Source of the DNA: [Actinomadura] parvosata subsp. kistnae
Lineage (GTDB): Bacteria > Actinomycetota > Actinomycetes > Streptosporangiales > Streptosporangiaceae
Length of the DNA stretch: 64,000 bases
Assembly: GCF_900323885.1 (NCBI RefSeq)
Contig: NZ_OOHJ01000018.1
Span: 4,265,001-4,329,000 of the forward strand
Reading direction: 5' to 3'
The notes under the pieces were generated by a model that did not search any database, was not told where the DNA came from, and saw only the letters and a list, made by a program, of their open reading frames with translations. A program made the position numbers and the translations under genes. Shown one piece after another: positions 1 through 64,000 of the stretch (position 1 is its first letter; each line of letters starts with the position of its first letter).

Positions 1-1
1 C

Positions 2-679
2 TCGTTCGTGCCGCTCGGGCCGATGGACGCCTACCTGTTCGCCCTCTGCTTCTGCGACTACTGCATGCGTCGGGCCACCGACCTGGGCGTCAACGCCGAG
101 GTGGCGCGCGAGGAGTGCGCCCGCATCGTCGGCGGCGTCTTCGACGGCGACCCGCCCGCCCAGGGCGAGGTCACCCGCGCGGCGCTCACCGCGTACGCCG
201 GGCCCGACGTCGTCGCCTACGCCCGCGCCCGCTCCGAGACCGTCACCACGCTGGTGTCGGAGGTGGCCTCGGCGGTCGCCGGCGAAGGGTCCAAGCTCGT
301 CTTCATCGACCCCACGGGCGCCGTCAAGGGCTACACCGACGGCCTGCCCACCCCCGGCCTGGCCGCGCACGACGCCTGGCAGCTCGGGGTCGACCTGGTG
401 GCGCTCGGCGACCTCGTGCCCGCGTTCGGCGTGCTCGCGTACGCGCGCGACGCCGCCCGGGTGGCCGACGACGTGGGCGCCTACCTGCGCTCGGTGGGCA
501 AGGACCGCGAGGTGCGCGCGGTGCTGCGGCCCGGCTACCCCGACAGCGACTCCACCGACCGGCTGGTGGCCAAGGCCAGGGGGGCGAAGGCGGCGGGGGC
601 GTCGGCGGTCGACTTCTACGCGTACGGGCTGGTGCCGCACCCGGTGCTCGACCGCATCCCGGCGGCCCTGTCGCTCTAG
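2..679 (+). CDS. C-terminal part of an uncharacterised protein, cut by the window edge
   Basis: The frame is already open at base 2, so the start lies left of the window and only about 225 residues are visible. I do not recognise the family with confidence. Visible features are a cysteine cluster (CFCDYC) about 15 residues into the visible part, an Ala/Asp-rich alpha/beta body, and an FYAYGL segment near the end. The alternation of strands and helices resembles the back half of a TIM-barrel, glycosidase-like protein, which is only an impression. It ends 27 bp before the convergent tetR gene. An in-frame GTG at base 8 is unlikely to be the true start because coding signal precedes it. Confidence 0.6.
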   Translation, partial: SFVPLGPMDAYLFALCFCDYCMRRATDLGVNAEVAREECARIVGGVFDGDPPAQGEVTRAALTAYAGPDVVAYARARSETVTTLVSEVASAVAGEGSKLVFIDPTGAVKGYTDGLPTPGLAAHDAWQLGVDLVALGDLVPAFGVLAYARDAARVADDVGAYLRSVGKDREVRAVLRPGYPDSDSTDRLVAKARGAKAAGASAVDFYAYGLVPHPVLDRIPAALSL

Positions 680-706
680 TGCTGCGGTGCTCCTTCTCGC
701 GGCCGG

Positions 707-1255
707 TCAGATGCCGTCGAGGAGGGCCGACACCGCTTCGGTGGCGAAGTCGTCGCCCGGTCGCAGGCCGCGGAAGACCGCCCGCATCCACACGGCCCCG
801 GCCAGCAGGTCGACGATCAGCATCGGGTCGGCCGACTCCTTCAGCTCGCCCCTGCCCACCGCGCGCTCGAAGATCCGGCGTTCCCTGGCGAACCGGTCGG
901 CGAAGAAGCGCCGCGCGTCCAGCTCGGGATGGCGGACGGCGGCGCCCAGCGCGGCCACCGCGATGTCGCTGCCGGGCGGCTCGGTCAGCAGCCGCCGGAC
1001 GCCCTCGACCAGCGCCACGAGATCGCCGCGCAGGCTCCCCGTGTCGGGGGCGTCGAACGCGAGCACGTCGGACTCGACCAGGGCCGCCCCCAGCAGCGCC
1101 GCCTTCGACGGCCACCACCGGTAGATCGTCGTCTTGTTGACGCCCGCGCGCTCGGCGACCCCCTCGACGGTCAGCCCGTCGTAGCCCTTCTCGGCGACCA
1201 GCCGCAACGTCGCATCGAAGATCTCCTGCTGCTTCCTCGGCGCCATGCGCCTCAT
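707..1255 (-). CDS. TetR/AcrR-family transcriptional regulator
   Basis: A 182-residue protein with an N-terminal TetR DNA-binding domain (about residues 10-56, with GVNKTTIYRWWPSKAALL as recognition helix and following turn) and a C-terminal ligand/dimer domain of the TetR_C_11 kind. The ATG at 1255 is chosen because it overlaps the stop of the upstream lysE-type gene in an ATGA arrangement (1252-1255), which implies translational coupling; an alternative ATG lies at 1246. It is the second gene of a two-gene operon with the exporter and probably represses that operon. The effector is unknown. The family call is firm; the target is inferred from the operon. Confidence 0.9.
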   Translation of the reverse strand: MRRMAPRKQQEIFDATLRLVAEKGYDGLTVEGVAERAGVNKTTIYRWWPSKAALLGAALVESDVLAFDAPDTGSLRGDLVALVEGVRRLLTEPPGSDIAVAALGAAVRHPELDARRFFADRFARERRIFERAVGRGELKESADPMLIVDLLAGAVWMRAVFRGLRPGDDFATEAVSALLDGI

Positions 1256-1866
1256 TCTCTCCCGGTGAACGCCGTGAGCACGCCGAGCCCGAGGTAGACG
1301 ACGCCGCTGACGTACCGCAGGCTCCTGGCGGCCCGGTCGAGGCGGCGGCCCAGGGCGCCGGCGGTGAGCGCGTACGCGACGTCGGAGATCAGCCCCAGGA
1401 GCATCAGCGTGAGGCCGAACACCACCACCTGCAGCGCGGGCGAGCCCGACTCCGGGTGCACGAACTGCGGCAGGAGCGCCAGGAAGAACAGCAGGGTCTT
1501 GGGGTTGAACACGTTGACCAGCACGCCTTCGAGGAACACCTTGCGCAGCGGCTGCGGCTCCGGGCGCCCCGCCTGCGCCTGCTTGCTGGTGAACGCCCGG
1601 ATCGCCAGGTACACGAGGTAGGCGACGCCGGCCCACTTGATGACCGAGTACAGCGTCGCGGAGCGCGCGATCACGAACGACAGGCCTGCGGCGGCGGCCG
1701 CGATGTGCACGAGCGTGCCGAGCTCGATGCCCAGGGCGCTGACCAGGCCCGCGGACCGGCCCTGGGCGAGACCCCGGGCGGTGATGTAGAGGTGGTTCGG
1801 CCCGGGGATGAGGACGAGGACGACCGAGGTTGTCAGGAAGAGGGTAAAAGTCGCGGGAGATATCAC
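1252..1866 (-). CDS. LysE/RhtB-family amino-acid exporter
   Basis: A 204-residue inner-membrane protein with about six hydrophobic segments. The family hallmark near the N-terminus is present: a GPNHLYITARGL motif after the first membrane helix, followed by a GxxxG-rich second helix. LysE/RhtB proteins export amino acids or their derivatives by proton exchange; the substrate cannot be told from sequence. The start is GTG 1866. No Shine-Dalgarno precedes it, but TACGCT lies 8 bp upstream, so the transcript may be leaderless. It is the first gene of an operon with tetR, which starts on its stop codon. It diverges from the large LuxR-family regulator at 1969. Confidence 0.9.
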   Translation of the reverse strand: MISPATFTLFLTTSVVLVLIPGPNHLYITARGLAQGRSAGLVSALGIELGTLVHIAAAAAGLSFVIARSATLYSVIKWAGVAYLVYLAIRAFTSKQAQAGRPEPQPLRKVFLEGVLVNVFNPKTLLFFLALLPQFVHPESGSPALQVVVFGLTLMLLGLISDVAYALTAGALGRRLDRAARSLRYVSGVVYLGLGVLTAFTGRE

Positions 1867-1874
1867 GAAAGAGC

Positions 1875-1880
1875 AGCGTA
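1875..1880 (-). promoter_or_regulatory. Candidate -10 of a leaderless lysE-tetR transcript
   Basis: TACGCT on the minus strand ends 8 bp before the GTG start at 1866. The spacing fits the TANNNT -10 element of leaderless actinobacterial promoters. No convincing -35 is visible. Confidence 0.4.
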
Positions 1881-1957
1881 GGATGGTCTTGGTATGTCGA
1901 AGAGGGCCAATCCCGGGCCGGTTTCCCGGACCAATGCGTTGTCAGCGGGCTCTGGCA

Positions 1958-1963
1958 TAGTTT
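1958..1963 (+). promoter_or_regulatory. Candidate -10 of a leaderless luxR-type transcript
   Basis: TAGTTT ends 5 bp before GTG 1969, the start preferred here. A TTGTCA at 1939-1944 is only 13 bp upstream, too close for a standard -35, so the support is the hexamer position alone. Confidence 0.35.
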
Positions 1964-1968
1964 CTGGC

Positions 1969-4722
1969 GTGAACGGTCTTCTTGTCGGGCGCTCCGCGGA
2001 GCTGGCCGGCCTCGTGCGGGTGCTCGCCGCCGCCGGCAACGGCATGGCGGGGGTGGCGCTCGTCGGTGGTGACGCCGGCATCGGCAAGACCCGGCTGATC
2101 AGCGAGCTGGCCGCCGAGGCCCGCGAGCGCGGGTTCAACGTGCTGGTCGGGCAGTGTGCCGAGCTGGGCGACGCGCTGCCGTACCTGCCGCTGGCCGACG
2201 CCCTGCGCGGCGCCGAGCCGGCCGTGCGCGAGGCCGCCGCCGCCCACCCCATGCTGGGCCAGCTCCTGCCGGGCACCGAGAGCGCGCCCTCGACCGGGCT
2301 CACGCAGCAGCGGCTGTTCGGCTCGCTGCTGGGGCTGCTCGCCGACGTGCAGCCGGTGCTGTTCGTGATCGAGGACCTGCACTGGGCCGACCGCTCCACC
2401 CGCGACCTGCTCGTCTTCCTCAGCCGCATGGTGCAGAGCGAGCGCGTCTGCGTCGTCGGCACCTACCGCACCGACGACCTGCACCGCCGCCATCCGCTGC
2501 GGTCGGTGCTGGCGGAGCTGAAGCGCCTGCCGACCGTGATGAGCCTGGAGCTGGGGCCGCTCGGCTCCGGCGAGATGTCCGACTATGTCGCGACTTTGGG
2601 GGACGTCGACGCCCAGGGGCTCGGCCTCATCGTCTCCCGCGCCGACGGTAACCCGTTCTACGCCGAAGAGCTGTTCGCGGCCATGGCCGAGGGCGACACC
2701 CTGCCCGACGGGCTGGCCAGCCTGCTGATGTCGCGGGTCGAGGTGCTGTCGGAGGCCGGGCAGCGGGTGCTGCGGGCCGCCGCCGTGGCCGGCCGCCGCG
2801 TCGAGGACGAGCTGCTGCGCGAGGTGTCCGGGCTGCCGCTGGCCGAGTTCGAGGAGGCGGTCAGGGAGATCGTCTCGCGCGGGCTGCTCAAGGTGCAGGG
2901 CCACGGCTACACCTTCCGCCACGCCCTGCTCCAGGAGGCCGTCTACACCGACCTGCTGCCCGGCGAGCGCACCCGGCTGCACGCCGCGTTCGCCCGCCTG
3001 CTCACCTCCCCGGCCGAGCTGGCCCACCACTACCTCGCCGGCCACGACCTGGCCGGCGCGCTCGCCGCCTCCGCCGAGGCGGGCCGGGCCGCCGAGCGCG
3101 TCGGCGCGCCCGCCGAGGCCCACAGCCACTACGACCGCGCGCTCAGCCTGTGGGAGCGCGTCGACGACGCCGAGCGCCTGGCCGGCGAGAGCCGCGTGCA
3201 GCTGGCCTTCCGCAGCGCCGTCATGGCCGCCGACAGCGGCGACAAGCACCGGGCCGTCACCCAGCTCCGGGTGCTGCCACAGACGTCCGAGGTCAGCGAG
3301 CGGCTGGCCTACTACCTGGTCGAGATGGACGCCGACGAGAGCGCCGTCGGCGCGGCCGAGCGGGCCGTCGAGAGCGCCGAGGAGCCCGCCGCGCTCGCCC
3401 GCGCGCTGGCCACCCTCGCCCGCACGCTCCTGTGGTCCCCGCGCAGCCAGGAGGTCGAGGGCCTGTGCGCCAGGGCGCTCGAGACCGCCCGCGCGGCCGG
3501 CGCCAAAGACGCCGAGGTCGGCGCGATGCTCACGCTCGCCACGTTCGTCGAGCTGCGCGGCGACCTCACCAGGGCGCACGAGCTGGTCGACGCCGCCATG
3601 GCGCAGCCCACCGGCGACCTCGCGATGGACCTGCGGGCCCGCTTCCACCACGCCCGCATCCACTACGAGCAGGGGCTGCTCGACCACGCCGCCGAGGTCG
3701 CCGACGACGGCATCCGCATGGCGTCCGAGACCGGGCTCAAATGGAGCACCTACGGCACCGACCTGCGGTTCCTGCGCTTCCTCATCCACTACGCGGCCGG
3801 CGAATGGGACCAGGCCGAGACCATGGCGGCCGGCTTCGGCGCGCGGGTCGGCACGGTGCCCGAGGCCATCCTGTCGTCGTTCGCCCTGTTCGTCGAGGTC
3901 GCCCGCGGGCTGCCCGTCGTCGAGGGGCGGCTGAGCTGGCTGCGGCCGTTCTGGTCCGACCCGCTCGTCTCCTACATCTCGCGCGGGCTGGCCGCCGAGC
4001 ACGCCCTGTGGCACGGCGACCCGGTCACCGCCCTCGACCACGTCCGCGCCGTCATGACCAAGCAGATGGACGGCGAGTCCGGCAACGTCCGCATGGCGGC
4101 CATCGCGCTCTGGGCCCTCGCCGAGCTGGGCACCACCGAGGGCGCCGACGACTGGCTCGCCCACGCCCGCCTCGCCGTCGAGTCCGGCCCCACCGGGCAG
4201 GGCGGCCACCTCGGCCCCGAAGGGCTCGCCTGGGCGCTGCGCGTCGAGGCCGAATGGCACCGCGTGCACGGGCGGCTCGACGTCGAGCTGTGGCGGCGCG
4301 CCGTCGAAGCGTTCGACATCGGGTTCGTGTACGAGACGGCGCGGGCCCGCTGGCGCCTGGCCGAGGCGCTGCTCGCCGCCGGCGACCGGGAGGCGGCGCA
4401 GGCGGAGTGGGAGCTGGCCAGGGAGACGGCGGGCAAGCTGCGCGCCGCGCCCCTGGAGAACGCCCTGCTCGACTTCGGCCGCCGCGCCCGCTTCGCCTCG
4501 GGGGGCGGGGCCGGCTCGCACGGCGACGGCGGGCTCACGGCGCGGGAGGTCGAGGTGTTGCGGCTGGTGGCCGAAGGGCTGACCAACCGGGAGATCGCGG
4601 AGCGGCTGTTCATCGCGCAGAAGACGGTGAGCGTGCACGTGTCCAACATCCTGGGCAAGCTCGACGTCTCCACCCGCACCCAGGCCGCCGCGGCCGCCCG
4701 CCGCATCGGCCTCCTGAGTTGA
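1969..4722 (+). CDS. Large LuxR-family regulator with N-terminal AAA ATPase (LAL type)
   Basis: A 917-residue protein. The order is an ATPase domain with Walker A GGDAGIGKT near residues 33-41 and a Walker B-like segment ending IEDLHWAD near residue 125, a long helical TPR-like middle, and a C-terminal LuxR helix-turn-helix in the last 62 residues (LTAREVEVLRLVAEG, then TNREIAERLFIAQKTVSVHV). The length is typical of LAL regulators, which activate transcription after ATP and ligand binding. The GTG at 1969 is preferred because LLVGRSAEL is the usual LAL start and a TANNNT element sits just upstream; an ATG at 1894 would add 25 unconserved residues. The neighbours do not reveal its regulon. 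Confidence 0.92.
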   Translation: MNGLLVGRSAELAGLVRVLAAAGNGMAGVALVGGDAGIGKTRLISELAAEARERGFNVLVGQCAELGDALPYLPLADALRGAEPAVREAAAAHPMLGQLLPGTESAPSTGLTQQRLFGSLLGLLADVQPVLFVIEDLHWADRSTRDLLVFLSRMVQSERVCVVGTYRTDDLHRRHPLRSVLAELKRLPTVMSLELGPLGSGEMSDYVATLGDVDAQGLGLIVSRADGNPFYAEELFAAMAEGDTLPDGLASLLMSRVEVLSEAGQRVLRAAAVAGRRVEDELLREVSGLPLAEFEEAVREIVSRGLLKVQGHGYTFRHALLQEAVYTDLLPGERTRLHAAFARLLTSPAELAHHYLAGHDLAGALAASAEAGRAAERVGAPAEAHSHYDRALSLWERVDDAERLAGESRVQLAFRSAVMAADSGDKHRAVTQLRVLPQTSEVSERLAYYLVEMDADESAVGAAERAVESAEEPAALARALATLARTLLWSPRSQEVEGLCARALETARAAGAKDAEVGAMLTLATFVELRGDLTRAHELVDAAMAQPTGDLAMDLRARFHHARIHYEQGLLDHAAEVADDGIRMASETGLKWSTYGTDLRFLRFLIHYAAGEWDQAETMAAGFGARVGTVPEAILSSFALFVEVARGLPVVEGRLSWLRPFWSDPLVSYISRGLAAEHALWHGDPVTALDHVRAVMTKQMDGESGNVRMAAIALWALAELGTTEGADDWLAHARLAVESGPTGQGGHLGPEGLAWALRVEAEWHRVHGRLDVELWRRAVEAFDIGFVYETARARWRLAEALLAAGDREAAQAEWELARETAGKLRAAPLENALLDFGRRARFASGGGAGSHGDGGLTAREVEVLRLVAEGLTNREIAERLFIAQKTVSVHVSNILGKLDVSTRTQAAAAARRIGLLS

Positions 4723-4729
4723 CCACCGC

Positions 4730-4746
4730 CCGGGCGCCTCGCCCGG
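4730..4746 (+). terminator. Hairpin after the LuxR-family gene
   Basis: CCGGGCG and CGCCCGG form a 7-bp G/C stem around a 3-base loop, starting 8 bp after the stop codon. There is no U tract, which is common for terminators in high-GC actinobacteria. Confidence 0.55.
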
Positions 4747-4880
4747 AGGCCAAGGTCCCGTCCCCGGCCGCCGTTCCGTCGTGCGGGGCCGCCTTGTGAC
4801 GGGACCGCGCCCTTTGGAGCGCGTAGCGGAGTGCCCGGCCGCAGCCCTTACGGCCGTGCGCGCTCGGCTGTGGCGCGGCG

Positions 4881-4960
4881 GCACTCTCGGATGCGTGTGC
4901 TGAGGTGCGGTGGGGCGGCGGCACTCTCGGATGCGTGTGCTGAGGTGCGTGGGGCGGCGC
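4881..4960. repeat. Two copies of a 40-bp direct repeat
   Basis: The units 4881-4920 and 4921-4960 both start GCACTCTCGGATGCGTGTGC. They match except for one missing G in the second copy. They lie in the 326-bp gap (4723-5048) between the convergent luxR-type and SnoaL-like genes. Apart from this repeat and the hairpin at 4730-4746 I see nothing in that gap. Confidence 0.9.
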
Positions 4961-5048
4961 TCCGCAAGGAGCGCGGTGGGCGCCTTGCTCGCGGTGCGTG
5001 GCGAAGCGCCCGGCGGCGGGCTCGGCGAGGCCGCCGCGCAGGGGCGGG

Positions 5049-5477
5049 TCAGGGTTGGGTGAGGGTGACGGCGTCGATGGCCTTCAGGGCGCCGAGTTCG
5101 TCGGCCGTCATCCAGACGGCGCTGATGCGTCCGTCCGTGAGCGTCATGACGTCGATGACCCGCAGGTCCAGGAAGCGGCCCGTGGGTTTCAGCAACCCCG
5201 CCGAGGTGGCCATCGGGCCGACGTGCTTGCCGCGGGACCGGGCGACGAGCACGAGCTTGTCCGGCGTCTGGAAGACCTCCAGCAGCTCCTGCTGGACGTC
5301 CTCGAACATCGCCTGGACGGCCCTGGCCCTGGACACCAGCTCTGTGGCGGGCATCGGGGAGCCGTTGATCAGGACCGGATCGGTGTAGTACGCGCGGAAG
5401 GCCGCGGCCGCCGCCTCGTCGTCGGGAGGCAGGGGGTGGGTCCACAGCCGCAGCAGGGCTTCGACGTCGATGGCCAT
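5049..5477 (-). CDS. SnoaL-like / NTF2-fold protein
   Basis: A 142-residue soluble protein with the alpha+beta cone layout of the SnoaL-like ester cyclase/NTF2 superfamily: N-terminal helices (VEALLRLWTHPLPP), FRAYYTDPVLINGSPM, then strands such as KLVLVARSRGKHVGPM, a GRFLDLRVIDVMTLTDGRI segment typical of the family, and ISAVWMTADELGALKAI near the end. Members range from polyketide cyclases to catabolic hydrolases and non-catalytic binding proteins, so no reaction can be assigned. It is monocistronic and convergent with the LuxR-type gene. No promoter was recognised upstream of ATG 5477. Confidence 0.75.
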   Translation of the reverse strand: MAIDVEALLRLWTHPLPPDDEAAAAAFRAYYTDPVLINGSPMPATELVSRARAVQAMFEDVQQELLEVFQTPDKLVLVARSRGKHVGPMATSAGLLKPTGRFLDLRVIDVMTLTDGRISAVWMTADELGALKAIDAVTLTQP

Positions 5478-5595
5478 GCCGCCAGTGTGCGCCGCGGACC
5501 GCCCCGAGGCGAGACCCAGCCGGGAGCGGGCCCGGCCCGGATCTCACCCCGGGGCGGGAGCGCGTCCGGTGAGGACCGCACCCCGGGGCGGGACC

Positions 5596-6567
5596 TCAGC
5601 CGGAAGCGCCGCCGGCCAGGATCGAGGACACGTCGAACTTCTGCTTCAGGTAGCCGAACTCCAGCATGAGGTCCGCCACCCGCTGCACCCGCGCGGGGTC
5701 CACGGTGGTGGTGAAGCCGCCGAGCTTCATGGTGGAGGCCGTCGCCTGGTCGATCTTGGTGTACTTCTGGAGCGCGGCGGTGACCTGGGTGGAGTCGGAG
5801 CGGGCCAGCTCGGTCGCCTTGCGCAGGGCGCGCTGGAAGGCGGCGACGGTCTTCGGGTTCTGCTGGGCGAAGGCGTCCGTGACGAGGTAGCCGGCGATGG
5901 GGAAGTCGGTCAGCGTGCCGGAGAAGATGTCGCTGAGCGTGACGGCGCCGAGCGTCTTGGCCGCCGCCTGGTGGAACGGCTCGGGCAGCAGGGCGACGTC
6001 CACCTGCCCGCTGTCCAGCGCCCCGGCCATCTCGGGGAACGGCCGCTCGACGAACTTGACGTCCTCCGGCCGCAGCCCGGCGGTCTTGAGCAGGGCGGAG
6101 ACGGAGAGGGTGGAGATGTTGTTGAGGGTGTTCACGCCGACGGTGTGGCCCTTCATGTCGGCGATCTCGGTGATCGGCGAGCCCTTCTTCGTCATGAGCA
6201 GGAAGTTGCCGGGCTGCGCGGTGTAGGCGGCGCCGACGATCTTGATCTTGACGGTGCCGCTGGCCGAGGCGAGCAGGGCGGAGACGTAGTTGCTGTGCAG
6301 GATGTCGAGCTTGCCGGAGACCAGGTCGGGCATCGCCGCCGCCCCGCCCGAGATCAACTCGGTCTGGACTTTGAGCCCTTCGGCGGTGAAATAGCCCTTG
6401 TCGATGGCGATCTGAATGGGCGCCACCTCCGGGAGCGGCAACATCCCGATCCTGATTTCGGTCTTTTCCGGGCCATTGGCCGGCGGGGCCGAATTTCCTC
6501 CTCCACCGCAGGCGGTCAACAGGAGTGCCGCGACGCAGAGGGCGGACAAACGCCGGAAACCTAACAT
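5596..6567 (-). CDS. NMT1/SsuA-type ABC importer substrate-binding lipoprotein
   Basis: A 323-residue protein starting with a lipoprotein signal (LCVAALLLTACGGGG; lipobox LTAC, cysteine about residue 20). The mature part is a periplasmic-binding fold of the NitT/TauT (NMT1-like) class, with EIRIGMLPLPEVAPIQIAIDKGYF at the start and LVSGKLDILHSNYVSALLAS for the second strand-helix unit. This class binds sulfonates, nitrate, thiamine-pyrimidine precursors or aromatic acids. It is the last gene of a minus-strand set with two permeases and has its own Shine-Dalgarno (GAGGAGC) 6 bp before ATG 6567. The 73-bp gap from the upstream permease holds no clear promoter. Confidence 0.9.
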   Translation of the reverse strand: MLGFRRLSALCVAALLLTACGGGGNSAPPANGPEKTEIRIGMLPLPEVAPIQIAIDKGYFTAEGLKVQTELISGGAAAMPDLVSGKLDILHSNYVSALLASASGTVKIKIVGAAYTAQPGNFLLMTKKGSPITEIADMKGHTVGVNTLNNISTLSVSALLKTAGLRPEDVKFVERPFPEMAGALDSGQVDVALLPEPFHQAAAKTLGAVTLSDIFSGTLTDFPIAGYLVTDAFAQQNPKTVAAFQRALRKATELARSDSTQVTAALQKYTKIDQATASTMKLGGFTTTVDPARVQRVADLMLEFGYLKQKFDVSSILAGGASG

Positions 6568-6640
6568 GAACGCTCCTCGGTGGGTAAACGCGTCCGATAA
6601 GGCCGATCTGCGAGCCTAACTCCGCCGTACGACAAAATCG

Positions 6641-7495
6641 CTACATTTTTGCGTCATGCCAGGTGAGCGCTCTTTTCTCCAGAAGCAGAAAGCCCTGGTT
6701 CAGCAGGTAACCCAAGATCCCGAGTAGTACGATCGCCCCCCACACGCCCGGCAGGTCGAACGCCCGCTGCGCCGCCCGCAGCTGGAACCCGATGCCCTCG
6801 GTGCTGAAGAACTCCGCGATGACCATGAGGATCAGCGCCAAGGACAGGCTGAGCCGCAACCCCGCGAAGATCTTGGGCGCCGCCGACGGCAGGATGACGC
6901 GCGCGAGCCGCTGCCCGCGGCTCAGCCCGAACACCCGCGCCGTCTCCAGATGCCCCGGCTCCACGCTGCGCGCCCCGTCGGCCGCGTTGAACAGCACCGG
7001 CCACACGATCCCGAACGTGATCGTGGCGACCTGCATCCGCGTGCCCGTCGAGAACAACGCCAGGAACATCGGCAGCAACGCCGGCGCCGGCAACGCCCGG
7101 CCGAACTGGATGATCGGGTCGAGGAAACGGTAGAGCAGCGACGAGCGGCCGATGGCCACGCCGAGCGTCACCCCGCCCACCCCGGCCAGCACCCAGCCCG
7201 CCAGCAGGCGTCCCAGGCTCTGGGGGAAGTTGGCCAGGGCGGTGTCGTTCAGCCAGAGCGTGGCGGGGGAGCCGGTGAACCACAGCTCGCGCATGTGGGT
7301 GACGATGAGCGACGGCGGCGGGAAGAACGGGTGCCGCATCGCGCGGGTGGCCAGCTCCCACACGAGGAGCACGACCGGCACGATCCACAGCCTGGCCAGC
7401 CGCGACAGCGCCGCCCGGAGCGCCGTGCCGACCCGCGGGCCGAATGAGCGCCTGGTCGAGAGGCCCTTCGTGGGGGCGGGGGGCCGGGTGGTCAT
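6641..7495 (-). CDS. ABC importer permease (NitT/TauT class), second of two
   Basis: A 284-residue inner-membrane protein with about six membrane helices after a basic N-terminus. The permease coupling (EAA-like) segment is visible as HLETARVFGLSRGQRLARVILPSAAPKIFAGL, followed by LSLALILMVIAEFF. The ATG at 7495 overlaps the stop of the first permease as ATGA (7492-7495), so the two are translationally coupled. Together with the adjacent permease it forms the channel for the lipoprotein encoded at 5596-6567. No ATPase gene accompanies them. The solute is unknown. Confidence 0.9.
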   Translation of the reverse strand: MTTRPPAPTKGLSTRRSFGPRVGTALRAALSRLARLWIVPVVLLVWELATRAMRHPFFPPPSLIVTHMRELWFTGSPATLWLNDTALANFPQSLGRLLAGWVLAGVGGVTLGVAIGRSSLLYRFLDPIIQFGRALPAPALLPMFLALFSTGTRMQVATITFGIVWPVLFNAADGARSVEPGHLETARVFGLSRGQRLARVILPSAAPKIFAGLRLSLSLALILMVIAEFFSTEGIGFQLRAAQRAFDLPGVWGAIVLLGILGYLLNQGFLLLEKRALTWHDAKM

Positions 7496-8286
7496 CGGGC
7501 CGTTCCCGGGTGCCAGTGGAAGATGCGGCGCTCCGCCCAGACGAACGCGCCGTTCGTGGCGATGCCGAGCAGCCCGGCCCAGACGGTGGCCGCGACGGTC
7601 AGCGTGAGGCCGTCCGGGCTGCTGCCGGCCAGGATGATGAACGCGCCGATCCCGTCCGAGCCGCCCGCCAGCAGCTCGGTGCTGATGGCCAGGATGAGCG
7701 CGATCGTGGCCGCCACCCGCACCCCGGTCGCGATGAACGGGGCCGTGCTCGGCAACGAGACCCGCAGCAGCACCGCCAGCCGGCCGAAGCCGAACGTCCG
7801 CAACGTCTCCTTGGCCAGGGGATCGACCTCCCTGAGCCCGTACATGGTGTTGATCAGGATCGGCCACGTGGACGCGTACATGATCATTGCGATCTTCATG
7901 TCCAGCCGCTCGGTGAACACGAACGCCGCGAGCGGGATGAGCGCCACGGACGGGATCGGCCGCAGGAACTCGATCACCGGCCGCAACGCCCGCTCCACCG
8001 CCGGCACGCTGCCCAGCAGCAGCCCGGCCGGTACGGCGACCGCCACCGTCAGCGCCAGCCCCATCGCCCACGCGGCGAAGGTGGCGCCGACGTCCAGCAG
8101 GAATTCCGGATCGGCCGCCAGCCCGGCCGCGGCGACCAGCACCGTGGAGGCGAGCGGGAATTGCACGGTGGAAACGAGCCCGAGCCGGCCGGCCGCCTCC
8201 GCGAGAAGGAGCAGGCCGGTAACGCCGAGGAAACCGCAGAATAACGCGCTGTCGAAGGGACGCCGGAAAAGCAGCCGGGGGATCAA
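7492..8286 (-). CDS. ABC importer permease (NitT/TauT class), first of two
   Basis: A 264-residue membrane protein of the SsuC/TauC type. Visible features are an N-terminal helix (LFCGFLGVTGLLLLAEAAG), a PIPSVALIPLAAFVF segment usual in this class, and the coupling loop KETLRTFGFGRLAVLLRVSLPSTAPFIATGV. It starts the minus-strand importer set and is coupled by ATGA overlap to the second permease. An unusually exact inverted repeat (8322-8352) lies 36 bp upstream of its start and could be its operator. The two permeases are different enough to form a heterodimer. Confidence 0.9.
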   Translation of the reverse strand: MIPRLLFRRPFDSALFCGFLGVTGLLLLAEAAGRLGLVSTVQFPLASTVLVAAAGLAADPEFLLDVGATFAAWAMGLALTVAVAVPAGLLLGSVPAVERALRPVIEFLRPIPSVALIPLAAFVFTERLDMKIAMIMYASTWPILINTMYGLREVDPLAKETLRTFGFGRLAVLLRVSLPSTAPFIATGVRVAATIALILAISTELLAGGSDGIGAFIILAGSSPDGLTLTVAATVWAGLLGIATNGAFVWAERRIFHWHPGTAR

Positions 8287-8321
8287 CAGATCGCCCCGGT
8301 GGGGAGAAATGCCATGAAGCT

Positions 8322-8352
8322 CTCCATATTCTCCGAGACGGTGAATATGGAG
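8322..8352. promoter_or_regulatory. Inverted repeat upstream of the ABC importer genes
   Basis: CTCCATATTC and GAATATGGAG are perfect 10-bp arms with an 11-bp spacer. The site is A/T-rich against its surroundings and lies between the stop of otnK (8406) and the importer start (8286). It is a candidate operator; a terminator for otnK is the alternative. Confidence 0.5.
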
Positions 8353-8405
8353 CCAGCGTAACGATCAGTTGTGCGAATCGGCGAGTGCCTGCCGTCGGCC
8401 CGGGT

Positions 8406-9641
8406 TCAGCGGGTGGCCTCCAGGAGGAGGTCGGGGTCGCCGAAGTTGCCGGACTTCAGCAGGAGTGCCGGGCCGGACGGGACGAAGATCCAGGGGACGC
8501 CGCGCGCCGCCTCCGCCCCGATCACGCCGCCGGGCACCCCGAGCGCGCTCACCACCGCGCCCGACGTCTCGCCGCCCGCCGTGACCAGGCGGGTGACGCC
8601 CCGCTCCACCAGCCCGCGCGCGATGCGGCCGATGGCCGACTCCAGGAGCGCCGCCGACCGCTCGGCCCCCAGGGCCTGCTGGACCCGGCGCAGCTTCGCC
8701 GGCTCCAGCGACGAGTAGATCAAGGGGGCGCCGTCTCTCGCGTCGAGGGCGTCGTACCAGGCCAGGGCGCGCCGGGCGAGCGAGTCGGCGTCCTGCTCGG
8801 TCAGCGCGTCGAGCCGGTGCGCCGGCCGTCCCGCCTCGATCATGACCTGGACCTGCTCCAACGTGCGGGACGAGCAACTGCCCGCCAGCACCGCGGCTGG
8901 CCCCGACGGCTCGGGCGCGGCCGTCTCCTCCTGCCCGGCCGCCCCGGCGCGGGCCGCGGCCAGCCCGCCCGCGAGCCCCGCCGCCCCCGCCACCAGCGGC
9001 GCGCGGACCAGCGCGCGACCGGCCGTCATCAGGTCCTCCTCCGCCAGCGCGTCCACGAACGCGTACCGCACCCCCTGCTCGCGCAGCTCCGCCAGCCGCC
9101 GCTCGACCGCCTGCCCGCGCACGTGCGGCAGCGTCACCACCCCCGACCGGTAGGCGCTCTGGGCCTCCAGCAGGCGCGGCAGGTACGAGTCGGTCATCGG
9201 GGTGAGCGGGTGGTGGCGCATGTGGGACTCGCCGAGCAGCACGTCCCCGACGAACAGGTAGCCGTTGTACTGCGTGCGGCCGTGCTCCGGCGAGCTGGGC
9301 GTCATCGGGACGATGGGCGCCTCCAGCGCGTCGGCCAGCGCGTCCAGCACCGGGCCGATGTTGCCCTCCGGAGTGGAGTCGAAGGTGGAGCAGTACTTGA
9401 AGTAGACCTGCTCGGCGGCGCCGTGCGCGCGCAGCCAGCGCAGCGCGCGCAGGGAACGGGCCACCGCGTCGGCCTTGTGGACCGTGCGGGTCTTGAGCGC
9501 GATCACGACGGCGTCGTGCTCGGGGGGCTGGGCGCCCTGCGGCGGGAGCCCGAAGTAGAGGAGGGTGCGGAGGCCCCGGCGGCGCAGCGCCACGGCGACG
9601 TCGGTCGCGCCGGTGAAGTCGTCCGCGATGGCGCCGATCAT
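8406..9641 (-). CDS. otnK: Four-carbon acid sugar kinase (OtnK / DUF1537 family)
   Basis: A 411-residue protein beginning MIGAIADDFTGATDVA, the signature of DUF1537 kinases, followed by KYCSTFDSTPEGNIGPV and a MTPSSPEHGRTQYNGYLFVG segment typical of 3-oxo-tetronate kinases. The C-terminal nucleotide-binding half shows VTAGGETSGAVVSALG. Characterised members phosphorylate 3-oxo-tetronate or related sugar acids with ATP before aldol cleavage. The usual partners (otnC aldolase, dehydrogenase, isomerase) are not adjacent. The ATG at 9641 overlaps the TGA of a possible 17-codon leader (9638-9691), which suggests coupled translation. Substrate identity is inferred from the family. Confidence 0.88.
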   Translation of the reverse strand: MIGAIADDFTGATDVAVALRRRGLRTLLYFGLPPQGAQPPEHDAVVIALKTRTVHKADAVARSLRALRWLRAHGAAEQVYFKYCSTFDSTPEGNIGPVLDALADALEAPIVPMTPSSPEHGRTQYNGYLFVGDVLLGESHMRHHPLTPMTDSYLPRLLEAQSAYRSGVVTLPHVRGQAVERRLAELREQGVRYAFVDALAEEDLMTAGRALVRAPLVAGAAGLAGGLAAARAGAAGQEETAAPEPSGPAAVLAGSCSSRTLEQVQVMIEAGRPAHRLDALTEQDADSLARRALAWYDALDARDGAPLIYSSLEPAKLRRVQQALGAERSAALLESAIGRIARGLVERGVTRLVTAGGETSGAVVSALGVPGGVIGAEAARGVPWIFVPSGPALLLKSGNFGDPDLLLEATR

Positions 9642-9691
9642 GGGTGCCCCGCCGGGCGGGTGTCGATGCTGTCGTCCTGCGAGTCGAACAT
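9638..9691 (-). CDS. Possible 17-residue leader peptide coupled to otnK
   Basis: ATG 9691 opens an 18-codon frame (MFDSQDDSIDTRPAGHP, stop) whose TGA overlaps the otnK ATG as ATGA. TAACGT lies 7 bp upstream of this ATG, the spacing of a leaderless start, and a 15-bp palindrome lies just above it. Such an overlap would let ribosomes terminating on the leader start otnK. The peptide itself matches nothing I know. The frame could be chance; the coincidence of promoter position and overlap is the support. Confidence 0.4.
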   Translation of the reverse strand: MFDSQDDSIDTRPAGHP

Positions 9692-9698
9692 GATGCCG

Positions 9699-9724
9699 AC
9701 GTTATCCGCGTCCGGTCACCGGAC
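9699..9724 (-). promoter_or_regulatory. Palindrome and candidate -10 upstream of otnK leader
   Basis: GTCCGGT-C-ACCGGAC (9710-9724) is a 7-bp perfect inverted repeat. The minus-strand hexamer TAACGT (9704 to 9699) follows 5 bp later. The palindrome would cover the -35 zone, as a repressor operator would. Confidence 0.45.
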
Positions 9725-9775
9725 GGTCCCGCGCCCCTGGCGCGGTATAGATCGTGACGGTATGGCGCATAACGG

Positions 9776-11110
9776 TCAGCTCGTGATGGTCTGGTCGCGC
9801 AGCTCGAAGTAGCTGGTGTGATCGGTCTGCAAGTAGGCGTGGAAGTTCTGCGCCATGCTGCGGGCCGACTTGTCGGCGGTGACGATCGTGACGACCACGT
9901 AGTTCCTGGACGCACCCGAGAGGATCTTGCCGTAGACGTACCGGGTGAGGGCCTTGTCCTGGCGCCACTTGACAGCGTCCGACGACAGCTTCGCCAGCCG
10001 GTCGGCCGTCGTCTTGGCGGCCTGGTCCGTGGGGAAGGACAGGATGACCTGCACCGCCTTCAGGTGGCCGCTGTAGGCGGAATAGGCGAGCTGGACCGCC
10101 CTGCGGCACTTGTTCTTCGCCAGCACGCCCTGGCCGTCCACCGGGGTGCACGAGCTGTACGTCCAGCCGCCGACCTTGTCGGCCTTGAACTTGATGCCGC
10201 CCAGCGCGAAGTTCCAGTCGTCGAACTCCTGGTGCGTGATCGGCGAGCCCGGCTGCGCCTGCTTCGAGGTCGCCGGGGTGTCGTCCGGGGTCGTGGAGGG
10301 GGAGGCGGAGGGAGCCGTCGTGGGCTGGTTCGACGGGTCGGGGGTGCGCGGCGGTGCGGGGTCGGACGTGGTGGGGGTGCTGCTCGGCAGGGCGACGGTG
10401 GGCGCCGGGTCCGAGGCCTTCAGGTACGCGTACGCGGCCCAGCCGCCACCCCCCAGGAGCAGCACGGCCAGGCCGGCCACCAGGGCGATGAGCAGCACGT
10501 TGCCGCCCTTGGCCGGGGGAGCGGGCGCATACCCGGGCGGCCCATACGGCGGCTGCCCACTGTGCGGCGGCGGGCCTGCGTATGGCGGCTGGCCCCCGCG
10601 TGACTGGCCCTCGCGTGACTGGCCTCCGTGTGACTGGCCCCCGTGCGAGGGCTGGCCTGCGTGAGGCTGGCCGCCGTATGGCGGTTGCCCTCCGTGGGGC
10701 CGGCCTCCGTGCGGGAGCTGGCCTGCGTGCGGCGGTGCACCGAGTCCGTAGGCGCTCGGGGTGGCAGGCGCCGCACCGGGCGCCTGGGTGGCCGGGGCGG
10801 TGGGCGGTTGCCCGTAGCCCGGTTGCCCGTGGCCGGGCTGTCCGTAGCCCGGCTGTCCGTAGCCTGGTTGCTGCGTGCCGGGGCCGTATGGCGGGTGGCC
10901 CGGGCCGGGCTGGTGCGGGCCCTGGCTGGGTGGCGGGCCGTACCCCTGGCCCTGGCCGGGCGGTGGGCCGTAGCCCTGAGGGGGGCCGTAGGTCGGGGGA
11001 GGGCCGTAGGCGGGGGCGTGGCTTCCTTGCGGCGCTCCCTGGCCCTGTGCGCCGCCCCACGGTCCTGGCTGGTGGGGCTGGGGTTGCGGAGGCTGCGGAG
11101 GGTGTGCCAT
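9776..11110 (-). CDS. Single-pass membrane protein with Pro/Gly/Gln-rich cytoplasmic tail
   Basis: A 444-residue protein. Residues 1-200 are a low-complexity tail built from GYGPP, QPGYG and HGGQ-type repeats; residues about 204-230 form one membrane helix (VLLIALVAGLAVLLLGGGGW); residues 231-300 are a Pro/Ser/Thr-rich linker; the rest is an extracytoplasmic domain containing two cysteines (YSSCTPVDG, KNKCRRA). The layout is that of actinobacterial type II membrane proteins with disordered N-termini. I do not recognise the outer domain. The ATG at 11110 has CACAAT 6 bp upstream and no Shine-Dalgarno. The tail is encoded by short DNA repeats prone to length change. Confidence 0.75.
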   Translation of the reverse strand: MAHPPQPPQPQPHQPGPWGGAQGQGAPQGSHAPAYGPPPTYGPPQGYGPPPGQGQGYGPPPSQGPHQPGPGHPPYGPGTQQPGYGQPGYGQPGHGQPGYGQPPTAPATQAPGAAPATPSAYGLGAPPHAGQLPHGGRPHGGQPPYGGQPHAGQPSHGGQSHGGQSREGQSRGGQPPYAGPPPHSGQPPYGPPGYAPAPPAKGGNVLLIALVAGLAVLLLGGGGWAAYAYLKASDPAPTVALPSSTPTTSDPAPPRTPDPSNQPTTAPSASPSTTPDDTPATSKQAQPGSPITHQEFDDWNFALGGIKFKADKVGGWTYSSCTPVDGQGVLAKNKCRRAVQLAYSAYSGHLKAVQVILSFPTDQAAKTTADRLAKLSSDAVKWRQDKALTRYVYGKILSGASRNYVVVTIVTADKSARSMAQNFHAYLQTDHTSYFELRDQTITS

Positions 11111-11249
11111 GCCCCCATTGTGGTGCAGCCCCCCACCTTCTGCCCCAATTACCCCACCAATCGCCACACGGGACAGCCCGGCACCCCCGCGATGCTTTGG
11201 TCGTCGGCCCCCAGACCAAGGTCGGATGCCCGGCGGGGCCGGCCGTCCG

Positions 11250-11255
11250 TAGCTT
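11250..11255 (+). promoter_or_regulatory. Candidate -10 of a leaderless DUF418 transcript
   Basis: TAGCTT ends 7 bp before ATG 11263, and no Shine-Dalgarno is present between them. Confidence 0.4.
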
Positions 11256-11262
11256 CGGCGGC

Positions 11263-12444
11263 ATGACAGAAGTGCGCACGCCACACGCCGGTGGCGGCGG
11301 CCGGATCCATGAGGTGGACGTGGTGCGCGGGTTCGCGCTCGCGGGCATCCTGGTGGCCAACATCGGCTTCTTCGCCGACCCCGGCTACGCCGTGAACGGC
11401 ACCCTGCCCATGCCCGGCGGCCCGGTGGCCCTGGTCGTCACCACGCTCGTGCTGGGCAAGTTCTACATCATCTTCTCGTTCCTGTTCGGCTACTCGTTCA
11501 CGTTGCAGATGCGCTCGGCGGAGCGGGCGGGCGCGAGCGTGCGGGCCAGGACGTTGCGTCGCTGCCTGGGCCTGTTCGTGATCGGCGTCGCGCACGGGGT
11601 CCTGTTGTGGATCGGCGACATCCTCACCTTGTACGCGGTGCTCGGCCTGGTCCTGCTCGCGTTGCGCGGCATCCGGCCGAGGACGGCCGTGGTGACGGGC
11701 ACGGTCATCGTGGCCGTGCTGGCCCTGCTGTGGGCGGGGCTGGCGGCGCTGTCCACGCTGGACCCGTCCGCCGGCCAGGCCCCGCCCGCCGACCTGGCGG
11801 CGGCGGCCCGCTCGCTGGCCCTGGCCACCGGCAGCCCGCTCGACGTGCTGACCCTGCAGCTGGAGCTCTATCCGCCGCTCGTCGCGATGGTGTGGATCTT
11901 CCAGGGGCCGATGGCGCTGGCGATGTTCCTGTTCGGGCTGGCGGCGGGTAAGGCGCGGGTGCTGGAGGAGACCGGGCGGTGGTGGCACCTGGCGCGGCGT
12001 GTCCAGTGGATCGGTTTCGGTCTCGGGTTGCCGGGCGGGGTGCTGCTCGCGGTGACGTCGTCCATGCCGGGTATGGGGGAGCTGGTGGGGCAGGCGGTCA
12101 GCACGGTCACGTCGGTGCCGCTGGCCGCCGCGTACGTGGTGACCCTGCTGCGCGTGACCCGCCGCTTCCCCGCGGCGGGGCGCGCGCTGGCGCCGGCGGG
12201 GCGGGTCGCGGCCTCCAACTACGTCGGGCAGTCGGTGCTGTGCTGCCTGGTCTTCACCGGGTACGGCCTGGCGCTGGCGGGCAGGCTGTCACCGCTCGCC
12301 GTGATGGGCGTGGCCCTGGCGATCTACACGTTCCTGCTGGCGCTGAGCGCGTGGTGGCTGCGTACGCACCGATATGGCCCGGTCGAGTACGTGCTGCGCC
12401 GCGTCACGAACGGCGCTCAGGCGACGGCGGCGCAGCGGCGGTAG
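11263..12444 (+). CDS. DUF418-domain integral membrane protein
   Basis: A 393-residue membrane protein. After a short hydrophilic start comes EVDVVRGFALAGILVANIGFF, the usual first segment of the family, then LGKFYIIFSFLFGYSFTLQM, about ten membrane segments in all, and a C-terminal DUF418 region containing APAGRVAASNYVGQSVLCCLVF and RYGPVEYVLRRVT near the end. Members resemble membrane acyltransferases, but no activity is established for the family. The ATG at 11263 starts typical family sequence. It is divergent from the Pro/Gly-rich membrane protein, and its last 28 bp overlap the convergent AraC gene. Confidence 0.88.
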   Translation: MTEVRTPHAGGGGRIHEVDVVRGFALAGILVANIGFFADPGYAVNGTLPMPGGPVALVVTTLVLGKFYIIFSFLFGYSFTLQMRSAERAGASVRARTLRRCLGLFVIGVAHGVLLWIGDILTLYAVLGLVLLALRGIRPRTAVVTGTVIVAVLALLWAGLAALSTLDPSAGQAPPADLAAAARSLALATGSPLDVLTLQLELYPPLVAMVWIFQGPMALAMFLFGLAAGKARVLEETGRWWHLARRVQWIGFGLGLPGGVLLAVTSSMPGMGELVGQAVSTVTSVPLAAAYVVTLLRVTRRFPAAGRALAPAGRVAASNYVGQSVLCCLVFTGYGLALAGRLSPLAVMGVALAIYTFLLALSAWWLRTHRYGPVEYVLRRVTNGAQATAAQRR

Positions 12445-13340
12445 CGGCCGGGCGGCACGCCGAACTCCCGCTTGAAGGCGTTGCCGAACGCGAACTCCGA
12501 GGTGTACCCCACCTTTTCGGCCACCTCCGCCACCGACGCGTCGGACTCGCGCAGCATGCGGGCCGCGCTCGCCAGCCGCCACCAGGTCAGGTACGCCAGC
12601 GGCGCCTGCCCGACCAGGGCCGTGAAGCGCCGCGCGAAGCCGGCCCGCGACAGGCCGGCGTGCGCGCCCAGCGACTCGACCGTCCAGCGGCGGCCCGGCT
12701 CGCAGTGGATGGCGTTGAGGGCGCGGCCGATGGCGGGGTCGGCCAGCGCGGCGGCCCAGCCGGACAGCGTGCACGGCTCGTCGTCGCCCTCGAACCAGGC
12801 CCGCAGGATGTACAGCTGCAACATGTCGAGCAGGGACGACACGACGGTGTCGGCGCCGGGCCGAGGGTTCTCGATCTCGCCGGCGAGCAGCTGGACGGCG
12901 GACCTCAGCTCGGGCTGGCAGCCGAGCTTGGCGGGCAGGTGGATCACGGCGGGCAGCGAGCCCAGGATGGGGTGGATACGATCGGGGGCGGTACGGTAGC
13001 CGCAGGACAGGATCACCGTCTCTGCCCCCTCGCCCTCGAAGCCCGCCGAGGAGAACAACTCGGAGTGCGGCCCGCAGTCCGACTTGGTCAGCGGCGTCGA
13101 GGGGTCGTCGGCCAGCCCGAACCCGTCGCCGTGCGGCAGGAACACCACGTCTCCCACGCCCAGCCGGACCGGCTCGCCCTCCTCGGGCAGCAACCAGCAG
13201 GACCCGCGCAGCACCACGTGGAACCCGGCGGACCCGGGCGTCGTGGGGAACGCCCGCCCCCAGGGCGCCCGCCAGGAGACGCGGGAGGAGACCGGCCGCC
13301 CGGTCCGCATGAACGCGACCACGTCGCTCAGCACATCCAC
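12417..13340 (-). CDS. AraC-family regulator with N-terminal cupin domain
   Basis: A 307-residue protein starting at GTG 13340 (VDVLSDVVAFMRTGRP, the normal beginning of the Cupin_6/AraC class). An N-terminal cupin spans about residues 10-170, with HVVLRGSCWLLPEEGEPVRLGVGDVVFLPHGDG as its first barrel strands. The C-terminal pair of helix-turn-helices spans about 205-305 (WTVESLGAHAGLSRAGFARRF; then VAEVAEKVGYTSEFAFGNAFKREFGVPPGRYRR). It diverges from an NADPH-dependent FMN reductase whose start lies about 120 bp away; such regulators usually control the divergent oxidoreductase. TAGACT lies 8 bp before the start codon, suggesting a leaderless message. Confidence 0.9.
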   Translation of the reverse strand: MDVLSDVVAFMRTGRPVSSRVSWRAPWGRAFPTTPGSAGFHVVLRGSCWLLPEEGEPVRLGVGDVVFLPHGDGFGLADDPSTPLTKSDCGPHSELFSSAGFEGEGAETVILSCGYRTAPDRIHPILGSLPAVIHLPAKLGCQPELRSAVQLLAGEIENPRPGADTVVSSLLDMLQLYILRAWFEGDDEPCTLSGWAAALADPAIGRALNAIHCEPGRRWTVESLGAHAGLSRAGFARRFTALVGQAPLAYLTWWRLASAARMLRESDASVAEVAEKVGYTSEFAFGNAFKREFGVPPGRYRRCAAVA

Positions 13341-13348
13341 AAGTGACG

Positions 13349-13354
13349 AGTCTA
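13349..13354 (-). promoter_or_regulatory. Candidate -10 of a leaderless araC-type transcript
   Basis: TAGACT on the minus strand, 8 bp before GTG 13340. No Shine-Dalgarno is present. Confidence 0.4.
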
Positions 13355-13426
13355 ACCCCTGAGACGATCGCGTATAAAACTGAGCTGACAACGCATTCAG
13401 TATCTCAGCCTTCCCCCGTACGGTGA

Positions 13427-13440
13427 TTCGGGTAACCGAA
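13427..13440. promoter_or_regulatory. Short palindrome before the FMN reductase gene
   Basis: TTCGG-GTAA-CCGAA lies 21 bp upstream of ATG 13462, in the region shared with the divergent AraC regulator. The 5-bp arms make it a weak operator candidate. Confidence 0.3.
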
Positions 13441-13461
13441 CCCCTGAGAGGGAGCACTGAC

Positions 13462-14013
13462 ATGCAGAAGGTAGGCATCATCCTGGGCAGCACCCGTCCC
13501 GGACGCAACGGCGACGTGGTGGCGCAGTGGGTGCACGATCTGGCGGTCAAGCGGGGCGACGCCGAGTACGAGATCGTCGACCTGAAGGACTACGACCTGG
13601 GCCACCTGGACGAGCCCCAGCACCCCGCCATGGGCGAGTACCAGCACGAGCACACCAAGCGCTGGTCGGCCAAGATCTCGTCCCTGGACGCGTTCGTGTT
13701 CGTGACCCCGGAGTACAACAACTCCTTCCCGGGCGCGCTCAAGGATGCCATCGACTTCCTGTACACGGAGTGGGCCAACAAGGTCGCCGGGTTCGTCGGG
13801 TACGGCGTGGACGGGGCGCCGCGGGCGATCCAGCACCTCAAGCACGTCCTGGGCCTGCTCAACGTGGCCACCACGTCCGGATCGGTCGGGCTGTCCATCC
13901 ACACCGACTTCGTCGACGGCTTCAACCCCGCCCCGCACCACGAGGACCGGCTCAACGGCGTCCTCGACCAGGTGCACACGTGGGGGACGGCCCTGCGCCC
14001 GCTGAGGGGGTGA
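13462..14013 (+). CDS. NADPH-dependent FMN reductase (flavodoxin-like)
   Basis: A 183-residue flavoprotein of the NAD(P)H:FMN/quinone reductase family. The phosphate-binding loop GIILGSTRPGRNG lies at residues 4-16, and FVFVTPEYNNSFPGALKDAIDFL, the flavin-contacting segment of the family, lies about residues 77-99. Such enzymes reduce FMN, quinones or nitro/azo compounds with NADPH in the cytosol. ATG 13462 is preferred because a GGGAG Shine-Dalgarno sits 8 bp upstream; a longer frame begins at 13423 without family-like sequence. The gene diverges from the AraC/cupin regulator, its probable controller. Confidence 0.9.
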   Translation: MQKVGIILGSTRPGRNGDVVAQWVHDLAVKRGDAEYEIVDLKDYDLGHLDEPQHPAMGEYQHEHTKRWSAKISSLDAFVFVTPEYNNSFPGALKDAIDFLYTEWANKVAGFVGYGVDGAPRAIQHLKHVLGLLNVATTSGSVGLSIHTDFVDGFNPAPHHEDRLNGVLDQVHTWGTALRPLRG

Positions 14014-14175
14014 CCCTATTACGTATTTATCCGGCCATGCCGCCCCTCTAGGGAAGCACGATCCTGGAGCAGGGGGTGAGCATGCGGCCGGACCTCGCCG
14101 GAGCGGCCGCGCCCAGGATCGCCGAGACCCCCGCCGAGCCGAGCGCGGTCTTGCTGCGGGGCAGCGCCCTGCTCG

Positions 14176-14267
14176 GCGGGTATCTCTCCCGGACGCACCC
14201 CGGCTGGGCGGGTATCTCTCCCGTACGCACCCCTGCCCGGTGCGCATCTCGCCGGGACGTGCCCCGG
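14176..14267. repeat. Degenerate 32-bp tandem repeat, about three copies
   Basis: GCGGGTATCTCTCCCG followed by G/TACGCACCCC occurs at 14176-14201 and 14208-14233. A diverged third copy ends at 14265. Period is 32 bp. It fills part of the 285-bp gap between the convergent FMN reductase and serine hydrolase genes. CCGGG and CCCGG (14252-14267) can form a 5-bp hairpin. Nothing else was recognised in the gap. Confidence 0.8.
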
Positions 14268-14298
14268 ACGTGCCCCTGGCTCGGCGGCGGAGGGCCCC

Positions 14299-15393
14299 TC
14301 AGGCCGACTCGGCCACGATGGCGGCGAGGGTCTGGGCGGTGGTGAAGTCGGGGGCGAGCCGGTTCTTCGTGACGGCGAACGCCACGCCCGTCGCGGTGTC
14401 GGCGCAGGCGTAGCTGCCGCCGCTGCCCGCCCACCCGAACACGGTCGGCGTGTCGTCGGGATCGGTGCCGAGGCGGCCGACGGCGTAGCCGTTCGCGAGC
14501 ACGGCGCGGTTGCCGAACACCCGGTCCACGTCGTCCACGACGGGCGTGCCGATCTCGCGCAGCCGCTCCGCCGAGATCAGCCGCACACCGTCGACGGGGC
14601 CGAGCAGCGCGGCGTACATGCGGGCCGCCGCCCGCGCGGTGAACTGGCCCGCCGCCGGGATGGCCGCGGTCAGCACGTCGGCCCGGTTCCCGAACGCGGC
14701 CGTGGGCAGCACGCCGCGCGGCGCCACGGCGAGCACGGGCGAGCCATCAGGCGGCGCGGCGCCGTTCCCTGGTGCGTCTTCGAGGCGGGCGAGCCGTCGC
14801 AGCTCGGCCCGTGGCACGCCGAGGAACAGCTCGCCGGGCACCTTCAGGGGCGCGGCCACCTCGTCCGCGAACGCCTTGGAGACGAGCACGCCGGTGACCC
14901 GCCGCACGACCTCGCCGACGATGTGGCCGAAGGTGTAGGAGTGGTAGCCGGTGCCGGTGCCCGGCTGCCACCACGGCCGGGCGTCGGCGATCAGCGCGCA
15001 CATGCGGTGCCAGTCGCACAGGTGCTCGGGCGTGAGGTCCGGCGGCAGGCCGGGGACGCCGGTCGCGTGCGTCAGCGCGTCCCTGATCGTGGCGGTGTCC
15101 TTGCCGTGCGCGCCGAACGCGGGCCAGATCCGGGCGATCGGGGTGTCGTAGCGCAGGGCGCCGCGCTCGGCGAGCACGTGGACGAGGGTGGCGGTCAGGC
15201 CCTTGCCGGCCGAGAAGGCGTGGAACGGCGTGTCAGGGGTGACCGGCCGCCCGGTCGCGGGGTCGGCCAGCCCGGCGACGACGTCGGCGACCTGCTCGCC
15301 GTGCCGGTAGACGGCGATCTGCAGCCCGCGCTCGGCCCCGGAGCGGACGAGCTCGTCGGCGGCGTCCTGGAGCCTGCGCTGCAAGGCGGTCAA
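14299..15393 (-). CDS. Class C beta-lactamase-like serine hydrolase (EstB-like)
   Basis: A 364-residue protein of the serine beta-lactamase/penicillin-binding fold. The nucleophile motif S-x-x-K is SAGK at residues 61-64 (FHAFSAGKGL). The second motif is YHS near residues 150-152 in place of Y-x-N, as in EstB-type esterases. A GWAGSGGSYACAD segment near the C-terminus fills the place of the third motif. There is no signal peptide, so it is probably a cytosolic esterase or peptidase rather than an antibiotic-degrading beta-lactamase. The start appears to be TTG 15393, with GGTGAGG 6 bp upstream. It follows an alpha/beta hydrolase gene on the same strand by 7 bp and is likely co-transcribed. 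Confidence 0.85.
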   Translation of the reverse strand: MTALQRRLQDAADELVRSGAERGLQIAVYRHGEQVADVVAGLADPATGRPVTPDTPFHAFSAGKGLTATLVHVLAERGALRYDTPIARIWPAFGAHGKDTATIRDALTHATGVPGLPPDLTPEHLCDWHRMCALIADARPWWQPGTGTGYHSYTFGHIVGEVVRRVTGVLVSKAFADEVAAPLKVPGELFLGVPRAELRRLARLEDAPGNGAAPPDGSPVLAVAPRGVLPTAAFGNRADVLTAAIPAAGQFTARAAARMYAALLGPVDGVRLISAERLREIGTPVVDDVDRVFGNRAVLANGYAVGRLGTDPDDTPTVFGWAGSGGSYACADTATGVAFAVTKNRLAPDFTTAQTLAAIVAESA

Positions 15394-15400
15394 GGGCGCC

Positions 15401-16294
15401 TCACCCGGCTTCCGCGCGGTGCACGAGGGCGGCGATGCGGGCGGTGAGCTCGGGCCACAGTGCCCTGGGCAGGTTGTGGCCCATGCCGTCGATGACGACC
15501 AGCTCGGCCCCGGGGATGGCCGCCGCCGTGGCCCTGCCCCCGCTGACGTCGCACATCAGGTCGTCGGCGCCGTGGATCACCAGCGTCGGCACCTGTACGG
15601 AACGCAGCCGCGCCGTGCGGTCGCCGGAGGCGATGACCGCGACGCTCTGCCGCGCCACCCCCGTGGGGTCGTAGGCCCGGTCGTAGGCGAGGGTGGCGCG
15701 CTCGCGCAGCTCGTCGTCGGCGGCCGGGTAGCCGGGCGAGCCGACGAGCCGGAACGCCCGCACCCAGTGCTCGATCACGTCTTCCCTGGTGCGCGGCGGC
15801 GGCCCGGTCATCCGGGCCAGGGCCTCGCGGTCGGCGCCGCCCACGCCGGGCGCCCCCGTCGTGCTCATGATCGAGGTCAGGGACCTGATCCGGGAGGGAT
15901 GCTCGATCGCCACCGTCTGGGCGATCATCCCGCCCATGGATGCGCCGACGAGGTGCGCGCTGCCGAGCCCCAGCGCGTCGAGCAGCCCGACGGTGTCGGC
16001 CGCCAGGTCGGACAGCGTGTAGGCGGCCGAGGACGCGTCGCCGGCCAGCGCCGCCGCCAGGTGGGGCTTCGGCGCGTCGTGGAAGTGGGTGGACAGCCCG
16101 GCGTCGCGGTTGTCGAACCTGATCACGTGGCAGCCCCGGGCGGCGAGCTCGGCGCAGAAGCCGTCGGGCCAGTGGATGAGCTGCCCGCCGGCGCCCATCA
16201 CGAGCAGCACGGGCGGCGCCTGCGGGTCGCCGAGCCGTTCGTACGCGATCTCGATCTTGGACGGGCCGACGCCGAACGCCTTTTCCTCGCTCAT
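15401..16294 (-). CDS. Alpha/beta hydrolase, RdmC/methylesterase-like
   Basis: A 297-residue alpha/beta hydrolase. The oxyanion region is LLVMGAGGQLIHWPDGF, the nucleophile elbow is GASMGG near residue 120, the acid is likely in VIHGADDLMCDV, and the histidine in DGMGHNLPRALW. This pattern matches the aclacinomycin-methylesterase (RdmC) branch, whose members cleave diverse esters. The start is ambiguous: ATG 16294 has AGGAGG about 11 bp upstream; ATG 16321 has GGAAGAA 5 bp upstream and adds nine residues. It heads a two-gene set with the EstB-like hydrolase. The physiological ester is unknown. Confidence 0.85.
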   Translation of the reverse strand: MSEEKAFGVGPSKIEIAYERLGDPQAPPVLLVMGAGGQLIHWPDGFCAELAARGCHVIRFDNRDAGLSTHFHDAPKPHLAAALAGDASSAAYTLSDLAADTVGLLDALGLGSAHLVGASMGGMIAQTVAIEHPSRIRSLTSIMSTTGAPGVGGADREALARMTGPPPRTREDVIEHWVRAFRLVGSPGYPAADDELRERATLAYDRAYDPTGVARQSVAVIASGDRTARLRSVQVPTLVIHGADDLMCDVSGGRATAAAIPGAELVVIDGMGHNLPRALWPELTARIAALVHRAEAG

Positions 16295-16377
16295 TCGCGG
16301 CACCACCTCCTCACCGGCCATCGTATTTCTTCCGAATGGCCGCGCGGAGAGCCGCTGAATGGCGGGGAAATACTTTT

Positions 16378-17196
16378 TCAGGGCTTGCGCGCGACGCCGG
16401 CCAGCACGTTGTAATGCGTCAGGTCCTGGCGGATGTGGTCGCCGGGCTGGCTGCGCCATTCGGCCAGCGGCACCAGGCCGGGCTCGATGAGCTCCAGGTC
16501 GCCGAAGTACGACGCGATCTCGGCCCGCGTGCGCCAGCGGCCCGTGCCGAGGTTCTTGTTGAAGTCGCGCTCCGCCTCCACGGCGATCCTGGACGCCTCC
16601 GGGTGCTCGTCGCCGGGGTTGTGGAAGTGCACGATGGCGAGATGGCTGCCCGGGGCGAGGACCGAGCGGAAGCGCTCCATCACGCCGGAAGGGTCCTCGT
16701 CGTCGTGGAGGTGGTGCAGCACGGAGACGAGCAGCAGCCCGAGCGGCCGGCTGAAGTCGAGGTGCGCGCGGACCTCGGGGTGCTCCAGGATCCCGGCCGG
16801 GTCGCGGATGTCACCGGGGACGACGGTGGTGACGTCGTTCGTGGCCAGCAGCGCCCGGCCGTGGGCCAGCACCACCGGGTCGTTGTCCACGTAGACGACG
16901 TGCGCCTCCGGCGCCACCGCCTGGGCGATCTCGTGTACGTTGCCCTGCGTGGGCAGCCCGGAGCCGAGATCGAGAAACTGCCGGATGCCGGCCTCGGCCG
17001 CCATGTGGTGCACGGCGCGGCGCAGGAACGCCCGGTTGGCCCGGCCCGCCTCCCGCGCGTCGGGGGCGATTTTCAGTGCCTCTTCGGCCACCTTGCGGTC
17101 GACCTCGAAGTTGTCCTTGCCGCCGAGGAAATAGTCGTAGACGCGGGCGATGCTGGGCTTGGTGGGGTCTACTCCGGGTGGCACCCATTCCTGCAT
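16378..17196 (-). CDS. SAM-dependent methyltransferase, PF04672 (DUF574) family
   Basis: A 272-residue protein starting MQEWVPPGVDPTKPSIARVY, then DYFLGGKDNFEVDR, the hallmark of this actinobacterial family. Motif I is FLDLGSGLPTQGNVHE (about residue 75), followed by VVYVDNDPVVLAHGRALL, which places the adenine-binding acid. It ends with HYNVLAGVARKP. Many copies are usual in actinomycetes, mostly of unknown substrate. The start at ATG 17196 is supported by a good promoter immediately upstream (TTGGCA, 16 bp, TACGAT, 8 bp, ATG), which implies a leaderless message. The promoter lies under the start of the divergent hydrolase pseudogene. Confidence 0.9.
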   Translation of the reverse strand: MQEWVPPGVDPTKPSIARVYDYFLGGKDNFEVDRKVAEEALKIAPDAREAGRANRAFLRRAVHHMAAEAGIRQFLDLGSGLPTQGNVHEIAQAVAPEAHVVYVDNDPVVLAHGRALLATNDVTTVVPGDIRDPAGILEHPEVRAHLDFSRPLGLLLVSVLHHLHDDEDPSGVMERFRSVLAPGSHLAIVHFHNPGDEHPEASRIAVEAERDFNKNLGTGRWRTRAEIASYFGDLELIEPGLVPLAEWRSQPGDHIRQDLTHYNVLAGVARKP

Positions 17197-17204
17197 GAAA
17201 CGAA

Positions 17205-17232
17205 ATCGTAGTCCGAAGGGCGGGGGTGCCAA
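17205..17232 (-). promoter_or_regulatory. Promoter of the methyltransferase gene
   Basis: Minus-strand TTGGCA (17232-17227), 16-bp spacer, TACGAT (17210-17205), then 8 bp to ATG 17196. It matches the sigma-70-type consensus at 5/6 and 4/6 positions, with leaderless spacing. Confidence 0.55.
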
Positions 17233-17236
17233 GCGG

Positions 17237-18147
17237 GTGATTCATCAGAAATTCGTCGGAGTTTCCGTGGACCCGGCGGTGACGTTGTTCACCGTGCTCA
17301 CGGCCGAAAAACCGGCCAGGAATCCGCTGCTGGTCGTCCACGGCGGCCCCGATTGGGACCACTCCTACCTGCGTGACCCGCTCGTCCGGCTCGCCGACCA
17401 CCATGACCTGATATTTCCGGACCTGCGGGGTTGCGGGCGGTCCACCCGAGGGCTGCCCGACGACCAGTACACCCCCGACGCCGCCACCGCCGACCTCGCC
17501 GCCCTCCTCGACGCGCTCGGCGTGACCCAGGCGGACGTGCTCGGCTTCTCCTACGGCGGCCTGATCGCGCAGCGCCTCGCCCTGGCCGCGCCCGGCCGCG
17601 TGCGCCGGCTCGTCATCGCCTCCAGCACCGTGCTGCCGGTGCCCGCCGACGCGTTCGACGGCTGGCCGGAACGCGCCCGCCGAACCGCCGCCGAGGCGGC
17701 CGTGTGGTCGGAAGCGGACGTGCGCTCCCAGGCGGACGTGCGGTCCCAGGCGGATGTGGCGTCCGGCCCGGCGCTGTCGGGGCCCGGGCTGACGAGGGCG
17801 GCGGCGTTCGCGGGGCCGAGGCCGCCGTCTGGCGCGCCGCGTCCCTGCCCGCCTACCGCGAGCGCCTTTCCCGCATCCGCTTCTCGGCCGAATGGCTGCG
17901 CCCGTGGCGCGCGGGCACGCTGCCCACCGCCCGCGTCGACCACGCACCGGAACGCCTGGCCGCGCTCGGCATCCCGATCCTGATGCTGCACGGCCGGCAG
18001 GACATGACGTTCCCCGCCGCATTGGCCGAGCGGGCCGCGCGGCTCATCCCGTACGCCCGCGCCGCGATCCTCGACGAGGCCGGCCACATGGCGCACGTGG
18101 ACCAGCCGGGCCCGTGGCTGGAGGCCGTGTCCGGCTTTCTCCGGTGA
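17237..18147 (+). pseudogene. Frameshifted proline-iminopeptidase-like alpha/beta hydrolase
   Basis: Two frames share one alpha/beta hydrolase. The N-terminal part runs from about GTG 17237 with LLVVHGGPDWDHSYLRDP (HGGP oxyanion motif), DLRGCGRST and the nucleophile elbow GFSYGG. The C-terminal part, in a frame shifted relative to it, carries RFSAEWLRPWRAGTLP, MLHGRQDMTF (acid) and DEAGHMAHVDQPGPW (histidine) and ends at 18147. The break lies about 17800-17825, in a G-rich stretch. Just before it, three 18-bp repeats encode ADVRSQ units. All catalytic parts survive, so either the gene is a recent pseudogene or the base call is wrong. It is divergent from the methyltransferase. Confidence 0.75.
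17707..17760. repeat. 18-bp in-frame tandem repeat in the broken hydrolase
   Basis: Three units beginning GCGGACGTGCG or GCGGATGTGG encode E/Q-ADVRS-type units. They sit shortly before the frameshift zone. Confidence 0.7.
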
Positions 18148-18150
18148 AGG

Positions 18151-19215
18151 TCAGAACTGACGGCGCCGCACCAGCCACAGGCACAGCCCCACGAGCCCCA
18201 GGGTGAGCACGGTGTAGATGCCGGTCTCGTACCACTGCAGCGCCCAGAACCGGCTGGAGGGCTGGAAGGTGACGTCCTGCCGGTAACCCAGCCGGTTGGC
18301 CTCGTCGAGGCACAGGTCCCGGCCCTGCTCAGGCGGCCCTTCGACCGGCACACGGGGGCTGCAGGGGCCCGTGTCGGTGGCGACGGGGACGACGGCGCCG
18401 CCGGGAGCCGGCTCGGCCACGTTGACCAGGCTCGACGGGCCGACGATGCGGCTCGACAGCGTCCAGGCGCCGGGGTCCCCCGGCACCCGGCCGTCCGCGA
18501 CCACGACCACGGCCCCGTCCGGGCCGCGCATGAGCTGGTCCACGTTCGCGGGCGAGAGCGCGAACGTGCCGTGCACCGGCGCGAGCAGGTGCGGCCTGAC
18601 CAGGAGCGGCATGCCGATCTGGACCGCGGTGAAGAGCACCAGGGTGACGGCCATGGCGGGCAGGGGACGGCGGACGAGCAGCCCCACGGTGACCCCGAGG
18701 GCGAACGCGAAGGCCGCGTACCCGATGGGGGCGACGCCGCGCCCGGCGAACACCAGCGGCCCCATCAGCGGGAAGCCCACCGCGGCCCGGTCGAGCGCGG
18801 TGGCCCACCAGCTCGCCAGGAGGCCGCCCAGCCCGCCGGTCACGGCGGCCGCCGCGCCGACGAACGCGAGCTTGACGGCCAGCCAGCGGGTACGGGTGAT
18901 GCTCTGGCTCCACACCAGCAGGTGCGTGCCCGCCTCCAGCTCCCGCGTGACCAGCGGCGCCCCCCAGAAGATCCCGACGAGGGCGGGCAGGAGGAGGGCG
19001 ACGGCGGTGACGCCGACGAACGGGGTCTGGTGGTCGTCGAAGAACCGGTCGAGGAACCGCTCGCACGTGCCGCCCTGGCCGCACAGGGCGAGGCCGCGCT
19101 CGTACTGGTCGAGCAGGCTGGTGCGGCCGGCGGCGAGGAACGCGGCGAGCACGCCGAGCGCGGCGGCCGTCATGAGGGCGGCGGCGCGGAACTGCCGCCA
19201 CGCCAGCCAGATCAC
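18151..19215 (-). CDS. ABC-2-type transporter permease
   Basis: A 354-residue membrane protein with about six membrane segments. It begins MIWLAWRQFRAAALMTAAAL, typical of permeases paired with YtrA-type regulators. A large extracytoplasmic loop (roughly residues 225-320, containing CSPRVPVEGPPEQGRDLC) separates the fifth and last helices (LTLGLVGLCLWLVRRRQF). It ends a three-gene operon gntR-ATPase-permease; its start overlaps the ATPase stop by 4 bp (ATGA). By analogy with ytr-type systems it may export or sense cell-envelope-active peptides. That role is inferred from the operon. Confidence 0.88.
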   Translation of the reverse strand: MIWLAWRQFRAAALMTAAALGVLAAFLAAGRTSLLDQYERGLALCGQGGTCERFLDRFFDDHQTPFVGVTAVALLLPALVGIFWGAPLVTRELEAGTHLLVWSQSITRTRWLAVKLAFVGAAAAVTGGLGGLLASWWATALDRAAVGFPLMGPLVFAGRGVAPIGYAAFAFALGVTVGLLVRRPLPAMAVTLVLFTAVQIGMPLLVRPHLLAPVHGTFALSPANVDQLMRGPDGAVVVVADGRVPGDPGAWTLSSRIVGPSSLVNVAEPAPGGAVVPVATDTGPCSPRVPVEGPPEQGRDLCLDEANRLGYRQDVTFQPSSRFWALQWYETGIYTVLTLGLVGLCLWLVRRRQF

Positions 19216-20114
19216 CGCAGCACCGCCAGCGCGGGCCGGGCAGCGGGGACTGGCGCGGGGGCGGGGGCGGCCTGCTCCATGTAGGCCAGGACCAGGTCCT
19301 CCATGGTGAGCCGGCCGACCGACCAGGCCGGGTCGAGGATCGGCCCGCCGGTGCGGACGATCAGCGTGCTCTGCCGGTCGGTGTGGCGGGCGGAGACGAC
19401 GTGCTGGTCCGCGGGCAGGCGGCCGGGGTCGCGGCGCGGGCCCGTCAGCCGGTGGTGGGTGGCCAGCAGCTCGTCGACCTCGCCCGCGAGACGCACCCGC
19501 GAGTCGGTGAGCACGATCAGGTGGTCGCAGGTGCGTTCGAGGTCGGAGACGAGGTGCGAGGAGAGCAGCACGCTCAGCTCGTGCTCGGCGGTGGCCTCCA
19601 TGAGGCCGCGCAGGAAGTCGCGGCGGGCCAGCGGGTCGAGCGCGGCGACCGGCTCGTCCAGGATCAGCAGCTCCGGCCGCTTGGCCAGGCCCAGGGTGAG
19701 GGCGAGCTGGGCGCGCTCGCCGCCCGACAACCGGCCCGCCTTGCGGCCGGGGTCGAGGCCGAGCCGGTCGATCCGCTCGCGGGCCAGCGCCGAATCCCAG
19801 CGGGGGTTGAGCCGGGCGCCGAGCCGCAGGTGGTCGGCCACGGTCAGGCCCGCGTAGGTGGGGGTGTCCTGGGCGACGAAGCCGATCCTGGACAGCTGCG
19901 CCGGGTCGGCGGGCGGGCCGCCGAGCACGGTGACGGTGCCCGACGTCGGGGCGAGCTGGCCGGAGGCGAGCTTCAGCAGCGTGCTCTTGCCCGCGCCGTT
20001 GGGCCCGACCAGGCCGACGACGCGCCCCGCCGGGATGTCGAGCGTGCAGTCACGCAACGCCCAGCGCCGGCCGTACTTCTTGGCCAGGTCCTGGGCCTGT
20101 AAGGCAGCGGTCAC
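19212..20114 (-). CDS. ABC transporter ATP-binding protein
   Basis: A 300-residue ATPase: Walker A GPNGAGKSTLL (about residue 37), Q-loop GFVAQDTPTYAGLTV, signature LSGGERAQLALTLGLAKRP (about residue 134), Walker B LLILDEPVAALDPLARRDF, switch histidine in LLSSHLVSDLERTCDHLIVL. The C-terminal ~75 residues are an accessory domain. It starts at GTG 20114, overlapping the gntR stop as GTGA, and its stop overlaps the permease start. It energises the adjacent ABC-2 permease at the inner face of the membrane. Confidence 0.93.
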   Translation of the reverse strand: MTAALQAQDLAKKYGRRWALRDCTLDIPAGRVVGLVGPNGAGKSTLLKLASGQLAPTSGTVTVLGGPPADPAQLSRIGFVAQDTPTYAGLTVADHLRLGARLNPRWDSALARERIDRLGLDPGRKAGRLSGGERAQLALTLGLAKRPELLILDEPVAALDPLARRDFLRGLMEATAEHELSVLLSSHLVSDLERTCDHLIVLTDSRVRLAGEVDELLATHHRLTGPRRDPGRLPADQHVVSARHTDRQSTLIVRTGGPILDPAWSVGRLTMEDLVLAYMEQAAPAPAPVPAARPALAVLR

Positions 20115-20515
20115 GCGACGTCCTCCTGAGCCGTGTTCCGGAAGGTGGTCATGAACAGCGCCTCGATGCTCTCCTCGTCGAGCCCGGCCCGGCGGGCCTT
20201 GGCCAGCCAGTGCCGCAGCTCCTCGCGCAGCGGGCCGTGCGCGGCGAGCGTGGCGTCGGTCAGCGTCGCCGTCACGAACGTGCCGACGCCGGGCCGGGCG
20301 GCGACCAGCTTCTCGTGCTCCAGCTCCCGGTACGCCTTCAGCACCGTGTTGGGGTTGATCGCGAGCTGCGCCACGACCTCCTTGACCGTCGGCAACCGGT
20401 CGCCCTCACGCAGCAGGCCCAGCCGCATGGCGTGCCGCACCTGGCGGACGAGCTGCTGGTACGGCGACACGCCCGAGCCGCTGTCCAGATGGAACTCGAT
20501 CACCGATTTCTCCAT
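20111..20515 (-). CDS. GntR-family regulator, YtrA subfamily
   Basis: A 134-residue protein: a winged helix-turn-helix at residues 15-80 (VSPYQQLVRQVRHAMRLGLL; then LPTVKEVVAQLAINPNTVLKAYRELEHEKLV; GVGTFV) and a short helical tail, the compact YtrA layout. YtrA-type proteins repress the operon that encodes them together with an ABC transporter. This fits here, since the gene leads gntR-ATPase-permease with 4-bp overlaps. ATG 20515 is the natural family start (MEKSVIEFHLDSGSGVSPY). A GACTAGTC palindrome lies 2 bp upstream and is a candidate operator half. Confidence 0.92.
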   Translation of the reverse strand: MEKSVIEFHLDSGSGVSPYQQLVRQVRHAMRLGLLREGDRLPTVKEVVAQLAINPNTVLKAYRELEHEKLVAARPGVGTFVTATLTDATLAAHGPLREELRHWLAKARRAGLDEESIEALFMTTFRNTAQEDVA

Positions 20516-20517
20516 TT

Positions 20518-20525
20518 GACTAGTC
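20518..20525. promoter_or_regulatory. GACTAGTC palindrome before the gntR operon
   Basis: A perfect 8-bp palindrome 2 bp upstream of ATG 20515. Its position would let the YtrA-type protein repress its own operon. It is short, so the call is tentative. Confidence 0.35.
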
Positions 20526-20711
20526 TCGTGGTTCTTTCTAGGCCCCCGACCATACGGTGCCGGTAAAGAACCCGCCTCCGTCGCGGGACGGGTGCCCGGT
20601 TCGAGCGGTTCAAGTTCCCGCAAACAACCGCCGCACCCGGATTGGCGGCCCGGCGGCGCGGAATGATGCCGGGTTGTGGCGTCCCGTCCCCCCGAGGCAC
20701 CCGGGGGAGTG

Positions 20712-22133
20712 ATGAGCACCGAGACAGAGACGGCCGCCGCCGCGCGCAAGCTTCCGCTGCCGACCCTGACCGCCATGGTCGTCGGCTCGATGGTGGGCGC
20801 GGGCGTCTTCTCGCTGCCGCGCAACTTCGCCCAGGCCACCGGCGTGTGGGGGGCGGTGGTCGCGTGGGTGGTGGCCGGGTTCGGCATGCTGATGCTGGCC
20901 TTCGTCTTCCAGCTGCTCGCCGTGCGCCGGCCGGGGCTGAACGCGGGCGTCTACGCCTACGCGAAGGCGGGGTTCGGGGAGTTCCCCGGGTTCCTGTCGG
21001 CGTTCGGGTACTGGGCCAGCGCGTGCGTGGGCAACGTGTCGTACTGGGTGCTGATCAAGTCCACGCTCGGCGGGGTCGTGCCCGGCTTCGGGGAGGGGAA
21101 CACGCTGCTCGCCGTGGGCATCTCGGCGATCGGCGTCTGGGCGTTCCACGCCATGATCATGCGCGGGGTGAGAGAGGCCGCCGCGATCAACAAGATCGTG
21201 ACGGTGGCCAAGCTCATCCCCATCCTGCTGTTCGTCGTGATCCTCGCGGTGTCGCTGCGCGGCGGCGTGTTCGCCGGCAACCTGTGGGGCGGCGGGCACA
21301 GCTCGGCGGGCGCGCTGTTCGAGCAGGTCAAGGCCACGATGCTGGTGACGGTCTTCGTGTTTCTCGGGGTCGAGGGGGCCAGCGTCTACTCCCGCTACGC
21401 CCGGCGGCGCCAGGACGTCGGCCGGGCGACGGTGCTGGGCTTCCTCAGCGTGCTCGCGCTGTTCGCCTCGGTCTCGGTGCTCTCGTACGGGGTGCTGCCC
21501 CAGGAGGAGCTGGCCGGGATCCGCCAGCCGTCCATGGCCGGGGTGCTGGAGTCGGTGGTGGGGCCGTGGGGGTCGGCCTTCATCGGCGCCGGGCTGATCA
21601 TCTCGGTGCTGGGCGCGTACCTGGCCTGGACGCTCATGGCGGCCGAGGTGCTGTACGTCGCGGCCAAGGACGACGACATGCCGGCCTTCCTCAAGCGGGA
21701 CAACGGCCGGGACACGCCGGTGGCCGCGCTGCTGCTGACCAGCGGCCTCATCACCGCCGTGCTGGCGATCACCCTGTTCTCCGACGACGCCTTCGCCTTC
21801 ACGCTCAAGCTGTGCAGCTCGTTGTCGCTGGTGCCGTACCTGCTGGCGGCCGCGTACGCGCTGAAGATCTCGCGCGTGCCGGACCGCGGCAGGGACCTGC
21901 TGGTGGCGGGGCTCGCGGTCGTCTACACCGCGTTCCTGATCTTCGCGGCGGGGTTGAAGTTCCTGCTGCTGTCGTGCGTCATCTACGCCCCCGGGATGAT
22001 CCTGTTCGTCCTCACCAGGCGGGAGCGCGGCAGGCCCGCCTTCTCGCCCGGGGAGCTGGTCCTGGCCGCCGTCATCCTGATCGGCGCGGTCGCCGGCGTC
22101 GTGGCCCTGGCGACCCGGCTGATCACCATCTGA
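20712..22133 (+). CDS. arcD: APC-family arginine/ornithine-type antiporter
   Basis: A 473-residue membrane protein of the basic amino acid/polyamine antiporter (APA) branch of APC transporters. It begins LPLPTLTAMVVGSMVGAGVFSLPRNFAQATG, whose GSMVGAGVFSLP is the substrate-backbone loop of helix 1, followed by about eleven further helices, including VFVFLGVEGASVYSRYARRR in the centre. ATG 20712 is preceded by GGGGGAG. The next gene, starting about 13 bp later, is arginine deiminase, so the protein probably exchanges arginine for citrulline or ornithine. Specificity comes from context, not from residues I can read. Confidence 0.85.
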   Translation: MSTETETAAAARKLPLPTLTAMVVGSMVGAGVFSLPRNFAQATGVWGAVVAWVVAGFGMLMLAFVFQLLAVRRPGLNAGVYAYAKAGFGEFPGFLSAFGYWASACVGNVSYWVLIKSTLGGVVPGFGEGNTLLAVGISAIGVWAFHAMIMRGVREAAAINKIVTVAKLIPILLFVVILAVSLRGGVFAGNLWGGGHSSAGALFEQVKATMLVTVFVFLGVEGASVYSRYARRRQDVGRATVLGFLSVLALFASVSVLSYGVLPQEELAGIRQPSMAGVLESVVGPWGSAFIGAGLIISVLGAYLAWTLMAAEVLYVAAKDDDMPAFLKRDNGRDTPVAALLLTSGLITAVLAITLFSDDAFAFTLKLCSSLSLVPYLLAAAYALKISRVPDRGRDLLVAGLAVVYTAFLIFAAGLKFLLLSCVIYAPGMILFVLTRRERGRPAFSPGELVLAAVILIGAVAGVVALATRLITI

Positions 22134-22145
22134 GTGGAGAGCATC

Positions 22146-23420
22146 GTGAGCACGAGATTCGGCGTTCACTCCGAGGTCGGCCGGCTGCGGCAGGTGATCG
22201 TGCACCGGCCGGAGCTCAGCCTGAAGCGCCTCACCCCGTCGAACAAGGAGGCGCTGCTCTACGACGACGTGCTCTGGGTCAGCCGCGCCCAGATCGAGCA
22301 CGACGAGTTCGTCCAGGTCATGCGGGAGCGGGGGATCGAGGTGCTCTACCACCAGCGGCTGCTCGCCGAGGCGCTGGACGCGGCGCCCGAGGCGCGGCGG
22401 CACGCGGTCGAGCGCATGGTCACGCACCTGACGGTCGGCCCCGCGCTCGTGGACGAGGTCCGCGCGGAGCTGGCCTCGTGGGACGGCGCCACGCTCGCCG
22501 CGCACCTGATCGGCGGGCTGACCAAGGAGGAGTTCCTCGACGCGGCGCAGGCGCGCGGGGAAGGCTTCGACGCGCGCTCGCTGGTCACCGCGACCGCCGG
22601 CACCGGCTCGTTCATCCTGCCGCCGCTGCCGAACTCGCTCTACCAGCGCGACCCGTCGGCCTGGTTGTACGGGGGAGTCGTGCTGAACCCCCTCTACTAC
22701 CACGCCCGCCGGCTGGAGACGATCAACCAGAGCATCGTCTACCACTTCCACCCGATGTTCGCGGGTGACGACTTCGCCTACTGGTACCCGCCGATGGGCG
22801 ACGACGGCGGCTTCGACGAGGAGGACTTCGGCCGGGCCTCGCTGGAGGGCGGCGACATGATGCCGATCGGCAACGGCGCCGTGGCCATCGGCATCAGCGA
22901 GCGGACCAGCCCGATCATGATCGAGCACCTGGCCATGGAGCTGTTCGCGGCCGGCGCCGCGACCCGGGTGCTCGCGGTGAACATCCCGCCCAGCCGCTCG
23001 TACATGCACCTCGACACCGTGTTCACGCTGCTGGACGCCGACAAGGCCACCGGCTACCCGCCGGTCGTCGACAATGCCGAGGTGTACTCGCTGCGCCCCG
23101 GCGACCGGCCGCGCACGGTGGAGGTGCACCGCGAGCCCGGCCTGGCCGCCGCGTTCGCCGACGCGCTCGGCATCGGCGCGCTGGACGTCATCCCCACCGG
23201 CGGCGACGACCACCAGCGGGCCAGGGAGCAGTGGGACAGCGGCAGCAACTTCGTCGCCCTGGAGCCGGGGGTCGTGGTCGGCTACCACAAGAACGAGTTC
23301 ACCAACAGGAAGCTGCGCGAGCACGGCGTGGAGGTCGTCGAGATCGAGGGCTTCGAGCTGGGCAAGGGCAGGGGCGGCGGGCACTGCATGACCTGCCCGA
23401 TCCTGCGGGACCCGCTCTAG
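22146..23420 (+). CDS. arcA: Arginine deiminase
   Basis: A 424-residue enzyme hydrolysing arginine to citrulline and ammonia. Family landmarks in order: VIVHRPE near residue 20, YDDVLWV near 40, LYQRDPSAWLYGGVV near 160, EGGDMMPIGNGAVAIGISERT near 233, MHLDTVFTLLD near 284 (catalytic His and Asp), and GGGHCMTCPILRDPL at the C-terminus with the nucleophilic cysteine. All catalytic residues seem present. GTG 22146 is chosen because GGAGA lies 5 bp before it; a GTG at 22134 is possible. The antiporter precedes it, but no ornithine carbamoyltransferase or carbamate kinase follows. Its stop shares the CTAG tetranucleotide with the convergent hydrolase stop. Confidence 0.95.
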   Translation: MSTRFGVHSEVGRLRQVIVHRPELSLKRLTPSNKEALLYDDVLWVSRAQIEHDEFVQVMRERGIEVLYHQRLLAEALDAAPEARRHAVERMVTHLTVGPALVDEVRAELASWDGATLAAHLIGGLTKEEFLDAAQARGEGFDARSLVTATAGTGSFILPPLPNSLYQRDPSAWLYGGVVLNPLYYHARRLETINQSIVYHFHPMFAGDDFAYWYPPMGDDGGFDEEDFGRASLEGGDMMPIGNGAVAIGISERTSPIMIEHLAMELFAAGAATRVLAVNIPPSRSYMHLDTVFTLLDADKATGYPPVVDNAEVYSLRPGDRPRTVEVHREPGLAAAFADALGIGALDVIPTGGDDHQRAREQWDSGSNFVALEPGVVVGYHKNEFTNRKLREHGVEVVEIEGFELGKGRGGGHCMTCPILRDPL

Positions 23421-24244
23421 CGCAGGAAGGGGCGCAGCAGGGCCAGCAGCTCCTTGGGCCGGTGCAGCGGGATGATGTGGCCGCAGCCCTCGATGACGTG
23501 GCCGGTGAGGTCGTCGGCGATCGGGCGGAGCTGCTGCTCCAGTGCCGTGCCGACGGGGTGGGCGCCCACCGCCATCGCGGGCACCGTCAGGCGGGCGGTG
23601 GCGACGGCCTCGGCGATCTGGGCCGCGCTCTCCGGCAGCGCCCGGTAGTACGAGAACGCGCAGCGCAGCGCCTCCCTGCCGGTGTAGGCGGCGGTGAAGG
23701 CGTCCCGCAGGGCCGGCCTGACGCCGTCGCCGAGGGTGCCGGACTGCAGGAACCAGTCCACGTACGCGCTCTCGTGGCCTTCCAGGACCGTCTCGGCCAG
23801 GCCGGGGACGGCGTGGAAGCCGAACCACCAGGGCGGGCCGCCGGCGAGGAAGCTCTCGCCGCCGGGCAGCCGGCCCAGCAGGGACTCCATCACGACGAGC
23901 CGCCGCACCAGGCCGGGGTGCCGCATGGCGAGCAGGAACGCGGGCGGGGTGCCCGCGTCGATGCCCACCACGGCGGCCGATTCGACGCCGAGGGCGGCGA
24001 GCAGGGCCGCGGCGTCCGCGGCCAGGGTGCCGGCGTCGTAGCCGGTCGCCGCCCGGCTGCTCGCGCCGAACCCGCGCAGGTCCGGGGCGATGACCCGGTG
24101 CCGGTCGGACAGGCCGGCCATGACGTCCGTCCACAGCTCCCACGTGTGCGGGAAGCCGTGCAGCAGCAGGACGGCCGGGCCTGAGCCGGCCAGGGCGACG
24201 TTGAGCTCGATGCCGTTCACGGGGACACGGCGCAGCTCGGGCAT
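23417..24244 (-). CDS. Alpha/beta hydrolase, epoxide-hydrolase/haloacetate-dehalogenase branch
   Basis: A 275-residue hydrolase: LLLHGFPHTWELWTDVM (HGFP oxyanion motif and helix typical of the branch), APDLRGFGASSR, nucleophile site VVGIDAGTPPAFLLAM with Asp in place of Ser, and catalytic histidine in EGCGHIIPLHRPKELL. Aspartate at the elbow points to epoxide hydrolase or dehalogenase chemistry rather than an esterase, although the usual G-H-D-x-G is altered to G-I-D-A-G. ATG 24244 has GGAG 6 bp upstream. The gene diverges from an HxlR regulator, which probably controls it. It ends in a 4-bp overlap with arcA. Confidence 0.85.
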   Translation of the reverse strand: MPELRRVPVNGIELNVALAGSGPAVLLLHGFPHTWELWTDVMAGLSDRHRVIAPDLRGFGASSRAATGYDAGTLAADAAALLAALGVESAAVVGIDAGTPPAFLLAMRHPGLVRRLVVMESLLGRLPGGESFLAGGPPWWFGFHAVPGLAETVLEGHESAYVDWFLQSGTLGDGVRPALRDAFTAAYTGREALRCAFSYYRALPESAAQIAEAVATARLTVPAMAVGAHPVGTALEQQLRPIADDLTGHVIEGCGHIIPLHRPKELLALLRPFLR

Positions 24245-24276
24245 GGGAAGCTCCAGGTGGAAGGCAGTAACCGAAG

Positions 24277-24305
24277 GTGACAAGCTCACGGTAGTGAACT
24301 AGCGT
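24277..24305 (+). promoter_or_regulatory. Promoter of the hxlR-type gene with internal palindrome
   Basis: GTGACA (24277-24282), 17-bp spacer, TAGCGT (24300-24305). TAGTGAACTA (24292-24301) is a 10-bp palindromic element overlapping the -10, a candidate HxlR operator. Confidence 0.5.
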
Positions 24306-24349
24306 GGGCGCACCAAGACGGCACTTTCCCCTCAGGTGGTGAGCTCCAG

Positions 24350-24763
24350 GTGACCAGTAGCGGCGCGGCGCGGCGCGGAGACGTGTTCGACCCGGGGTGC
24401 CCGACCCGGCGGCTGCTCGACCGGGTCGGCACCAAGTGGACCTCGATGGCGGTCAAGGTGCTCGCGGAGGCGGCGCCGGGCGAGGTCCGGTTCGGGGAGC
24501 TGCGCCGGCGCATGCCCGGCATCTCCCAGAAGATGCTCTCCGTGACCCTGCAGAGCCTCGTCCGCGACGGCCTGGTGGCCCGCCGCGTCGAGCCCACGGT
24601 GCCGCCCTGCGTGCACTACCGCCTCACCGAGCTCGGCCTGTCGCTCGAAGTGCCGCTCGCCGCGCTGCGGGCCTGGGCCGAGGAGCACATGGCGGAGGTC
24701 GAGCGCAACCACCTTCAAGCCGACGGGCAGGGCGCGAACAACGGTCGGGTGCCGGTCGAGTAG
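24350..24763 (+). CDS. HxlR-family transcriptional regulator
   Basis: A 137-residue winged-helix regulator. The family pattern is complete: CPTRRLLDRVGTKWTSMAVKVL with an early cysteine, FGELRRRMPGISQKMLSVTLQSLVRDGLV as the helix-turn-helix, and VHYRLTELGLSLEVPLAALRAWAEEHM. HxlR members usually sense redox or electrophilic stress, often through that N-terminal cysteine. It diverges from an epoxide-hydrolase-like enzyme, its likely target. GTG 24350 is used; its Shine-Dalgarno (AGGTGG) is 9 bp upstream. The 3' end overlaps the convergent secreted hydrolase gene by 49 bp. Confidence 0.92.
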   Translation: MTSSGAARRGDVFDPGCPTRRLLDRVGTKWTSMAVKVLAEAAPGEVRFGELRRRMPGISQKMLSVTLQSLVRDGLVARRVEPTVPPCVHYRLTELGLSLEVPLAALRAWAEEHMAEVERNHLQADGQGANNGRVPVE

Positions 24764-26034
24764 GCCGCCGGGTCGGTGAAGCGGCAGCCGTAATGGGGGT
24801 CGGCCACGGTGACGGGGCGGCTCACGTCGTCGCCCTGGGGCCGCTTGCCGGTGCGCTGCCAGCGTACGAGGTCGTCCCAGGCGGCGCCGGCCTCGGCCGG
24901 GCTGAACTCGCAGTGCCCCGCCGCCCGGATCGCCCGCTGCACGAGCAGCCCGGAGCGGCCGTTCCTGGCCACGTCGGCCCGGTAGTACTGCTCCATCGAG
25001 AACGGCACGAAGTTGTCGCCCAGGTCGTGCAGCGACAGCACGGGCACGGTGATCCTGCCGGTGACGGCGGGCACCTCGGTCAGCCGCCCGGTCCAGCGCG
25101 CGGCCGGGTCGGCGGGATCGACGCGCTGGACACTCGCGTTGACGTTCACCGGCGCCGACGGGCGGTAGACGGTGCCGCGGTTGGTGGCCACCCGGCCGGG
25201 CTCCCGCGCGAGCGGGCCGCCCTCGTCCGGCCCCGCCAGCCCGAACAGGAAGTCCTGCCAGTACGCGAACGCCGCCGACGCCCCCGGCCGCGGGCCGCCG
25301 CCGAGGTTGACGACGATGTCGCGGAACTGCCGGCCCAGCTCGTTCGCGGGCTCGGCCCCGCCGGTCAGGCCCAGCCGCTCCTTGATCTTCGGGACGGCCG
25401 AGGTCGCGTAGTCCGCCGGGATCGGGTACGCGGGCACGTCGGCCAGGTCCTGGGCGACGAGCTGGAAGTCGAGGAAGAAGTCGAACAGCTCGTGGTCGCC
25501 GAGCACCCCGCACATCGGCAGCGCGGCGTCGTACACGCCGGGGAACTGCTCGATGGAGCGCACGGTGACGTGCCCGCCCATCGACACGCCGGCGAGGAAC
25601 GTGCGGCGCGGCCGGCCCACCTCGCGCGTGAAGCGCGAGACGAGGGCGCGGGTGCTGAGCACGCCCGCCCGCACGTCGTAGCCGTTGGCGTAGTAGGAGG
25701 AGGCGGCCCAGGCGTAGCCCTGCTCCAGCAGCCGCTGCCGCAGGCCGTAGCCGGGCGGCTCGACGGTGAGCACCGTCGTGTCGCCGCGGTAGCCGTGCGC
25801 CCACATGACCAGCTCGCCGTTCCAGCGCGGCGGCACCTCGATGTCGAAGGCCGCGTGCTCGTGCACGCCTTGCAGGACCCGGCTGGGCCGGCCGCCGACG
25901 GTGGACGGGGCCAGGGGTGGGTTGTCGATCGTGTAGCCCGGCAGCGGCTGGTCGTCGGGGGTCGCTCCCGCGGCGGGCGTGGCGGGTAACGCGCACAGCA
26001 CGGCGGCGAGAACGACCGAAAGGAGGGTGCGCAT
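24715..26034 (-). CDS. Secreted alpha/beta hydrolase
   Basis: A 439-residue protein with a Sec signal peptide (LLSVVLAAVLCALPATPAAGA, cleavage near residue 23). The hydrolase part shows NGELVMWAHGYRGD (oxyanion region), the nucleophile elbow GVSMGGH near residue 150, and a likely acid/histidine pair in LSLHDLGDNFVPF and RAAGHCEFSP. Several cysteines in the C-terminal half (MCGVLG, GHCEF, YGCRF, APCPS) suggest disulfides. I cannot name the substrate; extracellular esterase or peptidase are both possible. ATG 26034 has AAAGGTG upstream. Its leader region contains 11-13-bp tandem repeats (26054-26095). Confidence 0.85.
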   Translation of the reverse strand: MRTLLSVVLAAVLCALPATPAAGATPDDQPLPGYTIDNPPLAPSTVGGRPSRVLQGVHEHAAFDIEVPPRWNGELVMWAHGYRGDTTVLTVEPPGYGLRQRLLEQGYAWAASSYYANGYDVRAGVLSTRALVSRFTREVGRPRRTFLAGVSMGGHVTVRSIEQFPGVYDAALPMCGVLGDHELFDFFLDFQLVAQDLADVPAYPIPADYATSAVPKIKERLGLTGGAEPANELGRQFRDIVVNLGGGPRPGASAAFAYWQDFLFGLAGPDEGGPLAREPGRVATNRGTVYRPSAPVNVNASVQRVDPADPAARWTGRLTEVPAVTGRITVPVLSLHDLGDNFVPFSMEQYYRADVARNGRSGLLVQRAIRAAGHCEFSPAEAGAAWDDLVRWQRTGKRPQGDDVSRPVTVADPHYGCRFTDPAAYSTGTRPLFAPCPSA

Positions 26035-26053
26035 CGGTCGTCACCTTTCTTCA

Positions 26054-26095
26054 GAGGGGCTTCCGAGGGGCTTCTGAGGGGGCTTCCGAGGGGGC
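26054..26095. repeat. 11-13-bp tandem repeat in the leader of the secreted hydrolase
   Basis: About four units of the type AGGGGCTTCCG / AGGGGCTTCTG / AGGGGGCTTCCG, 20-60 bp upstream of ATG 26034. In the mRNA it is a C-rich repeated leader. No regulator site is implied beyond the repetition. Confidence 0.8.
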
Positions 26096-26318
26096 GCGGC
26101 GCCTTCCTCGCTCCTCCATGAGACACCAGAGGCCACCACGGCTCCAGACGGTGTGAACCGGGTTATCGCCTGAGATCTGTGGGCTTTGACGGGTTGTTTG
26201 GGTTTAAGGAGGTAACTGAGAGTATTCGCATGGGTACGTCTGCTTCCGTCTAGGCGCTCACCCGAGCGGGGGGTCGCCGGACTCTGGCCGATCGATCCAT
26301 GAATGGAAACGAGAGCAC

Positions 26319-26738
26319 GTGAACACTCAAATTCGGCAATCGCGGCCCGGGCGTCGGCTCGCGGCACTAGCTCTGACCGGCGCGGCCGCCGGTGTCATGC
26401 TCCTTCCGGGGGTGGCCAGCGCGAGCGCCGGCTTCCCCGCCGTCCAGGCCGGGGGACCGCCGTCCGAGCCCGTCCGGCACGTCACCAAGACCAGGTACGT
26501 CCCGAGGGAGAAGCCGGTCCTGCACAACCCGCGCTACCACATGCCGCGGATCGACATCATCGTCCACAACGACAACCACTCGCGCAACGAGCACCGGCGC
26601 CACGAGAACTTCAAGCACGACGACGTCAAGGAAGAGCCGGTCAAGGACGACAAGATCGACCACACCCCGGTCAAGGATGACCACGAGAACGACCACGACC
26701 ACGACAACGACAAGTGGTGGTGGCCGAACCTGGACTGA
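26319..26738 (+). CDS. Small secreted His/Asp-rich protein of unknown function
   Basis: A 139-residue protein not recognised as any family. An N-terminal signal peptide (RLAALALTGAAAGVMLLPGVASASA) ends near residue 37. The mature part is strongly hydrophilic and rich in His, Asp, Asn and Lys: an IDIIVHNDNHSRNEHRRHENF stretch, two repeats of the kind KEEPVKDDKIDHTPVKDD, and a tail DHENDHDHDNDKWWWPNLD. There are no cysteines in the mature part. The histidine/acid density suggests metal or mineral binding at the cell surface, which is inference only. It starts at GTG 26319 and is followed by a strong terminator. The 284-bp leader (26035-26318) has an unpaired AAGGAGGT at 26206-26213. Confidence 0.7.
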   Translation: MNTQIRQSRPGRRLAALALTGAAAGVMLLPGVASASAGFPAVQAGGPPSEPVRHVTKTRYVPREKPVLHNPRYHMPRIDIIVHNDNHSRNEHRRHENFKHDDVKEEPVKDDKIDHTPVKDDHENDHDHDNDKWWWPNLD

Positions 26739-26756
26739 CGCTCCAGCGGGGACCCG

Positions 26757-26793
26757 GGGGCCGCTTCCTGTCGGGGAAGGAGGAAGCGGCCCC
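26757..26793 (+). terminator. Strong hairpin terminator after the His/Asp-rich gene
   Basis: GGGGCCGCTTCCT (26757-26769) and AGGAAGCGGCCCC (26781-26793) form a perfect 13-bp stem with an 11-base loop, followed by TTGT. It lies 19 bp after the stop codon. Confidence 0.9.
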
Positions 26794-26960
26794 TTGTCGT
26801 GGGCCCGGCGATGTACGTTTCATCGGCCCCGCCGGGCCGCCCCCGCGTAACCGCCGGTCAGGGCCTCGAGGGAGGCCGGTCCAGGCCGCGGACCTGGTTG
26901 GGGCGGCGGGCGAGCGGATACCGTCCGATCTTGACGACGCCTCGCCGCTGGAGCCCTGAC

Positions 26961-28490
26961 ATGCCAGGAAAACGCTGGGCAGTCCCCGCGCTGCTCGCCT
27001 TGTCCCTGCCACTCCTGACAGCCCCCATGACCGCCCCGCCGGCCACAGCGGCGACCTCCTCCGCGCAGGCGGCCGCGACCGTGCCGCTGGAGGAGATCAA
27101 CGCCACGGCCACGCAGGTCGCCTTCGGCTTACGCCGGCCCACCGCGATCGCCGCGCCCGACGACGGGACGAAGCGGCTGTTCATCACCGAGAAGCGCGGC
27201 ACCGTGCGCGTCTACCACCCCGACACCGGCCTCTCCCAGACGCCGCTCATCGACATCACCGCGTCGGTGGACGAGTCCGGCAACGAGCGCGGCCTGCTCG
27301 GCATCGCCCTCGCCCCCGACTTCGCCCGCAGCCAGAACCTCTACCTCGCCTACACCGCCCTGCCGGACGGCGCCGTCACCCTGGCCCGCTACCGTCTCGG
27401 CCAGGCCAAGCTCGAACCCCTGCTCGCCCAGGAGCACTCCGAGAACACCAACCACAACGGCGGCCAGCTCACCTTCGGCACCGACGGCATGCTCTACATG
27501 AGCATCGGCGACGGCGGCGGCGCGGGTGACCCCTTCGACAGCGGGCAGCGCCTCGACACCCTGCTGGGCAAGATCCTGCGCGTGGACGTGAGCAGGAGCT
27601 GCGGCGACCTGGCCTACTGCGTGCCGGCGGACAACCCGTTCACGAAGGTGCAGGGGGCGCGGGGCGAAATCTGGATGTACGGCGGTCGCAACCCCTGGCG
27701 CTTCTCCGTGGACCCGGCGAACGGCTCCCTGTGGATCGGTGACGTCGGCCAGGGCAGGTGGGAGGAGATCGACCACGTCAAGGCCGGGCGGCAGGCGGGC
27801 GCGAACCTCGGCTGGTCCTGCTACGAGGGGCTGGAGGTGTTCGACCAGGCGCAGTGCCGCACCGACGTCACCTACACCAAGCCCGTCTTCACCTACTCGC
27901 CGCACACCGGCGGCTGCGCGGTCATCGGCGGGCAGGTCTACCGCGGCAAGCAGTTCGCCGACCTGGTCGGCGGCACCTACATCGCGGCCGACTACTGCTA
28001 CATGACCACGTGGGCGCTGCGCGAGAACGGCTCGGGCGGCTACACCGCGGCGGAGATCGGCGAGATGCCGACGCAGGTCACCGCGTTCGGCGCGACGCCG
28101 GAGGGTGAGCTGTACGTCGTCAACGACCTGCCCGGCGGCCTGCACCGGATCTCGTTCGAGCACGTCCTGCCGACCTGCAGGATCGCCTACACGGCGCGGA
28201 CGTGGGGCACCGGCCTGACCATGGACCTCACGATCACGAACGTCGGCAGCACGCCCATCAACGGCTGGACGCTGCGCTTCCCGTTGGCCAGGGGCCAGAG
28301 CGTCATCTCCGACTGGAACACCGACCTGGTGCAGAACGGCGACATGGTCATCGCCACCAACGCCGGGCACAACGGCTCCATCGCGCCCGGCCAGAGCGTC
28401 ACCATGGGGTACCTGGCCAGTCACACGGGTGACACGGCCTCGCCGAGCCGGTTCACGCTCAACAAGGACACCTGCGCCGTCGCCCGCTGA
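26961..28490 (+). CDS. Secreted PQQ-type sugar dehydrogenase with C-terminal CBM2
   Basis: A 509-residue secreted protein. A signal peptide covers residues 1-33. About 45-390 is a soluble glucose/sorbosone dehydrogenase beta-propeller: GLRRPTAIAAPDDGTKRLFI, NERGLLGIALAPDF, SENTNHNGGQLTFGTDGMLY, MSIGDGG, WMYGGRNPWRFSVDP. The last ~105 residues form a family 2 carbohydrate-binding module (CRIAYTARTWGTGLTMDLTI; INGWTLRFPL; NAGHNGSIAPGQSVTMGY; final cysteine). The family oxidises aldoses with PQQ; the CBM2 would hold it on cellulose or chitin, as in AA12-type enzymes. ATG 26961 has GGAG 8 bp upstream. PQQ use is inferred; no PQQ synthesis genes are in the window. Confidence 0.92.
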   Translation: MPGKRWAVPALLALSLPLLTAPMTAPPATAATSSAQAAATVPLEEINATATQVAFGLRRPTAIAAPDDGTKRLFITEKRGTVRVYHPDTGLSQTPLIDITASVDESGNERGLLGIALAPDFARSQNLYLAYTALPDGAVTLARYRLGQAKLEPLLAQEHSENTNHNGGQLTFGTDGMLYMSIGDGGGAGDPFDSGQRLDTLLGKILRVDVSRSCGDLAYCVPADNPFTKVQGARGEIWMYGGRNPWRFSVDPANGSLWIGDVGQGRWEEIDHVKAGRQAGANLGWSCYEGLEVFDQAQCRTDVTYTKPVFTYSPHTGGCAVIGGQVYRGKQFADLVGGTYIAADYCYMTTWALRENGSGGYTAAEIGEMPTQVTAFGATPEGELYVVNDLPGGLHRISFEHVLPTCRIAYTARTWGTGLTMDLTITNVGSTPINGWTLRFPLARGQSVISDWNTDLVQNGDMVIATNAGHNGSIAPGQSVTMGYLASHTGDTASPSRFTLNKDTCAVAR

Positions 28491-28502
28491 CCGGCCGGGA
28501 CC

Positions 28503-29066
28503 TCAGCTCTCGTCGGCGGGCAGGGTGAAGAGGCGGACGTGGACGGGCCGGGCGTCCGGCGGCGCCTCGTCCGCCGGGCGGCTGTACCGCAGGAGCAGGG
28601 CGATGTACTCCTCGTAGAACGCGTCCAGCTCCTCTCGGGTCATCCGGGCCAGCCCGCGCGAGCCCCTGGCCCAGCCCGGGTCGGCCCGGTAGGCGGCGGG
28701 GAAGCGCTCGAACAGGGCGCGGTCCTCTTCGTAGCCGACCCGGTGGAACTCCTCCAGCACCGCCCGGTCCTCCGGCGCCACCTGGTCGGGGGTGGGCAGC
28801 CGCAGGTCGCGGGGCACCTTGGCGCGCCGCCACCAGCGCTCCCGGCCCGTGGAGCGCTCGGGGATCTCCTCGATGAAGCCGTACTTCTCGAGCTGGCGCA
28901 GGTGGTAGCTGGTCGTGCCGGTCTTCGCGCCGAGCAGCTCACCGAGGGTGGTGGAGGTGGCCGGGCCGTGCACGTTGAGGTGGGTCAGCATCGCGCGGCG
29001 CATGGGGTGCGCCAGCGCCTTGAGCCGGTCGGGGTCGTCGAGCAGGTACGGCTCGTCATCCTTCAT
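28503..29066 (-). CDS. ArsR-like winged-helix regulator
   Basis: A 187-residue protein: DPDRLKALAHPMRRAMLTHLNVHG and the helix-turn-helix TSTTLGELLGAKTGTTSYHLRQLEKYGFIEEI, then the wing GRERWWRRAKVPRDLRL, and a C-terminal helical region (residues 105-175) longer than in plain ArsR proteins, without the metal-binding cysteine motif. It diverges from a membrane-anchored hydrolase and probably represses it. Two identical TCTGCAGA palindromes lie in the shared promoter region. TAGCCT is 7 bp before ATG 29066, suggesting a leaderless message. It ends 12 bp from the convergent PQQ-type enzyme gene. Confidence 0.9.
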   Translation of the reverse strand: MKDDEPYLLDDPDRLKALAHPMRRAMLTHLNVHGPATSTTLGELLGAKTGTTSYHLRQLEKYGFIEEIPERSTGRERWWRRAKVPRDLRLPTPDQVAPEDRAVLEEFHRVGYEEDRALFERFPAAYRADPGWARGSRGLARMTREELDAFYEEYIALLLRYSRPADEAPPDARPVHVRLFTLPADES

Positions 29067-29073
29067 GAGGAGC

Positions 29074-29138
29074 AGGCTAGTACTCCAGAACGATATCTGC
29101 AGACATTCCTTTGCCGAGAGTTCTCTGCAGACTAGTCT
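29074..29138. promoter_or_regulatory. Divergent promoter region with two TCTGCAGA operators
   Basis: TCTGCAGAC occurs at 29096-29104 and 29124-29132, 28 bp apart centre to centre. The plus promoter is TTGCCG (29111-29116), 16 bp, TAGTCT (29133-29138), 7 bp, ATG 29146. The minus -10 TAGCCT (29079-29074) is 7 bp from ATG 29066. The right site lies in the plus spacer and the left site on the minus -35 zone. Confidence 0.6.
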
Positions 29139-29145
29139 CGGCAAC

Positions 29146-30552
29146 ATGATGAAGCTGTTGGCGGCGATCCTCGCCGTGCTTTTCGCCTTACCGCTCCCCG
29201 CCGGCGCCACCGCACCGCCAGGGCTGCCGGCCGACCTGACGTCCACCGAAGTGAGCTTCCGCGGGGAGGGCGGCCTGGAGCTGCACGGCAGCGTGATCAG
29301 CCCCGCGAACGCCCGCGCCGGGCGGCCCGGAGTCGTGCTGGTGCACGGCGCGGGCACCGGCACCCCCAGGGAGAAGCTGCTGGCCGAGGCCGTGGGAGCC
29401 GCCCGGCAGGGCTTGTCCGTGCTCATCTACGACAAGCGCTCCCAGGGGTACTCGACCACCGAGCGGTCCTACCCGCAGCTCGCCGAGGACGCGCTCGGCG
29501 CCGTCGCCACCCTGCGGCGCCAGCCCGGCGTCGATCCCGCCAAGGTCGGGATCTGGGGGCTCAGCGAGGGCGGCTGGGTCGCGCCGCTCGCCGCCACCCG
29601 CCCCTCCTCGGGCATCGCCTTCGTCATCGTCGTCGGCGCCAACGCGCTCAGCCCGCTGCGGCAGCAGGCCTGGGCCGTGGCGGCCGGGCTGCGCAAGGCG
29701 GGCGCGGGCGGGTCACTGGTCGGGCGGGCCGAGCCGAACCTGTACCGGGTGATCGCCGACGGCGGCCTGTTCCCCGAGCCGTACCACGACCCGGAGCCGG
29801 TCCTCGCACGGGTGCGGCAGCCCGTGCTCGCCATCTGGGGGGTGCACGACCTGCTGACGCCGCCCAGGGAGACGCCGCCCCTCTTCGCCGATGCCCTGGA
29901 GGCGGGCGGCAACCGCCGCTACACCTTCCGCTTCTTCCCCCAGGCCGACCACGCCGCCCACCTGACCCCCGACGGCGGCGTCACCCGGCTGCCCGAGCTG
30001 GCCCCCGGCTACGCCGAGCTGGTCGGGACATGGGTGGGCGAGGCCACCTCGGGGCGGGCCCCCGTGGCCCAGGTCTCCGGGCCGGCCCCGGTGCAGGCCG
30101 TCGACTCCTTCGGGGTGCCGCCCACCGCCTGGTGGGAGTCGGCCGCCATGCAGGTCGTGGCGCTGGTGCTGCTCCTGGTGGCGTTCGGCGGCTACCCCGT
30201 CGTGGCCCTCGTCCGGCGGGTCCGGCGGCGCGACGCGGGCGTGCCGTCCGTGGCGGCGCGGGTGATCAGCGCGGGCGGGCTGGTGGCGATCCTGGGCGGG
30301 TTCGCGTACCTGTTCTACGTGATCATGACCGGCGGGAAACTGGCCGCGCCCGGCCCCATGCTGGGCGACCGGCCCGTGCTCTGGCTCGCCCTCCAGGCGG
30401 TCGCCGTCGCGACCGTCGCCGCCACCGCGGTCACGGTGGCGACGTGGCGGCGCGCGGGCACGCGGGGCGAGCGGGTGCGGCTGGGGCTGCTCATCGCGGG
30501 CGGCGCGGTGTTCGTGCCCTGGGCGCTGTACTGGGGACTGCTGCTGCCTTGA
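29146..30552 (+). CDS. Exported alpha/beta hydrolase with C-terminal membrane anchor
   Basis: A 468-residue protein: signal peptide (LLAAILAVLFALPLPAGATA), an S33/BAAT-like alpha/beta hydrolase domain about residues 35-310 (VVLVHGAGTGTPREKL; YDKRSQGYSTTERSYP; nucleophile GLSEGGWVAPL; acid in WGVHDLLTPP; His in FPQADHAAHLTP), then three or four membrane helices in the last 120 residues (VVALVLLLVAFGGYPVVALV and following). The active site would face the outside. It diverges from the ArsR-like regulator, and its promoter spacer contains one of the two TCTGCAGA sites. The 3' end lies in a 33-bp duplicated segment. The substrate is unknown. Confidence 0.87.
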   Translation: MMKLLAAILAVLFALPLPAGATAPPGLPADLTSTEVSFRGEGGLELHGSVISPANARAGRPGVVLVHGAGTGTPREKLLAEAVGAARQGLSVLIYDKRSQGYSTTERSYPQLAEDALGAVATLRRQPGVDPAKVGIWGLSEGGWVAPLAATRPSSGIAFVIVVGANALSPLRQQAWAVAAGLRKAGAGGSLVGRAEPNLYRVIADGGLFPEPYHDPEPVLARVRQPVLAIWGVHDLLTPPRETPPLFADALEAGGNRRYTFRFFPQADHAAHLTPDGGVTRLPELAPGYAELVGTWVGEATSGRAPVAQVSGPAPVQAVDSFGVPPTAWWESAAMQVVALVLLLVAFGGYPVVALVRRVRRRDAGVPSVAARVISAGGLVAILGGFAYLFYVIMTGGKLAAPGPMLGDRPVLWLALQAVAVATVAATAVTVATWRRAGTRGERVRLGLLIAGGAVFVPWALYWGLLLP

Positions 30553-30609
30553 GCGTGGGTGGGGGTCGCGGGGCGGCTGCCTCAGGCGTGGGTGAGGGCG
30601 CCGGGGCGG
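30544..30609. repeat. 33-bp tandem duplication across two convergent gene ends
   Basis: Copies 30544-30576 and 30577-30609 match at about 26 of 33 positions (CTGCCT...GCGTGGGTG...CGGGGCGG). The first holds the hydrolase stop codon (30550-30552), the second the minus-strand stop of the AraC gene (30582-30584). Confidence 0.8.
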
Positions 30610-31547
30610 GTGCGGGAGCGGAACGTGCGGCGGTAGGTGTCCGGGGGCACGCCGACCGTGCGGTTGAAGTTGCGGCGCAACGTCGTGGCGGTGCCCATGC
30701 CGGTGGCCGAGGCGATGGCGTCGACGCTGTCGTCCGTGGTCTCCAGCAGCTGCTGGGCGTGGCGGATCCGCTGGATCAGCAGCCACTGGAGCGGGGTGGT
30801 GCCGGTGACCGAGCGGAAGTGGCGGCCCAGGTTGCGGGCGCTCATCCGCGCCTGGCGGGCCAGGTCCTCCACGGTCAGCGGCTGGTCCAGCCGCTCCATC
30901 ACCCACGGGAACAGCTCCGCCAGCGGATGGTTGTCGGGGGCGGGCACCGGCGTCGTGACGAACTGGGACTGGCCGCCGTCCCGGTGCGGCGGCACCACCA
31001 GGCGGCGGGCGACCGCGTTGGTGACCGAGGAGCCGTGGTCGAGGCGGACCAGGTGCAGGCACAGGTCCATGGCCGCGGCCTTGCCCGCCGAGGTCAGCAC
31101 GTCGCCGTTGTCCACGTACAGGACGTCCGGGTCCACCTCCACCTCGGGGAAGCGGGTGGCCAGCTCCCTCGTGTGCGCCCAGTGCGTGGTGGCGCGCTTG
31201 CCGTCCAGCAGGCCCGCCTCGGCCAGCACGAACGCGCCCGTGCACAGGGACGCCACGCGGGCGCCCGCCTCGTGGGCCGCGCGCACCGCCGCGACCAGCT
31301 CGGCCGGCGGGCTCACGTCCACGTCGGCCCAGCCGGGGACGATCACCGTGTCGGCCTCTCGCAGGTGGTCGAGGCCGTGGTCGGGCTCCAGCAGGAACCG
31401 GCCGGCCCGCACCGCGCCCGGCCCGCAGACCACGAGGTCGTACCAGGGGTCGGCCAGGTGCGTCAGGTCGGCCCCGAAGACCTCGTACGCCAGGGAGAGC
31501 TCGAAATGCAGCATTCCGTCGGTGACGGCCAGCGCGACTGTGTGCAT
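30582..31547 (-). CDS. GlxA-like AraC regulator with DJ-1/PfpI domain
   Basis: A 321-residue protein. Residues 1-185 form a DJ-1/PfpI-like domain (MHTVALAVTDGMLHFELSLAYEVF; DTVIVPGW; VASLCTGAFVLAEAGLLDGKRATTHW, with cysteine at the nucleophile-elbow position). Residues 215-312 carry the AraC double helix-turn-helix (VEDLARQARMSARNLGRHF; DSVDAIASATGMGTATTLRRNF). Many such proteins control the divergent metabolic gene, here the saccharopine-dehydrogenase-like enzyme at 31658. TACAAT lies 7 bp before ATG 31547, a leaderless start, flanked by an 8-bp inverted repeat. A paralogue of similar design is at 32766-33719. Confidence 0.92.
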   Translation of the reverse strand: MHTVALAVTDGMLHFELSLAYEVFGADLTHLADPWYDLVVCGPGAVRAGRFLLEPDHGLDHLREADTVIVPGWADVDVSPPAELVAAVRAAHEAGARVASLCTGAFVLAEAGLLDGKRATTHWAHTRELATRFPEVEVDPDVLYVDNGDVLTSAGKAAAMDLCLHLVRLDHGSSVTNAVARRLVVPPHRDGGQSQFVTTPVPAPDNHPLAELFPWVMERLDQPLTVEDLARQARMSARNLGRHFRSVTGTTPLQWLLIQRIRHAQQLLETTDDSVDAIASATGMGTATTLRRNFNRTVGVPPDTYRRTFRSRTRPGALTHA

Positions 31548-31580
31548 GTCCGGAATTGTATGGGTGATGGCGTTCCGGAC
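31548..31580. promoter_or_regulatory. Leaderless promoter and inverted repeat before the GlxA-like gene
   Basis: Minus-strand TACAAT (31560-31555) ends 7 bp before ATG 31547. GTCCGGAA (31548-31555) and TTCCGGAC (31573-31580) are perfect 8-bp arms with a 17-bp spacer and bracket the -10, as an autoregulatory operator could. Confidence 0.5.
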
Positions 31581-31657
31581 ACTCGTGCGGGGGATGCGCC
31601 GTTGCCAGGATGGTCACGTCAGATCGCGGCAGATCAGGTGAGCACGGGGAGAAACCC

Positions 31658-32686
31658 ATGGCAGCAGGGCAGATGGTGGCGGTGTTCGGGGCGTACGGGC
31701 ACACCGGGCGGTTCGTGGTGGCGCGGCTCCTCGAGCGCGGGTTCGTCCCCGTCCTGTCCGGGCGGGACGCCGGGAAGCTGAAGGAGCAGGCGTACGAGAG
31801 CGGGCTGGAGGCCCGCCCCGCGTCCGTGGACGACCCGGCCGCGCTGGACCGCGCGCTGGCCGGCACCGCGGCGGTGATCAACTGCGCCGGGCCCTTCGCC
31901 ACGACCGGCGCCCCCGTCATCGAGGCGGCGCTGCGCGCCGGGATCCCGTACGTGGACGTGGCCGCCGAGATCGAGGCCAACGTCGACACGTTCACCCAGT
32001 TCGCCGGCCGTGCCCGCGAGCAGGGCGCGGTGGTCGTCCCCGCGATGGCCTTCTACGGCGGGCTCGGCGACCTGCTGGCCACCGCCGCGATGGGCGACTG
32101 GACGGCGGCCGACGAGGCGCACATCGCGTACGGGCTGAGCGACTGGCACCCCACCGCCGGCACCCGCGCCTCCGGCGTGATCTCCCGGCAGCGGCGGGAC
32201 GGGCGGCGCGTCCGGTACGCCGGCGGCCGGCTGGAGTACCGCGACGACCAGTCCCCGACGCTGGAGTGGCCGTTCCCCGAGCCGATGGGGCCCAGGGCCG
32301 TCATCGGGGAGTTCTCGATGGCCGACATCGTCACCGTGCCGAGCCACCTGGCCATCCCCGAGGTGCGCACGTACATGACGGTCGAGGCGGCCAAGGACGT
32401 CGTGGCCCCCGACACGCCGGCGCCGGCCCCGGCCGACGAGAAGGGGCGCTCCGCGCAGACGTTCCTCGTGGACGTCGTCGTCCGCGCGGGCGGCAGCGAG
32501 CGGCGCGCCGTGGCCACCGGCCAGGACATCTACGCCATCACGGCGCCGATCGTGGTGGAGGCGGTGGAGCGCATCCTCTCGGGGCGGACCAGGGCGGTCG
32601 GCGTCGTCTCCGCCGGCGAGATCTTCGACGCGCCCGACTTCCTGCGGGCGCTGTCCCCTCACCTCACGGTGGACCTGCACGGGTGA
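31658..32686 (+). CDS. Saccharopine-dehydrogenase-like NAD(P)-binding oxidoreductase
   Basis: A 342-residue protein of the saccharopine dehydrogenase/trans-acting enoyl reductase group. The dinucleotide-binding start is MVAVFGAYGHTGRFVVARLL (GxxGxTG), followed by LAGTAAVINCAGPFATTGAPVIEAAL, characteristic of the group, and YVDVAAEIEANV. The C-terminal half is the substrate domain with AMAFYGGLGDLLATAAMGDW. ATG 31658 has GGGGAGA upstream. It diverges from a GlxA-like AraC regulator, its probable activator; CAGATC repeats 10 bp apart at 31620-31636 could be the activator half-sites. Substrate unknown; true lysine metabolism is unlikely given the short length. Confidence 0.85.
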   Translation: MAAGQMVAVFGAYGHTGRFVVARLLERGFVPVLSGRDAGKLKEQAYESGLEARPASVDDPAALDRALAGTAAVINCAGPFATTGAPVIEAALRAGIPYVDVAAEIEANVDTFTQFAGRAREQGAVVVPAMAFYGGLGDLLATAAMGDWTAADEAHIAYGLSDWHPTAGTRASGVISRQRRDGRRVRYAGGRLEYRDDQSPTLEWPFPEPMGPRAVIGEFSMADIVTVPSHLAIPEVRTYMTVEAAKDVVAPDTPAPAPADEKGRSAQTFLVDVVVRAGGSERRAVATGQDIYAITAPIVVEAVERILSGRTRAVGVVSAGEIFDAPDFLRALSPHLTVDLHG

Positions 32687-32725
32687 GAGCGGGCCGGGGA
32701 CGGGCGGCTCGGCGGCGTGACCCCC

Positions 32726-32779
32726 GTTCAGGTGGCGGCCCCCCGTTCAGGTGGCGGCCCCCCGCTCAGGTGGCGGCCT
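32726..32779. repeat. 19-bp tandem repeat at convergent gene ends
   Basis: Units GTTCAGGTGGCGGCCCCCC at 32726-32744 and 32745-32763, and a third, partial unit from 32764. The third unit contains the minus-strand stop codon of the AraC gene (32766-32768), so the gene's last codons and stop are present three times. Confidence 0.85.
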
Positions 32780-33719
32780 TCGAGCCGAACGCGCGCCGGT
32801 AGCCGGCCGGGCTCACGCCGGTCATCCGCTTGAACCGGTCGCGGAAGGCGGTCGGCGAGCCGAAGCCGACCTGGGCGCCGATGCGCTCGACCGGCTGCCG
32901 GGTGGTCTCCAGGAGGTGCTGCGCCTGCCGGATGCGGGCCCGGTGCAGCCAGCGCAGCGGCGTGGTGCCGGTCTGCTCGCGGAAGCGGCGGATCAGCGTG
33001 CGCGTGCTCATGCCGGCGTGCGCGGAGATGTCGTCGAGCGTGAGAGGGCCGGCGAGGTTGTCCTGCAGCCAGCCGAGCAGCGGCTCCAGCTCCGAGCCCC
33101 GCGGCACCACCGGGTGGTCGTGCACGATGAACTGGGCCTGCCCGCCCTCCCGTTCGAGCGGCATCACCGACAGGCGGGCCGCGTCGGCGGCGACGGCCGA
33201 GCCGTGGTCGCGGCGGATCAGGTGCAGGCACAGGTCGAGCCCGGCGGCGGCGCCGGCCGAGGTGAGGAACTGGCCGTTGTCCACGTACAGGACGTCGGGG
33301 GCGACCTCCAGCAGGGGATAGGCGGCGGCCAGCCGCTCGGCCAGGACCCAGTGGGTGGTCACCCGCAGTCCGTCGAGCAGCCCGGTCGCGGCTAGGGGGA
33401 AGGCGCCCGAGCAGATGGAGGCGATCCGGGCGCCGTTCGCCGCCGCCGCCCGCAGCGCGTCGCGGACGCCGCCGGGCAGCGGCGCGAACGGGTCGGACAC
33501 GCCCGGCACGATGACCGTGTCCGCCGCCCTGAGCTCGTCCAGCCCGCCGGGCACGCGCACCGTGAACGCGCCCGCGTCCACCTCGGGCCGCTCGCCGCAC
33601 ACCCGCACCCGGTAGGCGGGGTGACCGCCGGGCAGCCGCGTGCGGGCGAACGTCTCGATCGGCACGGAGAGGTCGAACGGGATCACCTGGTCGAGCGCGA
33701 GGACGGCGACGGTGTGCAT
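32766..33719 (-). CDS. GlxA-like AraC regulator with DJ-1/PfpI domain (second copy)
   Basis: A 317-residue protein with the same layout as the one at 30582-31547: DJ-1/PfpI domain (MHTVAVLALDQVIPFDLSVP; DTVIVPGVSDPF; IASICSGAFPLAATGLLDGLRVTTHW, with the cysteine kept) and AraC double helix-turn-helix (LDDISAHAGMSTRTLIRRFREQTG; VERIGAQVGFGSPTAFRDRFKRM). The two proteins are clearly paralogous but well diverged. No enzyme gene diverges from this copy: the next gene upstream is the tail of the sugar operon on the same strand. TAGGTT lies 6 bp before ATG 33719. Target unknown. Confidence 0.92.
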   Translation of the reverse strand: MHTVAVLALDQVIPFDLSVPIETFARTRLPGGHPAYRVRVCGERPEVDAGAFTVRVPGGLDELRAADTVIVPGVSDPFAPLPGGVRDALRAAAANGARIASICSGAFPLAATGLLDGLRVTTHWVLAERLAAAYPLLEVAPDVLYVDNGQFLTSAGAAAGLDLCLHLIRRDHGSAVAADAARLSVMPLEREGGQAQFIVHDHPVVPRGSELEPLLGWLQDNLAGPLTLDDISAHAGMSTRTLIRRFREQTGTTPLRWLHRARIRQAQHLLETTRQPVERIGAQVGFGSPTAFRDRFKRMTGVSPAGYRRAFGSKAAT

Positions 33720-33725
33720 GGCCGC

Positions 33726-33731
33726 AACCTA
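33726..33731 (-). promoter_or_regulatory. Candidate -10 of a leaderless transcript
   Basis: Minus-strand TAGGTT, 6 bp before ATG 33719 of the second GlxA-like gene, without a Shine-Dalgarno. Confidence 0.4.
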
Positions 33732-33750
33732 CCGGGCCGCCCGGTCGCCC

Positions 33751-35625
33751 TCAGCCCATGGTCACCGTCAGGTCGAACCTGCCCTGGTGCGGGACGCGCA
33801 GGGCGTGGAAGCGGCGGCTGCCGTCGCGGAAGTACCGCACGGTGCCCGCCGCGAGCGTCGCCTCCAGGGGCGTGCCCCAGCGGAAGCGGATCGTGGTGCG
33901 GCCCCTGCGCACGTCGAACCCGTCGGCGGTGGCGGTGGTGGCGCCGCCGAACGCGGCCCGCGTGCCGTCGGTGAAGGTGAGGACGTCCGACGGGTGCAGG
34001 ACGAGCGGGATCTGCTCGGTGGCGGCGGCGTTCGCCGTGACCGTGCGCCGGACCGTCCGGGAGGTGATCAGGACGTCGGTGGTGACGCTCGCGTTGCCGT
34101 ACCGGATGCCGAGGGCGGCGGGCGCCCGGCCGCCGGTCCACTGCCTGCCGTCGGAGGGGGCGCCGTGGAAGTAGGCGGCGGGCAGCGAGCCGTTCGCGTC
34201 GGGCACCTGGCCGGGGAAGACGGTGGCCCAGCAGGCGTGGTTGTTGTCGTTGAGCCCGCAGACGACGGTGCCGGCCTCGGGGTGCCACAGGAAGGTCAGG
34301 CCGGTGCGGGCGCGGGAGGCGCGGGTGCCGAAGTAGCCGCCCAGGTAGAGGCCGGGCTTGCGGACGTACAGGAAGTCCTGGCCGTTGTCGCGGCGCAGCT
34401 CGGCGAAGTCGGCGGAGCGCAGGTAGGGCAGGTCGGCGATGGCGGCGGCGCGCTGCATGCGGGTGGGGAAGCGCTCGCCGTCCAGGGCGTGGGTGAGGAT
34501 GCGCGGCGAGGTGTCCTGCTTGGCGAGCGGGGTGACCGGGTCGGGGGCGGCGGCCCAGGCGGCGCGGGCCTCGGCCAGGTCCTCGCGGGCGGTCATGAAC
34601 GCCGACAGCAGCGGCACCTGGCGGGTGAACGTCCAGTTGAGCGCGGTCCGGTCGGGGTCGGGCCGGACCTCGTCGTACCAGCGGGTGCTGGTGCGGGTGG
34701 ACGGCGCGACGTTGACCAGGTAGCCGGCGCCGTCCGGCTCGCGCAGCAGGTTGTAGGACAGGAAGCCGGTGAACGCGCGGGCCATGTCCACCAGGTGCGG
34801 GTCGGGGTTCTGGTGGTGGGCGTCGGCCAGCTCGGGCAGCATGACCTCGAAGTTGTAGTTCATGTCGTGGCCGCCCTCCTCGTTGAAGAAGCCGGCCGTG
34901 CTCAGGCCCGCCGTGGCGATCCTGGCGAACGCCTCCGTCAGGCGGGCGGAGAGCGCGGGGTCCGGGTCCAGCCTGAGCGCGAGCGCCGCTCCGGCCAGGC
35001 CCGCGCTGGTCTGGTTGGCCCAGGTGAGCCGCTCCTGCCAGACGGTACGGTTGCCGCCGTCCAGGAACCACGTCATGGCCGTCCGCAACGCGGCGCTGAT
35101 CTGCGCCTGCCGCGCGGGCAGCGCCCCGGTGGCACGCAGGATGCGCAGCGTCTTGGCCAGGTAGCCGATGCCGAACCCGGTGGGCGCCAGGCCGTGCTGG
35201 TCGCGGCTGTACTCGGGGAAGGAGCCGTCGGCGTGCTGGAGCGACAGGTAGTGGCCGAGCGCCGCGTCCAGCGCGGCCAGCAGGCTCGCGTCCCCGGCGT
35301 ACGGGTTCCACGGTCGGGCGTTGGCGTGGAACCAGGCCAGCGTGAACACGTGCTCCTGCACCCGGGCGTTGTACGGCGCCGCCGGGTTGCGCCACCAGCC
35401 CCCCGCGAAGAAGCCGCTGTCGTCCATGTCGTTCACCATGGGCGCGAGCGTGGCCAGGTACGGCGCGAAGCGCTGCTCGTGCGGCGCGAACAGCCGGCGG
35501 TCGGGCGCGCCGGACGGCAGCGGGGCCAGATCGGGGAGGGCGGCGGGCAGGAGCACGGGGGCGGCGGCCGGGAGCAGGGCGGCGGCGCGCAGCAGGGAGC
35601 GCCGGGAAAGGTGGGGGGTGTGCAT
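33751..35625 (-). CDS. Tat-exported protein with helical-barrel look, probable glycan-active enzyme
   Basis: A 624-residue protein. The start HTPHLSRRSLLRAAALLPAAA is a twin-arginine signal. The first ~400 mature residues are helix-rich with repeated aromatic segments (YNARVQEHVFTLAWFHANARPWNPY; HYLSLQHADGSFPEYSRDQHG; FLSYNLL), as in (alpha/alpha)-toroid lyases and hydrolases. The C-terminal ~200 residues look beta-rich (GLTFLWHPEAGTVVCGLNDNNHACW), as in heparinase/lyase C-terminal domains. I cannot assign a family. It is the last gene of the lacI-FAD-ABC sugar operon and starts 2 bp after the permease stop, so an exported role in breaking down the imported glycan is a reasonable inference. 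Confidence 0.7.
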   Translation of the reverse strand: MHTPHLSRRSLLRAAALLPAAAPVLLPAALPDLAPLPSGAPDRRLFAPHEQRFAPYLATLAPMVNDMDDSGFFAGGWWRNPAAPYNARVQEHVFTLAWFHANARPWNPYAGDASLLAALDAALGHYLSLQHADGSFPEYSRDQHGLAPTGFGIGYLAKTLRILRATGALPARQAQISAALRTAMTWFLDGGNRTVWQERLTWANQTSAGLAGAALALRLDPDPALSARLTEAFARIATAGLSTAGFFNEEGGHDMNYNFEVMLPELADAHHQNPDPHLVDMARAFTGFLSYNLLREPDGAGYLVNVAPSTRTSTRWYDEVRPDPDRTALNWTFTRQVPLLSAFMTAREDLAEARAAWAAAPDPVTPLAKQDTSPRILTHALDGERFPTRMQRAAAIADLPYLRSADFAELRRDNGQDFLYVRKPGLYLGGYFGTRASRARTGLTFLWHPEAGTVVCGLNDNNHACWATVFPGQVPDANGSLPAAYFHGAPSDGRQWTGGRAPAALGIRYGNASVTTDVLITSRTVRRTVTANAAATEQIPLVLHPSDVLTFTDGTRAAFGGATTATADGFDVRRGRTTIRFRWGTPLEATLAAGTVRYFRDGSRRFHALRVPHQGRFDLTVTMG

Positions 35626-35627
35626 GG

Positions 35628-36458
35628 TCAGCCTTTCAGACCGGTGTGCGCGAGCCCCTCGATGAACTGCCTCTGGGCCAGCACGAAGACGACCAGGATG
35701 GGCAGGGCGGTCATCGTCGCGGCGGACAGCTGCACGTTCCACAGGGGCGAGCCGTAGGCGTCGACGAACTGGGTGAGCGCCTGCGGCAGGGTGAACTTCG
35801 ACGGGGTGGACAGGAACACGATGGGTTCGAGGTAGAGGTTCCAGGAGTGCAGGAAGGTGAAGATGGCGACGGCGCCGAGCGCGGGCCTGGCCAGCGGCAG
35901 CGCCACCTTGCGGAAGGTGCCGAAGCGGCCGAGCCCGTCCACTCTGGCGGCCTCCTCCAGCTCGCCGGGCAGCGTGATGAAGAACTGCCGCATGATGAAC
36001 GTGGCCAGCACGCCGGGCGCGCCCAGGATCGGCACGAGGATCAGCGGCCAGTGCGTGTCGGTCAGCCCCGCCGCGTGGAACAGCTGGAACAGCGGCACGA
36101 TCGTGACCTCGCTGGGGATGAGCAGCCCGACGAGCACGACGAGGAACAGCAGGTTCTGGCCGGGGAAGCGGATGCGGGCGAAGGCGTAGCCGGCCATCGC
36201 GGCCACCGCCATCGTGCCGGCGGTCACGACCGCCGCGATGTAGAGGCTGTTGAGGTACTGCTGTCCGAACGGCTGCAGCTCGAAGACCCGGCTATAGGTG
36301 GAGAAGTCGAACCTTGAGGGGATCAGCGCGGGCGGGAAGGCGAAGATGTCGCTGATCGGCTTGACCGACGAGGTGACCATCCACCAGGTGGGGAACACGA
36401 ACGGCACGCACAACACGCACAGCAGCGCGTACAGGGCGAGCTTGACCCTACGACTCAT
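35628..36458 (-). CDS. Carbohydrate ABC importer permease, MalG type
   Basis: A 276-residue membrane protein with six helices: N-terminal LALYALLCVLCVPFVFPTWWMV, and the coupling segment ELEEAARVDGLGRFGTFRKVALPLARPALGAVAIF, which matches the EAAxxDGA pattern of sugar permeases. It ends REFIEGLAHTGLKG-like (QRQFIEGLAHTGLKG), the usual MalG tail. It overlaps the upstream malF-type gene by 11 bp. With that partner and the lipoprotein at 37391-38650 it forms an importer for an oligosaccharide. The ATPase is absent, as is common in actinobacteria, where MsiK-type ATPases are shared. Confidence 0.93.
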   Translation of the reverse strand: MSRRVKLALYALLCVLCVPFVFPTWWMVTSSVKPISDIFAFPPALIPSRFDFSTYSRVFELQPFGQQYLNSLYIAAVVTAGTMAVAAMAGYAFARIRFPGQNLLFLVVLVGLLIPSEVTIVPLFQLFHAAGLTDTHWPLILVPILGAPGVLATFIMRQFFITLPGELEEAARVDGLGRFGTFRKVALPLARPALGAVAIFTFLHSWNLYLEPIVFLSTPSKFTLPQALTQFVDAYGSPLWNVQLSAATMTALPILVVFVLAQRQFIEGLAHTGLKG

Positions 36459-37389
36459 GGAAGACCCACTTCCGGCGCAGCCACCACTGCAGCAGCGTCA
36501 GCGCCGCGACGATCAGGAACAGCAGGACCGACAGGGTGGCGCCGTAGCCGAGGTGCCGGAACTGGAAGGCCTGCTGGTACAGGTAGTAGACGAGGACCGT
36601 GGTCGACAGGCCGGGCCCGCCCTGGGTGAGCACCGCGATCTGGGCGAACACCTGCAGCGACCCGACCACGGTGATGATCGAGGTGAGCAGGATCGTGGGG
36701 CTGATCTGCGGCACCGTGATGCGGGCGAACCTGGTCCAGGCGCCGGCGCCGTCCAGTTGGGCGGCCTCGTGGAGCTGGCGCGGCACGCCCTGCAACGCGG
36801 CCAGGAACAGCACCATGTTCAGGCCCACGTTCTTGACGACCTGCACCACGACGACCGACAGCAGGGCGGTCGTGTCGCCGCGCAGCCAGTTGGGGCCCTC
36901 GACGCCGGCCAGGCCGAGCAGGCCGTTGACGCCGCCGTCCTGCTGGAGCAGGAACTGCCAGACGATGGTCCAGGCGACCAGCGACACCAGCACCGGCGAG
37001 AAGAACAGCGTGCGGAAGAACGTGGTGCCGCGCAGCCGCTGGTCGAGCAGGATCGCGAGGACGAGGGCGAGCGTGAGGTTGAGCACGACCAGGCCGGCCG
37101 AGAAGAGCGCGGTGCTGGCCAGCACCTGGCCCATGTTCGGGTCGGCGAGCAGCTTGGCGTAGTTCGCGCCGCCGACGTACTCGAACGTGCCCGCCAGCAC
37201 GTTCCACTCCTGGAGGCTGTAGTAGACGACCAGGCCGAGCGGCAGCAGCACGAACAGCACGCTGCCGGCGAGCTGCGGCGAGATCATCAGGTAGCCGACG
37301 AGGGCGTCACGCCGGGGGATGGTCCAGAAGGGGCGGGGCCGGGCGGCGGCGCGCACGGCCACCCGGTCCCCGAGGTCGGTCGCCGTCAC
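36448..37389 (-). CDS. Carbohydrate ABC importer permease, MalF type
   Basis: A 313-residue membrane protein with six helices: IPRRDALVGYLMISPQLAGSVLFVLLP at the start, and the coupling loop PRQLHEAAQLDGAGAWTRFARITVPQISPTILL with the EAAxLDGA signature. It starts at GTG 37389, next to the stop of the lipoprotein gene, and overlaps the MalG-type partner. It carries the long N-terminal region usual for MalF of the UgpA type. Substrate specificity is set by the binding protein and is unknown. Confidence 0.93.
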   Translation of the reverse strand: MTATDLGDRVAVRAAARPRPFWTIPRRDALVGYLMISPQLAGSVLFVLLPLGLVVYYSLQEWNVLAGTFEYVGGANYAKLLADPNMGQVLASTALFSAGLVVLNLTLALVLAILLDQRLRGTTFFRTLFFSPVLVSLVAWTIVWQFLLQQDGGVNGLLGLAGVEGPNWLRGDTTALLSVVVVQVVKNVGLNMVLFLAALQGVPRQLHEAAQLDGAGAWTRFARITVPQISPTILLTSIITVVGSLQVFAQIAVLTQGGPGLSTTVLVYYLYQQAFQFRHLGYGATLSVLLFLIVAALTLLQWWLRRKWVFHES

Positions 37390-37390
37390 G

Positions 37391-38650
37391 TCATCCGCCC
37401 AGCAGCGGCTGGATCTTCGCGCACACGCCGTCCAGCACCGCCTTGACGTCCGCGTCCGGCTTCCACAGCGGGTCGAGCGCGGCCCTCGCGGTCTGGGCCA
37501 GCTCGGCCTGGCCGGTGTGGCTCGGTTTGACGACGCCCTTCTCGATGCCGTCGATCACCACTTCCTGGAGCTGGTCGCCGTTCAGCATGGAGCTGGTCTT
37601 GGCCATGGTGGCGGCGGTCAGCAGCGAGCTGCGCGCGGGCGGGAAGTAGGCGGCGAGCTTGGCGGAGTTCGCGGCGTTGGCGAAGTAGGCGAGGAAGTCG
37701 GTGGCCTGCTCGGCGCGCGGCGACTTCTTCAGCACGCCGATGCCGGCCTGGCCGATGACCGCGTACGGGCCCTTCGGCCCGGCGGGCAGCGGCACCAGGT
37801 CCCACTTGAATGTCGCGTCCTCCAGCATGGCGGCGCGGGAGATCTGGGCGACGGCCATCGCGGTGTCGCCGGAGAAGAAGTCCACGGCGGTGCCGGGGCC
37901 CGGCATCGACTTGTCGGTGAAGATCGCCTTGTGCAGGAACGTCATGGCCTCGACCATCTCGGGCGCGTTGAACCGGCAGGTTCCGCCGTCGTCGCTCCAC
38001 GCCTTGGCGCCCCAGCCCTGCCAGACGGTGGCGAGGTTGTCCCACGCCTTGTAATCGAAGTTGAGGATGGTCAGGCCGTTCCCGCCCTTCGCCGCGACGG
38101 CCTTGTTGATCGCGTTGGCGTGCTCCCAGTCCCACTGGCCGGCCTTCATCAGCTCGCGCGGCGTCTTCTGGCCGGCGGCCTTGACCAGGTCGGTGTTGAC
38201 GAAGACGCCGAAGGGCGAGGTGGAGAACGGGTAGGCGTACAGCTCGCCGCCCTGCTCCCACAGGCGGGTGGCGGACGGGACCAGCTCGCCCACGTTCTCG
38301 ATCCTGCTCTTGAGTGGGACGAGGGCGCCGGAGCCGACGAAGTCGGGGGCCGAGTTCTCCATGATCCACGCCAAATCGGGGGCGTTGCCGCCGGCGATCT
38401 GCGTGGTCAGCGTGGTCGTGTAGGTCTCGAACGGGATCGGGTCGAAGGTGATCTCGCCCACCTGCGGATGGGCCTTGCGGTACTCGGCGGCGATCTCCTT
38501 GAACAGCTTCAGGTGGGCCTCGTTCGAGGTCCAGATCGACATGCGCAGCGGCTGCGGGCCCTGCGCGGCGCCCGTGTCCCGCGCGCCGCCGCCGCACGCG
38601 GAGACCGCGAGCAGGGCGGCCAGCGTCAATGCCGCCAGGGGTGCTTTCAT
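37391..38650 (-). CDS. Carbohydrate ABC importer substrate-binding lipoprotein
   Basis: A 419-residue extracellular lipoprotein. The signal LAALTLAALLAVSACGGGA ends in a lipobox with the cysteine near residue 20. The mature part is a cluster-1 sugar-binding fold: LRMSIWTSNEAHLKLFKEIAAEYRKAHP, AGGNAPDLAWIMENSAPDFV, LYAYPFSTSPFGVFVN, IAYFA-type C-terminal segments. ATG 38650 is followed directly by the signal. It sits between an FAD oxidoreductase gene and two permease genes on the same strand. The ligand is probably an oligosaccharide released from a polymer, given the exported enzyme-like protein at the end of the operon. Confidence 0.93.
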   Translation of the reverse strand: MKAPLAALTLAALLAVSACGGGARDTGAAQGPQPLRMSIWTSNEAHLKLFKEIAAEYRKAHPQVGEITFDPIPFETYTTTLTTQIAGGNAPDLAWIMENSAPDFVGSGALVPLKSRIENVGELVPSATRLWEQGGELYAYPFSTSPFGVFVNTDLVKAAGQKTPRELMKAGQWDWEHANAINKAVAAKGGNGLTILNFDYKAWDNLATVWQGWGAKAWSDDGGTCRFNAPEMVEAMTFLHKAIFTDKSMPGPGTAVDFFSGDTAMAVAQISRAAMLEDATFKWDLVPLPAGPKGPYAVIGQAGIGVLKKSPRAEQATDFLAYFANAANSAKLAAYFPPARSSLLTAATMAKTSSMLNGDQLQEVVIDGIEKGVVKPSHTGQAELAQTARAALDPLWKPDADVKAVLDGVCAKIQPLLGG

Positions 38651-38669
38651 GGGGGTTCTCCTTCTGGCA

Positions 38670-40274
38670 TCAGTAGCCGGTGACGTCCGGCCAGCGCAGC
38701 TCCACGCCGTCCCGGACCAGCCGGTGCTGGAAGTCGGCCAGGAGCCGCTCGTCCGCCCGCACGGCGTGCGGCGTCGTGGCGCGCTCCAGGCAGAAGGCGG
38801 CGAGCGCGCCGGCCGCCTCGCCGGCGTTCCACTCCACCGGGTGCAGGCGGTAGGCGCCATTGGTGATGTGGGTGGTGCCGATGTTCTTGCAGGCCGGCAG
38901 CAGGTTGGTCATCCGCTGCGGGATCAGCGCCCCGAGGGGGATCTCGAACGGGGAGCAGGCGACGTCGATGTAGTTGTCGCCGCCGGTCGAAGGGTGCAGG
39001 TCGATGCGGTACATGCCCACGCCCACCGAGTCGTGATAGCCGACGGCGCCCTTGTCGCCGCGCACCGCCACCGACAGGTCCTGCTCGGTAACGGTCGTCA
39101 GGGCCCGGATCCGCCGGGACTCGCGGATGTAGGGGGCCTGGGCGAGCCCGTCGGCGCCGCCGGTGACGTCGCCGCGCAGCCGCAGGCCCGGGTAGCCGGT
39201 GCCGCCGTCGTGGCGCGGCGCCTCGGTCTGCAGCCAGTACAGCACCGACTTCGACAGCTCGCGGGCCCTCGCCAGGTGCAGGTCAGGGTCCGGTACGTCG
39301 ATGACCGGCCCCTCCAGGTAGTCGATCATCGGCCAGTTGACGAGCGTGATGTCGCTCTCGTACGCGCCGGGCACGAAGTTCTCCCGGGCGGCGATCCTGC
39401 GGAACGTCCACAGGTTGCCGTCGCCCGGGTTGACCCGCTGGTCGGCCTCCACCAGGCGGGGGTCGTCGCCCGGGTTCGGGGTGAAGGAACGCTCCACGAT
39501 CTCCAGCGTCCGCGGGCTCGGGCAGCGCCACGACAGCAGCCGGTCGCCCCAGAACGGCGGCTGGTACTCCCGCCAGAAGTCGTACGAGGCCGGCTTGTCG
39601 ATCGTGTGGTCGCCGTCCACGTGGTCGATCGCGAAGCACACCGACACGGCCTGCATGTTCATCGGCTGCGCCGCCGCCGGGGCGCTCGGCTCGCCGGTCT
39701 CCGCCTGCGACTCGAAGCCGGTCACGTACTCGGTGCCGGTCAGGGGCAGCAGCTCGCCGGTCTCGGTGGCGTCCAGCACGTACGGCGCCACGGCGACGAT
39801 CTCCCCGCCCCCGTCGCGGTGCGCCAGTCGCACGGCCGTGACGCGGTCGCCGTCCACCTCGGCCCCCACCGCCCGGTACGGCTGGAGCACCCGCAGCCGG
39901 CCCGACCCCCGGTAGGGGGCGAGCATGGCCTCGATGACCGCGACGGCCACGCGGGGCTCGTGGCACAGCTTGCTGACGTGCCCGGCGCCCGGGTTCAGCT
40001 CCCGCCACGCCCGCGCCCGCTCGGTGAGCGGGTAGTGGTCGCGGTAGTAGCGGCGGATGCCGTCGCGCAGCGCGCGATAGCTGGCCGTGACGCCGAACCG
40101 CTCCACCCAGGTGTGCTCGTCCGGCGGCACGGCCTGGCTGGTGAGCTGGCCGCCCAGCCAGTCGTACTCCTCGGTGAGCACCACCGAGCGGCCCGCCCGC
40201 AGCAGGGCGAGCGCCGCGGCCACGCCGCCCAGCCCGCCGCCGACGACGAGCGCGTCTGCCGAGATCTCAACCAC
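38670..40274 (-). CDS. FAD-dependent oxidoreductase, PF12831 type
   Basis: A 534-residue flavoprotein. The N-terminal ADALVVGGGLGGVAAALALLRAG is the FAD-binding GxGxxG motif, followed by VVLTEEYDWLGGQLTSQAVPPDEH, characteristic of the FAD_oxidored (PF12831) family, and a central YVLDATETGELLPL segment. The C-terminal region has LLPACKNIGTTHITNGAYRLHPVEWNAGEAAG, which closes the FAD site. Members occur in polysaccharide-use operons and probably oxidise sugars or cyclitols; no defined reaction can be claimed. GTG 40274 is used as start. It is the second gene of the operon behind lacI; the gap to lacI holds the duplicated lacI end. Confidence 0.88.
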   Translation of the reverse strand: MVEISADALVVGGGLGGVAAALALLRAGRSVVLTEEYDWLGGQLTSQAVPPDEHTWVERFGVTASYRALRDGIRRYYRDHYPLTERARAWRELNPGAGHVSKLCHEPRVAVAVIEAMLAPYRGSGRLRVLQPYRAVGAEVDGDRVTAVRLAHRDGGGEIVAVAPYVLDATETGELLPLTGTEYVTGFESQAETGEPSAPAAAQPMNMQAVSVCFAIDHVDGDHTIDKPASYDFWREYQPPFWGDRLLSWRCPSPRTLEIVERSFTPNPGDDPRLVEADQRVNPGDGNLWTFRRIAARENFVPGAYESDITLVNWPMIDYLEGPVIDVPDPDLHLARARELSKSVLYWLQTEAPRHDGGTGYPGLRLRGDVTGGADGLAQAPYIRESRRIRALTTVTEQDLSVAVRGDKGAVGYHDSVGVGMYRIDLHPSTGGDNYIDVACSPFEIPLGALIPQRMTNLLPACKNIGTTHITNGAYRLHPVEWNAGEAAGALAAFCLERATTPHAVRADERLLADFQHRLVRDGVELRWPDVTGY

Positions 40275-40306
40275 GTTGGGGGTTACCTCTCCTCATGTAC
40301 GGGGGT

Positions 40307-40398
40307 TCAGCGTTGTGCCGGAGGGGCCAGGGTCGAGCCCTCGACCAGTGCGGGGTCAGCGTTGTGCCGGGGGTGCCAGGGTCGAGCCCTCGACCAGC
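40307..40398. repeat. 49-bp duplication of the lacI 3' end
   Basis: Starting at 40307 and again at 40356, 42 bp (TCAGCGTTGTGCCGG...CTCGACCAG) recur with only two differences. The second copy is the true lacI end with its stop (40356-40358); the first repeats the last 13 codons and the stop downstream. Each copy contains GGTCGAG-CC-CTCGACC (40331-40346, 40380-40395), a hairpin-forming palindrome. Confidence 0.92.
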
Positions 40399-41381
40399 TC
40401 GCACGCCAGCAGCTCCTGCGGGGCTCCGCCGTGCTCCAGGACGTGGGTGAGCAGCTCGACGGCCCGGCGGCCCATCTCCCTGCGCGGGATGCGGAAGCCG
40501 GCGAAGTCGATGTCGGTGGAGACCGGCCGGGTCGGCGCGCCGAGCGCGACGATCGACAGGTCGCGCGGCACGTCCAGGCCGCGGGCGCGGGCCACCTCGG
40601 CGATGGCCGCGCCGTCGGCCAGCTCCTCGGCGAACACCACCGTGGCGCCCGCGTCGAACAGGCCGTCCGCGCTCGTCAGGTGCACCCCTTCGACGCCCGG
40701 CGCGGCGGCCACGCCCTCGGTGAAGCCGCGCAACCGGTCGGCGTAGGACTCGGGGCCCTGGCCGGACCCGACGTAGGCCATCCGCCGGTGCCCGAGCGCC
40801 GCGGCCCGCCCGACCAGCGCGCGCACCGCCGGCGGGTAGTCGGCGCCGACGTACGGGACCGGCCCGCCGGCGTCGTCGCGGCGGCCGACCGAGACGAACG
40901 GGATGCCCTCCGAGAGCAGCCTGGACAGGTCGTCCCGGTCGATGGTGCGGCCGAGCAGGACACAGCCGTCCGCGAGCCGGATCCGGCTCTCCGCGCTGAA
41001 GATCCGCCGCCGCTCGCCCTGCTCCACCTTGGCGCTGGTGAACAGCAGCAGGTCGCAGCCCGCCTCCTCCGCGCACTCCTCGATCCCGACCAGGAACGGG
41101 TGGTAGAAGTCGGCGCTCTCGGCCGGGAAGACGGCCTCGTAGGTGAACACGCCGTAGATGCGGTTGCGCCGCTCGACGAGCCGGCGCGCCGCCGGGTCGG
41201 CCACGTAGCCGGTCTCCCTGATCACCTGGAGCACCCGGTCGCGGGTCTCGGGGGAGATCCTGACCTCGCCCTCGGCCCGCCCGTTGAGCACCAGGGACAC
41301 GGTCGTCTGGCTCACGCCCGCCATGCGCGCGATGTCCTGCTGCGTCAGACGCCGACCTGAAGGAGCCACAGTGCTGATCAC
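40356..41381 (-). CDS. LacI-family transcriptional repressor of the sugar operon
   Basis: A 341-residue regulator. Residues 13-60 are the LacI headpiece (LTQQDIARMAGVSQTTVSLVLNG, hinge helix about 58-66 in DPAARRLVERR). The rest is a periplasmic-binding-like sensor domain (YGVFTYEAVFPAESADFYHPFLVGIEE; VSVGRRDDAGGPVPYVGADY; RRMAYVGSG; DIDFAGFRIPRREMGRRAVELL). It leads the sugar operon on the minus strand. Two matching 12-bp operators flank its promoter at 41394-41405 and 41460-41471, so it very probably represses itself and the operon until a sugar binds. The 3' end is tandemly duplicated beyond the stop. Confidence 0.95.
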   Translation of the reverse strand: MISTVAPSGRRLTQQDIARMAGVSQTTVSLVLNGRAEGEVRISPETRDRVLQVIRETGYVADPAARRLVERRNRIYGVFTYEAVFPAESADFYHPFLVGIEECAEEAGCDLLLFTSAKVEQGERRRIFSAESRIRLADGCVLLGRTIDRDDLSRLLSEGIPFVSVGRRDDAGGPVPYVGADYPPAVRALVGRAAALGHRRMAYVGSGQGPESYADRLRGFTEGVAAAPGVEGVHLTSADGLFDAGATVVFAEELADGAAIAEVARARGLDVPRDLSIVALGAPTRPVSTDIDFAGFRIPRREMGRRAVELLTHVLEHGGAPQELLACELVEGSTLAPPAQR

Positions 41382-41393
41382 CTGTCCTGCTGG

Positions 41394-41471
41394 TAATGCG
41401 TATTAGTCCGGCAATTGTGAGACCGGACAGAACGGGACGTCAAGGGGTAATAGCTGAAGTAATCCGTATTA
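41394..41471 (-). promoter_or_regulatory. lacI-operon promoter with two LacI-type operators
   Basis: TAATGCGTATTA (41394-41405) and TAATCCGTATTA (41460-41471) differ at one base and share the central CG typical of LacI sites. Between them lies the minus-strand promoter TTGACG (41443-41438), 18 bp, CACAAT (41419-41414). The first operator falls just after the expected transcription start, the second upstream of the -35; centres are 66 bp apart. Confidence 0.75.
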
Positions 41472-41483
41472 GCAGATTCGGGG

Positions 41484-41530
41484 TTGCTTGGGCGGGCTTC
41501 CTGGCTCTATCTTGGAATAGTCGTTCCAAG
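41484..41530 (+). promoter_or_regulatory. Promoter and TetR-type operator of the tetR-ahpD pair
   Basis: TTGCTT (41484-41489), 18 bp, TATCTT (41508-41513). CTTGGAA (41511-41517) and TTCCAAG (41524-41530) are perfect 7-bp arms with a 6-bp spacer, overlapping the -10 end and transcription start. Confidence 0.7.
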
Positions 41531-41545
41531 TTAGGAGGAGGGCGC

Positions 41546-42187
41546 ATGCCGGACGTCAAGCACTTCGACCCCGACGCGGCGCTGGAGCAGGTGATGCGGC
41601 TGTTCTGGGAGCGCGGCGCCGACGTCACCGGCATCGCCGACGTCGTGCAGGCCACCGGCCTCAGCCGGTCCAGCCTGTACGCGACCTTCGGCGGCAAGGA
41701 ACGCCTCCAGGCCGCCGCGCTCGGCCGCTACCTGGAGCGGCGGTCGCGGCCCGTGTTCGACGCCCTCGCCGCCGACCGGCGCGGCCTGCCCGCCATCGCG
41801 AGCTTCTTCGAGCAACTGGTCGCGGCCCGCTGCACCGGCGAGCACGCCCGCTGGGGCTGCCTCGTCACCAATACCCACACCGGTGCCGGCCGCGAGCTGC
41901 CCGAGGTCCGCCAGGTCCTCGACGCCCACCACGCCGAGCTGCGCGCGGCCATGCGGGCCGCGCTCACCGTGGCCGCCGGCCTCGGCCAGGTGCGCCCCGG
42001 GCTCGACGCGGACGCCGCCGCCGAGACGCTGGCGCTGCTGGCCTACGGGGTCAACCTGCGCTCCCGGGCCGGCGCCGACCCCGGCGACCTGCTCGCCGGC
42101 GTCCGCGCCGTCCTGGACGGCTTCGCCCGCACTGTCACCGAGACCGCCACTGAGCCTGTTACTGACACTGTCACTGAGGAGAGATGA
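41546..42187 (+). CDS. TetR-family regulator of an AhpD-like gene
   Basis: A 213-residue protein: FDPDAALEQVMRLFWERGADVTGIADVVQATGLSRSSLYATFGGKERL is the TetR helix-turn-helix (residues 6-52), of the subfamily with FW at the second helix; the C-terminal domain has CTGEHARWGCLVTNTHTGAG. ATG 41546 has a very good Shine-Dalgarno (TTAGGAGGAG). The stop overlaps the ahpD-like start as ATGA, so both are co-translated. A 20-bp inverted repeat in the promoter suggests autorepression. TetR/AhpD-like pairs usually respond to electrophiles or oxidants. The C-terminal tail VTETATEPVTDTVTEER is repetitive. Confidence 0.92.
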   Translation: MPDVKHFDPDAALEQVMRLFWERGADVTGIADVVQATGLSRSSLYATFGGKERLQAAALGRYLERRSRPVFDALAADRRGLPAIASFFEQLVAARCTGEHARWGCLVTNTHTGAGRELPEVRQVLDAHHAELRAAMRAALTVAAGLGQVRPGLDADAAAETLALLAYGVNLRSRAGADPGDLLAGVRAVLDGFARTVTETATEPVTDTVTEER

Positions 42188-42744
42188 TGACCGAGTTCCG
42201 CGTCTACGACGAGAGCGACGCCCCCGAGGCGGCCCGCCCGATGCTGGCGGCCGCCAAGAAGCGCATGGGCTTCGTGACCACGCTCAACGGGGTGATGGCC
42301 GAGTCGCCCGAGCTGCTCGCCGGCTACAACGCGCTGGCCGAGCAGTTCGGCAGGTCCTCCCTGCCGGGGCCGGCCAAGCACGTCGTGTGGATCACCGCCA
42401 GCGTGGAGAACGGCTGCGAGTACTGCGTGGCCGCCCACTCCACCCTCGCGCTGCGCGCCCGCGTCCCCGCCGAGGTGGTGGAGGCGCTGCGGGCGGGCAA
42501 GCCGCTGGAGGACGAGGCGCTTGAGGCCGCCCGCCGCCTCACCCACGCGATGGTCTCCCAGCGCGGCTGGGTGGACGACGCCGAGGTCGAAGCCTTCCTG
42601 ACGGCCGGCTACACCCGCCGGCACGTGCTCGACATCGTGCTCGGGGTCGGCATGAAGACCCTGTCGAACTACACCAACCACCTCGCCCACACCCCGCTCG
42701 ACCCGGCCTGGCAGGGCCAGGAGTGGACGCGCACCGCGAGCTGA
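42184..42744 (+). CDS. Carboxymuconolactone-decarboxylase/AhpD-like peroxidase-family protein
   Basis: A 186-residue protein with the AhpD-type core VVWITASVENGCEYCVAAHSTLAL: the C-x-x-C pair and a following histidine are the redox site of alkylhydroperoxidase-like proteins. The helices before and after (ELLAGYNALAEQFG; RHVLDIVLGVGMKTLSNYTNHLA) agree with the family. It probably reduces peroxides with an unknown thiol donor. It is translationally coupled to tetR. Its end is 20 bp from the convergent arsR-type gene, separated only by 15-bp repeats. Confidence 0.9.
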   Translation: MMTEFRVYDESDAPEAARPMLAAAKKRMGFVTTLNGVMAESPELLAGYNALAEQFGRSSLPGPAKHVVWITASVENGCEYCVAAHSTLALRARVPAEVVEALRAGKPLEDEALEAARRLTHAMVSQRGWVDDAEVEAFLTAGYTRRHVLDIVLGVGMKTLSNYTNHLAHTPLDPAWQGQEWTRTAS

Positions 42745-42754
42745 CCCTTTCAGG

Positions 42755-42793
42755 GGGACGACTCCTAAAGGGACGACTCCTGAAGGGACGGAG
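42755..42793. repeat. 15-bp tandem repeat covering the arsR stop codon
   Basis: GGGACGACTCCTAAA (42755-42769), GGGACGACTCCTGAA (42770-42784), then GGGACGG. The minus-strand arsR stop TAG lies at 42767-42765, so the last codons recur after the stop. Confidence 0.85.
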
Positions 42794-43124
42794 ACACGGC
42801 CACCTGGTGGCCGACGTCCTCGTCCTCGGCCGCGGCGAGCACCGCCGGCAGCAGCCCCGGATAGCGGGCCTGCAGCTCTTCGCGGCGCAGCACCACGAAG
42901 CAGCGGGTGCCCTCCTGGCGGGTGCGGGTCAGCCCGGCGTCACGCAGCACCTTCAGATGGTGGCTGAGGGTGGACTTGGCGACCGGCGCCCGCAGCTCGC
43001 CCCAGCCGCGCTCCTGGCCGTCGGCCAGCACCCGCACCAGCCCGACCCGGATCGGGTCACTGAGGGCGGCCATCACCCCCATCAATGTGATCTCCCCGGT
43101 CTCGGGGTGATGTGCCCGTCTCAT
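42765..43124 (-). CDS. ArsR-type winged-helix regulator of an SDR gene
   Basis: A 119-residue protein: GVMAALSDPIRVGLVRVLADGQE, ELRAPVAKSTLSHHLKVLRDAGLTRTRQEGTRCFVVLRREEL is the classic ArsR helix-turn-helix and wing. No cysteine pair for metal binding is present, so it probably senses something other than arsenic or heavy metals. It diverges from a short-chain dehydrogenase. The shared 53-bp region contains a 27-bp palindrome. TACCAT lies 6 bp before ATG 43124. The C-terminal codons are duplicated in 15-bp repeats. Confidence 0.92.
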   Translation of the reverse strand: MRRAHHPETGEITLMGVMAALSDPIRVGLVRVLADGQERGWGELRAPVAKSTLSHHLKVLRDAGLTRTRQEGTRCFVVLRREELQARYPGLLPAVLAAAEDEDVGHQVAVSPSLQESSL

Positions 43125-43130
43125 CTACCC

Positions 43131-43166
43131 ATGGTAGCTTGTTCGATGTTTCACGAACATCGAACA
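43131..43166. promoter_or_regulatory. 27-bp palindromic operator between arsR and SDR genes
   Basis: TGTTCGATGTT (43140-43150) and AACATCGAACA (43156-43166) are perfect 11-bp arms with a 5-bp spacer. The minus-strand -10 TACCAT (43136-43131) is 6 bp before ATG 43124. The operator covers the -35 zone of arsR and lies upstream of the SDR start at 43178. Confidence 0.75.
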
Positions 43167-43177
43167 GGAGGGGTGCC

Positions 43178-43942
43178 GTGACCACCGCGTCCACCAGCCG
43201 GCTGCGGGGCCAGGCCGTGATCGTGACCGGCGCGGGCTCCGGCATCGGCAGGGCCGCCGCGCTAGCCTTCGCCCGCGCCGGAGCACACGTGCTCGCCGTC
43301 GGCCGCCGCGCCGACGCCCTGCGCCAGACCGCCGACCGGCATCCCGGCATCGCCACCCTGCCCGCCGACATCACCGCCGACGGTGCCGCGCAGGAGGTGA
43401 TCGACGCGGCGGCCGGGCGCTGGGGCCGCCTGGACGTGCTGGTCAACAACGCCGGCGCCACCACCGTCATGCCGCTCGCCGACACCGACGCCCGGCGCGT
43501 CGCCGACCTGCTCGCACTCAACGTCACCGCCCCCAGCCTGCTCGCCCGCGCCGCGCTCCCGCACCTGCGCGCCGCCCGCGGCGCGATCGTCAACATCTCC
43601 AGCACGTACGGCCACCGCCCGCTGCCCGGCGCCGCCCACTACGCCGCCTCCAAGGCCGCCATCGAGCAGCTCACCCGCAGCTGGGCGCTGGAGCTGGCCG
43701 CCGACGGCATCCGCGTCAACGCCCTGGCCCCCGGCCCCACCGAGAGCGAGGCCCTGACCGCCGCCGGCCTGCCGGACGCCGTCGTCGAGCAGATCAAGCG
43801 GGACGAGACCGCCGCCATCCCCCTCGGCCGCCGCGGCACCCCCGAGGAGGTGGCCGCCTGGATCGTCCACCTCGCCGACCCCGCCGCCACCTGGATCACC
43901 GGCCAGGTCCTCACGGTCGACGGCGGCCTGGAGCTCACCTGA
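43178..43942 (+). CDS. Short-chain dehydrogenase/reductase
   Basis: A 254-residue classical SDR: cofactor motif VTGAGSGIGRAAAL (TGxxxGIG) near residue 17, VLVNNAGATTV near 87 (NNAG), catalytic serine in NISSTYGH, YxxxK as YAASKAAIEQL, and ALAPGPTESEAL. All active-site residues are present. An arginine pair after the cofactor loop (GRRADAL) suggests NADP(H). GTG 43178 is preceded by AGGAGGGG. It diverges from an ArsR-type regulator with a strong palindrome between them. Substrate unknown. Its 3' end lies in a 43-bp repeat array. Confidence 0.93.
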   Translation: MTTASTSRLRGQAVIVTGAGSGIGRAAALAFARAGAHVLAVGRRADALRQTADRHPGIATLPADITADGAAQEVIDAAAGRWGRLDVLVNNAGATTVMPLADTDARRVADLLALNVTAPSLLARAALPHLRAARGAIVNISSTYGHRPLPGAAHYAASKAAIEQLTRSWALELAADGIRVNALAPGPTESEALTAAGLPDAVVEQIKRDETAAIPLGRRGTPEEVAAWIVHLADPAATWITGQVLTVDGGLELT

Positions 43943-44075
43943 GCTGGAGGCGGTCACGAGGCGTGGGAGCTCACCGGGCCTGAGACCCGGGGGCGGTCGC
44001 GAGGCGTGGCGGCTCACCCGGCCCGAGGCCCGGGGGCTGTTACGAGGCGCGGTGGCTCACCCGGCCCCAGGCGCG
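43930..44075. repeat. 43-bp tandem array bridging SDR and dehalogenase ends
   Basis: The segment GGCTCACC or AGCTCACC recurs at about 43933, 43969, 44012 and 44055 (spacing 36, 43, 43), with CCCGGGGGC and GCGAGGCGTGG-like parts between. The array contains both the SDR stop (43940-43942) and the minus-strand stop of the next gene (44057-44059). CCGGG/CCCGG pairs inside the unit can fold. Confidence 0.85.
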
Positions 44076-44938
44076 GCCGCGGGGCGGAGGAAGGCGAGGA
44101 GGGCCGCCGCCACCTCGTCCGGGGCCTCCTCGGCCATGTGGTGGCCGCTGCCGATCGAGTGCCCCGTCACGTCGGTGGCCCAGGTGCGCCAGATCGCCAG
44201 CGGGTCGCCGTACAGATCCACCATGTCGTCCTTCTCCGACCACAGGAACAGCGTCGGGCACGCGATCCGCCGCCCCGCCGCGCGGTCGGCGTCGTCCGCC
44301 GCCCGGTCCACCGTCAGGCCGGCGCGGTAGTCCTCGCACATGGCGTGCACCGTGGCCGGGTCGTGCACGGCCCGGCGGTAGTCCTCGTACGCCTCCCGCC
44401 CCATCTGCTCGGCCGTCCCCCGGTACCAGGCGTCGGGGTCGGCGTTGATGACCCGTTCGGCCGGCTTCTCGGTCTGGCCGAGGAAGAACCAGTGCCACCA
44501 CGCCGCGGCGAACCGCGCGTCCGCCCGGGCCAGCGCCTCGCCGATCGGGATGCCGTCCATCACGACCAGCCGCGTGACGACGTCGGGGTGGTCGGCGGCC
44601 AGGCGGTGGGCGACGTACGAGCCGCGATCGTGGCCCGCCACCGCGAACCGGTCGTGCCCCAGCTCCCGCATGAGCGCCACCATGTCGGCCGCCATGGCCC
44701 GCTTGGAGTAGGGCGTGTGGTCGGCGGTCGTCGGCGGCTTGCCGGAGCGTCCGTAACCGCGCAGGTCGGGGCAGACCACCGTGTGGTGCGGGGCGAGGAG
44801 CGGGGCCACGCGGTGCCAGGTGGCGTGGGTGCGGGGGTGGCCGTGCAGGAGCAGCAGCGGGCTGCCGGAGCCGCCGTACCGGACGTACAGCTCGGTCTCG
44901 CCCACGTCGATCATGCCGGTCTCGAAGTCGTCGAACAT
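44057..44938 (-). CDS. Haloacetate-dehalogenase-like alpha/beta hydrolase
   Basis: A 293-residue hydrolase: LLLLHGHPRTHATWHRVAP (HGHP), VCPDLRGYGRSGKP, nucleophile Asp104 in VAGHDRGSYVAHR, a WWHWFFLGQ segment that carries the His-Trp pair used by fluoroacetate dehalogenases to hold the halide, and the catalytic histidine in GSGHHMAEEAPDEV. The Arg directly after the nucleophile is kept; the second carboxylate-binding arginine (four after Asp) is tyrosine here. So dehalogenation of a small acid is plausible but not certain. It is monocistronic and convergent with the SDR gene. Confidence 0.87.
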   Translation of the reverse strand: MFDDFETGMIDVGETELYVRYGGSGSPLLLLHGHPRTHATWHRVAPLLAPHHTVVCPDLRGYGRSGKPPTTADHTPYSKRAMAADMVALMRELGHDRFAVAGHDRGSYVAHRLAADHPDVVTRLVVMDGIPIGEALARADARFAAAWWHWFFLGQTEKPAERVINADPDAWYRGTAEQMGREAYEDYRRAVHDPATVHAMCEDYRAGLTVDRAADDADRAAGRRIACPTLFLWSEKDDMVDLYGDPLAIWRTWATDVTGHSIGSGHHMAEEAPDEVAAALLAFLRPAAAPGAG

Positions 44939-45041
44939 CCGCCCGCCCCTACCCCTCGCCGCGCACGATCAACGAACGATCCGGCCGGGCGTGGCACAAT
45001 GGCGGCTTCCGATCATCCTTCTCGTTCGTCGCGGGCGGACC

Positions 45042-45785
45042 ATGTCACGGTGGCGGTACCTCCGGTGGTGGGCGGCGGCGTTCGCGGCCGGCCTGCTGAG
45101 CTTCCTGTCCTTGTGGTTGCCGGGGTGGTTCGAGGGCGACGGCGCGGTGGGCTGCGCGGGCTACGGACCCCTTCCCTCGGGCCTGGCCGCGCTGTGGTCC
45201 GAGGTGGAGACGATCTGGCTGGACCTGCGGCAGCACGTGGAGACCACCTACGGCTGGTTCCTGCCGAACGGGCTCCCTATGGCCGCCGTCCTGGTCTCGG
45301 GCGCGGCGGCGAGCCGCCCCGGACGCCGGCTCGCCACCCTGGCCGGGCTGGTCGCGGCCCTGCTCGTGACGGCGGTCGCGCTGCACTGGGCGCTCATGGC
45401 GTTCTCGTACTTCCTCCTGGCCGACTGCACGGGCTGGGAGGCGAGGCTGCTGCCGTGGATGGGCTGGCGCCTCCTCATGGCCGCCGGGTACGCCTGCACG
45501 ACCGTGCTGCTCCTCGCCGGCGTGCACGCGCGCCGGGCGGCGCCCGCGCAGGCCCGGCTCCAGGCCGGGCCGGGGCCTGACGGCGGGCCGGGGCGGGGGC
45601 CTGACGGCGGGCCGGGGCGGGGGCCTGACGGCGGGCCGGGCCGAGGGTCTGACGGCGGGCTGGGCCTGACGGCGGGCTGGGCCGGGGGCCTGACGGCGGG
45701 CTGGGCCGGGGGCCTGACGGCGGGCTGGGCCGAGGGTCTGACGGCGGGCCGGGCCGGGGGCTTGACGGCGGGCCGAGGCCGGGGG
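45042..45785 (+). CDS. Small membrane protein running into a 24-bp repeat array without a stop
   Basis: ATG 45042 opens a protein with three or four membrane helices (YLRWWAAAFAAGLLSFLSLWLPGW; LPMAAVLVSGAAAS; LAGLVAALLVTAVALHWALMAF; MGWRLLMAAGYACTTVLLLAGVHA). From about 45560 the frame enters the repeat array and becomes DGGPGRGP- and then LTAGWAGG-type repeats, and it stays open through the whole antisense of the next gene to 46793. The TGA triplet present in every repeat is never in frame. The coordinates given stop at the edge of ilvA because the rest is clearly antisense. The membrane part is not a family I know. Confidence 0.55.
45568..45780. repeat. 24-bp tandem array, about nine copies
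   Basis: Units of the kind GGGCCGGGGGCCTGACGGCG. The TGA in each falls at 45578, 45602, 45626, 45650, 45667, 45691, 45715, 45739 and 45763: spacing 24 bp, with one 17-bp step. The array lies between the convergent membrane-protein and ilvA genes. Confidence 0.92.
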
Positions 45786-46778
45786 TCAGGGGGCGGGCTG
45801 CGCCGGGGGGGCGGCCGCGCACAGGTCGGCGAAGCGGCGGGCGTCGATGTTGCCGCCGGAGACGATCACGCCCACGCGCCGCGGCACCCGCTCCACTCGC
45901 CCCGCCAGCAGGGCGGCGAGCGGGGTCGCGCCGCTGGGCTCGATGACGATCTTCAGGCGTTCGAAGGCCAGCCGCATCGCCGCGCGGATGTCGTCGTCGG
46001 AGACGAGGGCGACGTCGTCCACCAGGTGCTTGTTGATGGAGAACGTCAGCTCGCCCGGGATGTCGGCGGCCTGGCCGTCGGCGATCGTGCGCGGGACCGG
46101 GATGGACACGCGCGCGCCCGCCGCCAGCGACCGCTTGGTGTCGTCGCCCGCCTCCGGCTCGACGCCGATCACGCGGATGCCGGGCAGCAGGCCCTTGGCG
46201 GCCGTGGCGCTGCCCGCGATCAGCCCGCCGCCGCCGATGGGCACCAGCAGCGCGTCGAGGTCGCCGACCTCCTCGATCAGCTCCAGCGCGGCGGTGCCCT
46301 GGCCGGCGATGACGTGCGGGTGCTCGTACGGGGGAATCAGCGCGAGGCCGCGCTCGGCGGCCAGCGCCTCGCCGATGGCGACCCGGTCGCCGGTGTAGCG
46401 GTCGTAGGTGACGACCTCGGCGCCGTAGCCGGCGGTGGCCTCCCTCTTGGAGCGGGGGGTGTCCTCGGGCATGAGGATCACCGCCGTGCTGCCCAGCTCG
46501 CGCGCGGCCAGCGCCACGGCCTGGGCGTGGTTGCCCGAGGAGTACGCGGCGATGCCACGGGCCCGCTGCTGCGGCGTGAGCCGGGAGACGGCGTTGTAGG
46601 CGCCGCGGAACTTGAACGCGCCGACGCGCTGGAAGTTCTCGCACTTCAGGAACACCTCGGCGCCGACGAGGGCGTCGAGGGTGCGCGAGCGCAGGACGGG
46701 GGTGCGGTGGGCGACGCCCTTCAGCCGGGCGGCGGCGTCGTGGACGTCATCGAGGGTGACCGGAAGGGCGTTCGTCAT
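45786..46778 (-). CDS. ilvA: Threonine/serine ammonia-lyase (PLP-dependent)
   Basis: A 330-residue catabolic-type enzyme without a regulatory ACT domain. Landmarks: FLKCENFQRVGAFKFRGA, in which the last lysine before FRGA binds PLP, SSGNHAQAVALAA (cofactor-carboxylate loop), PEDTPRSKREAT, and GGGGLIAGSA (phosphate loop). It deaminates threonine to 2-oxobutanoate or serine to pyruvate; 2-aminoacrylate or the crotonate imine is released, which RidA (gene two upstream) hydrolyses. The ATG at 46778 overlaps the dauR stop as ATGA. The length and operon context suggest the tdcB-like catabolic role rather than isoleucine synthesis. Confidence 0.93.
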   Translation of the reverse strand: MTNALPVTLDDVHDAAARLKGVAHRTPVLRSRTLDALVGAEVFLKCENFQRVGAFKFRGAYNAVSRLTPQQRARGIAAYSSGNHAQAVALAARELGSTAVILMPEDTPRSKREATAGYGAEVVTYDRYTGDRVAIGEALAAERGLALIPPYEHPHVIAGQGTAALELIEEVGDLDALLVPIGGGGLIAGSATAAKGLLPGIRVIGVEPEAGDDTKRSLAAGARVSIPVPRTIADGQAADIPGELTFSINKHLVDDVALVSDDDIRAAMRLAFERLKIVIEPSGATPLAALLAGRVERVPRRVGVIVSGGNIDARRFADLCAAAPPAQPAP

Positions 46779-47440
46779 GCTTGCTGCTCCTGAGAGGTGT
46801 CGGATCCGCTGCGGGCCTGGGAGAGGTAGCTGTAGGCGGAGGCGCGGGAGATGCCGAGCCGGGCCGCGACCTGGGGGACCGCCCGGCGCACGGCGAACAC
46901 GCCGCGCTCGTCGAGGGTCCTGAACAGCTCCAGCCGTTCCTCGCGGCCGAGCTCCGCCCAGGGCTTGCCCTGGTCGAGCTGGTGGGCGTCGACGATGGCG
47001 GCCACCACCGAGTCGATGTCGTCGCCGAACGTCGTGGTGGGCGCGCCGGTGGGGGCGGCGAGTCCGGCCAGCTCCCCGATCAGCGCGTGCGCCTGGGTGA
47101 CGGCGGTGATGTCGAGGTTGACGCACAGGGCGCCGAACATGGTGCCCGCGCTGTCGCGCAGGACCATGGTGGAGGACTTGACGAGCTTGCCGTCCTTGGT
47201 GCGGGTGACGTAGTTGAGCTGGTCGCTCGCCTGGTCGCCGCGGGCGAGCAGGCCCATGCCGATCTCGCTCATCGAGCCGCCGACGCTGCGGCCGGTGACG
47301 GTGCCGGCGATGGCGACCACGGAGCTCTCCGGGCGGCGGAAGTCGTGCACCACCACTTCGCAGAACGAGCCGAGCGTCGCCACGATGCCGTCCACGACGG
47401 GGGTGAGCGCGGCGAGGATGGCGTCCTGCTCACGCTTCAC
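46775..47440 (-). CDS. dauR: YheO/DauR-type regulator with PAS-like and HTH domains
   Basis: A 221-residue protein. Residues 5-125 form a YheO-like PAS sensor (SFCEVVVHDFRRPESSVVAIAG; DKLVKSSTMVLRD-like GKLVKSSTMVLRDSAG; GALCVNLDIT). Residues 160-215 are an HTH_22 domain (RLELFRTLDERGVFAVRRAVPQVAARLGISRASAYSYLSQA). The best-known member, DauR, represses D-arginine catabolism. Here it is joined to ridA (11-bp overlap) and ilvA (4-bp overlap), so it probably controls amino-acid deamination. The promoter palindrome at 47833-47861 is its likely operator. The symbol is by family resemblance. Confidence 0.85.
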   Translation of the reverse strand: MKREQDAILAALTPVVDGIVATLGSFCEVVVHDFRRPESSVVAIAGTVTGRSVGGSMSEIGMGLLARGDQASDQLNYVTRTKDGKLVKSSTMVLRDSAGTMFGALCVNLDITAVTQAHALIGELAGLAAPTGAPTTTFGDDIDSVVAAIVDAHQLDQGKPWAELGREERLELFRTLDERGVFAVRRAVPQVAARLGISRASAYSYLSQARSGSDTSQEQQA

Positions 47441-47795
47441 CGGCGGGCTCCTCCCGTACGCGGGCGAGTGCCTCGATCTCGATGGCGCCGCCGTACGGGA
47501 GCGAGGCGACGCCGACGCAGCTCCGGGCGGGGCGCGGCGGGCTGAAGAACCCCTCGTAGGCGGCGTTGAGCCGGGACCGGTCGGCGATGTCGGTCAGGTA
47601 GGCGACCACCTTGATCACGTCGCCGCGGCCGGCCCCGGCGGAGCGCAGCGCCGCGTCGAGGTTGGCGAACGCCTGCGCGCACTCGGCGTCGAACCCGCCG
47701 GGCACCAGCACGCCGGGCTCGCTCACGCCGAGCCGGCCCGAGACGGCCACCAGGTCGCCGCTGCGGAACGCCGTCGAGTAAGGGTGCTCATCCAC
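47430..47795 (-). CDS. RidA-family enamine/imine deaminase
   Basis: A 121-residue protein of the RidA (YjgF/YER057c) family: DLVAVSGRLGVSEPG, FANLDAALRSAGAGRGDVIKVVAYLTD, and the active-site arginine in RPARSCVGVASLPYGGAIEIEALA with the downstream glutamate. It hydrolyses reactive enamines or imines formed by PLP enzymes such as the threonine ammonia-lyase encoded in the same operon. GTG 47795 is preferred since GGAGG lies 7 bp upstream; an ATG at 47816 is possible but has no ribosome site. It leads ridA-dauR-ilvA. Its 3' end overlaps dauR by 11 bp. Confidence 0.92.
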   Translation of the reverse strand: MDEHPYSTAFRSGDLVAVSGRLGVSEPGVLVPGGFDAECAQAFANLDAALRSAGAGRGDVIKVVAYLTDIADRSRLNAAYEGFFSPPRPARSCVGVASLPYGGAIEIEALARVREEPAGEA

Positions 47796-47826
47796 GTGGG
47801 TCCTCCAGAAGAACATCTCTGGACGA

Positions 47827-47861
47827 ACCGTACACTGCTTGGACTGAATGTCCAAGCAGTG
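47827..47861 (-). promoter_or_regulatory. ridA-dauR-ilvA promoter inside a 29-bp perfect palindrome
   Basis: CACTGCTTGGAC (47833-47844) and GTCCAAGCAGTG (47850-47861) are 12-bp perfect arms with a 5-bp spacer. Minus-strand TGGACA (47854-47849), 16 bp, TACGGT (47832-47827) gives a promoter whose -35 and spacer lie within the palindrome. Confidence 0.75.
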
Positions 47862-47881
47862 GATCGACGCTCTCTGTACGG

Positions 47882-48754
47882 TCACCCCGCCGCCGGGACG
47901 AGCCGGAAGGTTTCACCGTCCCGCTCCACGAGGCCGCCGGTGGGCGCGGGGAAGTGGCTGCCGAGCAGCAGCGTGCCCGTGCCGGCCAGCGAGGCGAGCA
48001 GCCGCCGCCGGGTCTCGACCGCCTGCCGCGGGTCGATGTCCACGCAGCTCGTGATGTCGGGACGGCGGAGCTGCACGGGGTGGTGCACGCAGTCGCCGGT
48101 GATCAGCGCGGCGCCGTCGCCGAGGGACACCGCCACGTGGCCCGGCGTGTGACCCGGCGTGGGCAGGAGCCGTACGCCGGGCGCGACCTCCACGCCCTGC
48201 GGCGGCACGTCGGCGAGGTCCAGCAGGCCCGCGTCCCTGATGGGGTGCACGGAGTCGCGGAACATGGCCTTGCGGGGCTCGTCCATGTCGGCCGCCGCCC
48301 AGTGGTCCCATTCGGCCCGGGAGGTGACGTACCGGGCGTTGGGGAAGGTGGGGATCCAGTCCGCGCCGTCCGGGCGGGTGTTCCAGCCGACGTGGTCGGT
48401 GTGCAGGTGGGTGAGGACGACGAGGTCGATGTCCTCGGGGGAGTGGCCGGCGGCGGCGAGGCGGCTCAGGTACGGGGTGTCGAGGTCGTGCCAGGCGGGG
48501 TTGGCGCGGGTCTTGCCGTTGCCGATGCCGGTGTCGACGAGCACCCGCAGGCCGCCGGTGGTGATGGCGAAGCTGTGCGTGGTCAGGCGCAGGGTGCCGC
48601 GGTCGTCGGCGAAGCCGGGTCGTAGCGACGGCTCGCCGGACACCAGGTCGGGGGTGGCGTCCGGGAGCAGCCAGGGGCCGGTCTGGGGTGGCAACTCCGT
48701 CTCGTCGATGCGCTGGATGACGAGGTCGCCGGCGGTCCAGGAGTCGGCGGGCAT
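47882..48754 (-). CDS. Metallo-beta-lactamase-fold hydrolase (AttM/lactonase-like)
   Basis: A 290-residue MBL protein with the zinc motif DLVVLTHLHTDHVGWNTRP (HxHxDH), a later histidine in LLPTPGHTPGHVAVSL, aspartate in ALITGDCVHHPVQLRRP, and a final histidine in LLLGSHFPAPTGG. The pattern and length fit the AttM-like lactonase/alkylsulfatase-like cytosolic branch; no signal peptide is present. ATG 48754 has GGGAGA 8 bp upstream. It precedes the ridA operon on the same strand but is separated from it by the palindromic promoter, and it diverges from the AtzG-like/amidase genes. Substrate unknown. Confidence 0.87.
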   Translation of the reverse strand: MPADSWTAGDLVIQRIDETELPPQTGPWLLPDATPDLVSGEPSLRPGFADDRGTLRLTTHSFAITTGGLRVLVDTGIGNGKTRANPAWHDLDTPYLSRLAAAGHSPEDIDLVVLTHLHTDHVGWNTRPDGADWIPTFPNARYVTSRAEWDHWAAADMDEPRKAMFRDSVHPIRDAGLLDLADVPPQGVEVAPGVRLLPTPGHTPGHVAVSLGDGAALITGDCVHHPVQLRRPDITSCVDIDPRQAVETRRRLLASLAGTGTLLLGSHFPAPTGGLVERDGETFRLVPAAG

Positions 48755-48792
48755 GGTGGGTCTCCCTCGTTGAACGCGTTAAAGCTAAACGT

Positions 48793-48848
48793 TTGCGTTA
48801 GTGACGGTACCCCCCTATGCTCCCTAAAAGCGAAATTTTGGCTTTTAG
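48793..48848 (+). promoter_or_regulatory. Promoter and inverted repeat before the atzG-amidase genes
   Basis: TTGCGT (48793-48798), 17 bp, TATGCT (48816-48821). CTAAAAGC (48824-48831) and GCTTTTAG (48841-48848) are perfect 8-bp arms with a 9-bp spacer, just downstream of the -10 and over the expected start of transcription. Confidence 0.5.
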
Positions 48849-48862
48849 TTGGGAAGGTCCAG

Positions 48863-49154
48863 ATGACACTCACCCTCACCGCCCAGGAGGCCGCCCGCTG
48901 GGCGGACCGCGCCGGGCTGCCGCTCGCCGAGGAGCGCCACGCGGCCGTGGCCGCCACCGCCGACCACATCCGCGCCGTCGTCAGCACCCTGCGCGAGCTC
49001 GACCTGGGCGAGACCGCACCCGGCGCCCTGCCCGCCGCCCTGCCCGCCGCCCTGCCCGCCGCCCTGCCCGCCGCCCTGCCCGCCGCCCTGCCCGCCGTCC
49101 TGCCCGCCGGATGGCGGCACGCCGCGACCGCGCCCGCCGGAAGGGAGCGCGCCG

Positions 49155-49168
<14 letters not shown>
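48863..49168 (+). CDS. AtzG/GatC-like small subunit with PAAL repeats
   Basis: A 101-residue protein upstream of an amidase. Residues 1-50 (LTLTAQEAARWADRAGLPLAEERHAAVAATADHIRAVVSTLRELDL) resemble the AtzG/DUF4089 small subunit that assists AtzE-type amidases, as GatC does for GatA. The second half is a run of about six PAAL units encoded by a 12-bp DNA repeat (GCCCTGCCCGCC), so the length is probably variable between strains. Normal AtzG proteins are shorter and lack this tail. It overlaps the amidase start by 14 bp, supporting joint function. The Shine-Dalgarno is GAAGG. Confidence 0.7.
49020..49105. repeat. 12-bp tandem repeat encoding PAAL units
   Basis: About six or seven perfect or near-perfect units of GCCCTGCCCGCC within the 3' half of the AtzG-like gene. 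It is in frame, so unit gain or loss keeps the reading frame. Confidence 0.92.
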
Positions 49169-50546
<1,378 letters not shown>

Positions 50547-50562
50547 CGCAATTTATTCGCAT

Positions 50563-50568
50563 TAAGAT
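50563..50568 (+). promoter_or_regulatory. Candidate -10 of a leaderless tetR transcript
   Basis: TAAGAT ends 6 bp before ATG 50575. A TTGACG at 50543-50548 overlaps the amidase stop, but the 14-bp spacing is short for a -35. Confidence 0.4.
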
Positions 50569-50574
50569 GCGGGC

Positions 50575-51150
50575 ATGAGCGCCAAGACCAGGTCCAAGCC
50601 GGCGATCCGCCCCGGCGGGCGCAGCGCCCGGGTGCAGCAGGCCGTGCACGCCGCCGTCCGGGAGCTGGAGGCCGAGCAGGGCCGCGCCGCGCTGACCGTG
50701 CCCGCCATCGCGGCCCGCGCCGGCGTCACCCCCTCGACCATCTACCGGCGCTGGGGCGACCTGCACGAGCTGCTGTCGGACGTGGCCGTCGAGCGCCTGC
50801 GCCCCGAGTCACCACCGGACGACCACGGCGACCTGCGTGCCGACCTGTCGGCCTGGGCCACCCAGTTCCTCGACGAGATGGGCTCGGCCACCGGCCGTGC
50901 CTACCTGCGCGACGCGCTGCTCGGCGACCCCGACGGCTCCAACGCCGGCCAGTGCTCCGCCTACGCCGCCGACCAGGTCGAGGTCGTCCTCGAACGGGCC
51001 AGGCGGCGGGGCGAGCCGGCGCCCGGGGTCGAGACGGTCATGGATCACCTGGTCGCGCCCATGATCTACCGCATCCTGTTCCGGCCCGACGGGCTCAGCC
51101 CCCAGTACGCCGACGACCTCGTACGGAAGGTCCTGCCGACCGCCCCCTGA
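50575..51150 (+). CDS. TetR-family regulator, C-terminal TetR_C_11-like
   Basis: A 191-residue protein: RVQQAVHAAVRELEAEQGRAALTVPAIAARAGVTPSTIYRRWGDLHELL is the TetR DNA-binding domain (residues 19-68). The C-terminal domain resembles TetR_C_11 (ATQFLDEMGSATGRAYLRDALLG; HLVAPMIYRILFRPDGLS). It may regulate the amidase genes upstream or the GMC oxidoreductase gene that follows. A TANNNT element 6 bp before the start and the absence of a Shine-Dalgarno suggest its own leaderless message. Confidence 0.92.
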   Translation: MSAKTRSKPAIRPGGRSARVQQAVHAAVRELEAEQGRAALTVPAIAARAGVTPSTIYRRWGDLHELLSDVAVERLRPESPPDDHGDLRADLSAWATQFLDEMGSATGRAYLRDALLGDPDGSNAGQCSAYAADQVEVVLERARRRGEPAPGVETVMDHLVAPMIYRILFRPDGLSPQYADDLVRKVLPTAP

Positions 51151-51264
51151 GGCCGGCCCGGCACATGGTCGTTCATCGGGCAGCGAATGAGCTGCCGGTT
51201 GGTCATTCCCACGCTCTACGGTCCCGCCCGTGTCGTCCGGATGTGTCGACAGGAAGGGGGACAC

Positions 51265-52860
51265 ATGATGTCCGAAGACAGCGCCTACGACTATGTGATC
51301 GTCGGTGCCGGCTCGGCGGGCTGCGTGCTGGCGAGCCGGCTCAGCGCCGACCCGTCCCGCCGGGTCCTGCTGATCGAGGCGGGGGAGCGGGACGACGATC
51401 CGGCGTTCAGGATGCCGCTGCAGTGGTCCAGGCTGGTGGCGGGCCCGCACGCGTGGCGGCACCTGACCACGCCACAGGCCGGGCTGGGCGGGCGCGGCGT
51501 GTACCTGCCGCACGGCCGCGTGCTGGGCGGCAGCTCGTCCGTCAACGCCCAGATGTGGGTACGCGGCCACCGCGCGGACTTCGACGACTGGCCGCAGGGG
51601 GAGGGGGACGGCTGGTCGTACGAGGTGATGGAGCCGTACTTCCGGCGGGCGGAGCGCCGGGCCGGCGAGGACGGGGAGAGCGGCCCCTACGGCACGGACG
51701 GCCCGATGTGGATCTCCGACCTGCGGGAGCCGAACGTGGCGACCGCCGCGTTCCTGGAGGCGTGCGCGGAGCGCGGCCTGCGCCGCCTGGCGGACCTGAA
51801 CGAGCCGGACAACTCGGGCTTCGCGCCGACGCCGGTCAACCAGTACCAGGGCGAGCGGTGGAGCGTCGTGGACGCCTACCTGCGCCCGGCCGCCGGCCGG
51901 CCCAACCTGACGGTCGTGACCGGCGCCACCGCGCACGCGATCGTCCTGGACGGCGGGCGGGCCACCGGCGTGCGCTACCGCACCGGGGACGGGCACGTGC
52001 GCACCGCGCACGCCGGCCGGGAGGTGCTGCTGAGCGCGGGCGCGATCGGCTCGCCGCACCTGCTGATGCTGTCCGGCGTCGGCCCGGCGGGCGCGCTGGC
52101 CGAGGCGGGCATCCCGCTGCGGCACGAGCTGCCCGGCGTCGGCGCGAACCTGCACGACCACCCGACCTGCCCGGTGTACGTGCGCTGCGCCCAGCCGGTG
52201 ACGCTGCTGGGCGCGCAGGACCCGGCGCAACTGGAGCTGTGGCGGCGCGAGCGCCGGGGCCTGCTCGGCTCGAACGGCGGGGAGGCGGCGGCGTTCGTCC
52301 GCAGCTCGCCGGAGCTGGCCGCGCCCGACCTGGAGCTGATCTTCATGCCGGCCGCGCAGGGCCCCCACTTCCCGGCGGGCCCGCCCGGGCACGGCCTCAT
52401 GCTGACCGTGGTGCTGCTGCGGCCGGAGAGCCGGGGCAGCCTGCGCCCCGCCGGGCCGGACCCGGAGCAGGCGCCGCTTATCGACCCCGGCTACCTCACC
52501 GCCCCGGAAGACCTGCCGCGCATCGTCGCCGGCCTGACCATCGCCAGGGACGTCCTGGACGCGCCCGCGCTGAAGCCGTTCGTCGAGGGGCCGATGGCGC
52601 CGTGGCGCGACACGAACGACCGCGACGAGCTGGCCGGGTATGCCCGCGACCACCTCACCACGATCTTCCACCCGGCGGGCACCTGCGCCATCGGCGACGT
52701 GGTCGACTCCCGGCTGCGGGTACGCGGCCTCACGGGGCTGCGCGTGGTGGACGCCTCCGTCATGCCGGTCATCAACCGCGGCCACCCGCAGGCCGTCGTC
52801 GTGGCGATCGCCGAACGCGCCGCCGACCTGATCCGGGCGGACCGGGATCAGCCGAGGTAG
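51265..52860 (+). CDS. GMC-family FAD oxidoreductase (choline-dehydrogenase-like)
   Basis: A 531-residue flavoprotein. FAD motif YDYVIVGAGSAGCVLASRLS near residue 8; GMC signature 1 in LPHGRVLGGSSSVNAQMWVRGH; signature 2 GREVLLSAGAIGSPHLLMLSGVGP; C-terminal site FHPAGTCAIGDVVDSRLRV, RVVDASVMPVINRGHPQAVVVAIAERAADLI with histidines at the catalytic positions. Substrates of the family are alcohols such as choline, sugars or terpenoid alcohols, oxidised with an unknown acceptor. ATG 51265 has AGGAAGGGGG upstream. Its 3' end overlaps the convergent livF by 13 bp. The preceding tetR may control it. Confidence 0.92.
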   Translation: MMSEDSAYDYVIVGAGSAGCVLASRLSADPSRRVLLIEAGERDDDPAFRMPLQWSRLVAGPHAWRHLTTPQAGLGGRGVYLPHGRVLGGSSSVNAQMWVRGHRADFDDWPQGEGDGWSYEVMEPYFRRAERRAGEDGESGPYGTDGPMWISDLREPNVATAAFLEACAERGLRRLADLNEPDNSGFAPTPVNQYQGERWSVVDAYLRPAAGRPNLTVVTGATAHAIVLDGGRATGVRYRTGDGHVRTAHAGREVLLSAGAIGSPHLLMLSGVGPAGALAEAGIPLRHELPGVGANLHDHPTCPVYVRCAQPVTLLGAQDPAQLELWRRERRGLLGSNGGEAAAFVRSSPELAAPDLELIFMPAAQGPHFPAGPPGHGLMLTVVLLRPESRGSLRPAGPDPEQAPLIDPGYLTAPEDLPRIVAGLTIARDVLDAPALKPFVEGPMAPWRDTNDRDELAGYARDHLTTIFHPAGTCAIGDVVDSRLRVRGLTGLRVVDASVMPVINRGHPQAVVVAIAERAADLIRADRDQPR

Positions 52861-53546
52861 GCGGAGCGCACCCGGGGGTCGGCGAGCAGCTCGCGGCCCG
52901 GCCCCGACAGGGTGGTGCGGCCGAGGTCGATCACATGACCGTGGTCGGCGAGGGTGAGCGCGGCGAGGGCGTTCTGCTCCACCATGAGGACGGTCGTGCC
53001 CTGGTCGCGCAGCAGCGCGATGGTGTCGAGGATGCGCTGGATCATGATCGGGGCGAGCCCCATGGTGGGCTCGTCGAACATGAGCAGCTTCGGCCGCGCC
53101 ATCACGGCCCGCCCGATCGCCAGCATCTGCTGCTCGCCCCCGGACAGCAGCCCGGCCCGCTGCCCCTGCCGCTCCCCGAGCACGGGGAACAGCTCGTACA
53201 CCCGCAGCATGTCCTTGGCGATCTCGCTGTCGCGGCGCAGGTGGGCGCCGAGCATCAGGTTCTCCTCGACCGTCATCCCGGTGAACAGGCGGCGGCCCTC
53301 GGGGCAGTGGGCGATGCCGAGGGCGAGCACGGTGTGCGCGGGCAGGTGGTGGATCGGGCGGCCGAGGAAGCGGATCTCGCCGCGGTGCGGGCGCAGCAGG
53401 CCGGAGACGGCCCGCAGCGTGGTGGTCTTGCCGGCGCCGTTCGTGCCGACGAGACAGACGATCCGGCCCTCCTCGACGGTGAAGGTGACGTCCTTGACGG
53501 CCTCGATCGCGCCGTACGCGACCGCGAGCCCTTCCACTTCGAGCAT
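52848..53546 (-). CDS. livF: Branched-chain-amino-acid-type ABC ATPase LivF
   Basis: A 232-residue ATPase: Walker A GTNGAGKTTTLRAV (Asn after Thr in place of the usual Pro-Asn is mild variation), Q-loop LALGIAHCPEGRRLFTGMTVEENL, signature LSGGEQQMLAIGRAVMARPKLL, Walker B LLMFDEPTMGLAPIM, switch LMVEQNALAAL. The QQMLAIGRA and EQN patterns identify LivF. It ends a five-gene operon livK-H-M-G-F and overlaps livG by one base (TGATG). With LivG it drives uptake of an amino acid or related carboxylate. Confidence 0.95.
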   Translation of the reverse strand: MLEVEGLAVAYGAIEAVKDVTFTVEEGRIVCLVGTNGAGKTTTLRAVSGLLRPHRGEIRFLGRPIHHLPAHTVLALGIAHCPEGRRLFTGMTVEENLMLGAHLRRDSEIAKDMLRVYELFPVLGERQGQRAGLLSGGEQQMLAIGRAVMARPKLLMFDEPTMGLAPIMIQRILDTIALLRDQGTTVLMVEQNALAALTLADHGHVIDLGRTTLSGPGRELLADPRVRSAYLG

Positions 53547-54298
53547 CAGGCGGCTCCCAGGTAGGCCTCGATGACCCGCGCGTCGGCGCGTACCGCCTCG
53601 GGCGGCCCGTCCACCAGCAGCCGCCCGCGCACCAGCACGTGCACGTGGTCACAGAGGGAGAAGATGAACTTGGTGTCGTGCTCGATCACGACCACGGCGA
53701 TGCCGCGCTCCCTGATCGCGGCGATCAGCTCGCGGACGGCGGCCGTCTCGGTGGCGTTCATGCCGGCGGTGGGCTCGTCGAGCATGAGCACCGACGGGTC
53801 GCCGGCCAGCGCCCTGGCGATCTCCAGGCGCCGCTGGTCGCCGTACGCGAGGCTGCCGGCCGGGGCCCGGCCGGCCGGGTCGAGGCCGACGAAGGCCAGC
53901 TCGGCGCGGGCCCGCTCGACCGCCTCCGCCTCGCTCCTGCGGAAGCCCGGCCCCCGCAGGAGCGCCGCGAGCAGGCCCTGCCTGATCCGGGTGTGCCGGC
54001 CGACGAGCACGTTGTCGAGCGCGGACAGCTCGGGGAACAGGCGGATGTTCTGGAAGGTGCGGGCGATCCCGCCGCGCGCGGCCTCGGCGGGGTCGGGCGG
54101 CAGCGGGCGCCCGTTCAGCAGGACCAGCCCGGACGTGGGCGCGTACAGGCCGGTCAGGCAGTTGAACAGGGTGGTCTTGCCGGCGCCGTTCGGGCCGATG
54201 AGGCCGACGACGCGGCGCTCCGGCACGGTGAGCGACACGTCGTCGAGGGCGAGCAGCCCGCCGAACGCCATGGACACGCCCTGCGCGGTCAACGTCAT
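53546..54298 (-). CDS. livG: Branched-chain-amino-acid-type ABC ATPase LivG
   Basis: A 250-residue ATPase: Walker A GPNGAGKTTLFNCLTGLY, Q-loop GGIARTFQNIRLFPELSALDNV, typical of LivG, signature LAYGDQRRLEIARALAGDPSVL, Walker B LMLDEPTAGMNATET, switch VVIEHDTKFIFSLCDHV. ATG 54298 overlaps the livM stop by 4 bp (ATGA), and its own stop touches livF. The central insert (ALLRGPGFRRSEAEAVERA) is the usual LivG extension. Confidence 0.95.
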   Translation of the reverse strand: MTLTAQGVSMAFGGLLALDDVSLTVPERRVVGLIGPNGAGKTTLFNCLTGLYAPTSGLVLLNGRPLPPDPAEAARGGIARTFQNIRLFPELSALDNVLVGRHTRIRQGLLAALLRGPGFRRSEAEAVERARAELAFVGLDPAGRAPAGSLAYGDQRRLEIARALAGDPSVLMLDEPTAGMNATETAAVRELIAAIRERGIAVVVIEHDTKFIFSLCDHVHVLVRGRLLVDGPPEAVRADARVIEAYLGAA

Positions 54299-55866
54299 GA
54301 GGACACCAGCCCCTTCGGCCGCAAACGCATGATCAGGATGAGGGCGAGGCCGAACAGCATCAGCCGGTAGTCGCTGAACTCGCGCAGCTTCTCCGGCAGC
54401 ACGAACAGCAGCGAGGCGCCCACGACCGCGCCCGGCACCGTGCCCATGCCGCCGAGGATGACCGCCGCCAGCAGGGTCACGGACTCGCTGAAGTCGAAGC
54501 TCTCGTACCCGACGGTGCCCAGCTTGTGGGCGAAGACCGCGCCGGCCAGGCCCGCCAGCGTGGCGCCGACGAGGAAGGCCAGGATCTTGGCCCGGCCGGT
54601 GTGCACGCCCATGGCCCTGGCGACGTCCTCGTCCGCGCTGATCGCCAGCCACGCGCGGCCGGTGCGGCTGTGCTTGAGGTTGGCCAGCACCGCCATCGCC
54701 CCGGCCACCATGAGCACGGTCAACGCGTAGTACAGGAACCCCGCGGGCAGGGCGCCGACGGGGCGGTCGAACGCCTGGCCGAACAGGGTGATCGGCGGGA
54801 TGCCGGGGATGGAGTTCGCGCCGCCGGTCAGCCCGCCGAGGTCGTTCTGCGCGGCGCGGAAGAAGATCTCCCCGAACGCGAGCGTCACGATCGCCAGGTA
54901 GTCGCCGCGCACGCGCAGCGTGGGCGCGCCCACCACGACGCCGAGCAGCCCGGCCGCCACCGCTCCGGCCAGCGCGGCGACCGGGAAGGGGACGGTGTGG
55001 GCGAGGTTCGCCGCGGTGAAGGCGCCGATGCCGAGGAAGGCCACGTAGCCGAGGTCGAGCAGCCCCGCCAGGCCGACGACGATGTTCAGCCCGATGGCGG
55101 TGGCCGCGTAGACGCCGATGGTGGAGGCGACCGTCATCCAGTAGCCGGTGCCGGCCCCCGTGAGCGGCAGCAGCATTGCGCAGCCGAGCAGGACCGCGAC
55201 GCTGAACGTCCGGTGCCGCTCGGCCAGGGCCGACAGCCACGCGAGCACCCCGTACGCGGACAGGATGCCGAGCAGCGCGACCGCGAAGCCGAGGAAGGCC
55301 AGGAACTCGGCGCCGCCGTGCGGGTTCGTCGCCCGGCTCTGCCCGCCCGCCGTCAGCGTCGCCGACACCAGCCACAGCAGGCCGGCGAACGCGGCGGCCA
55401 GCGCCGGCCAGACCACCGCCCGGCCGGGCAGCGGCCACCGCGGCGCCGGCTCCCTACGGCCCTGCCACACCAGCAGGGCGCCACCGGCGAGGGCCACCGG
55501 GCCGCCGAACGACACCGCGCCGAGCGCGGCCAGGAAGGCGGTGTGCACGAACGCGATGATCAGCACCCCCGCGCCGGCGGGGCGGGCGGCGCGGGGCAGC
55601 AACGCGGCCAGCCCCAGCAGGACCAGGTGCAGGCGGAACCCGGTGACGAGGTGGGGAGCGTCGAACAGGTGCAGCGTGGCCAGGTCCGGGTAGGCCCCGC
55701 CGGGCAGCACGACGGAGGCCCACGGCGACAGCGCCCCCGCCAGGACGAGCACGGCACCCGGCACGCGACGCACGGAACGCACGGAAAGCACGGAACGCGC
55801 GGAACGCCGGGCACGCGTCACCGGCCCCCGGACGCCGGTGGTCGATCCGGTGTCGGTCGACGTCAT
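54295..55866 (-). CDS. livM: Branched-chain-amino-acid-type ABC permease LivM with extra N-terminal membrane region
   Basis: A 523-residue membrane protein. The LivM core lies in the C-terminal ~300 residues: GLNIVVGLAGLLDLGYVAFLGIGAF, APTLRVRGDYLAIVTLAFGEIF, NLKHSRTGRAWLAISADEDVARAMGVHTGRAKI (coupling loop), LGGMGTVPGAVVGA. The first ~210 residues add four or five further helices (GAVLVLAGALSPWASVVLPGG and following), so the protein is about 200 residues longer than typical LivM. The 5' end is encoded in a 9-bp tandem repeat (about 55769-55810) giving SVRS-type units. Start ATG 55866 overlaps livH as ATGA. The extra domain's role is unknown. Confidence 0.92.
   Translation of the reverse strand: MTSTDTGSTTGVRGPVTRARRSARSVLSVRSVRRVPGAVLVLAGALSPWASVVLPGGAYPDLATLHLFDAPHLVTGFRLHLVLLGLAALLPRAARPAGAGVLIIAFVHTAFLAALGAVSFGGPVALAGGALLVWQGRREPAPRWPLPGRAVVWPALAAAFAGLLWLVSATLTAGGQSRATNPHGGAEFLAFLGFAVALLGILSAYGVLAWLSALAERHRTFSVAVLLGCAMLLPLTGAGTGYWMTVASTIGVYAATAIGLNIVVGLAGLLDLGYVAFLGIGAFTAANLAHTVPFPVAALAGAVAAGLLGVVVGAPTLRVRGDYLAIVTLAFGEIFFRAAQNDLGGLTGGANSIPGIPPITLFGQAFDRPVGALPAGFLYYALTVLMVAGAMAVLANLKHSRTGRAWLAISADEDVARAMGVHTGRAKILAFLVGATLAGLAGAVFAHKLGTVGYESFDFSESVTLLAAVILGGMGTVPGAVVGASLLFVLPEKLREFSDYRLMLFGLALILIMRLRPKGLVSS
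55769..55810. repeat. 9-bp tandem repeat in the livM 5' end
   Basis: Units GCACGGAAC, GCACGGAAA, GCACGGAAC and GCGCGGAAC (plus strand) in a row. They encode the basic Ser/Val/Arg stretch before the first membrane helix of LivM. Confidence 0.8.
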
Positions 55867-56774
55867 GCGCGCACCCCTTCCGGCCGGCCGAGGAAGCCCT
55901 GCGGCCGGAACATCAGCACCAGGATCAGCAGCACGAACACCCAGACGTAGTCGTACTGGGCGCCGCCCCAGGCGTACTGGCCGGCCAGCGACTTCACCAG
56001 CCCGATGCACAGCGCGCCGAGCATGGCCCCGCGGATGCTCCCGATCCCCCCGAGCACGGCCGCGGTGAAGGCGAAGATGCCGTTCTGGAAGCCGATGGCG
56101 GTGTCGATCTGCGTGTAGTGGACGCCGTACAGAACGGCGCCCGCCCCGGCCAGGACGGCACCGATCACGAACGTCGCCAGGACCACCCGGTCGGGGTCGA
56201 TGCCCATGAGGCGGGCGGTGTCCGGGTCCTGTGCGGTGGCGCGCATGGCGCGGCCCAGCCGGGAGCGCTCCACGTACAGGTGCAGGCCGGTCGCGAGCAG
56301 CGGCGCCACGACGACGGCCAGCACCCCGGTCCACAGGACCAGCACGGGGCCGAGCGTCAGGCTGCCGCCGGCGAAGGCGCGCGGGAAGGCCAGCGGCGCG
56401 GTCGCGCCCGGGTAGAAGACCCGCACGACCTCCTGCAGCAGGATCGACACGCCGAGCGCGGTGATCAGCGGGGCGAGCTTGTGGGCGCCGCGCAGCGGCC
56501 GGTACGCCCACCGCTCCATCGCCACGGCGACGGCGACGGAGACCGCCACCGCCGCGCCCGTCATGACCGGCAGGGCCAGGTACCAGGGCGTGCCCGCGGG
56601 CAGCAGGCGCAGGTAGGCGAAGTGGGCGCCGAACGCACCTGCCATGAACACCTCACCGTGCGCGAAGTTGATCAGCTGCACGATGCCGTAGACCATGGTG
56701 TAGCCGAGCGCGATCAGCCCGATCAGCGCGCCCAGCACCAATCCGTTGACGAGTTGCTGGGCGAGTGTGGCCAC
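55863..56774 (-). CDS. livH: Branched-chain-amino-acid-type ABC permease LivH
   Basis: A 303-residue membrane protein starting VATLAQQLVNGLVLGALIGLIALGYTMVYGIVQLINFAHGEVFMAG, whose YGxxxxINFAHGE pattern is the LivH hallmark. The coupling loop is SRLGRAMRATAQDPDTARLMGIDPDRVVLATF. About eight helices. It begins at GTG 56774, 3 bp after the livK stop, and ends in ATGA overlap with livM. It pairs with LivM as the channel. Confidence 0.95.
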   Translation of the reverse strand: MATLAQQLVNGLVLGALIGLIALGYTMVYGIVQLINFAHGEVFMAGAFGAHFAYLRLLPAGTPWYLALPVMTGAAVAVSVAVAVAMERWAYRPLRGAHKLAPLITALGVSILLQEVVRVFYPGATAPLAFPRAFAGGSLTLGPVLVLWTGVLAVVVAPLLATGLHLYVERSRLGRAMRATAQDPDTARLMGIDPDRVVLATFVIGAVLAGAGAVLYGVHYTQIDTAIGFQNGIFAFTAAVLGGIGSIRGAMLGALCIGLVKSLAGQYAWGGAQYDYVWVFVLLILVLMFRPQGFLGRPEGVRA

Positions 56775-56777
56775 GGC

Positions 56778-58019
56778 TCACTTCGCCTCGAACCGGTCGC
56801 TCAGCACGTCCTTCCACGCGCCGGACGTGACCTTGTAGACGGTGAACATCTTGTTGACGCTGTCGCCGTACTGGTCGAAGCCGATGGTGCCGTTGGCGCC
56901 GGCGTCCGTCCGGTACGCCTGGACGTGCCGGATCAGCGCCTCGCGCTGCTCCATCGCCCCCGTCCAGTCGCTCTTGGCGGTCACCTTGCCGACGGAGGAG
57001 ACGATCACGTTGGCGGCGTCGTAGGCGAAGGAGCCGAAGCCGCCGAAGCCCTCGGCGAAGCCCTTCTTCTTGTACGCCGCCACGAACCCCTTGCCGCTGT
57101 CCAGCTTCTCGATCGGGGCGCCGACCGAGGTGGCGACGTCGCCCTCCTTGCCGCCGAGCGCGATGAACTGCGGGTCGAACAGCCCGTCGTTGCCGGAGAT
57201 GGGCACGTCCAGGCCCAGGTCCTTGGCCTGCTTGCTGAGCGGGCCGGCCACGTGGTACTCCGAGCCTACGAAGATCGCGTCCGGCCGCACGCCCTTGACC
57301 TTGGTCAGCACGCTGGAGAAGTCGCTGTCGTTCTCGTTGACCTTCTCCCTGATGACGACCTGGGCGCCGAGCCGCTCGGCCTCCTTGGCGAACTCGGTCG
57401 CCATGCTCTCGCCCACGGCCTTGCCGTCGGTGATGATGGCCAGCTTCTTCTTGCCCTCCTTCTCCACGAGGTAGCGGGCGTTGAAAGGGCCTTGCAGGTC
57501 GTCGGTGCCGACGACGCGGAAGTAGTTGTCGTACTGCCGCTTCGGCGCGGTGGCGAAGTCGGCGCCCCTGGTCAGCGCCGGGTCGGTGTTGCCGGGGGAG
57601 ATCTGCAGCAGCTTCGCCGTGGCGATCTTCGGCTGGATCGCGCGGGCCACGCCCGAGTTGTAGGAGCCGACGATGCCGACCACGTTGGGGTCGTCGGCGA
57701 AGCGCTGGGCCGCCGCGGCGCCCTTGTCGGGATTGGCCTCGTCGTCCTGCGCGTCCATCGCGAGCTGGTAGCCCTTGACCGCGCACGAGGCGTTGGCCTG
57801 CTCGACCGCGAGCTGGACCGAGTTGCGGATGCCCAGCCCGATCGCCGACAGCTTGCCCGACATCGGCGCGATCACGCCGACGACGAGCCTGCCCTTGCTC
57901 GTGTCGCATCCGCCGGCGCCGCCCGCGGCCTCGATCTTGTCCGCCCCGCACGCGCCGGCGCCCAGCGCCACGCCGGTGGCGACCAGCGCGGCCAGCAGTC
58001 CGTTGCTCTTCCTGGTCAC
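56778..58019 (-). CDS. livK: Branched-chain-amino-acid-type ABC substrate-binding lipoprotein LivK
   Basis: A 413-residue lipoprotein. From GTG 58019 the signal VTRKSNGLLAALVATGVALGAGACG ends in a lipobox-like AGAC; GGGAG lies 7 bp before this start. A GTG at 58040 would add seven residues. The binding domain is of the LivJ/K type: RLVVGVIAPMSGKLSAIGLGIRNSVQLAV, NVVGIVGSYNSGVARAIQP, KLLQISPGNTDPALT, YFRVVGTDDLQGPF, IFVGSEYHVAGPL. It heads livKHMGF. The ligand cannot be told; this class binds branched amino acids, amides, urea or aromatic acids. The nearby amidase makes an amide-derived ligand possible. Confidence 0.93.
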   Translation of the reverse strand: MTRKSNGLLAALVATGVALGAGACGADKIEAAGGAGGCDTSKGRLVVGVIAPMSGKLSAIGLGIRNSVQLAVEQANASCAVKGYQLAMDAQDDEANPDKGAAAAQRFADDPNVVGIVGSYNSGVARAIQPKIATAKLLQISPGNTDPALTRGADFATAPKRQYDNYFRVVGTDDLQGPFNARYLVEKEGKKKLAIITDGKAVGESMATEFAKEAERLGAQVVIREKVNENDSDFSSVLTKVKGVRPDAIFVGSEYHVAGPLSKQAKDLGLDVPISGNDGLFDPQFIALGGKEGDVATSVGAPIEKLDSGKGFVAAYKKKGFAEGFGGFGSFAYDAANVIVSSVGKVTAKSDWTGAMEQREALIRHVQAYRTDAGANGTIGFDQYGDSVNKMFTVYKVTSGAWKDVLSDRFEAK

Positions 58020-58121
58020 TGAGAAACTCCCGATCGTCACGTTCCTGATTGGATCGGGAGGGACGCTAGAGACGGTGACTGTTCATTCGACAGCCCGATC
58101 TCTGGCCGAAACCCGCCACGT

Positions 58122-59030
58122 TCACAGTGCCGTCGGCAGGGGCCCGCCGTTCCAGGCGATGGCGTCGCCGAAGGCGGCGACGAGGTCCACGTCGGCGCCG
58201 GCGGCTTCGGCGTAGGCCCGGTGCAGGTTCAGCACCAGCCGCTCGGCGTCCGCCCACGCGGCGAACTCGCCCAGGTCGGCCTCCCGCGCCGCGTCCAGCG
58301 GCCCGAGCCCCTTCTCGCGGCCCTTGCGCGCCACGTCGAGCACGAACCGGTAGTACCGCTCGTGGGCGGCCAGCACCTCGGGCAGGTCGGCGGCCGTGGC
58401 GAGCGGCCCGTGCCCCGGCACGACGTGCTCGGGCTCGAAACCGGCCAGCCAGTCCAGCGACCGCAGCGCCCCCTCCAGCGACCCCATCAGCACCATCGGG
58501 GTGAGCCCGTTGAACAGCAGGTCGCCGGCGAACAACACCCGCTCGCCGGGCAGCCAGGCCACCACGTCGCCCGGCGTGTGCGCGGGGTGGCCGGGGTGCC
58601 GCAGCTCGATCCGCCGCCCGCCGAGGTGCACGGTCAGCTCGTCGCGGAACACCGCGGACGGCGGCCGGCGCGTCACGTTCCCCCAGTCGGGCACGGGCGT
58701 CCACACGGGCGGGCACCCGTCGATGTACGGGTCGGCCAGCAGCGCCGCCCGCGTGGCCGCGTGCCCGAAGATCATGGCCTGCTCGGGCAGCAGGCTGTTG
58801 CCGTACGCGTGGTCGCCGTGCTGGTGGGTGTTGACCGCCATCCGCACGGGCGCCCCGCCGGTCGCCGCCGCCAGCGCGTCGAGGAAGCGGCGGGTACGCC
58901 GCTCGCTCGCGCACGTGTCCACCACGAACACGCCGTCGTCACCGGCGACGGCCCCGGCGTTGTTCACCCACCACGTGCCGTCCGGCTGGACCCAGGCGAA
59001 GACCCCTGGCACGATCTGACGCAGCTCCAT
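58122..59030 (-). CDS. Metallo-beta-lactamase-fold hydrolase (SoxH/quinoprotein-relay-like)
   Basis: A 302-residue MBL protein: MAVNTHQHGDHAYGNSLLPE (HxHxDH as HQHGDH), ELRHPGHPAHTPGDVVAWLPGERVLFAGDLLFNGLTPM with further metal ligands, and VVPGHGPLATAADL. This branch includes SoxH-like and quinoprotein-relay proteins of unsettled function. No signal peptide is seen from ATG 59030, whose Shine-Dalgarno is GGAGAGGTGG. An upstream in-frame ATG at 59093 is unlikely. It lies upstream of livK on the same strand, 102 bp apart; whether it belongs to that operon is unclear. Confidence 0.87.
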   Translation of the reverse strand: MELRQIVPGVFAWVQPDGTWWVNNAGAVAGDDGVFVVDTCASERRTRRFLDALAAATGGAPVRMAVNTHQHGDHAYGNSLLPEQAMIFGHAATRAALLADPYIDGCPPVWTPVPDWGNVTRRPPSAVFRDELTVHLGGRRIELRHPGHPAHTPGDVVAWLPGERVLFAGDLLFNGLTPMVLMGSLEGALRSLDWLAGFEPEHVVPGHGPLATAADLPEVLAAHERYYRFVLDVARKGREKGLGPLDAAREADLGEFAAWADAERLVLNLHRAYAEAAGADVDLVAAFGDAIAWNGGPLPTAL

Positions 59031-59287
59031 CGTCCACCTCTCCTGTCCGGATGTCTGCCGGCACATCATCCCGGTGGGCGGTGTCCACTTCACAGTCCGG
59101 TCCCTGACCGGCGGCGATCAGAAAGCGGCGCTGCCGCCGGTCGGCCACTGGACAGAAAACGATCTGGTGAATGAGCAATGGCCGCCACCAGAGTACGACA
59201 GCGGGTCCCGGCCGGCTGCCGTCACTCCGAGCGCGCGGCGGCGGGCCGGAACCCGATCGCACCCGTTACTCATCGATGGAGACCCTC

Positions 59288-60208
59288 ATGTTCGGAACCG
59301 CCCGCCTGCGTGCCGCCGGTCGCGCGACCGTGACCGCGACCGCCCTGCTCGGCGCCTGCGCCGCGCTCGTCACCGCGGGCCAGGGGACCGCCACGGCGAC
59401 CGCGAGCAGCGCGTCCGCCGTGCGTTACGTCGCCCTCGGCGACTCCTACGCCTCCGGGTTCGGCATCACGCCCGTGGAGAGCAAGGAGTGCGGCCGGGGC
59501 AAGCTGAACTACCCGGCCGTCATCCGCGCCGCGGCCGACCCCGCCGCCTACAAGAACGTCGCCTGCGCGGGCGCCACCACCCGCGCCATCTGGAACTCCT
59601 ACGAGGGCCAGGAGCCGCAGATCAAGGCGCTCAAGCCCGACACGAACCTGGTGACGGTGTCCATCGGCGGCAACGACATCGGTTTCAGCGAGATCGTCGT
59701 GAACTGCGTCCTGCTCGGCCAGCGGCAGCCCACCGGCGACCCCTGCCGCCAGCACTACAAGAAGTCCGGCGAGGACCGGATCCTGGCCACCCTCGACTCC
59801 GTCAAGTCCCGCATCGGTGACGTCGTGATCGACGCCAGGCGGCGCAGCCCCAACGCCGCCATCGCGCTGGTCGGCTACCCGTCGCTGCTGCCCGACAGCG
59901 GCAAGAGCTGCCGCTCCGCCCAGGTGCCGTTCGCCGACGGGGACTTCGCGTACCTGCGCAACATCACCGTGCGCCTCAACAAGGCGATCGCCGAGCAGGC
60001 CCAGCGCAGCGGCGCCATCTACGTCGACACCTACGGGCCGTCCATCGGGCACGACATGTGCGCGAGCCCGAGCGAGCGCTGGATCGAGCCGCTGCGCAAC
60101 TCCGGCTCCAGCGAGATCTCCCCGGCCGCGGCGCACCCGAACACCAAGGGCATCATCAGCCTCGGCGGGGTGATCTCCCAGAAGCTGTCCCGGAGCGCCG
60201 GCCGCTGA
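59288..60208 (+). CDS. Secreted SGNH/GDSL hydrolase (lipase/esterase)
   Basis: A 306-residue secreted enzyme. A signal peptide of about 40 residues (ATVTATALLGACAALVTAGQG) precedes the SGNH blocks: block I YVALGDSYASGFG (nucleophile Ser), block II/III TVSIGGNDIGFSEIV (Gly and Asn of the oxyanion hole), block V ISPAAAHPNTKG with Asp replaced by Ala-Ala before His; the histidine is present. Six cysteines in the mature part (KECG, NVACAG, VNCV, DPCR, KSCR, DMCAS) would form the three disulfides usual in Streptomyces-type lipases of this family. ATG 59288 has GGAGA 7 bp upstream. It is convergent with the regulator pseudogene. Confidence 0.9.
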   Translation: MFGTARLRAAGRATVTATALLGACAALVTAGQGTATATASSASAVRYVALGDSYASGFGITPVESKECGRGKLNYPAVIRAAADPAAYKNVACAGATTRAIWNSYEGQEPQIKALKPDTNLVTVSIGGNDIGFSEIVVNCVLLGQRQPTGDPCRQHYKKSGEDRILATLDSVKSRIGDVVIDARRRSPNAAIALVGYPSLLPDSGKSCRSAQVPFADGDFAYLRNITVRLNKAIAEQAQRSGAIYVDTYGPSIGHDMCASPSERWIEPLRNSGSSEISPAAAHPNTKGIISLGGVISQKLSRSAGR

Positions 60209-60214
60209 CACGCC

Positions 60215-60293
60215 GGCAAGAGACGCCCCTGGGCAAGAGAACACCGGCAAGAGACCAGAAGCCGGCCCGGGCGCGCTCAGCTCCCGGGCGCGC
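60215..60293. repeat. Short direct repeats between SGNH gene and regulator pseudogene
   Basis: GGCAAGAGA occurs at 60215, 60232 and 60246. CCCGGGCGCGC occurs at 60266-60276 and 60283-60293, 17 bp apart, bracketing the minus-strand stop (60277-60279). The two CCCGGG blocks can also pair as a 6-bp hairpin. Confidence 0.75.
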
Positions 60294-62306
60294 CGTAGAT
60301 CTCGCGGTGCCACAGGTCCTCGCAGACCCGTTCGACGCCCGCGAGCAGGTGCCGCCGGTAGGTGGTGAAGGGCAGGCCGAGCCGCTCGGCGGCCAGCTCC
60401 TGCGTCGGCGCCCCGTGCAGGTACGTGGCGGCCAGTGCCCGATGGAACTTGGCCGCCTTCGGGTCCTCGGCCAGGCCGGCCACGGCCTGCTCCAGGAGCC
60501 GGCGCAGGGCCGCGGCGGGATCGGCGCCGGTCTCGGCGACGATCCTGCTGCGGGTGAGCGGGCTGGCGGCCAGCTCGCCCGGCCGCGTCAGGTTCTTCAG
60601 CGCCCTGCGTACGGCCTGGGCGAACTCCCCGGGCGTCAGCACGGCCAGCCTCCGCGCCGGCGCGGCCGGCGGCTCCGCCGCGCCGGTGAGCAGCAGCCGG
60701 TTGAGCCGGTCGAGCCACGCCTGCGCCGGCGCCACCCGCCAGTCGTGCGCGAACAGCGCCCACTCGGTGCCTCCGAGCCAGGCGTGCTCGCCCACGTCGT
60801 GGATGTCGTAGTAGCGCAGGTAGTCGCGCATGGGGTCGTCGTGGCGCATGGCCATGAACGACCAGGCCATGCGGTCGGCGCGCAGGCAGTAGCCGATGCT
60901 GCGCCACTGGATCAGGTCCGACACCGGCGAGGCGCCCTGGTAGTCGGGGCGCGTCCAGGTGCGGCCGACGGCCAGGTGCTCGCCCGGCCGCAGCGGGCCG
61001 AGCGCGCGGGCGTTGGCCCAGGCCGTGGCCACGATCGGGTCGGCCGCGGCCTCCTCCTCCGCGTACTCGTGCAGCCGCAGCCACGAGCAGAAGGCCACGA
61101 TCTCGCCGGACGCGGTGCGGCGCAGGACGCGGAACGCCTCCGGCCGACGCGGCGCCCAGAACGCGACAGCGGCGGCGGACTCCTCGCCCTCCACCTCGGC
61201 CGCCAGGCGGACCAGCGACTCGGTGTCGCGGGGGTGGAAGTGGTCCTCGTACACCTCGCCGTCGCCGCTCCAGCTCTGGAACCGCGCGGTCGAGCCGACC
61301 GCCCGGTGCAGGAAGAACAGCGAGCCGACGGCGCCCAGCACCTCGGGGTCGCTCGCCTCGCGGATGCGGCCGGCGAGGTAGGCGCTGATGCGCTCGTGCA
61401 TGTCGGCGTACCCCTGCGGGTCGCGCCAGCGCAGGTCCGCCTCCAGCACCTCGCGCACCACGTCGTGCGGGTACAGCCCGCCGGGGCGGGACTCCACGAA
61501 CGGCAGCCGCCGCAGCCACGCGAACAGCTCCGCCGCCTGGTCCGGCAGGACCGCGCGCAGCAGGTCCTCGCTCGTCACGTACGCGTGCGCGCAGACCTCC
61601 AGCGCGTGCCGGTGCGCCGGGCTGGGCACCTCGCCCACGAGCTGGTCGAGCAGGGTGGCCACGACGTCCTGCGAGGGAGTCCAGCGCGCGCTCGCCTTGC
61701 CGTCGCGGATCGCCACCGCGGCGCCCAGCGACAGCGCCAGCGGGTGCCCGCCGGCGAAGGCCAGCAGCGGCGCGCGCAGCTCGTCGCTCACGCCGCGCGC
61801 GTCCAGCAGCGCCGCCGCCTCCGCCGGCCCGAGGTCGCGCAGCGGCAGCACGCGCAGCGCGTCGGCTCAGGCCGGGTCGGCCTGCCACATCAGGTCGGGC
61901 GGCACCCGCCCGGCCACCACGACGACCGCGCCGACCGGCAGCCGGGCAGGAACCGCTCGCACAGCCAGCCCTCCAGGCCCCGCACCCGCTCGAACGTGTC
62001 GATGATCAGGACCGCGGCGTCGTCGCCGAGCACCGCCGCCGCCTCGGCCTCGAAGGAGGCGGGGACGGGGTCGAGCGTGTGCCCGTCGACGGCCGTGACC
62101 CGCCGCCCGCCCGCCGCCGCCCGCTGGGCGAACTGGCGCAGCAACGCGGACTTGCCGACGCCGCCGGGGCCGTGCACGTACAGGACGCTGCAGGAGCCGC
62201 GCAGCGCCGCGTCGAAGACGCCGAGCTCCTCCTCCCGGCCCACGAAGGACCGCTCGCGCGCCGCGCGCAGGCGCAGCCCCAGAACCTGCTCGTTTCCCCC
62301 CTGCAT
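60277..62306 (-). pseudogene. Broken ATPase-HTH regulator, paralogue of the next gene
   Basis: The protein would start at ATG 62306 with a P-loop ATPase (RSFVGREEELGVFDAAL; Walker A VHGPGGVGKSALLRQF; Walker B VLIIDTFERV). Near 61941 one base is missing (GCAG where GCAGG is expected), which shifts the frame. In the restored frame a second lesion, TGA at 61867-61869, replaces the TGG that reads as Trp in the neighbour (QADPGWADAL). The remaining 524 residues are intact: ATPase C-terminal helices, a middle domain with EHLAVGRTWTRPDYQGASPVSDLI, and a C-terminal helix-turn-helix (TQELAAERLGLPFTTYRRHL). Two independent lesions make it a pseudogene. It has a leaderless-type TAAGGT 7 bp before the start. 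Confidence 0.85.
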
Positions 62307-62313
62307 GCGGACA

Positions 62314-62319
62314 ACCTTA
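62314..62319 (-). promoter_or_regulatory. Candidate -10 of a leaderless transcript
   Basis: Minus-strand TAAGGT, 7 bp before ATG 62306. An upstream ATG at 62333 overlaps the stop of the preceding paralogue (ATGA) and is the alternative start. Confidence 0.35.
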
Positions 62320-62329
62320 GCTTTCGCCG

Positions 62330-64000
62330 TCATTTCCCCGGTGGGCCGCCGGCCGGGGGCCGGGCCGCGGGTTCGAGGGGTTGCGGGCCGTACAGCTCCC
62401 GCTGCCACAGGCTCTCGCAGATCCGCTCGATGCCCGAGACCAGGTGGCGGCGGTAGGTGGTGAACGGCAGGCCGAGCCGCTCCGCGGCCAGCTCCTGGGT
62501 GGGGGCGCCCTTGACGTACGTGGCGGCCACCGCGCGGTGGAACTTGACCGAGCGCGGATCCTCGCCCAGCGCCTCGATCTCCCGCTCCAGGAGCTCGCGC
62601 AGCACCGCGCCCGGGTCACCTCCGCCGTGCTCGGCCACCAGCCGGCTGCGGGTCAGGGGCGAGCGCGCCAGCGCGTCGGGGCGGCCCAGCAGGCGCAGCG
62701 CCTTGCGGATCTCCTCGGCGAACTCCTCCCGCGACATGACCACCAGGCCGCTCACCGTCTCGTACGGCTCCGGCATCAGCGCCCGGTTCAGCCGCTCCAG
62801 CCACGTGTGCGCCGGCACCGCCCGCCAGTCGTGCGCGAACAGCGTGTACGACCCGTCGCCGACCCGGGCGGCGTCGGGGATGTCCCGCATGTCGTGCCGG
62901 CGGAAGCACTCGACCCGGTCCATGCTCGGCCGGCGCACCGCGACGTACGACCAGGCCATCCGCTCGGCCCGCAGGCAGTTGCCGATCACCCGCCACTGCA
63001 GCAGGTCCATCACCGGCGATTTGCCCCGGTAGGCGGGCAGCACCCACGACCGGCCCACGGCCAGGTGCTCGCCGGCGCGCAGCGGAGCGGTGGCGCGGGC
63101 GTGCTCCCACGCGGCGGCCACGACCGGGTCGGCCGCGCACTCCTCCGCGTCCGGCTCCTCCAGGCGCAGCCACGCGTAGCAGGCGATCGGCTCGCCGGTC
63201 TCGGCCCGGGTGTAGACGCGGAACTCCGACGGGCGTCTGGCCAGCCAGAACGCGGCGCACGCGGCGGACTCCTCGCCTTCGGCCGCGTGCGCGAGGCTCA
63301 CCAGCCGCTCGGCGTCCCCGGGGCGCAGCGGGCCCTCCTGGACCTCGCCTTCCTCGTACCAGCTGTGCGGCTCGACCATCGCGTTGTTGTTGCGGTGCAG
63401 GTAGAACAGCGCCGTCACCGCGGTCACCACCTCGGAGTCGGCGGCCGTGCGCACCTTCTCCGCCAGGTGCGCGTGGATGCGGTCGTGCATGTCGGCGTAT
63501 CCCTGCGGGTCGCGCCAGCGCAGGTCGGCCTCCAGCACCTCGCGCACCACGTCGTGCGGGTACAGCCCGAGGCTGCTCGACTCCACGAACGGCAGCCGCC
63601 GCAGCCATCGGAACAGCGCCGCGGCGTCGTCGGGCAGCGCGGCGCGCAGGAGGTCCTCGGTCGTCATGTACGCGTGCGCGCAGACCTCCAGCGCGTGCCG
63701 GTGCGCCGGGCTCGGCACCTCGCCCACGAGCTGGTCGAGCAGGGTCGAGACCACGTCGTGGCGCGGGGTCCAGCGCTTGCTCGCGCCGCCGTCCTTCATC
63801 GCGACCGCCGCGCCCAGCAGCAGCGCCAGCGGGTGCCCGCCGGCGAAGGCCAGCAACGGCTCGCGCAGCTCAGCGGCGACCCCGCAGCAGTCCATCAGCG
63901 CCGCGGCGTCACGCGGGGGCAGGTCGCGCAACGACAGCACCTCCAGCGCGTCCGCCCACCCCGGGTCGGCCTGCCACCGCATGTCGGGAGGGAACCGCCC
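62330..64000 (-). CDS. ATPase-HTH regulator, N-terminus outside the window
   Basis: At least 556 residues are visible, and the frame is still open at base 64000. By comparison with the downstream paralogue the missing part is the P-loop ATPase core. Visible in order: the ATPase lid (LRDLPPRDAAALMDCCGV; LLAFAGGHPLALLLGAA), a winged-helix-like part (HRHALEVCAHAYMTTEDLLRAALP; LGLYPHDVVREVLEADLRWRD), a middle domain of about 180 residues resembling a GNAT acetyltransferase fold (GEPIACYAWLRLEE; EHLAVGRSWVLPAYRGKSPVMDLLQWR), and a C-terminal helix-turn-helix (TQELAAERLGLPFTTYRRHLVSGIERICESLW). It is probably a STAND-type transcription regulator. No lesion is visible. Confidence 0.8.
   Translation of the reverse strand, partial: GRFPPDMRWQADPGWADALEVLSLRDLPPRDAAALMDCCGVAAELREPLLAFAGGHPLALLLGAAVAMKDGGASKRWTPRHDVVSTLLDQLVGEVPSPAHRHALEVCAHAYMTTEDLLRAALPDDAAALFRWLRRLPFVESSSLGLYPHDVVREVLEADLRWRDPQGYADMHDRIHAHLAEKVRTAADSEVVTAVTALFYLHRNNNAMVEPHSWYEEGEVQEGPLRPGDAERLVSLAHAAEGEESAACAAFWLARRPSEFRVYTRAETGEPIACYAWLRLEEPDAEECAADPVVAAAWEHARATAPLRAGEHLAVGRSWVLPAYRGKSPVMDLLQWRVIGNCLRAERMAWSYVAVRRPSMDRVECFRRHDMRDIPDAARVGDGSYTLFAHDWRAVPAHTWLERLNRALMPEPYETVSGLVVMSREEFAEEIRKALRLLGRPDALARSPLTRSRLVAEHGGGDPGAVLRELLEREIEALGEDPRSVKFHRAVAATYVKGAPTQELAAERLGLPFTTYRRHLVSGIERICESLWQRELYGPQPLEPAARPPAGGPPGK

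What the first reader, a model, noticed from the sequence alone, without database searches (positions are those of the whole stretch)
4723..60293. Tandem duplications recur at gene 3' ends, especially between convergent genes
Eight of the nine convergent gaps of 20 bp or more carry short tandem repeats: 4881-4960 (40 bp), 14176-14267 (32), 30544-30609 (33), 32726-32779 (19), 42755-42793 (15), 43930-44075 (43), 45568-45780 (24), 60215-60293 (17). The lacI end adds a codirectional case (40307-40398, 49 bp). Periods and sequences differ, so this is not one repeat family. In six of the nine, a stop codon lies inside a unit. The only exception of at least 20 bp is 679-707. Convergent transcription or terminator hairpins may promote slippage, or the arrays may serve as termination or insulation zones. 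I know of no description of this pattern.
Basis: seen in the sequence. Interest (0 to 1): 0.75.

Follow-up and report, generated by a model that had tools for sequence, protein, structure and literature searches.

The report
Tandem repeats gather between convergent genes
In this soil actinomycete (probably genus Nonomuraea) and its kin, short head-to-tail DNA duplications collect in the free space behind gene ends, above all where two genes point at each other, most likely because duplications do no harm there rather than because they have a job.

Summary
There 8 of 9 convergent gaps of at least 20 bp carry tandem repeats beyond shuffled sequence. In 60 evenly spaced 20-kb stretches of the same 13.6-Mb genome, repeats at p<=0.005 occur in 28 of 72 convergent, 40 of 295 codirectional and 9 of 146 divergent gaps of 20-400 bp; length-stratified odds ratios are 3.9 and 9.9. 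The bias recurs in pooled samples of five other Nonomuraea genomes and of named actinomycete loci; one more distant genome is inconclusive.

The arrays share no family (0 matching pairs among 84). At 73 orthologous gene ends 9 carry an array, none like ours (19 gaps untestable). Periods are multiples of 3 in 203 of 229 coding arrays but 8 of 40 convergent ones. Units are not hairpins.

Best reading: short duplications arise everywhere; selection removes them from coding DNA, promoters and starts; convergent gaps are the least constrained DNA. A two-fold convergent excess over matched codirectional 3' ends (p=0.008 pooled, but p=0.08 without one small data set) keeps a mutational or functional contribution open.

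The parts
4870..4959 (.). Tandem array, period 40, 2.3 copies, in convergent gap 4723-5048 (LuxR/AAA regulator | SnoaL-like)
   Evidence: TRF score 164; p=0.001; flanking genes
14167..14267 (.). Tandem array, period 32, 3.2 copies, in convergent gap 14014-14298 (FMN reductase | protein of Pfam family Beta-lactamase)
   Evidence: TRF score 118; p=0.001
30543..30613 (.). Tandem array, period 33, 2.2 copies, covering both stop codons of convergent gap 30553-30581 (hydrolase | AraC/DJ-1 regulator)
   Evidence: TRF score 91; p=0.001
32721..32778 (.). Tandem array, period 19, 3.1 copies, in convergent gap 32687-32765; includes the TGA of the minus-strand AraC/DJ-1 gene and its last codons
   Evidence: TRF score 109; p=0.001; this array not found at 22 orthologous saccharopine-dehydrogenase-like ends or 7 orthologous AraC ends (some gaps too short to test)
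42755..42790 (.). Tandem array, period 15, 2.4 copies, over the 3' end and TAG of the minus-strand ArsR-type gene, convergent gap 42745-42764
   Evidence: TRF score 65; p=0.001
43949..44067 (.). Tandem array, period 43, 2.8 copies, filling convergent gap 43943-44056 (SDR | alpha/beta hydrolase)
   Evidence: TRF score 168; p=0.001; this array not found at 11 SDR or 10 hydrolase orthologous ends (some gaps too short to test)
45563..45809 (.). Tandem array, period 24 with higher-order periods 41 and 89, about 10 copies, between a small membrane-protein gene and the PALP-enzyme gene
   Evidence: TRF scores 310 and 329; p=0.001; this array not found at 23 orthologous PALP ends (some gaps too short to test)
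60215..60293 (.). Weak repeats (CCGGCAAGAGAC-like) in convergent gap 60209-60276 (GDSL lipase | protein with no Pfam match)
   Evidence: p=0.005-0.006; no TRF row at score 30 or more; sequence
40303..40397 (.). Tandem array, period 49, 1.9 copies, codirectional: over the 3' end and stop of the lacI-type gene (minus strand)
   Evidence: TRF score 169; p=0.001
680..706 (.).
   Evidence: p=0.55 with 20-bp flanks, 0.20 with 40-bp flanks

Best explanation
The pattern is the footprint of a mutation-selection filter. Short tandem duplications (about 10-60 bp, by slippage between short direct repeats or blunt misjoining) arise across this GC-rich genome. They survive in coding DNA almost only if they keep the frame, hardly survive in promoter and start-codon regions, and accumulate behind stop codons. 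A convergent gap has stops on both sides and no promoter, so it is the least constrained intergenic DNA and fills with short-lived private arrays that also lengthen the gap. A copy that spans a stop codon is harmless, because translation ends at the first stop. SHOWN here: the position bias, its independence of gap length, the frame rule in genes, the onset at stop codons, absence of a sequence family, and species-privacy at five gene ends. INFERRED: that differing survival rather than differing mutation produces most of the bias, that privacy holds generally, and the slippage mechanism.
For: Share of bases in TRF arrays (score>=50), own genome with window: genes 1.59%, divergent gaps 1.47%, codirectional 5.8%, convergent 21.2%; along convergent ends 1.0-2.1% in the coding bins up to 30 bp before the stop, 8.1% in the last 30 bp, 20-25% in the 0-100 bp after it; low on both sides of divergent starts. 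Five relatives pooled: 1.69, 3.04, 4.84, 14.16%. Convergent stays highest at TRF thresholds 40-100 and two levels of flank-gene confidence in four data sets; block bootstrap over 60 stretches: convergent minus codirectional 95% CI 0.12-0.38. Period a multiple of 3: 203 of 229 coding arrays, 8 of 40 convergent (own); 186 of 202 and 11 of 25 (relatives). Graded by constraint at matched positions: convergent 3' ends 37/218, codirectional 3' ends 17/208, codirectional 5' ends 7/208, divergent 5' ends 10/350. Coding DNA next to convergent junctions has no excess (22/1170 v 57/1855). Orthologous gene ends in the genus: 9 of 73 carry arrays, each with another unit than ours. 0 matching pairs among 84 gap arrays. 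Of 137 young two-copy duplications in all compartments, 38 extend 3 bp or more past one period (null 8.6%; convergent 9 of 22), as slippage at short direct repeats predicts.
Against: Convergent 3' ends keep a two-fold pooled excess over codirectional 3' ends at least 160 bp from the next start (37/218 v 17/208, p=0.008); by data set it is 13/68 v 7/63, 8/78 v 4/48, 9/56 v 5/72 and 7/16 v 1/25, only the last significant alone, stratified OR 2.4, p=0.005. In mid-size gaps the contrast is larger: 60 bp after the stop in convergent gaps of 60-119 bp 11/24 and 9/20, in codirectional gaps of 60-219 bp 15/170 and 7/148 (own, relatives), which may reflect arrays creating the gap length or a convergent effect. 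Codirectional 3' v 5' ends is only p=0.056. Codirectional arrays have periods divisible by 3 in 20 of 35 (own) and 14 of 25 (relatives), and convergent ones in relatives in 11 of 25, so some 'gap' arrays may be coding DNA missed by the caller. The effect is weaker in Streptomyces (raw 30/154, 36/355, 21/165), slight in named Streptosporangiales loci (2/14, 4/56, 1/18) and not significant in G040 (2/13, 4/49, 0/22). The neutral duplication rate was not measured. The measure favours longer arrays because TRF needs a minimum score.
Confidence: 0.68

Rival explanations
1. Mutational hot spot: converging RNA polymerases trap positive supercoils and stall, and the resulting breaks or fork pauses create tandem duplications at convergent junctions.
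For: Two-fold pooled excess at convergent over matched codirectional 3' ends (37/218 v 17/208, p=0.008), and a larger contrast in mid-size gaps. Positive supercoils accumulate at gene 3' ends and between convergent genes in E. coli and yeast (passages of PMC8360656 read).
Against: Arrays inside the last 150 or 300 bp of coding are not more frequent in convergent genes (22/1170 v 57/1855; 41/1170 v 97/1855), although that paper says torsion appears able to diffuse over a few kb. The excess starts at about the stop codon. Codirectional gaps grade from start to stop as constraint predicts. Without the small 'other' set the matched excess is p=0.08.
Confidence: 0.14
2. Function: the arrays act as transcription-termination or insulation zones between convergent genes.
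For: Location behind stops. Arrays and strong folding tend to exclude each other at convergent ends (23/140 with an array, 80/282 without, p=0.008), as if one could stand in for the other.
Against: Units do not fold better than shuffles (mean z -0.11, 4 of 61 below -2). No shared sequence. At five genes' ends the arrays are private and 64 of 73 relatives' ends show none (19 of them untestable). In every data set outside the window most convergent gaps of 20-400 bp have no array at p<=0.005. The exclusion fits equally a constraint on gaps that hold a real terminator, and it does not hold upstream of divergent starts, where the trend is opposite (about 19 of 94 ends with an array fold strongly, 41 of 450 without; worked back from the percentages).
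Confidence: 0.1
3. Artefact of gene calling, GC-rich composition or assembly.
For: Gene calls come from a caller written here, which missed at least one gene in the window (45042); the genome is in 36 contigs; GC-rich arrays are prone to assembly error (general knowledge).
Against: Dinucleotide shuffles keep composition, and matched coding windows reach p<=0.005 in only 6 of 240. At score 20 or more, 29 of 31 called stops agree with the record's annotation on a 40-kb Streptomyces stretch, with the caller retrained on Streptomyces loci. The bias holds in pooled independent assemblies; in G010, a single contig, it is 2/11, 3/53, 2/23, too few to test alone.
Confidence: 0.03

Closest known systems
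REP/BIME elements (repetitive extragenic palindromes)
   Same: Same placement rule: mostly between convergent and unidirectional genes, downstream of coding regions (abstract and passages of PMC3733652 read).
   Different: REPs are palindromic members of dispersed sequence families; these arrays are not hairpins and share no sequence.
GGGAATC heptamer arrays of Xanthomonas
   Same: Tandem repeats in intergenic DNA, on average 28 nt from the ORF on the 5' side and 160 nt from the downstream ORF; 16% between convergent and 7-8% between divergent ORFs (passages of PMC4692102 read).
   Different: One 7-nt G-quadruplex-forming unit; here longer units, each different.
Tandem repeats of Borg elements
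   Same: Recently formed, independently arising arrays; coding periods divisible by three, intergenic ones mostly not; some start within gene ends (passages of PMC9879509 read).
   Different: Borg arrays are perfect and A-enriched and sit on archaeal extrachromosomal elements; convergent placement was not among the passages seen.
Bacterial minisatellite / MIRU-VNTR loci (recalled)
   Same: Short intergenic tandem repeats, some overlapping stop codons of flanking genes.
   Different: MIRUs form one family and are known for strain polymorphism, which could not be tested here.
Repeats in yeast convergent 3' UTRs
   Same: Tandem repeats at 3' UTRs, often between convergent genes, rearranged between species (passages of PMC4393290 read).
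   Different: AT-rich and tied to polyadenylation signals; the flexibility peaks are often conserved across species.

Membership tests
REP/BIME | Palindromic, hairpin-forming unit | tested here: not met
   61 convergent-gap units of period 14-80 (own and relatives): mean fold z -0.11, 4 below -2
REP/BIME | Dispersed family of similar sequences | tested here: not met
   0 matching pairs among 84 gap arrays at E<=1e-4; 3 of 84 hit anywhere else in the 1.26-Mb sample at E<=1e-3
REP/BIME | Located between convergent and codirectional genes rather than divergent ones | tested here: met
   33/80, 43/310 and 11/157 gaps at p<=0.005
REP/BIME | RAYT transposase in the genome (recalled) | not tested
   No search made
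Minisatellite / VNTR | Head-to-tail repeats of about 10-60 bp | tested here: met
   40 convergent arrays of the own genome: median period 26, 2.3 copies
Minisatellite / VNTR | Copy number varies between strains of one species | not testable with these tools
   Genomes are held one per species; between species the checked arrays are private
Xanthomonas-type heptamer array | One 7-nt G4-forming unit | tested here: not met
   The eight TRF arrays reported in the window have units of 15-49 bp, all different; G4 folding not tested
Intrinsic or tandem terminator | GC-rich hairpin after the stop | tested here: not met
   Strong folding is rarer at convergent ends with arrays (23/140) than without (80/282)
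Intrinsic or tandem terminator | Transcript 3' ends map to it | not testable with these tools
   No Term-seq data available

The most novel reading that the evidence does not exclude
Repetition itself, not sequence, is the functional feature: at convergent junctions that lack a hairpin terminator, actinomycetes use any tandem array as a buffer that stalls or absorbs the two converging polymerases. Arrays are therefore re-invented independently at such junctions and rare where a hairpin already does the job. The residual convergent excess and the hairpin-array exclusion would be its traces.
Probability: 0.09. Interest if true: 0.75.

Novelty: new variant of a known kind. Interest (0 to 1): 0.45.

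Why it matters
About a fifth of the sampled convergent intergenic DNA of this genome lies in tandem arrays (21.2%), which were private wherever checked. If the filter reading holds, convergent gaps are a natural record of short-duplication mutagenesis under weak selection: a baseline for studies of terminators, repeats and small RNAs, a source of strain markers, and a way in which gene 3' ends change or lose stop codons. If the residual convergent excess proved mutational, it would make the old question of transcription-linked duplication testable.

Tried and rejected
Rejected: (a) one dispersed repeat family; (b) hairpin-driven slippage; (c) stop codons as special targets: convergent 30 of 65 against 37.8 by random placement, codirectional 19 of 60 against 14.6; (d) a regional hot spot reaching into genes; (e) gap length as the cause: the bias survives stratification and subtraction of the extra copies (convergent/codirectional odds ratios 5.1, 5.3, 2.2, 8.3 in the four data sets).

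Led nowhere: synteny around the window. Apart from our own genome, no listed match spans both flanking genes (lists capped). One search stopped on a formatting error and was redone; one search stopped on an indexing error and was redone; two searches were earlier forms of the gene caller. Literature: 10 searches were answered; none listed a paper that, by title and abstract start, treats convergent enrichment of unrelated tandem duplications in bacteria, but subscription journals and preprints are mostly missing from that library.

Rows dropped: gaps under 20 or over 400 bp (shuffle test) or over 600 bp (TRF coverage); gaps holding a weak gene call; flank genes under score 20. TRF arrays outside those gaps: 99 in gene-free stretches and 18 at gene edges (own), 33 and 4 (relatives). 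G040 was left out of the relatives pool and reported apart. The window was left out of the own set (first test). The 62 loci labelled Streptomyces include one 'Actinobacteria bacterium'. Hairpin classes were capped at 150 ends. In one search orthologues under 70% identity, or not matched to 85% of the query's length, were dropped. Of the relatives' loci, two PALP ends ran off the locus and one saccharopine-dehydrogenase-like locus had no hit; these are not in the 73. Of the 73, 19 gaps were too short or cut to be tested and count as carrying no array; one PALP end (L245) had no stop for 1323 bp past the match.
Full report
WHAT WAS CHECKED. The window lies at G000:C22:4265001-4329000 of a 13.56-Mb, 36-contig genome. 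The best named matches to a protein of the window include Nonomuraea species, so I take the genus to be Nonomuraea; no tool named it. TRF and a separate period score against 1000 dinucleotide shuffles confirm repeats in eight of the nine convergent gaps of at least 20 bp and at the lacI 3' end; 680-706 has none. Two details need correction. The 60215-60293 case is weak. The TGA at 45578 is not in frame with the membrane-protein gene that starts at 45042, whose frame has no stop until 46793.

GENOME-WIDE TEST. I wrote a codon-usage gene caller (final form). Retrained on Streptomyces loci and tried on 40 kb of an annotated Streptomyces record, 29 of its 31 calls at score 20 or more had an annotated stop, 20 of those 29 a start within 30 nt, and 12 of the 41 annotated genes typed in were not called. 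I applied it to the window plus 60 evenly spaced 20-kb stretches (1.264 Mb). For gaps of 20-400 bp, repeats at p<=0.005 (none of 200 shuffles as good) occur in 33 of 80 convergent, 43 of 310 codirectional and 11 of 157 divergent gaps, and in 6 of 240 length-matched coding windows; without the window, 28 of 72, 40 of 295 and 9 of 146. Stratified by length, convergent against codirectional gives odds ratio 3.9 (p=8.5e-6) and against divergent 9.9 (p=1.1e-8). Removing the extra copies from gap length leaves 5.1 and 10.7. Convergent gaps exceed the others in each of the four length bins.

OTHER GENOMES. Five more Nonomuraea genomes pooled: 21/65, 25/259, 15/136 (odds ratios 5.0 and 4.5). Streptomyces among 80 named loci: 30/154, 36/355, 21/165 (3.7 and 3.8). 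Other named actinomycetes: 7/26, 7/87, 2/41, of which the Streptosporangiales loci alone give 2/14, 4/56, 1/18. One distant member of the class (G040): 2/13, 4/49, 0/22, not significant. The named loci all surround one homologous gene, so they are not independent draws of the genome.

ANATOMY. In the own genome TRF arrays (score>=50) cover 1.59% of genes, 1.47% of divergent, 5.8% of codirectional and 21.2% of convergent gap DNA. Coverage is 1.0-2.1% in the coding bins up to 30 bp before convergent stops, 8.1% in the last 30 bp, and 20-25% in the 100 bp after. Upstream of starts in divergent gaps it stays at 0.8-2.0%. In the five relatives the figures are 1.69, 3.04, 4.84 and 14.16%. Convergent stays highest for TRF thresholds 40-100 in four data sets. 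Coding arrays keep the frame (203 of 229), convergent ones do not (8 of 40); in relatives 186 of 202 and 11 of 25. Codirectional arrays are in between (20 of 35 and 14 of 25), so some of them may be coding DNA that the caller missed. No two of 84 gap arrays match each other. Stop codons are inside arrays no more often than random placement gives.

EVOLUTION. At orthologous 3' ends of five window genes (PALP enzyme, saccharopine-dehydrogenase-like, AraC/DJ-1, SDR, hydrolase), nearly all within the genus, 9 of 73 relatives' ends carry an array at p<=0.005 with a TRF row; 19 of the 73 gaps were too short or cut to test. None of the nine has our period and unit (units compared by reading the printed consensus). 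Five lie in convergent and four in codirectional gaps. Listed DNA matches to relatives stop at or near the array edges. So at these ends the arrays are independent and recent. Of 137 young two-copy duplications in all compartments, 38 run 3 bp or more past one period, where blunt joining predicts about 9%, as slippage at short direct repeats would leave; the measure is biased toward longer arrays.

MECHANISM. Three readings were weighed. (1) Selection filter. Matched 60-bp windows order as expected from constraint: convergent 3' 37/218, codirectional 3' 17/208, codirectional 5' 7/208, divergent 5' 10/350. (2) Mutational hot spot. Convergent transcription traps positive supercoils in E. coli and yeast (passages of PMC8360656), and the two-fold step from 17/208 to 37/218 (p=0.008) could reflect it; it leans on the small 'other' set (7/16 v 1/25), is p=0.08 without that set and p=0.005 when stratified over all four. 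Mid-size gaps show a larger contrast (convergent 60-119 bp 11/24 and 9/20, codirectional 60-219 bp 15/170 and 7/148). Against it, coding DNA next to convergent junctions shows no excess (22/1170 v 57/1855). (3) Function as terminator or insulator. Strong folding after the stop is less common at convergent ends with arrays (23/140) than without (80/282), units are not hairpins, and the checked arrays are not conserved; upstream of divergent starts the folding trend is opposite. I judge the filter the main cause (0.68), with a convergence-specific part possible.

WHAT IS KNOWN. REP elements follow the same placement rule but are palindromic families (PMC3733652, abstract and passages). Xanthomonas heptamer arrays sit close to the ORF on their 5' side and twice as often between convergent as divergent ORFs (PMC4692102, passages). 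Borg repeats form independently, keep the frame in genes and can start in gene ends (PMC9879509, passages). Yeast convergent 3' UTRs hold tandem repeats (PMC4393290, passages). I found no report of the present rule for unrelated duplications in bacteria in ten searches (listed under tried and rejected). The finding is a quantified placement rule, not found in those searches, for an ordinary kind of repeat; hence 'new variant of a known kind'.

LIMITS. About 9% of the genome was sampled; gene starts are less certain than stops, and the caller missed at least one gene in the window; no strain series, transcript ends or mutation rates were available.

Noticed in passing
45042-46793: A small membrane-protein gene lacks an in-frame stop: homologues in 5 of 6 fetched relatives end at or soon after the matching point, while here the frame runs through the 24-bp array and on antisense through the PALP-enzyme gene. 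The sixth homologue matches only over its first 74 residues. An assembly indel is not excluded.
   Followed up: partly
9776-11284: The minus-strand frame holds a Gly/Pro/Gln-rich N-terminal region whose in-frame arrays (periods 15, 33, 18, 30) probably explain the repeats at 10589-11016; the caller had ended this gene at 10498.
   Followed up: partly
42755-42790: Two copies of the unit carry CAG and TAG at the same place in the ArsR-type gene frame: a repeat copy supplies the stop codon, as if one stop had mutated and a duplicate took over (read by eye).
   Followed up: no
49019-49109: A 12-bp unit repeated 7.6 times at 97% match inside the small called gene 48863-49168.
   Followed up: no
30582-33719: Two AraC/DJ-1 regulator genes about 68% alike in DNA over the matched part (30582-31547 and 32766-33719) stand close together, each ending in a convergent array with a different unit.
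   Followed up: no
L298 (NZ_LT559118.1): The plasmid collection holds an 11.85-Mb Nonomuraea gerenzanensis record labelled a plasmid; its size suggests the chromosome.
   Followed up: no
convergent gaps, own genome, relatives and Streptomyces loci: Strong folding after stop codons is about 1.7 times as common at convergent ends without arrays (80 of 282 against 23 of 140), so some convergent pairs may share hairpin terminators.
   Followed up: partly
L245: One relative's PALP orthologue also shows no in-frame stop for 1323 bp past the match; not looked into.
   Followed up: no
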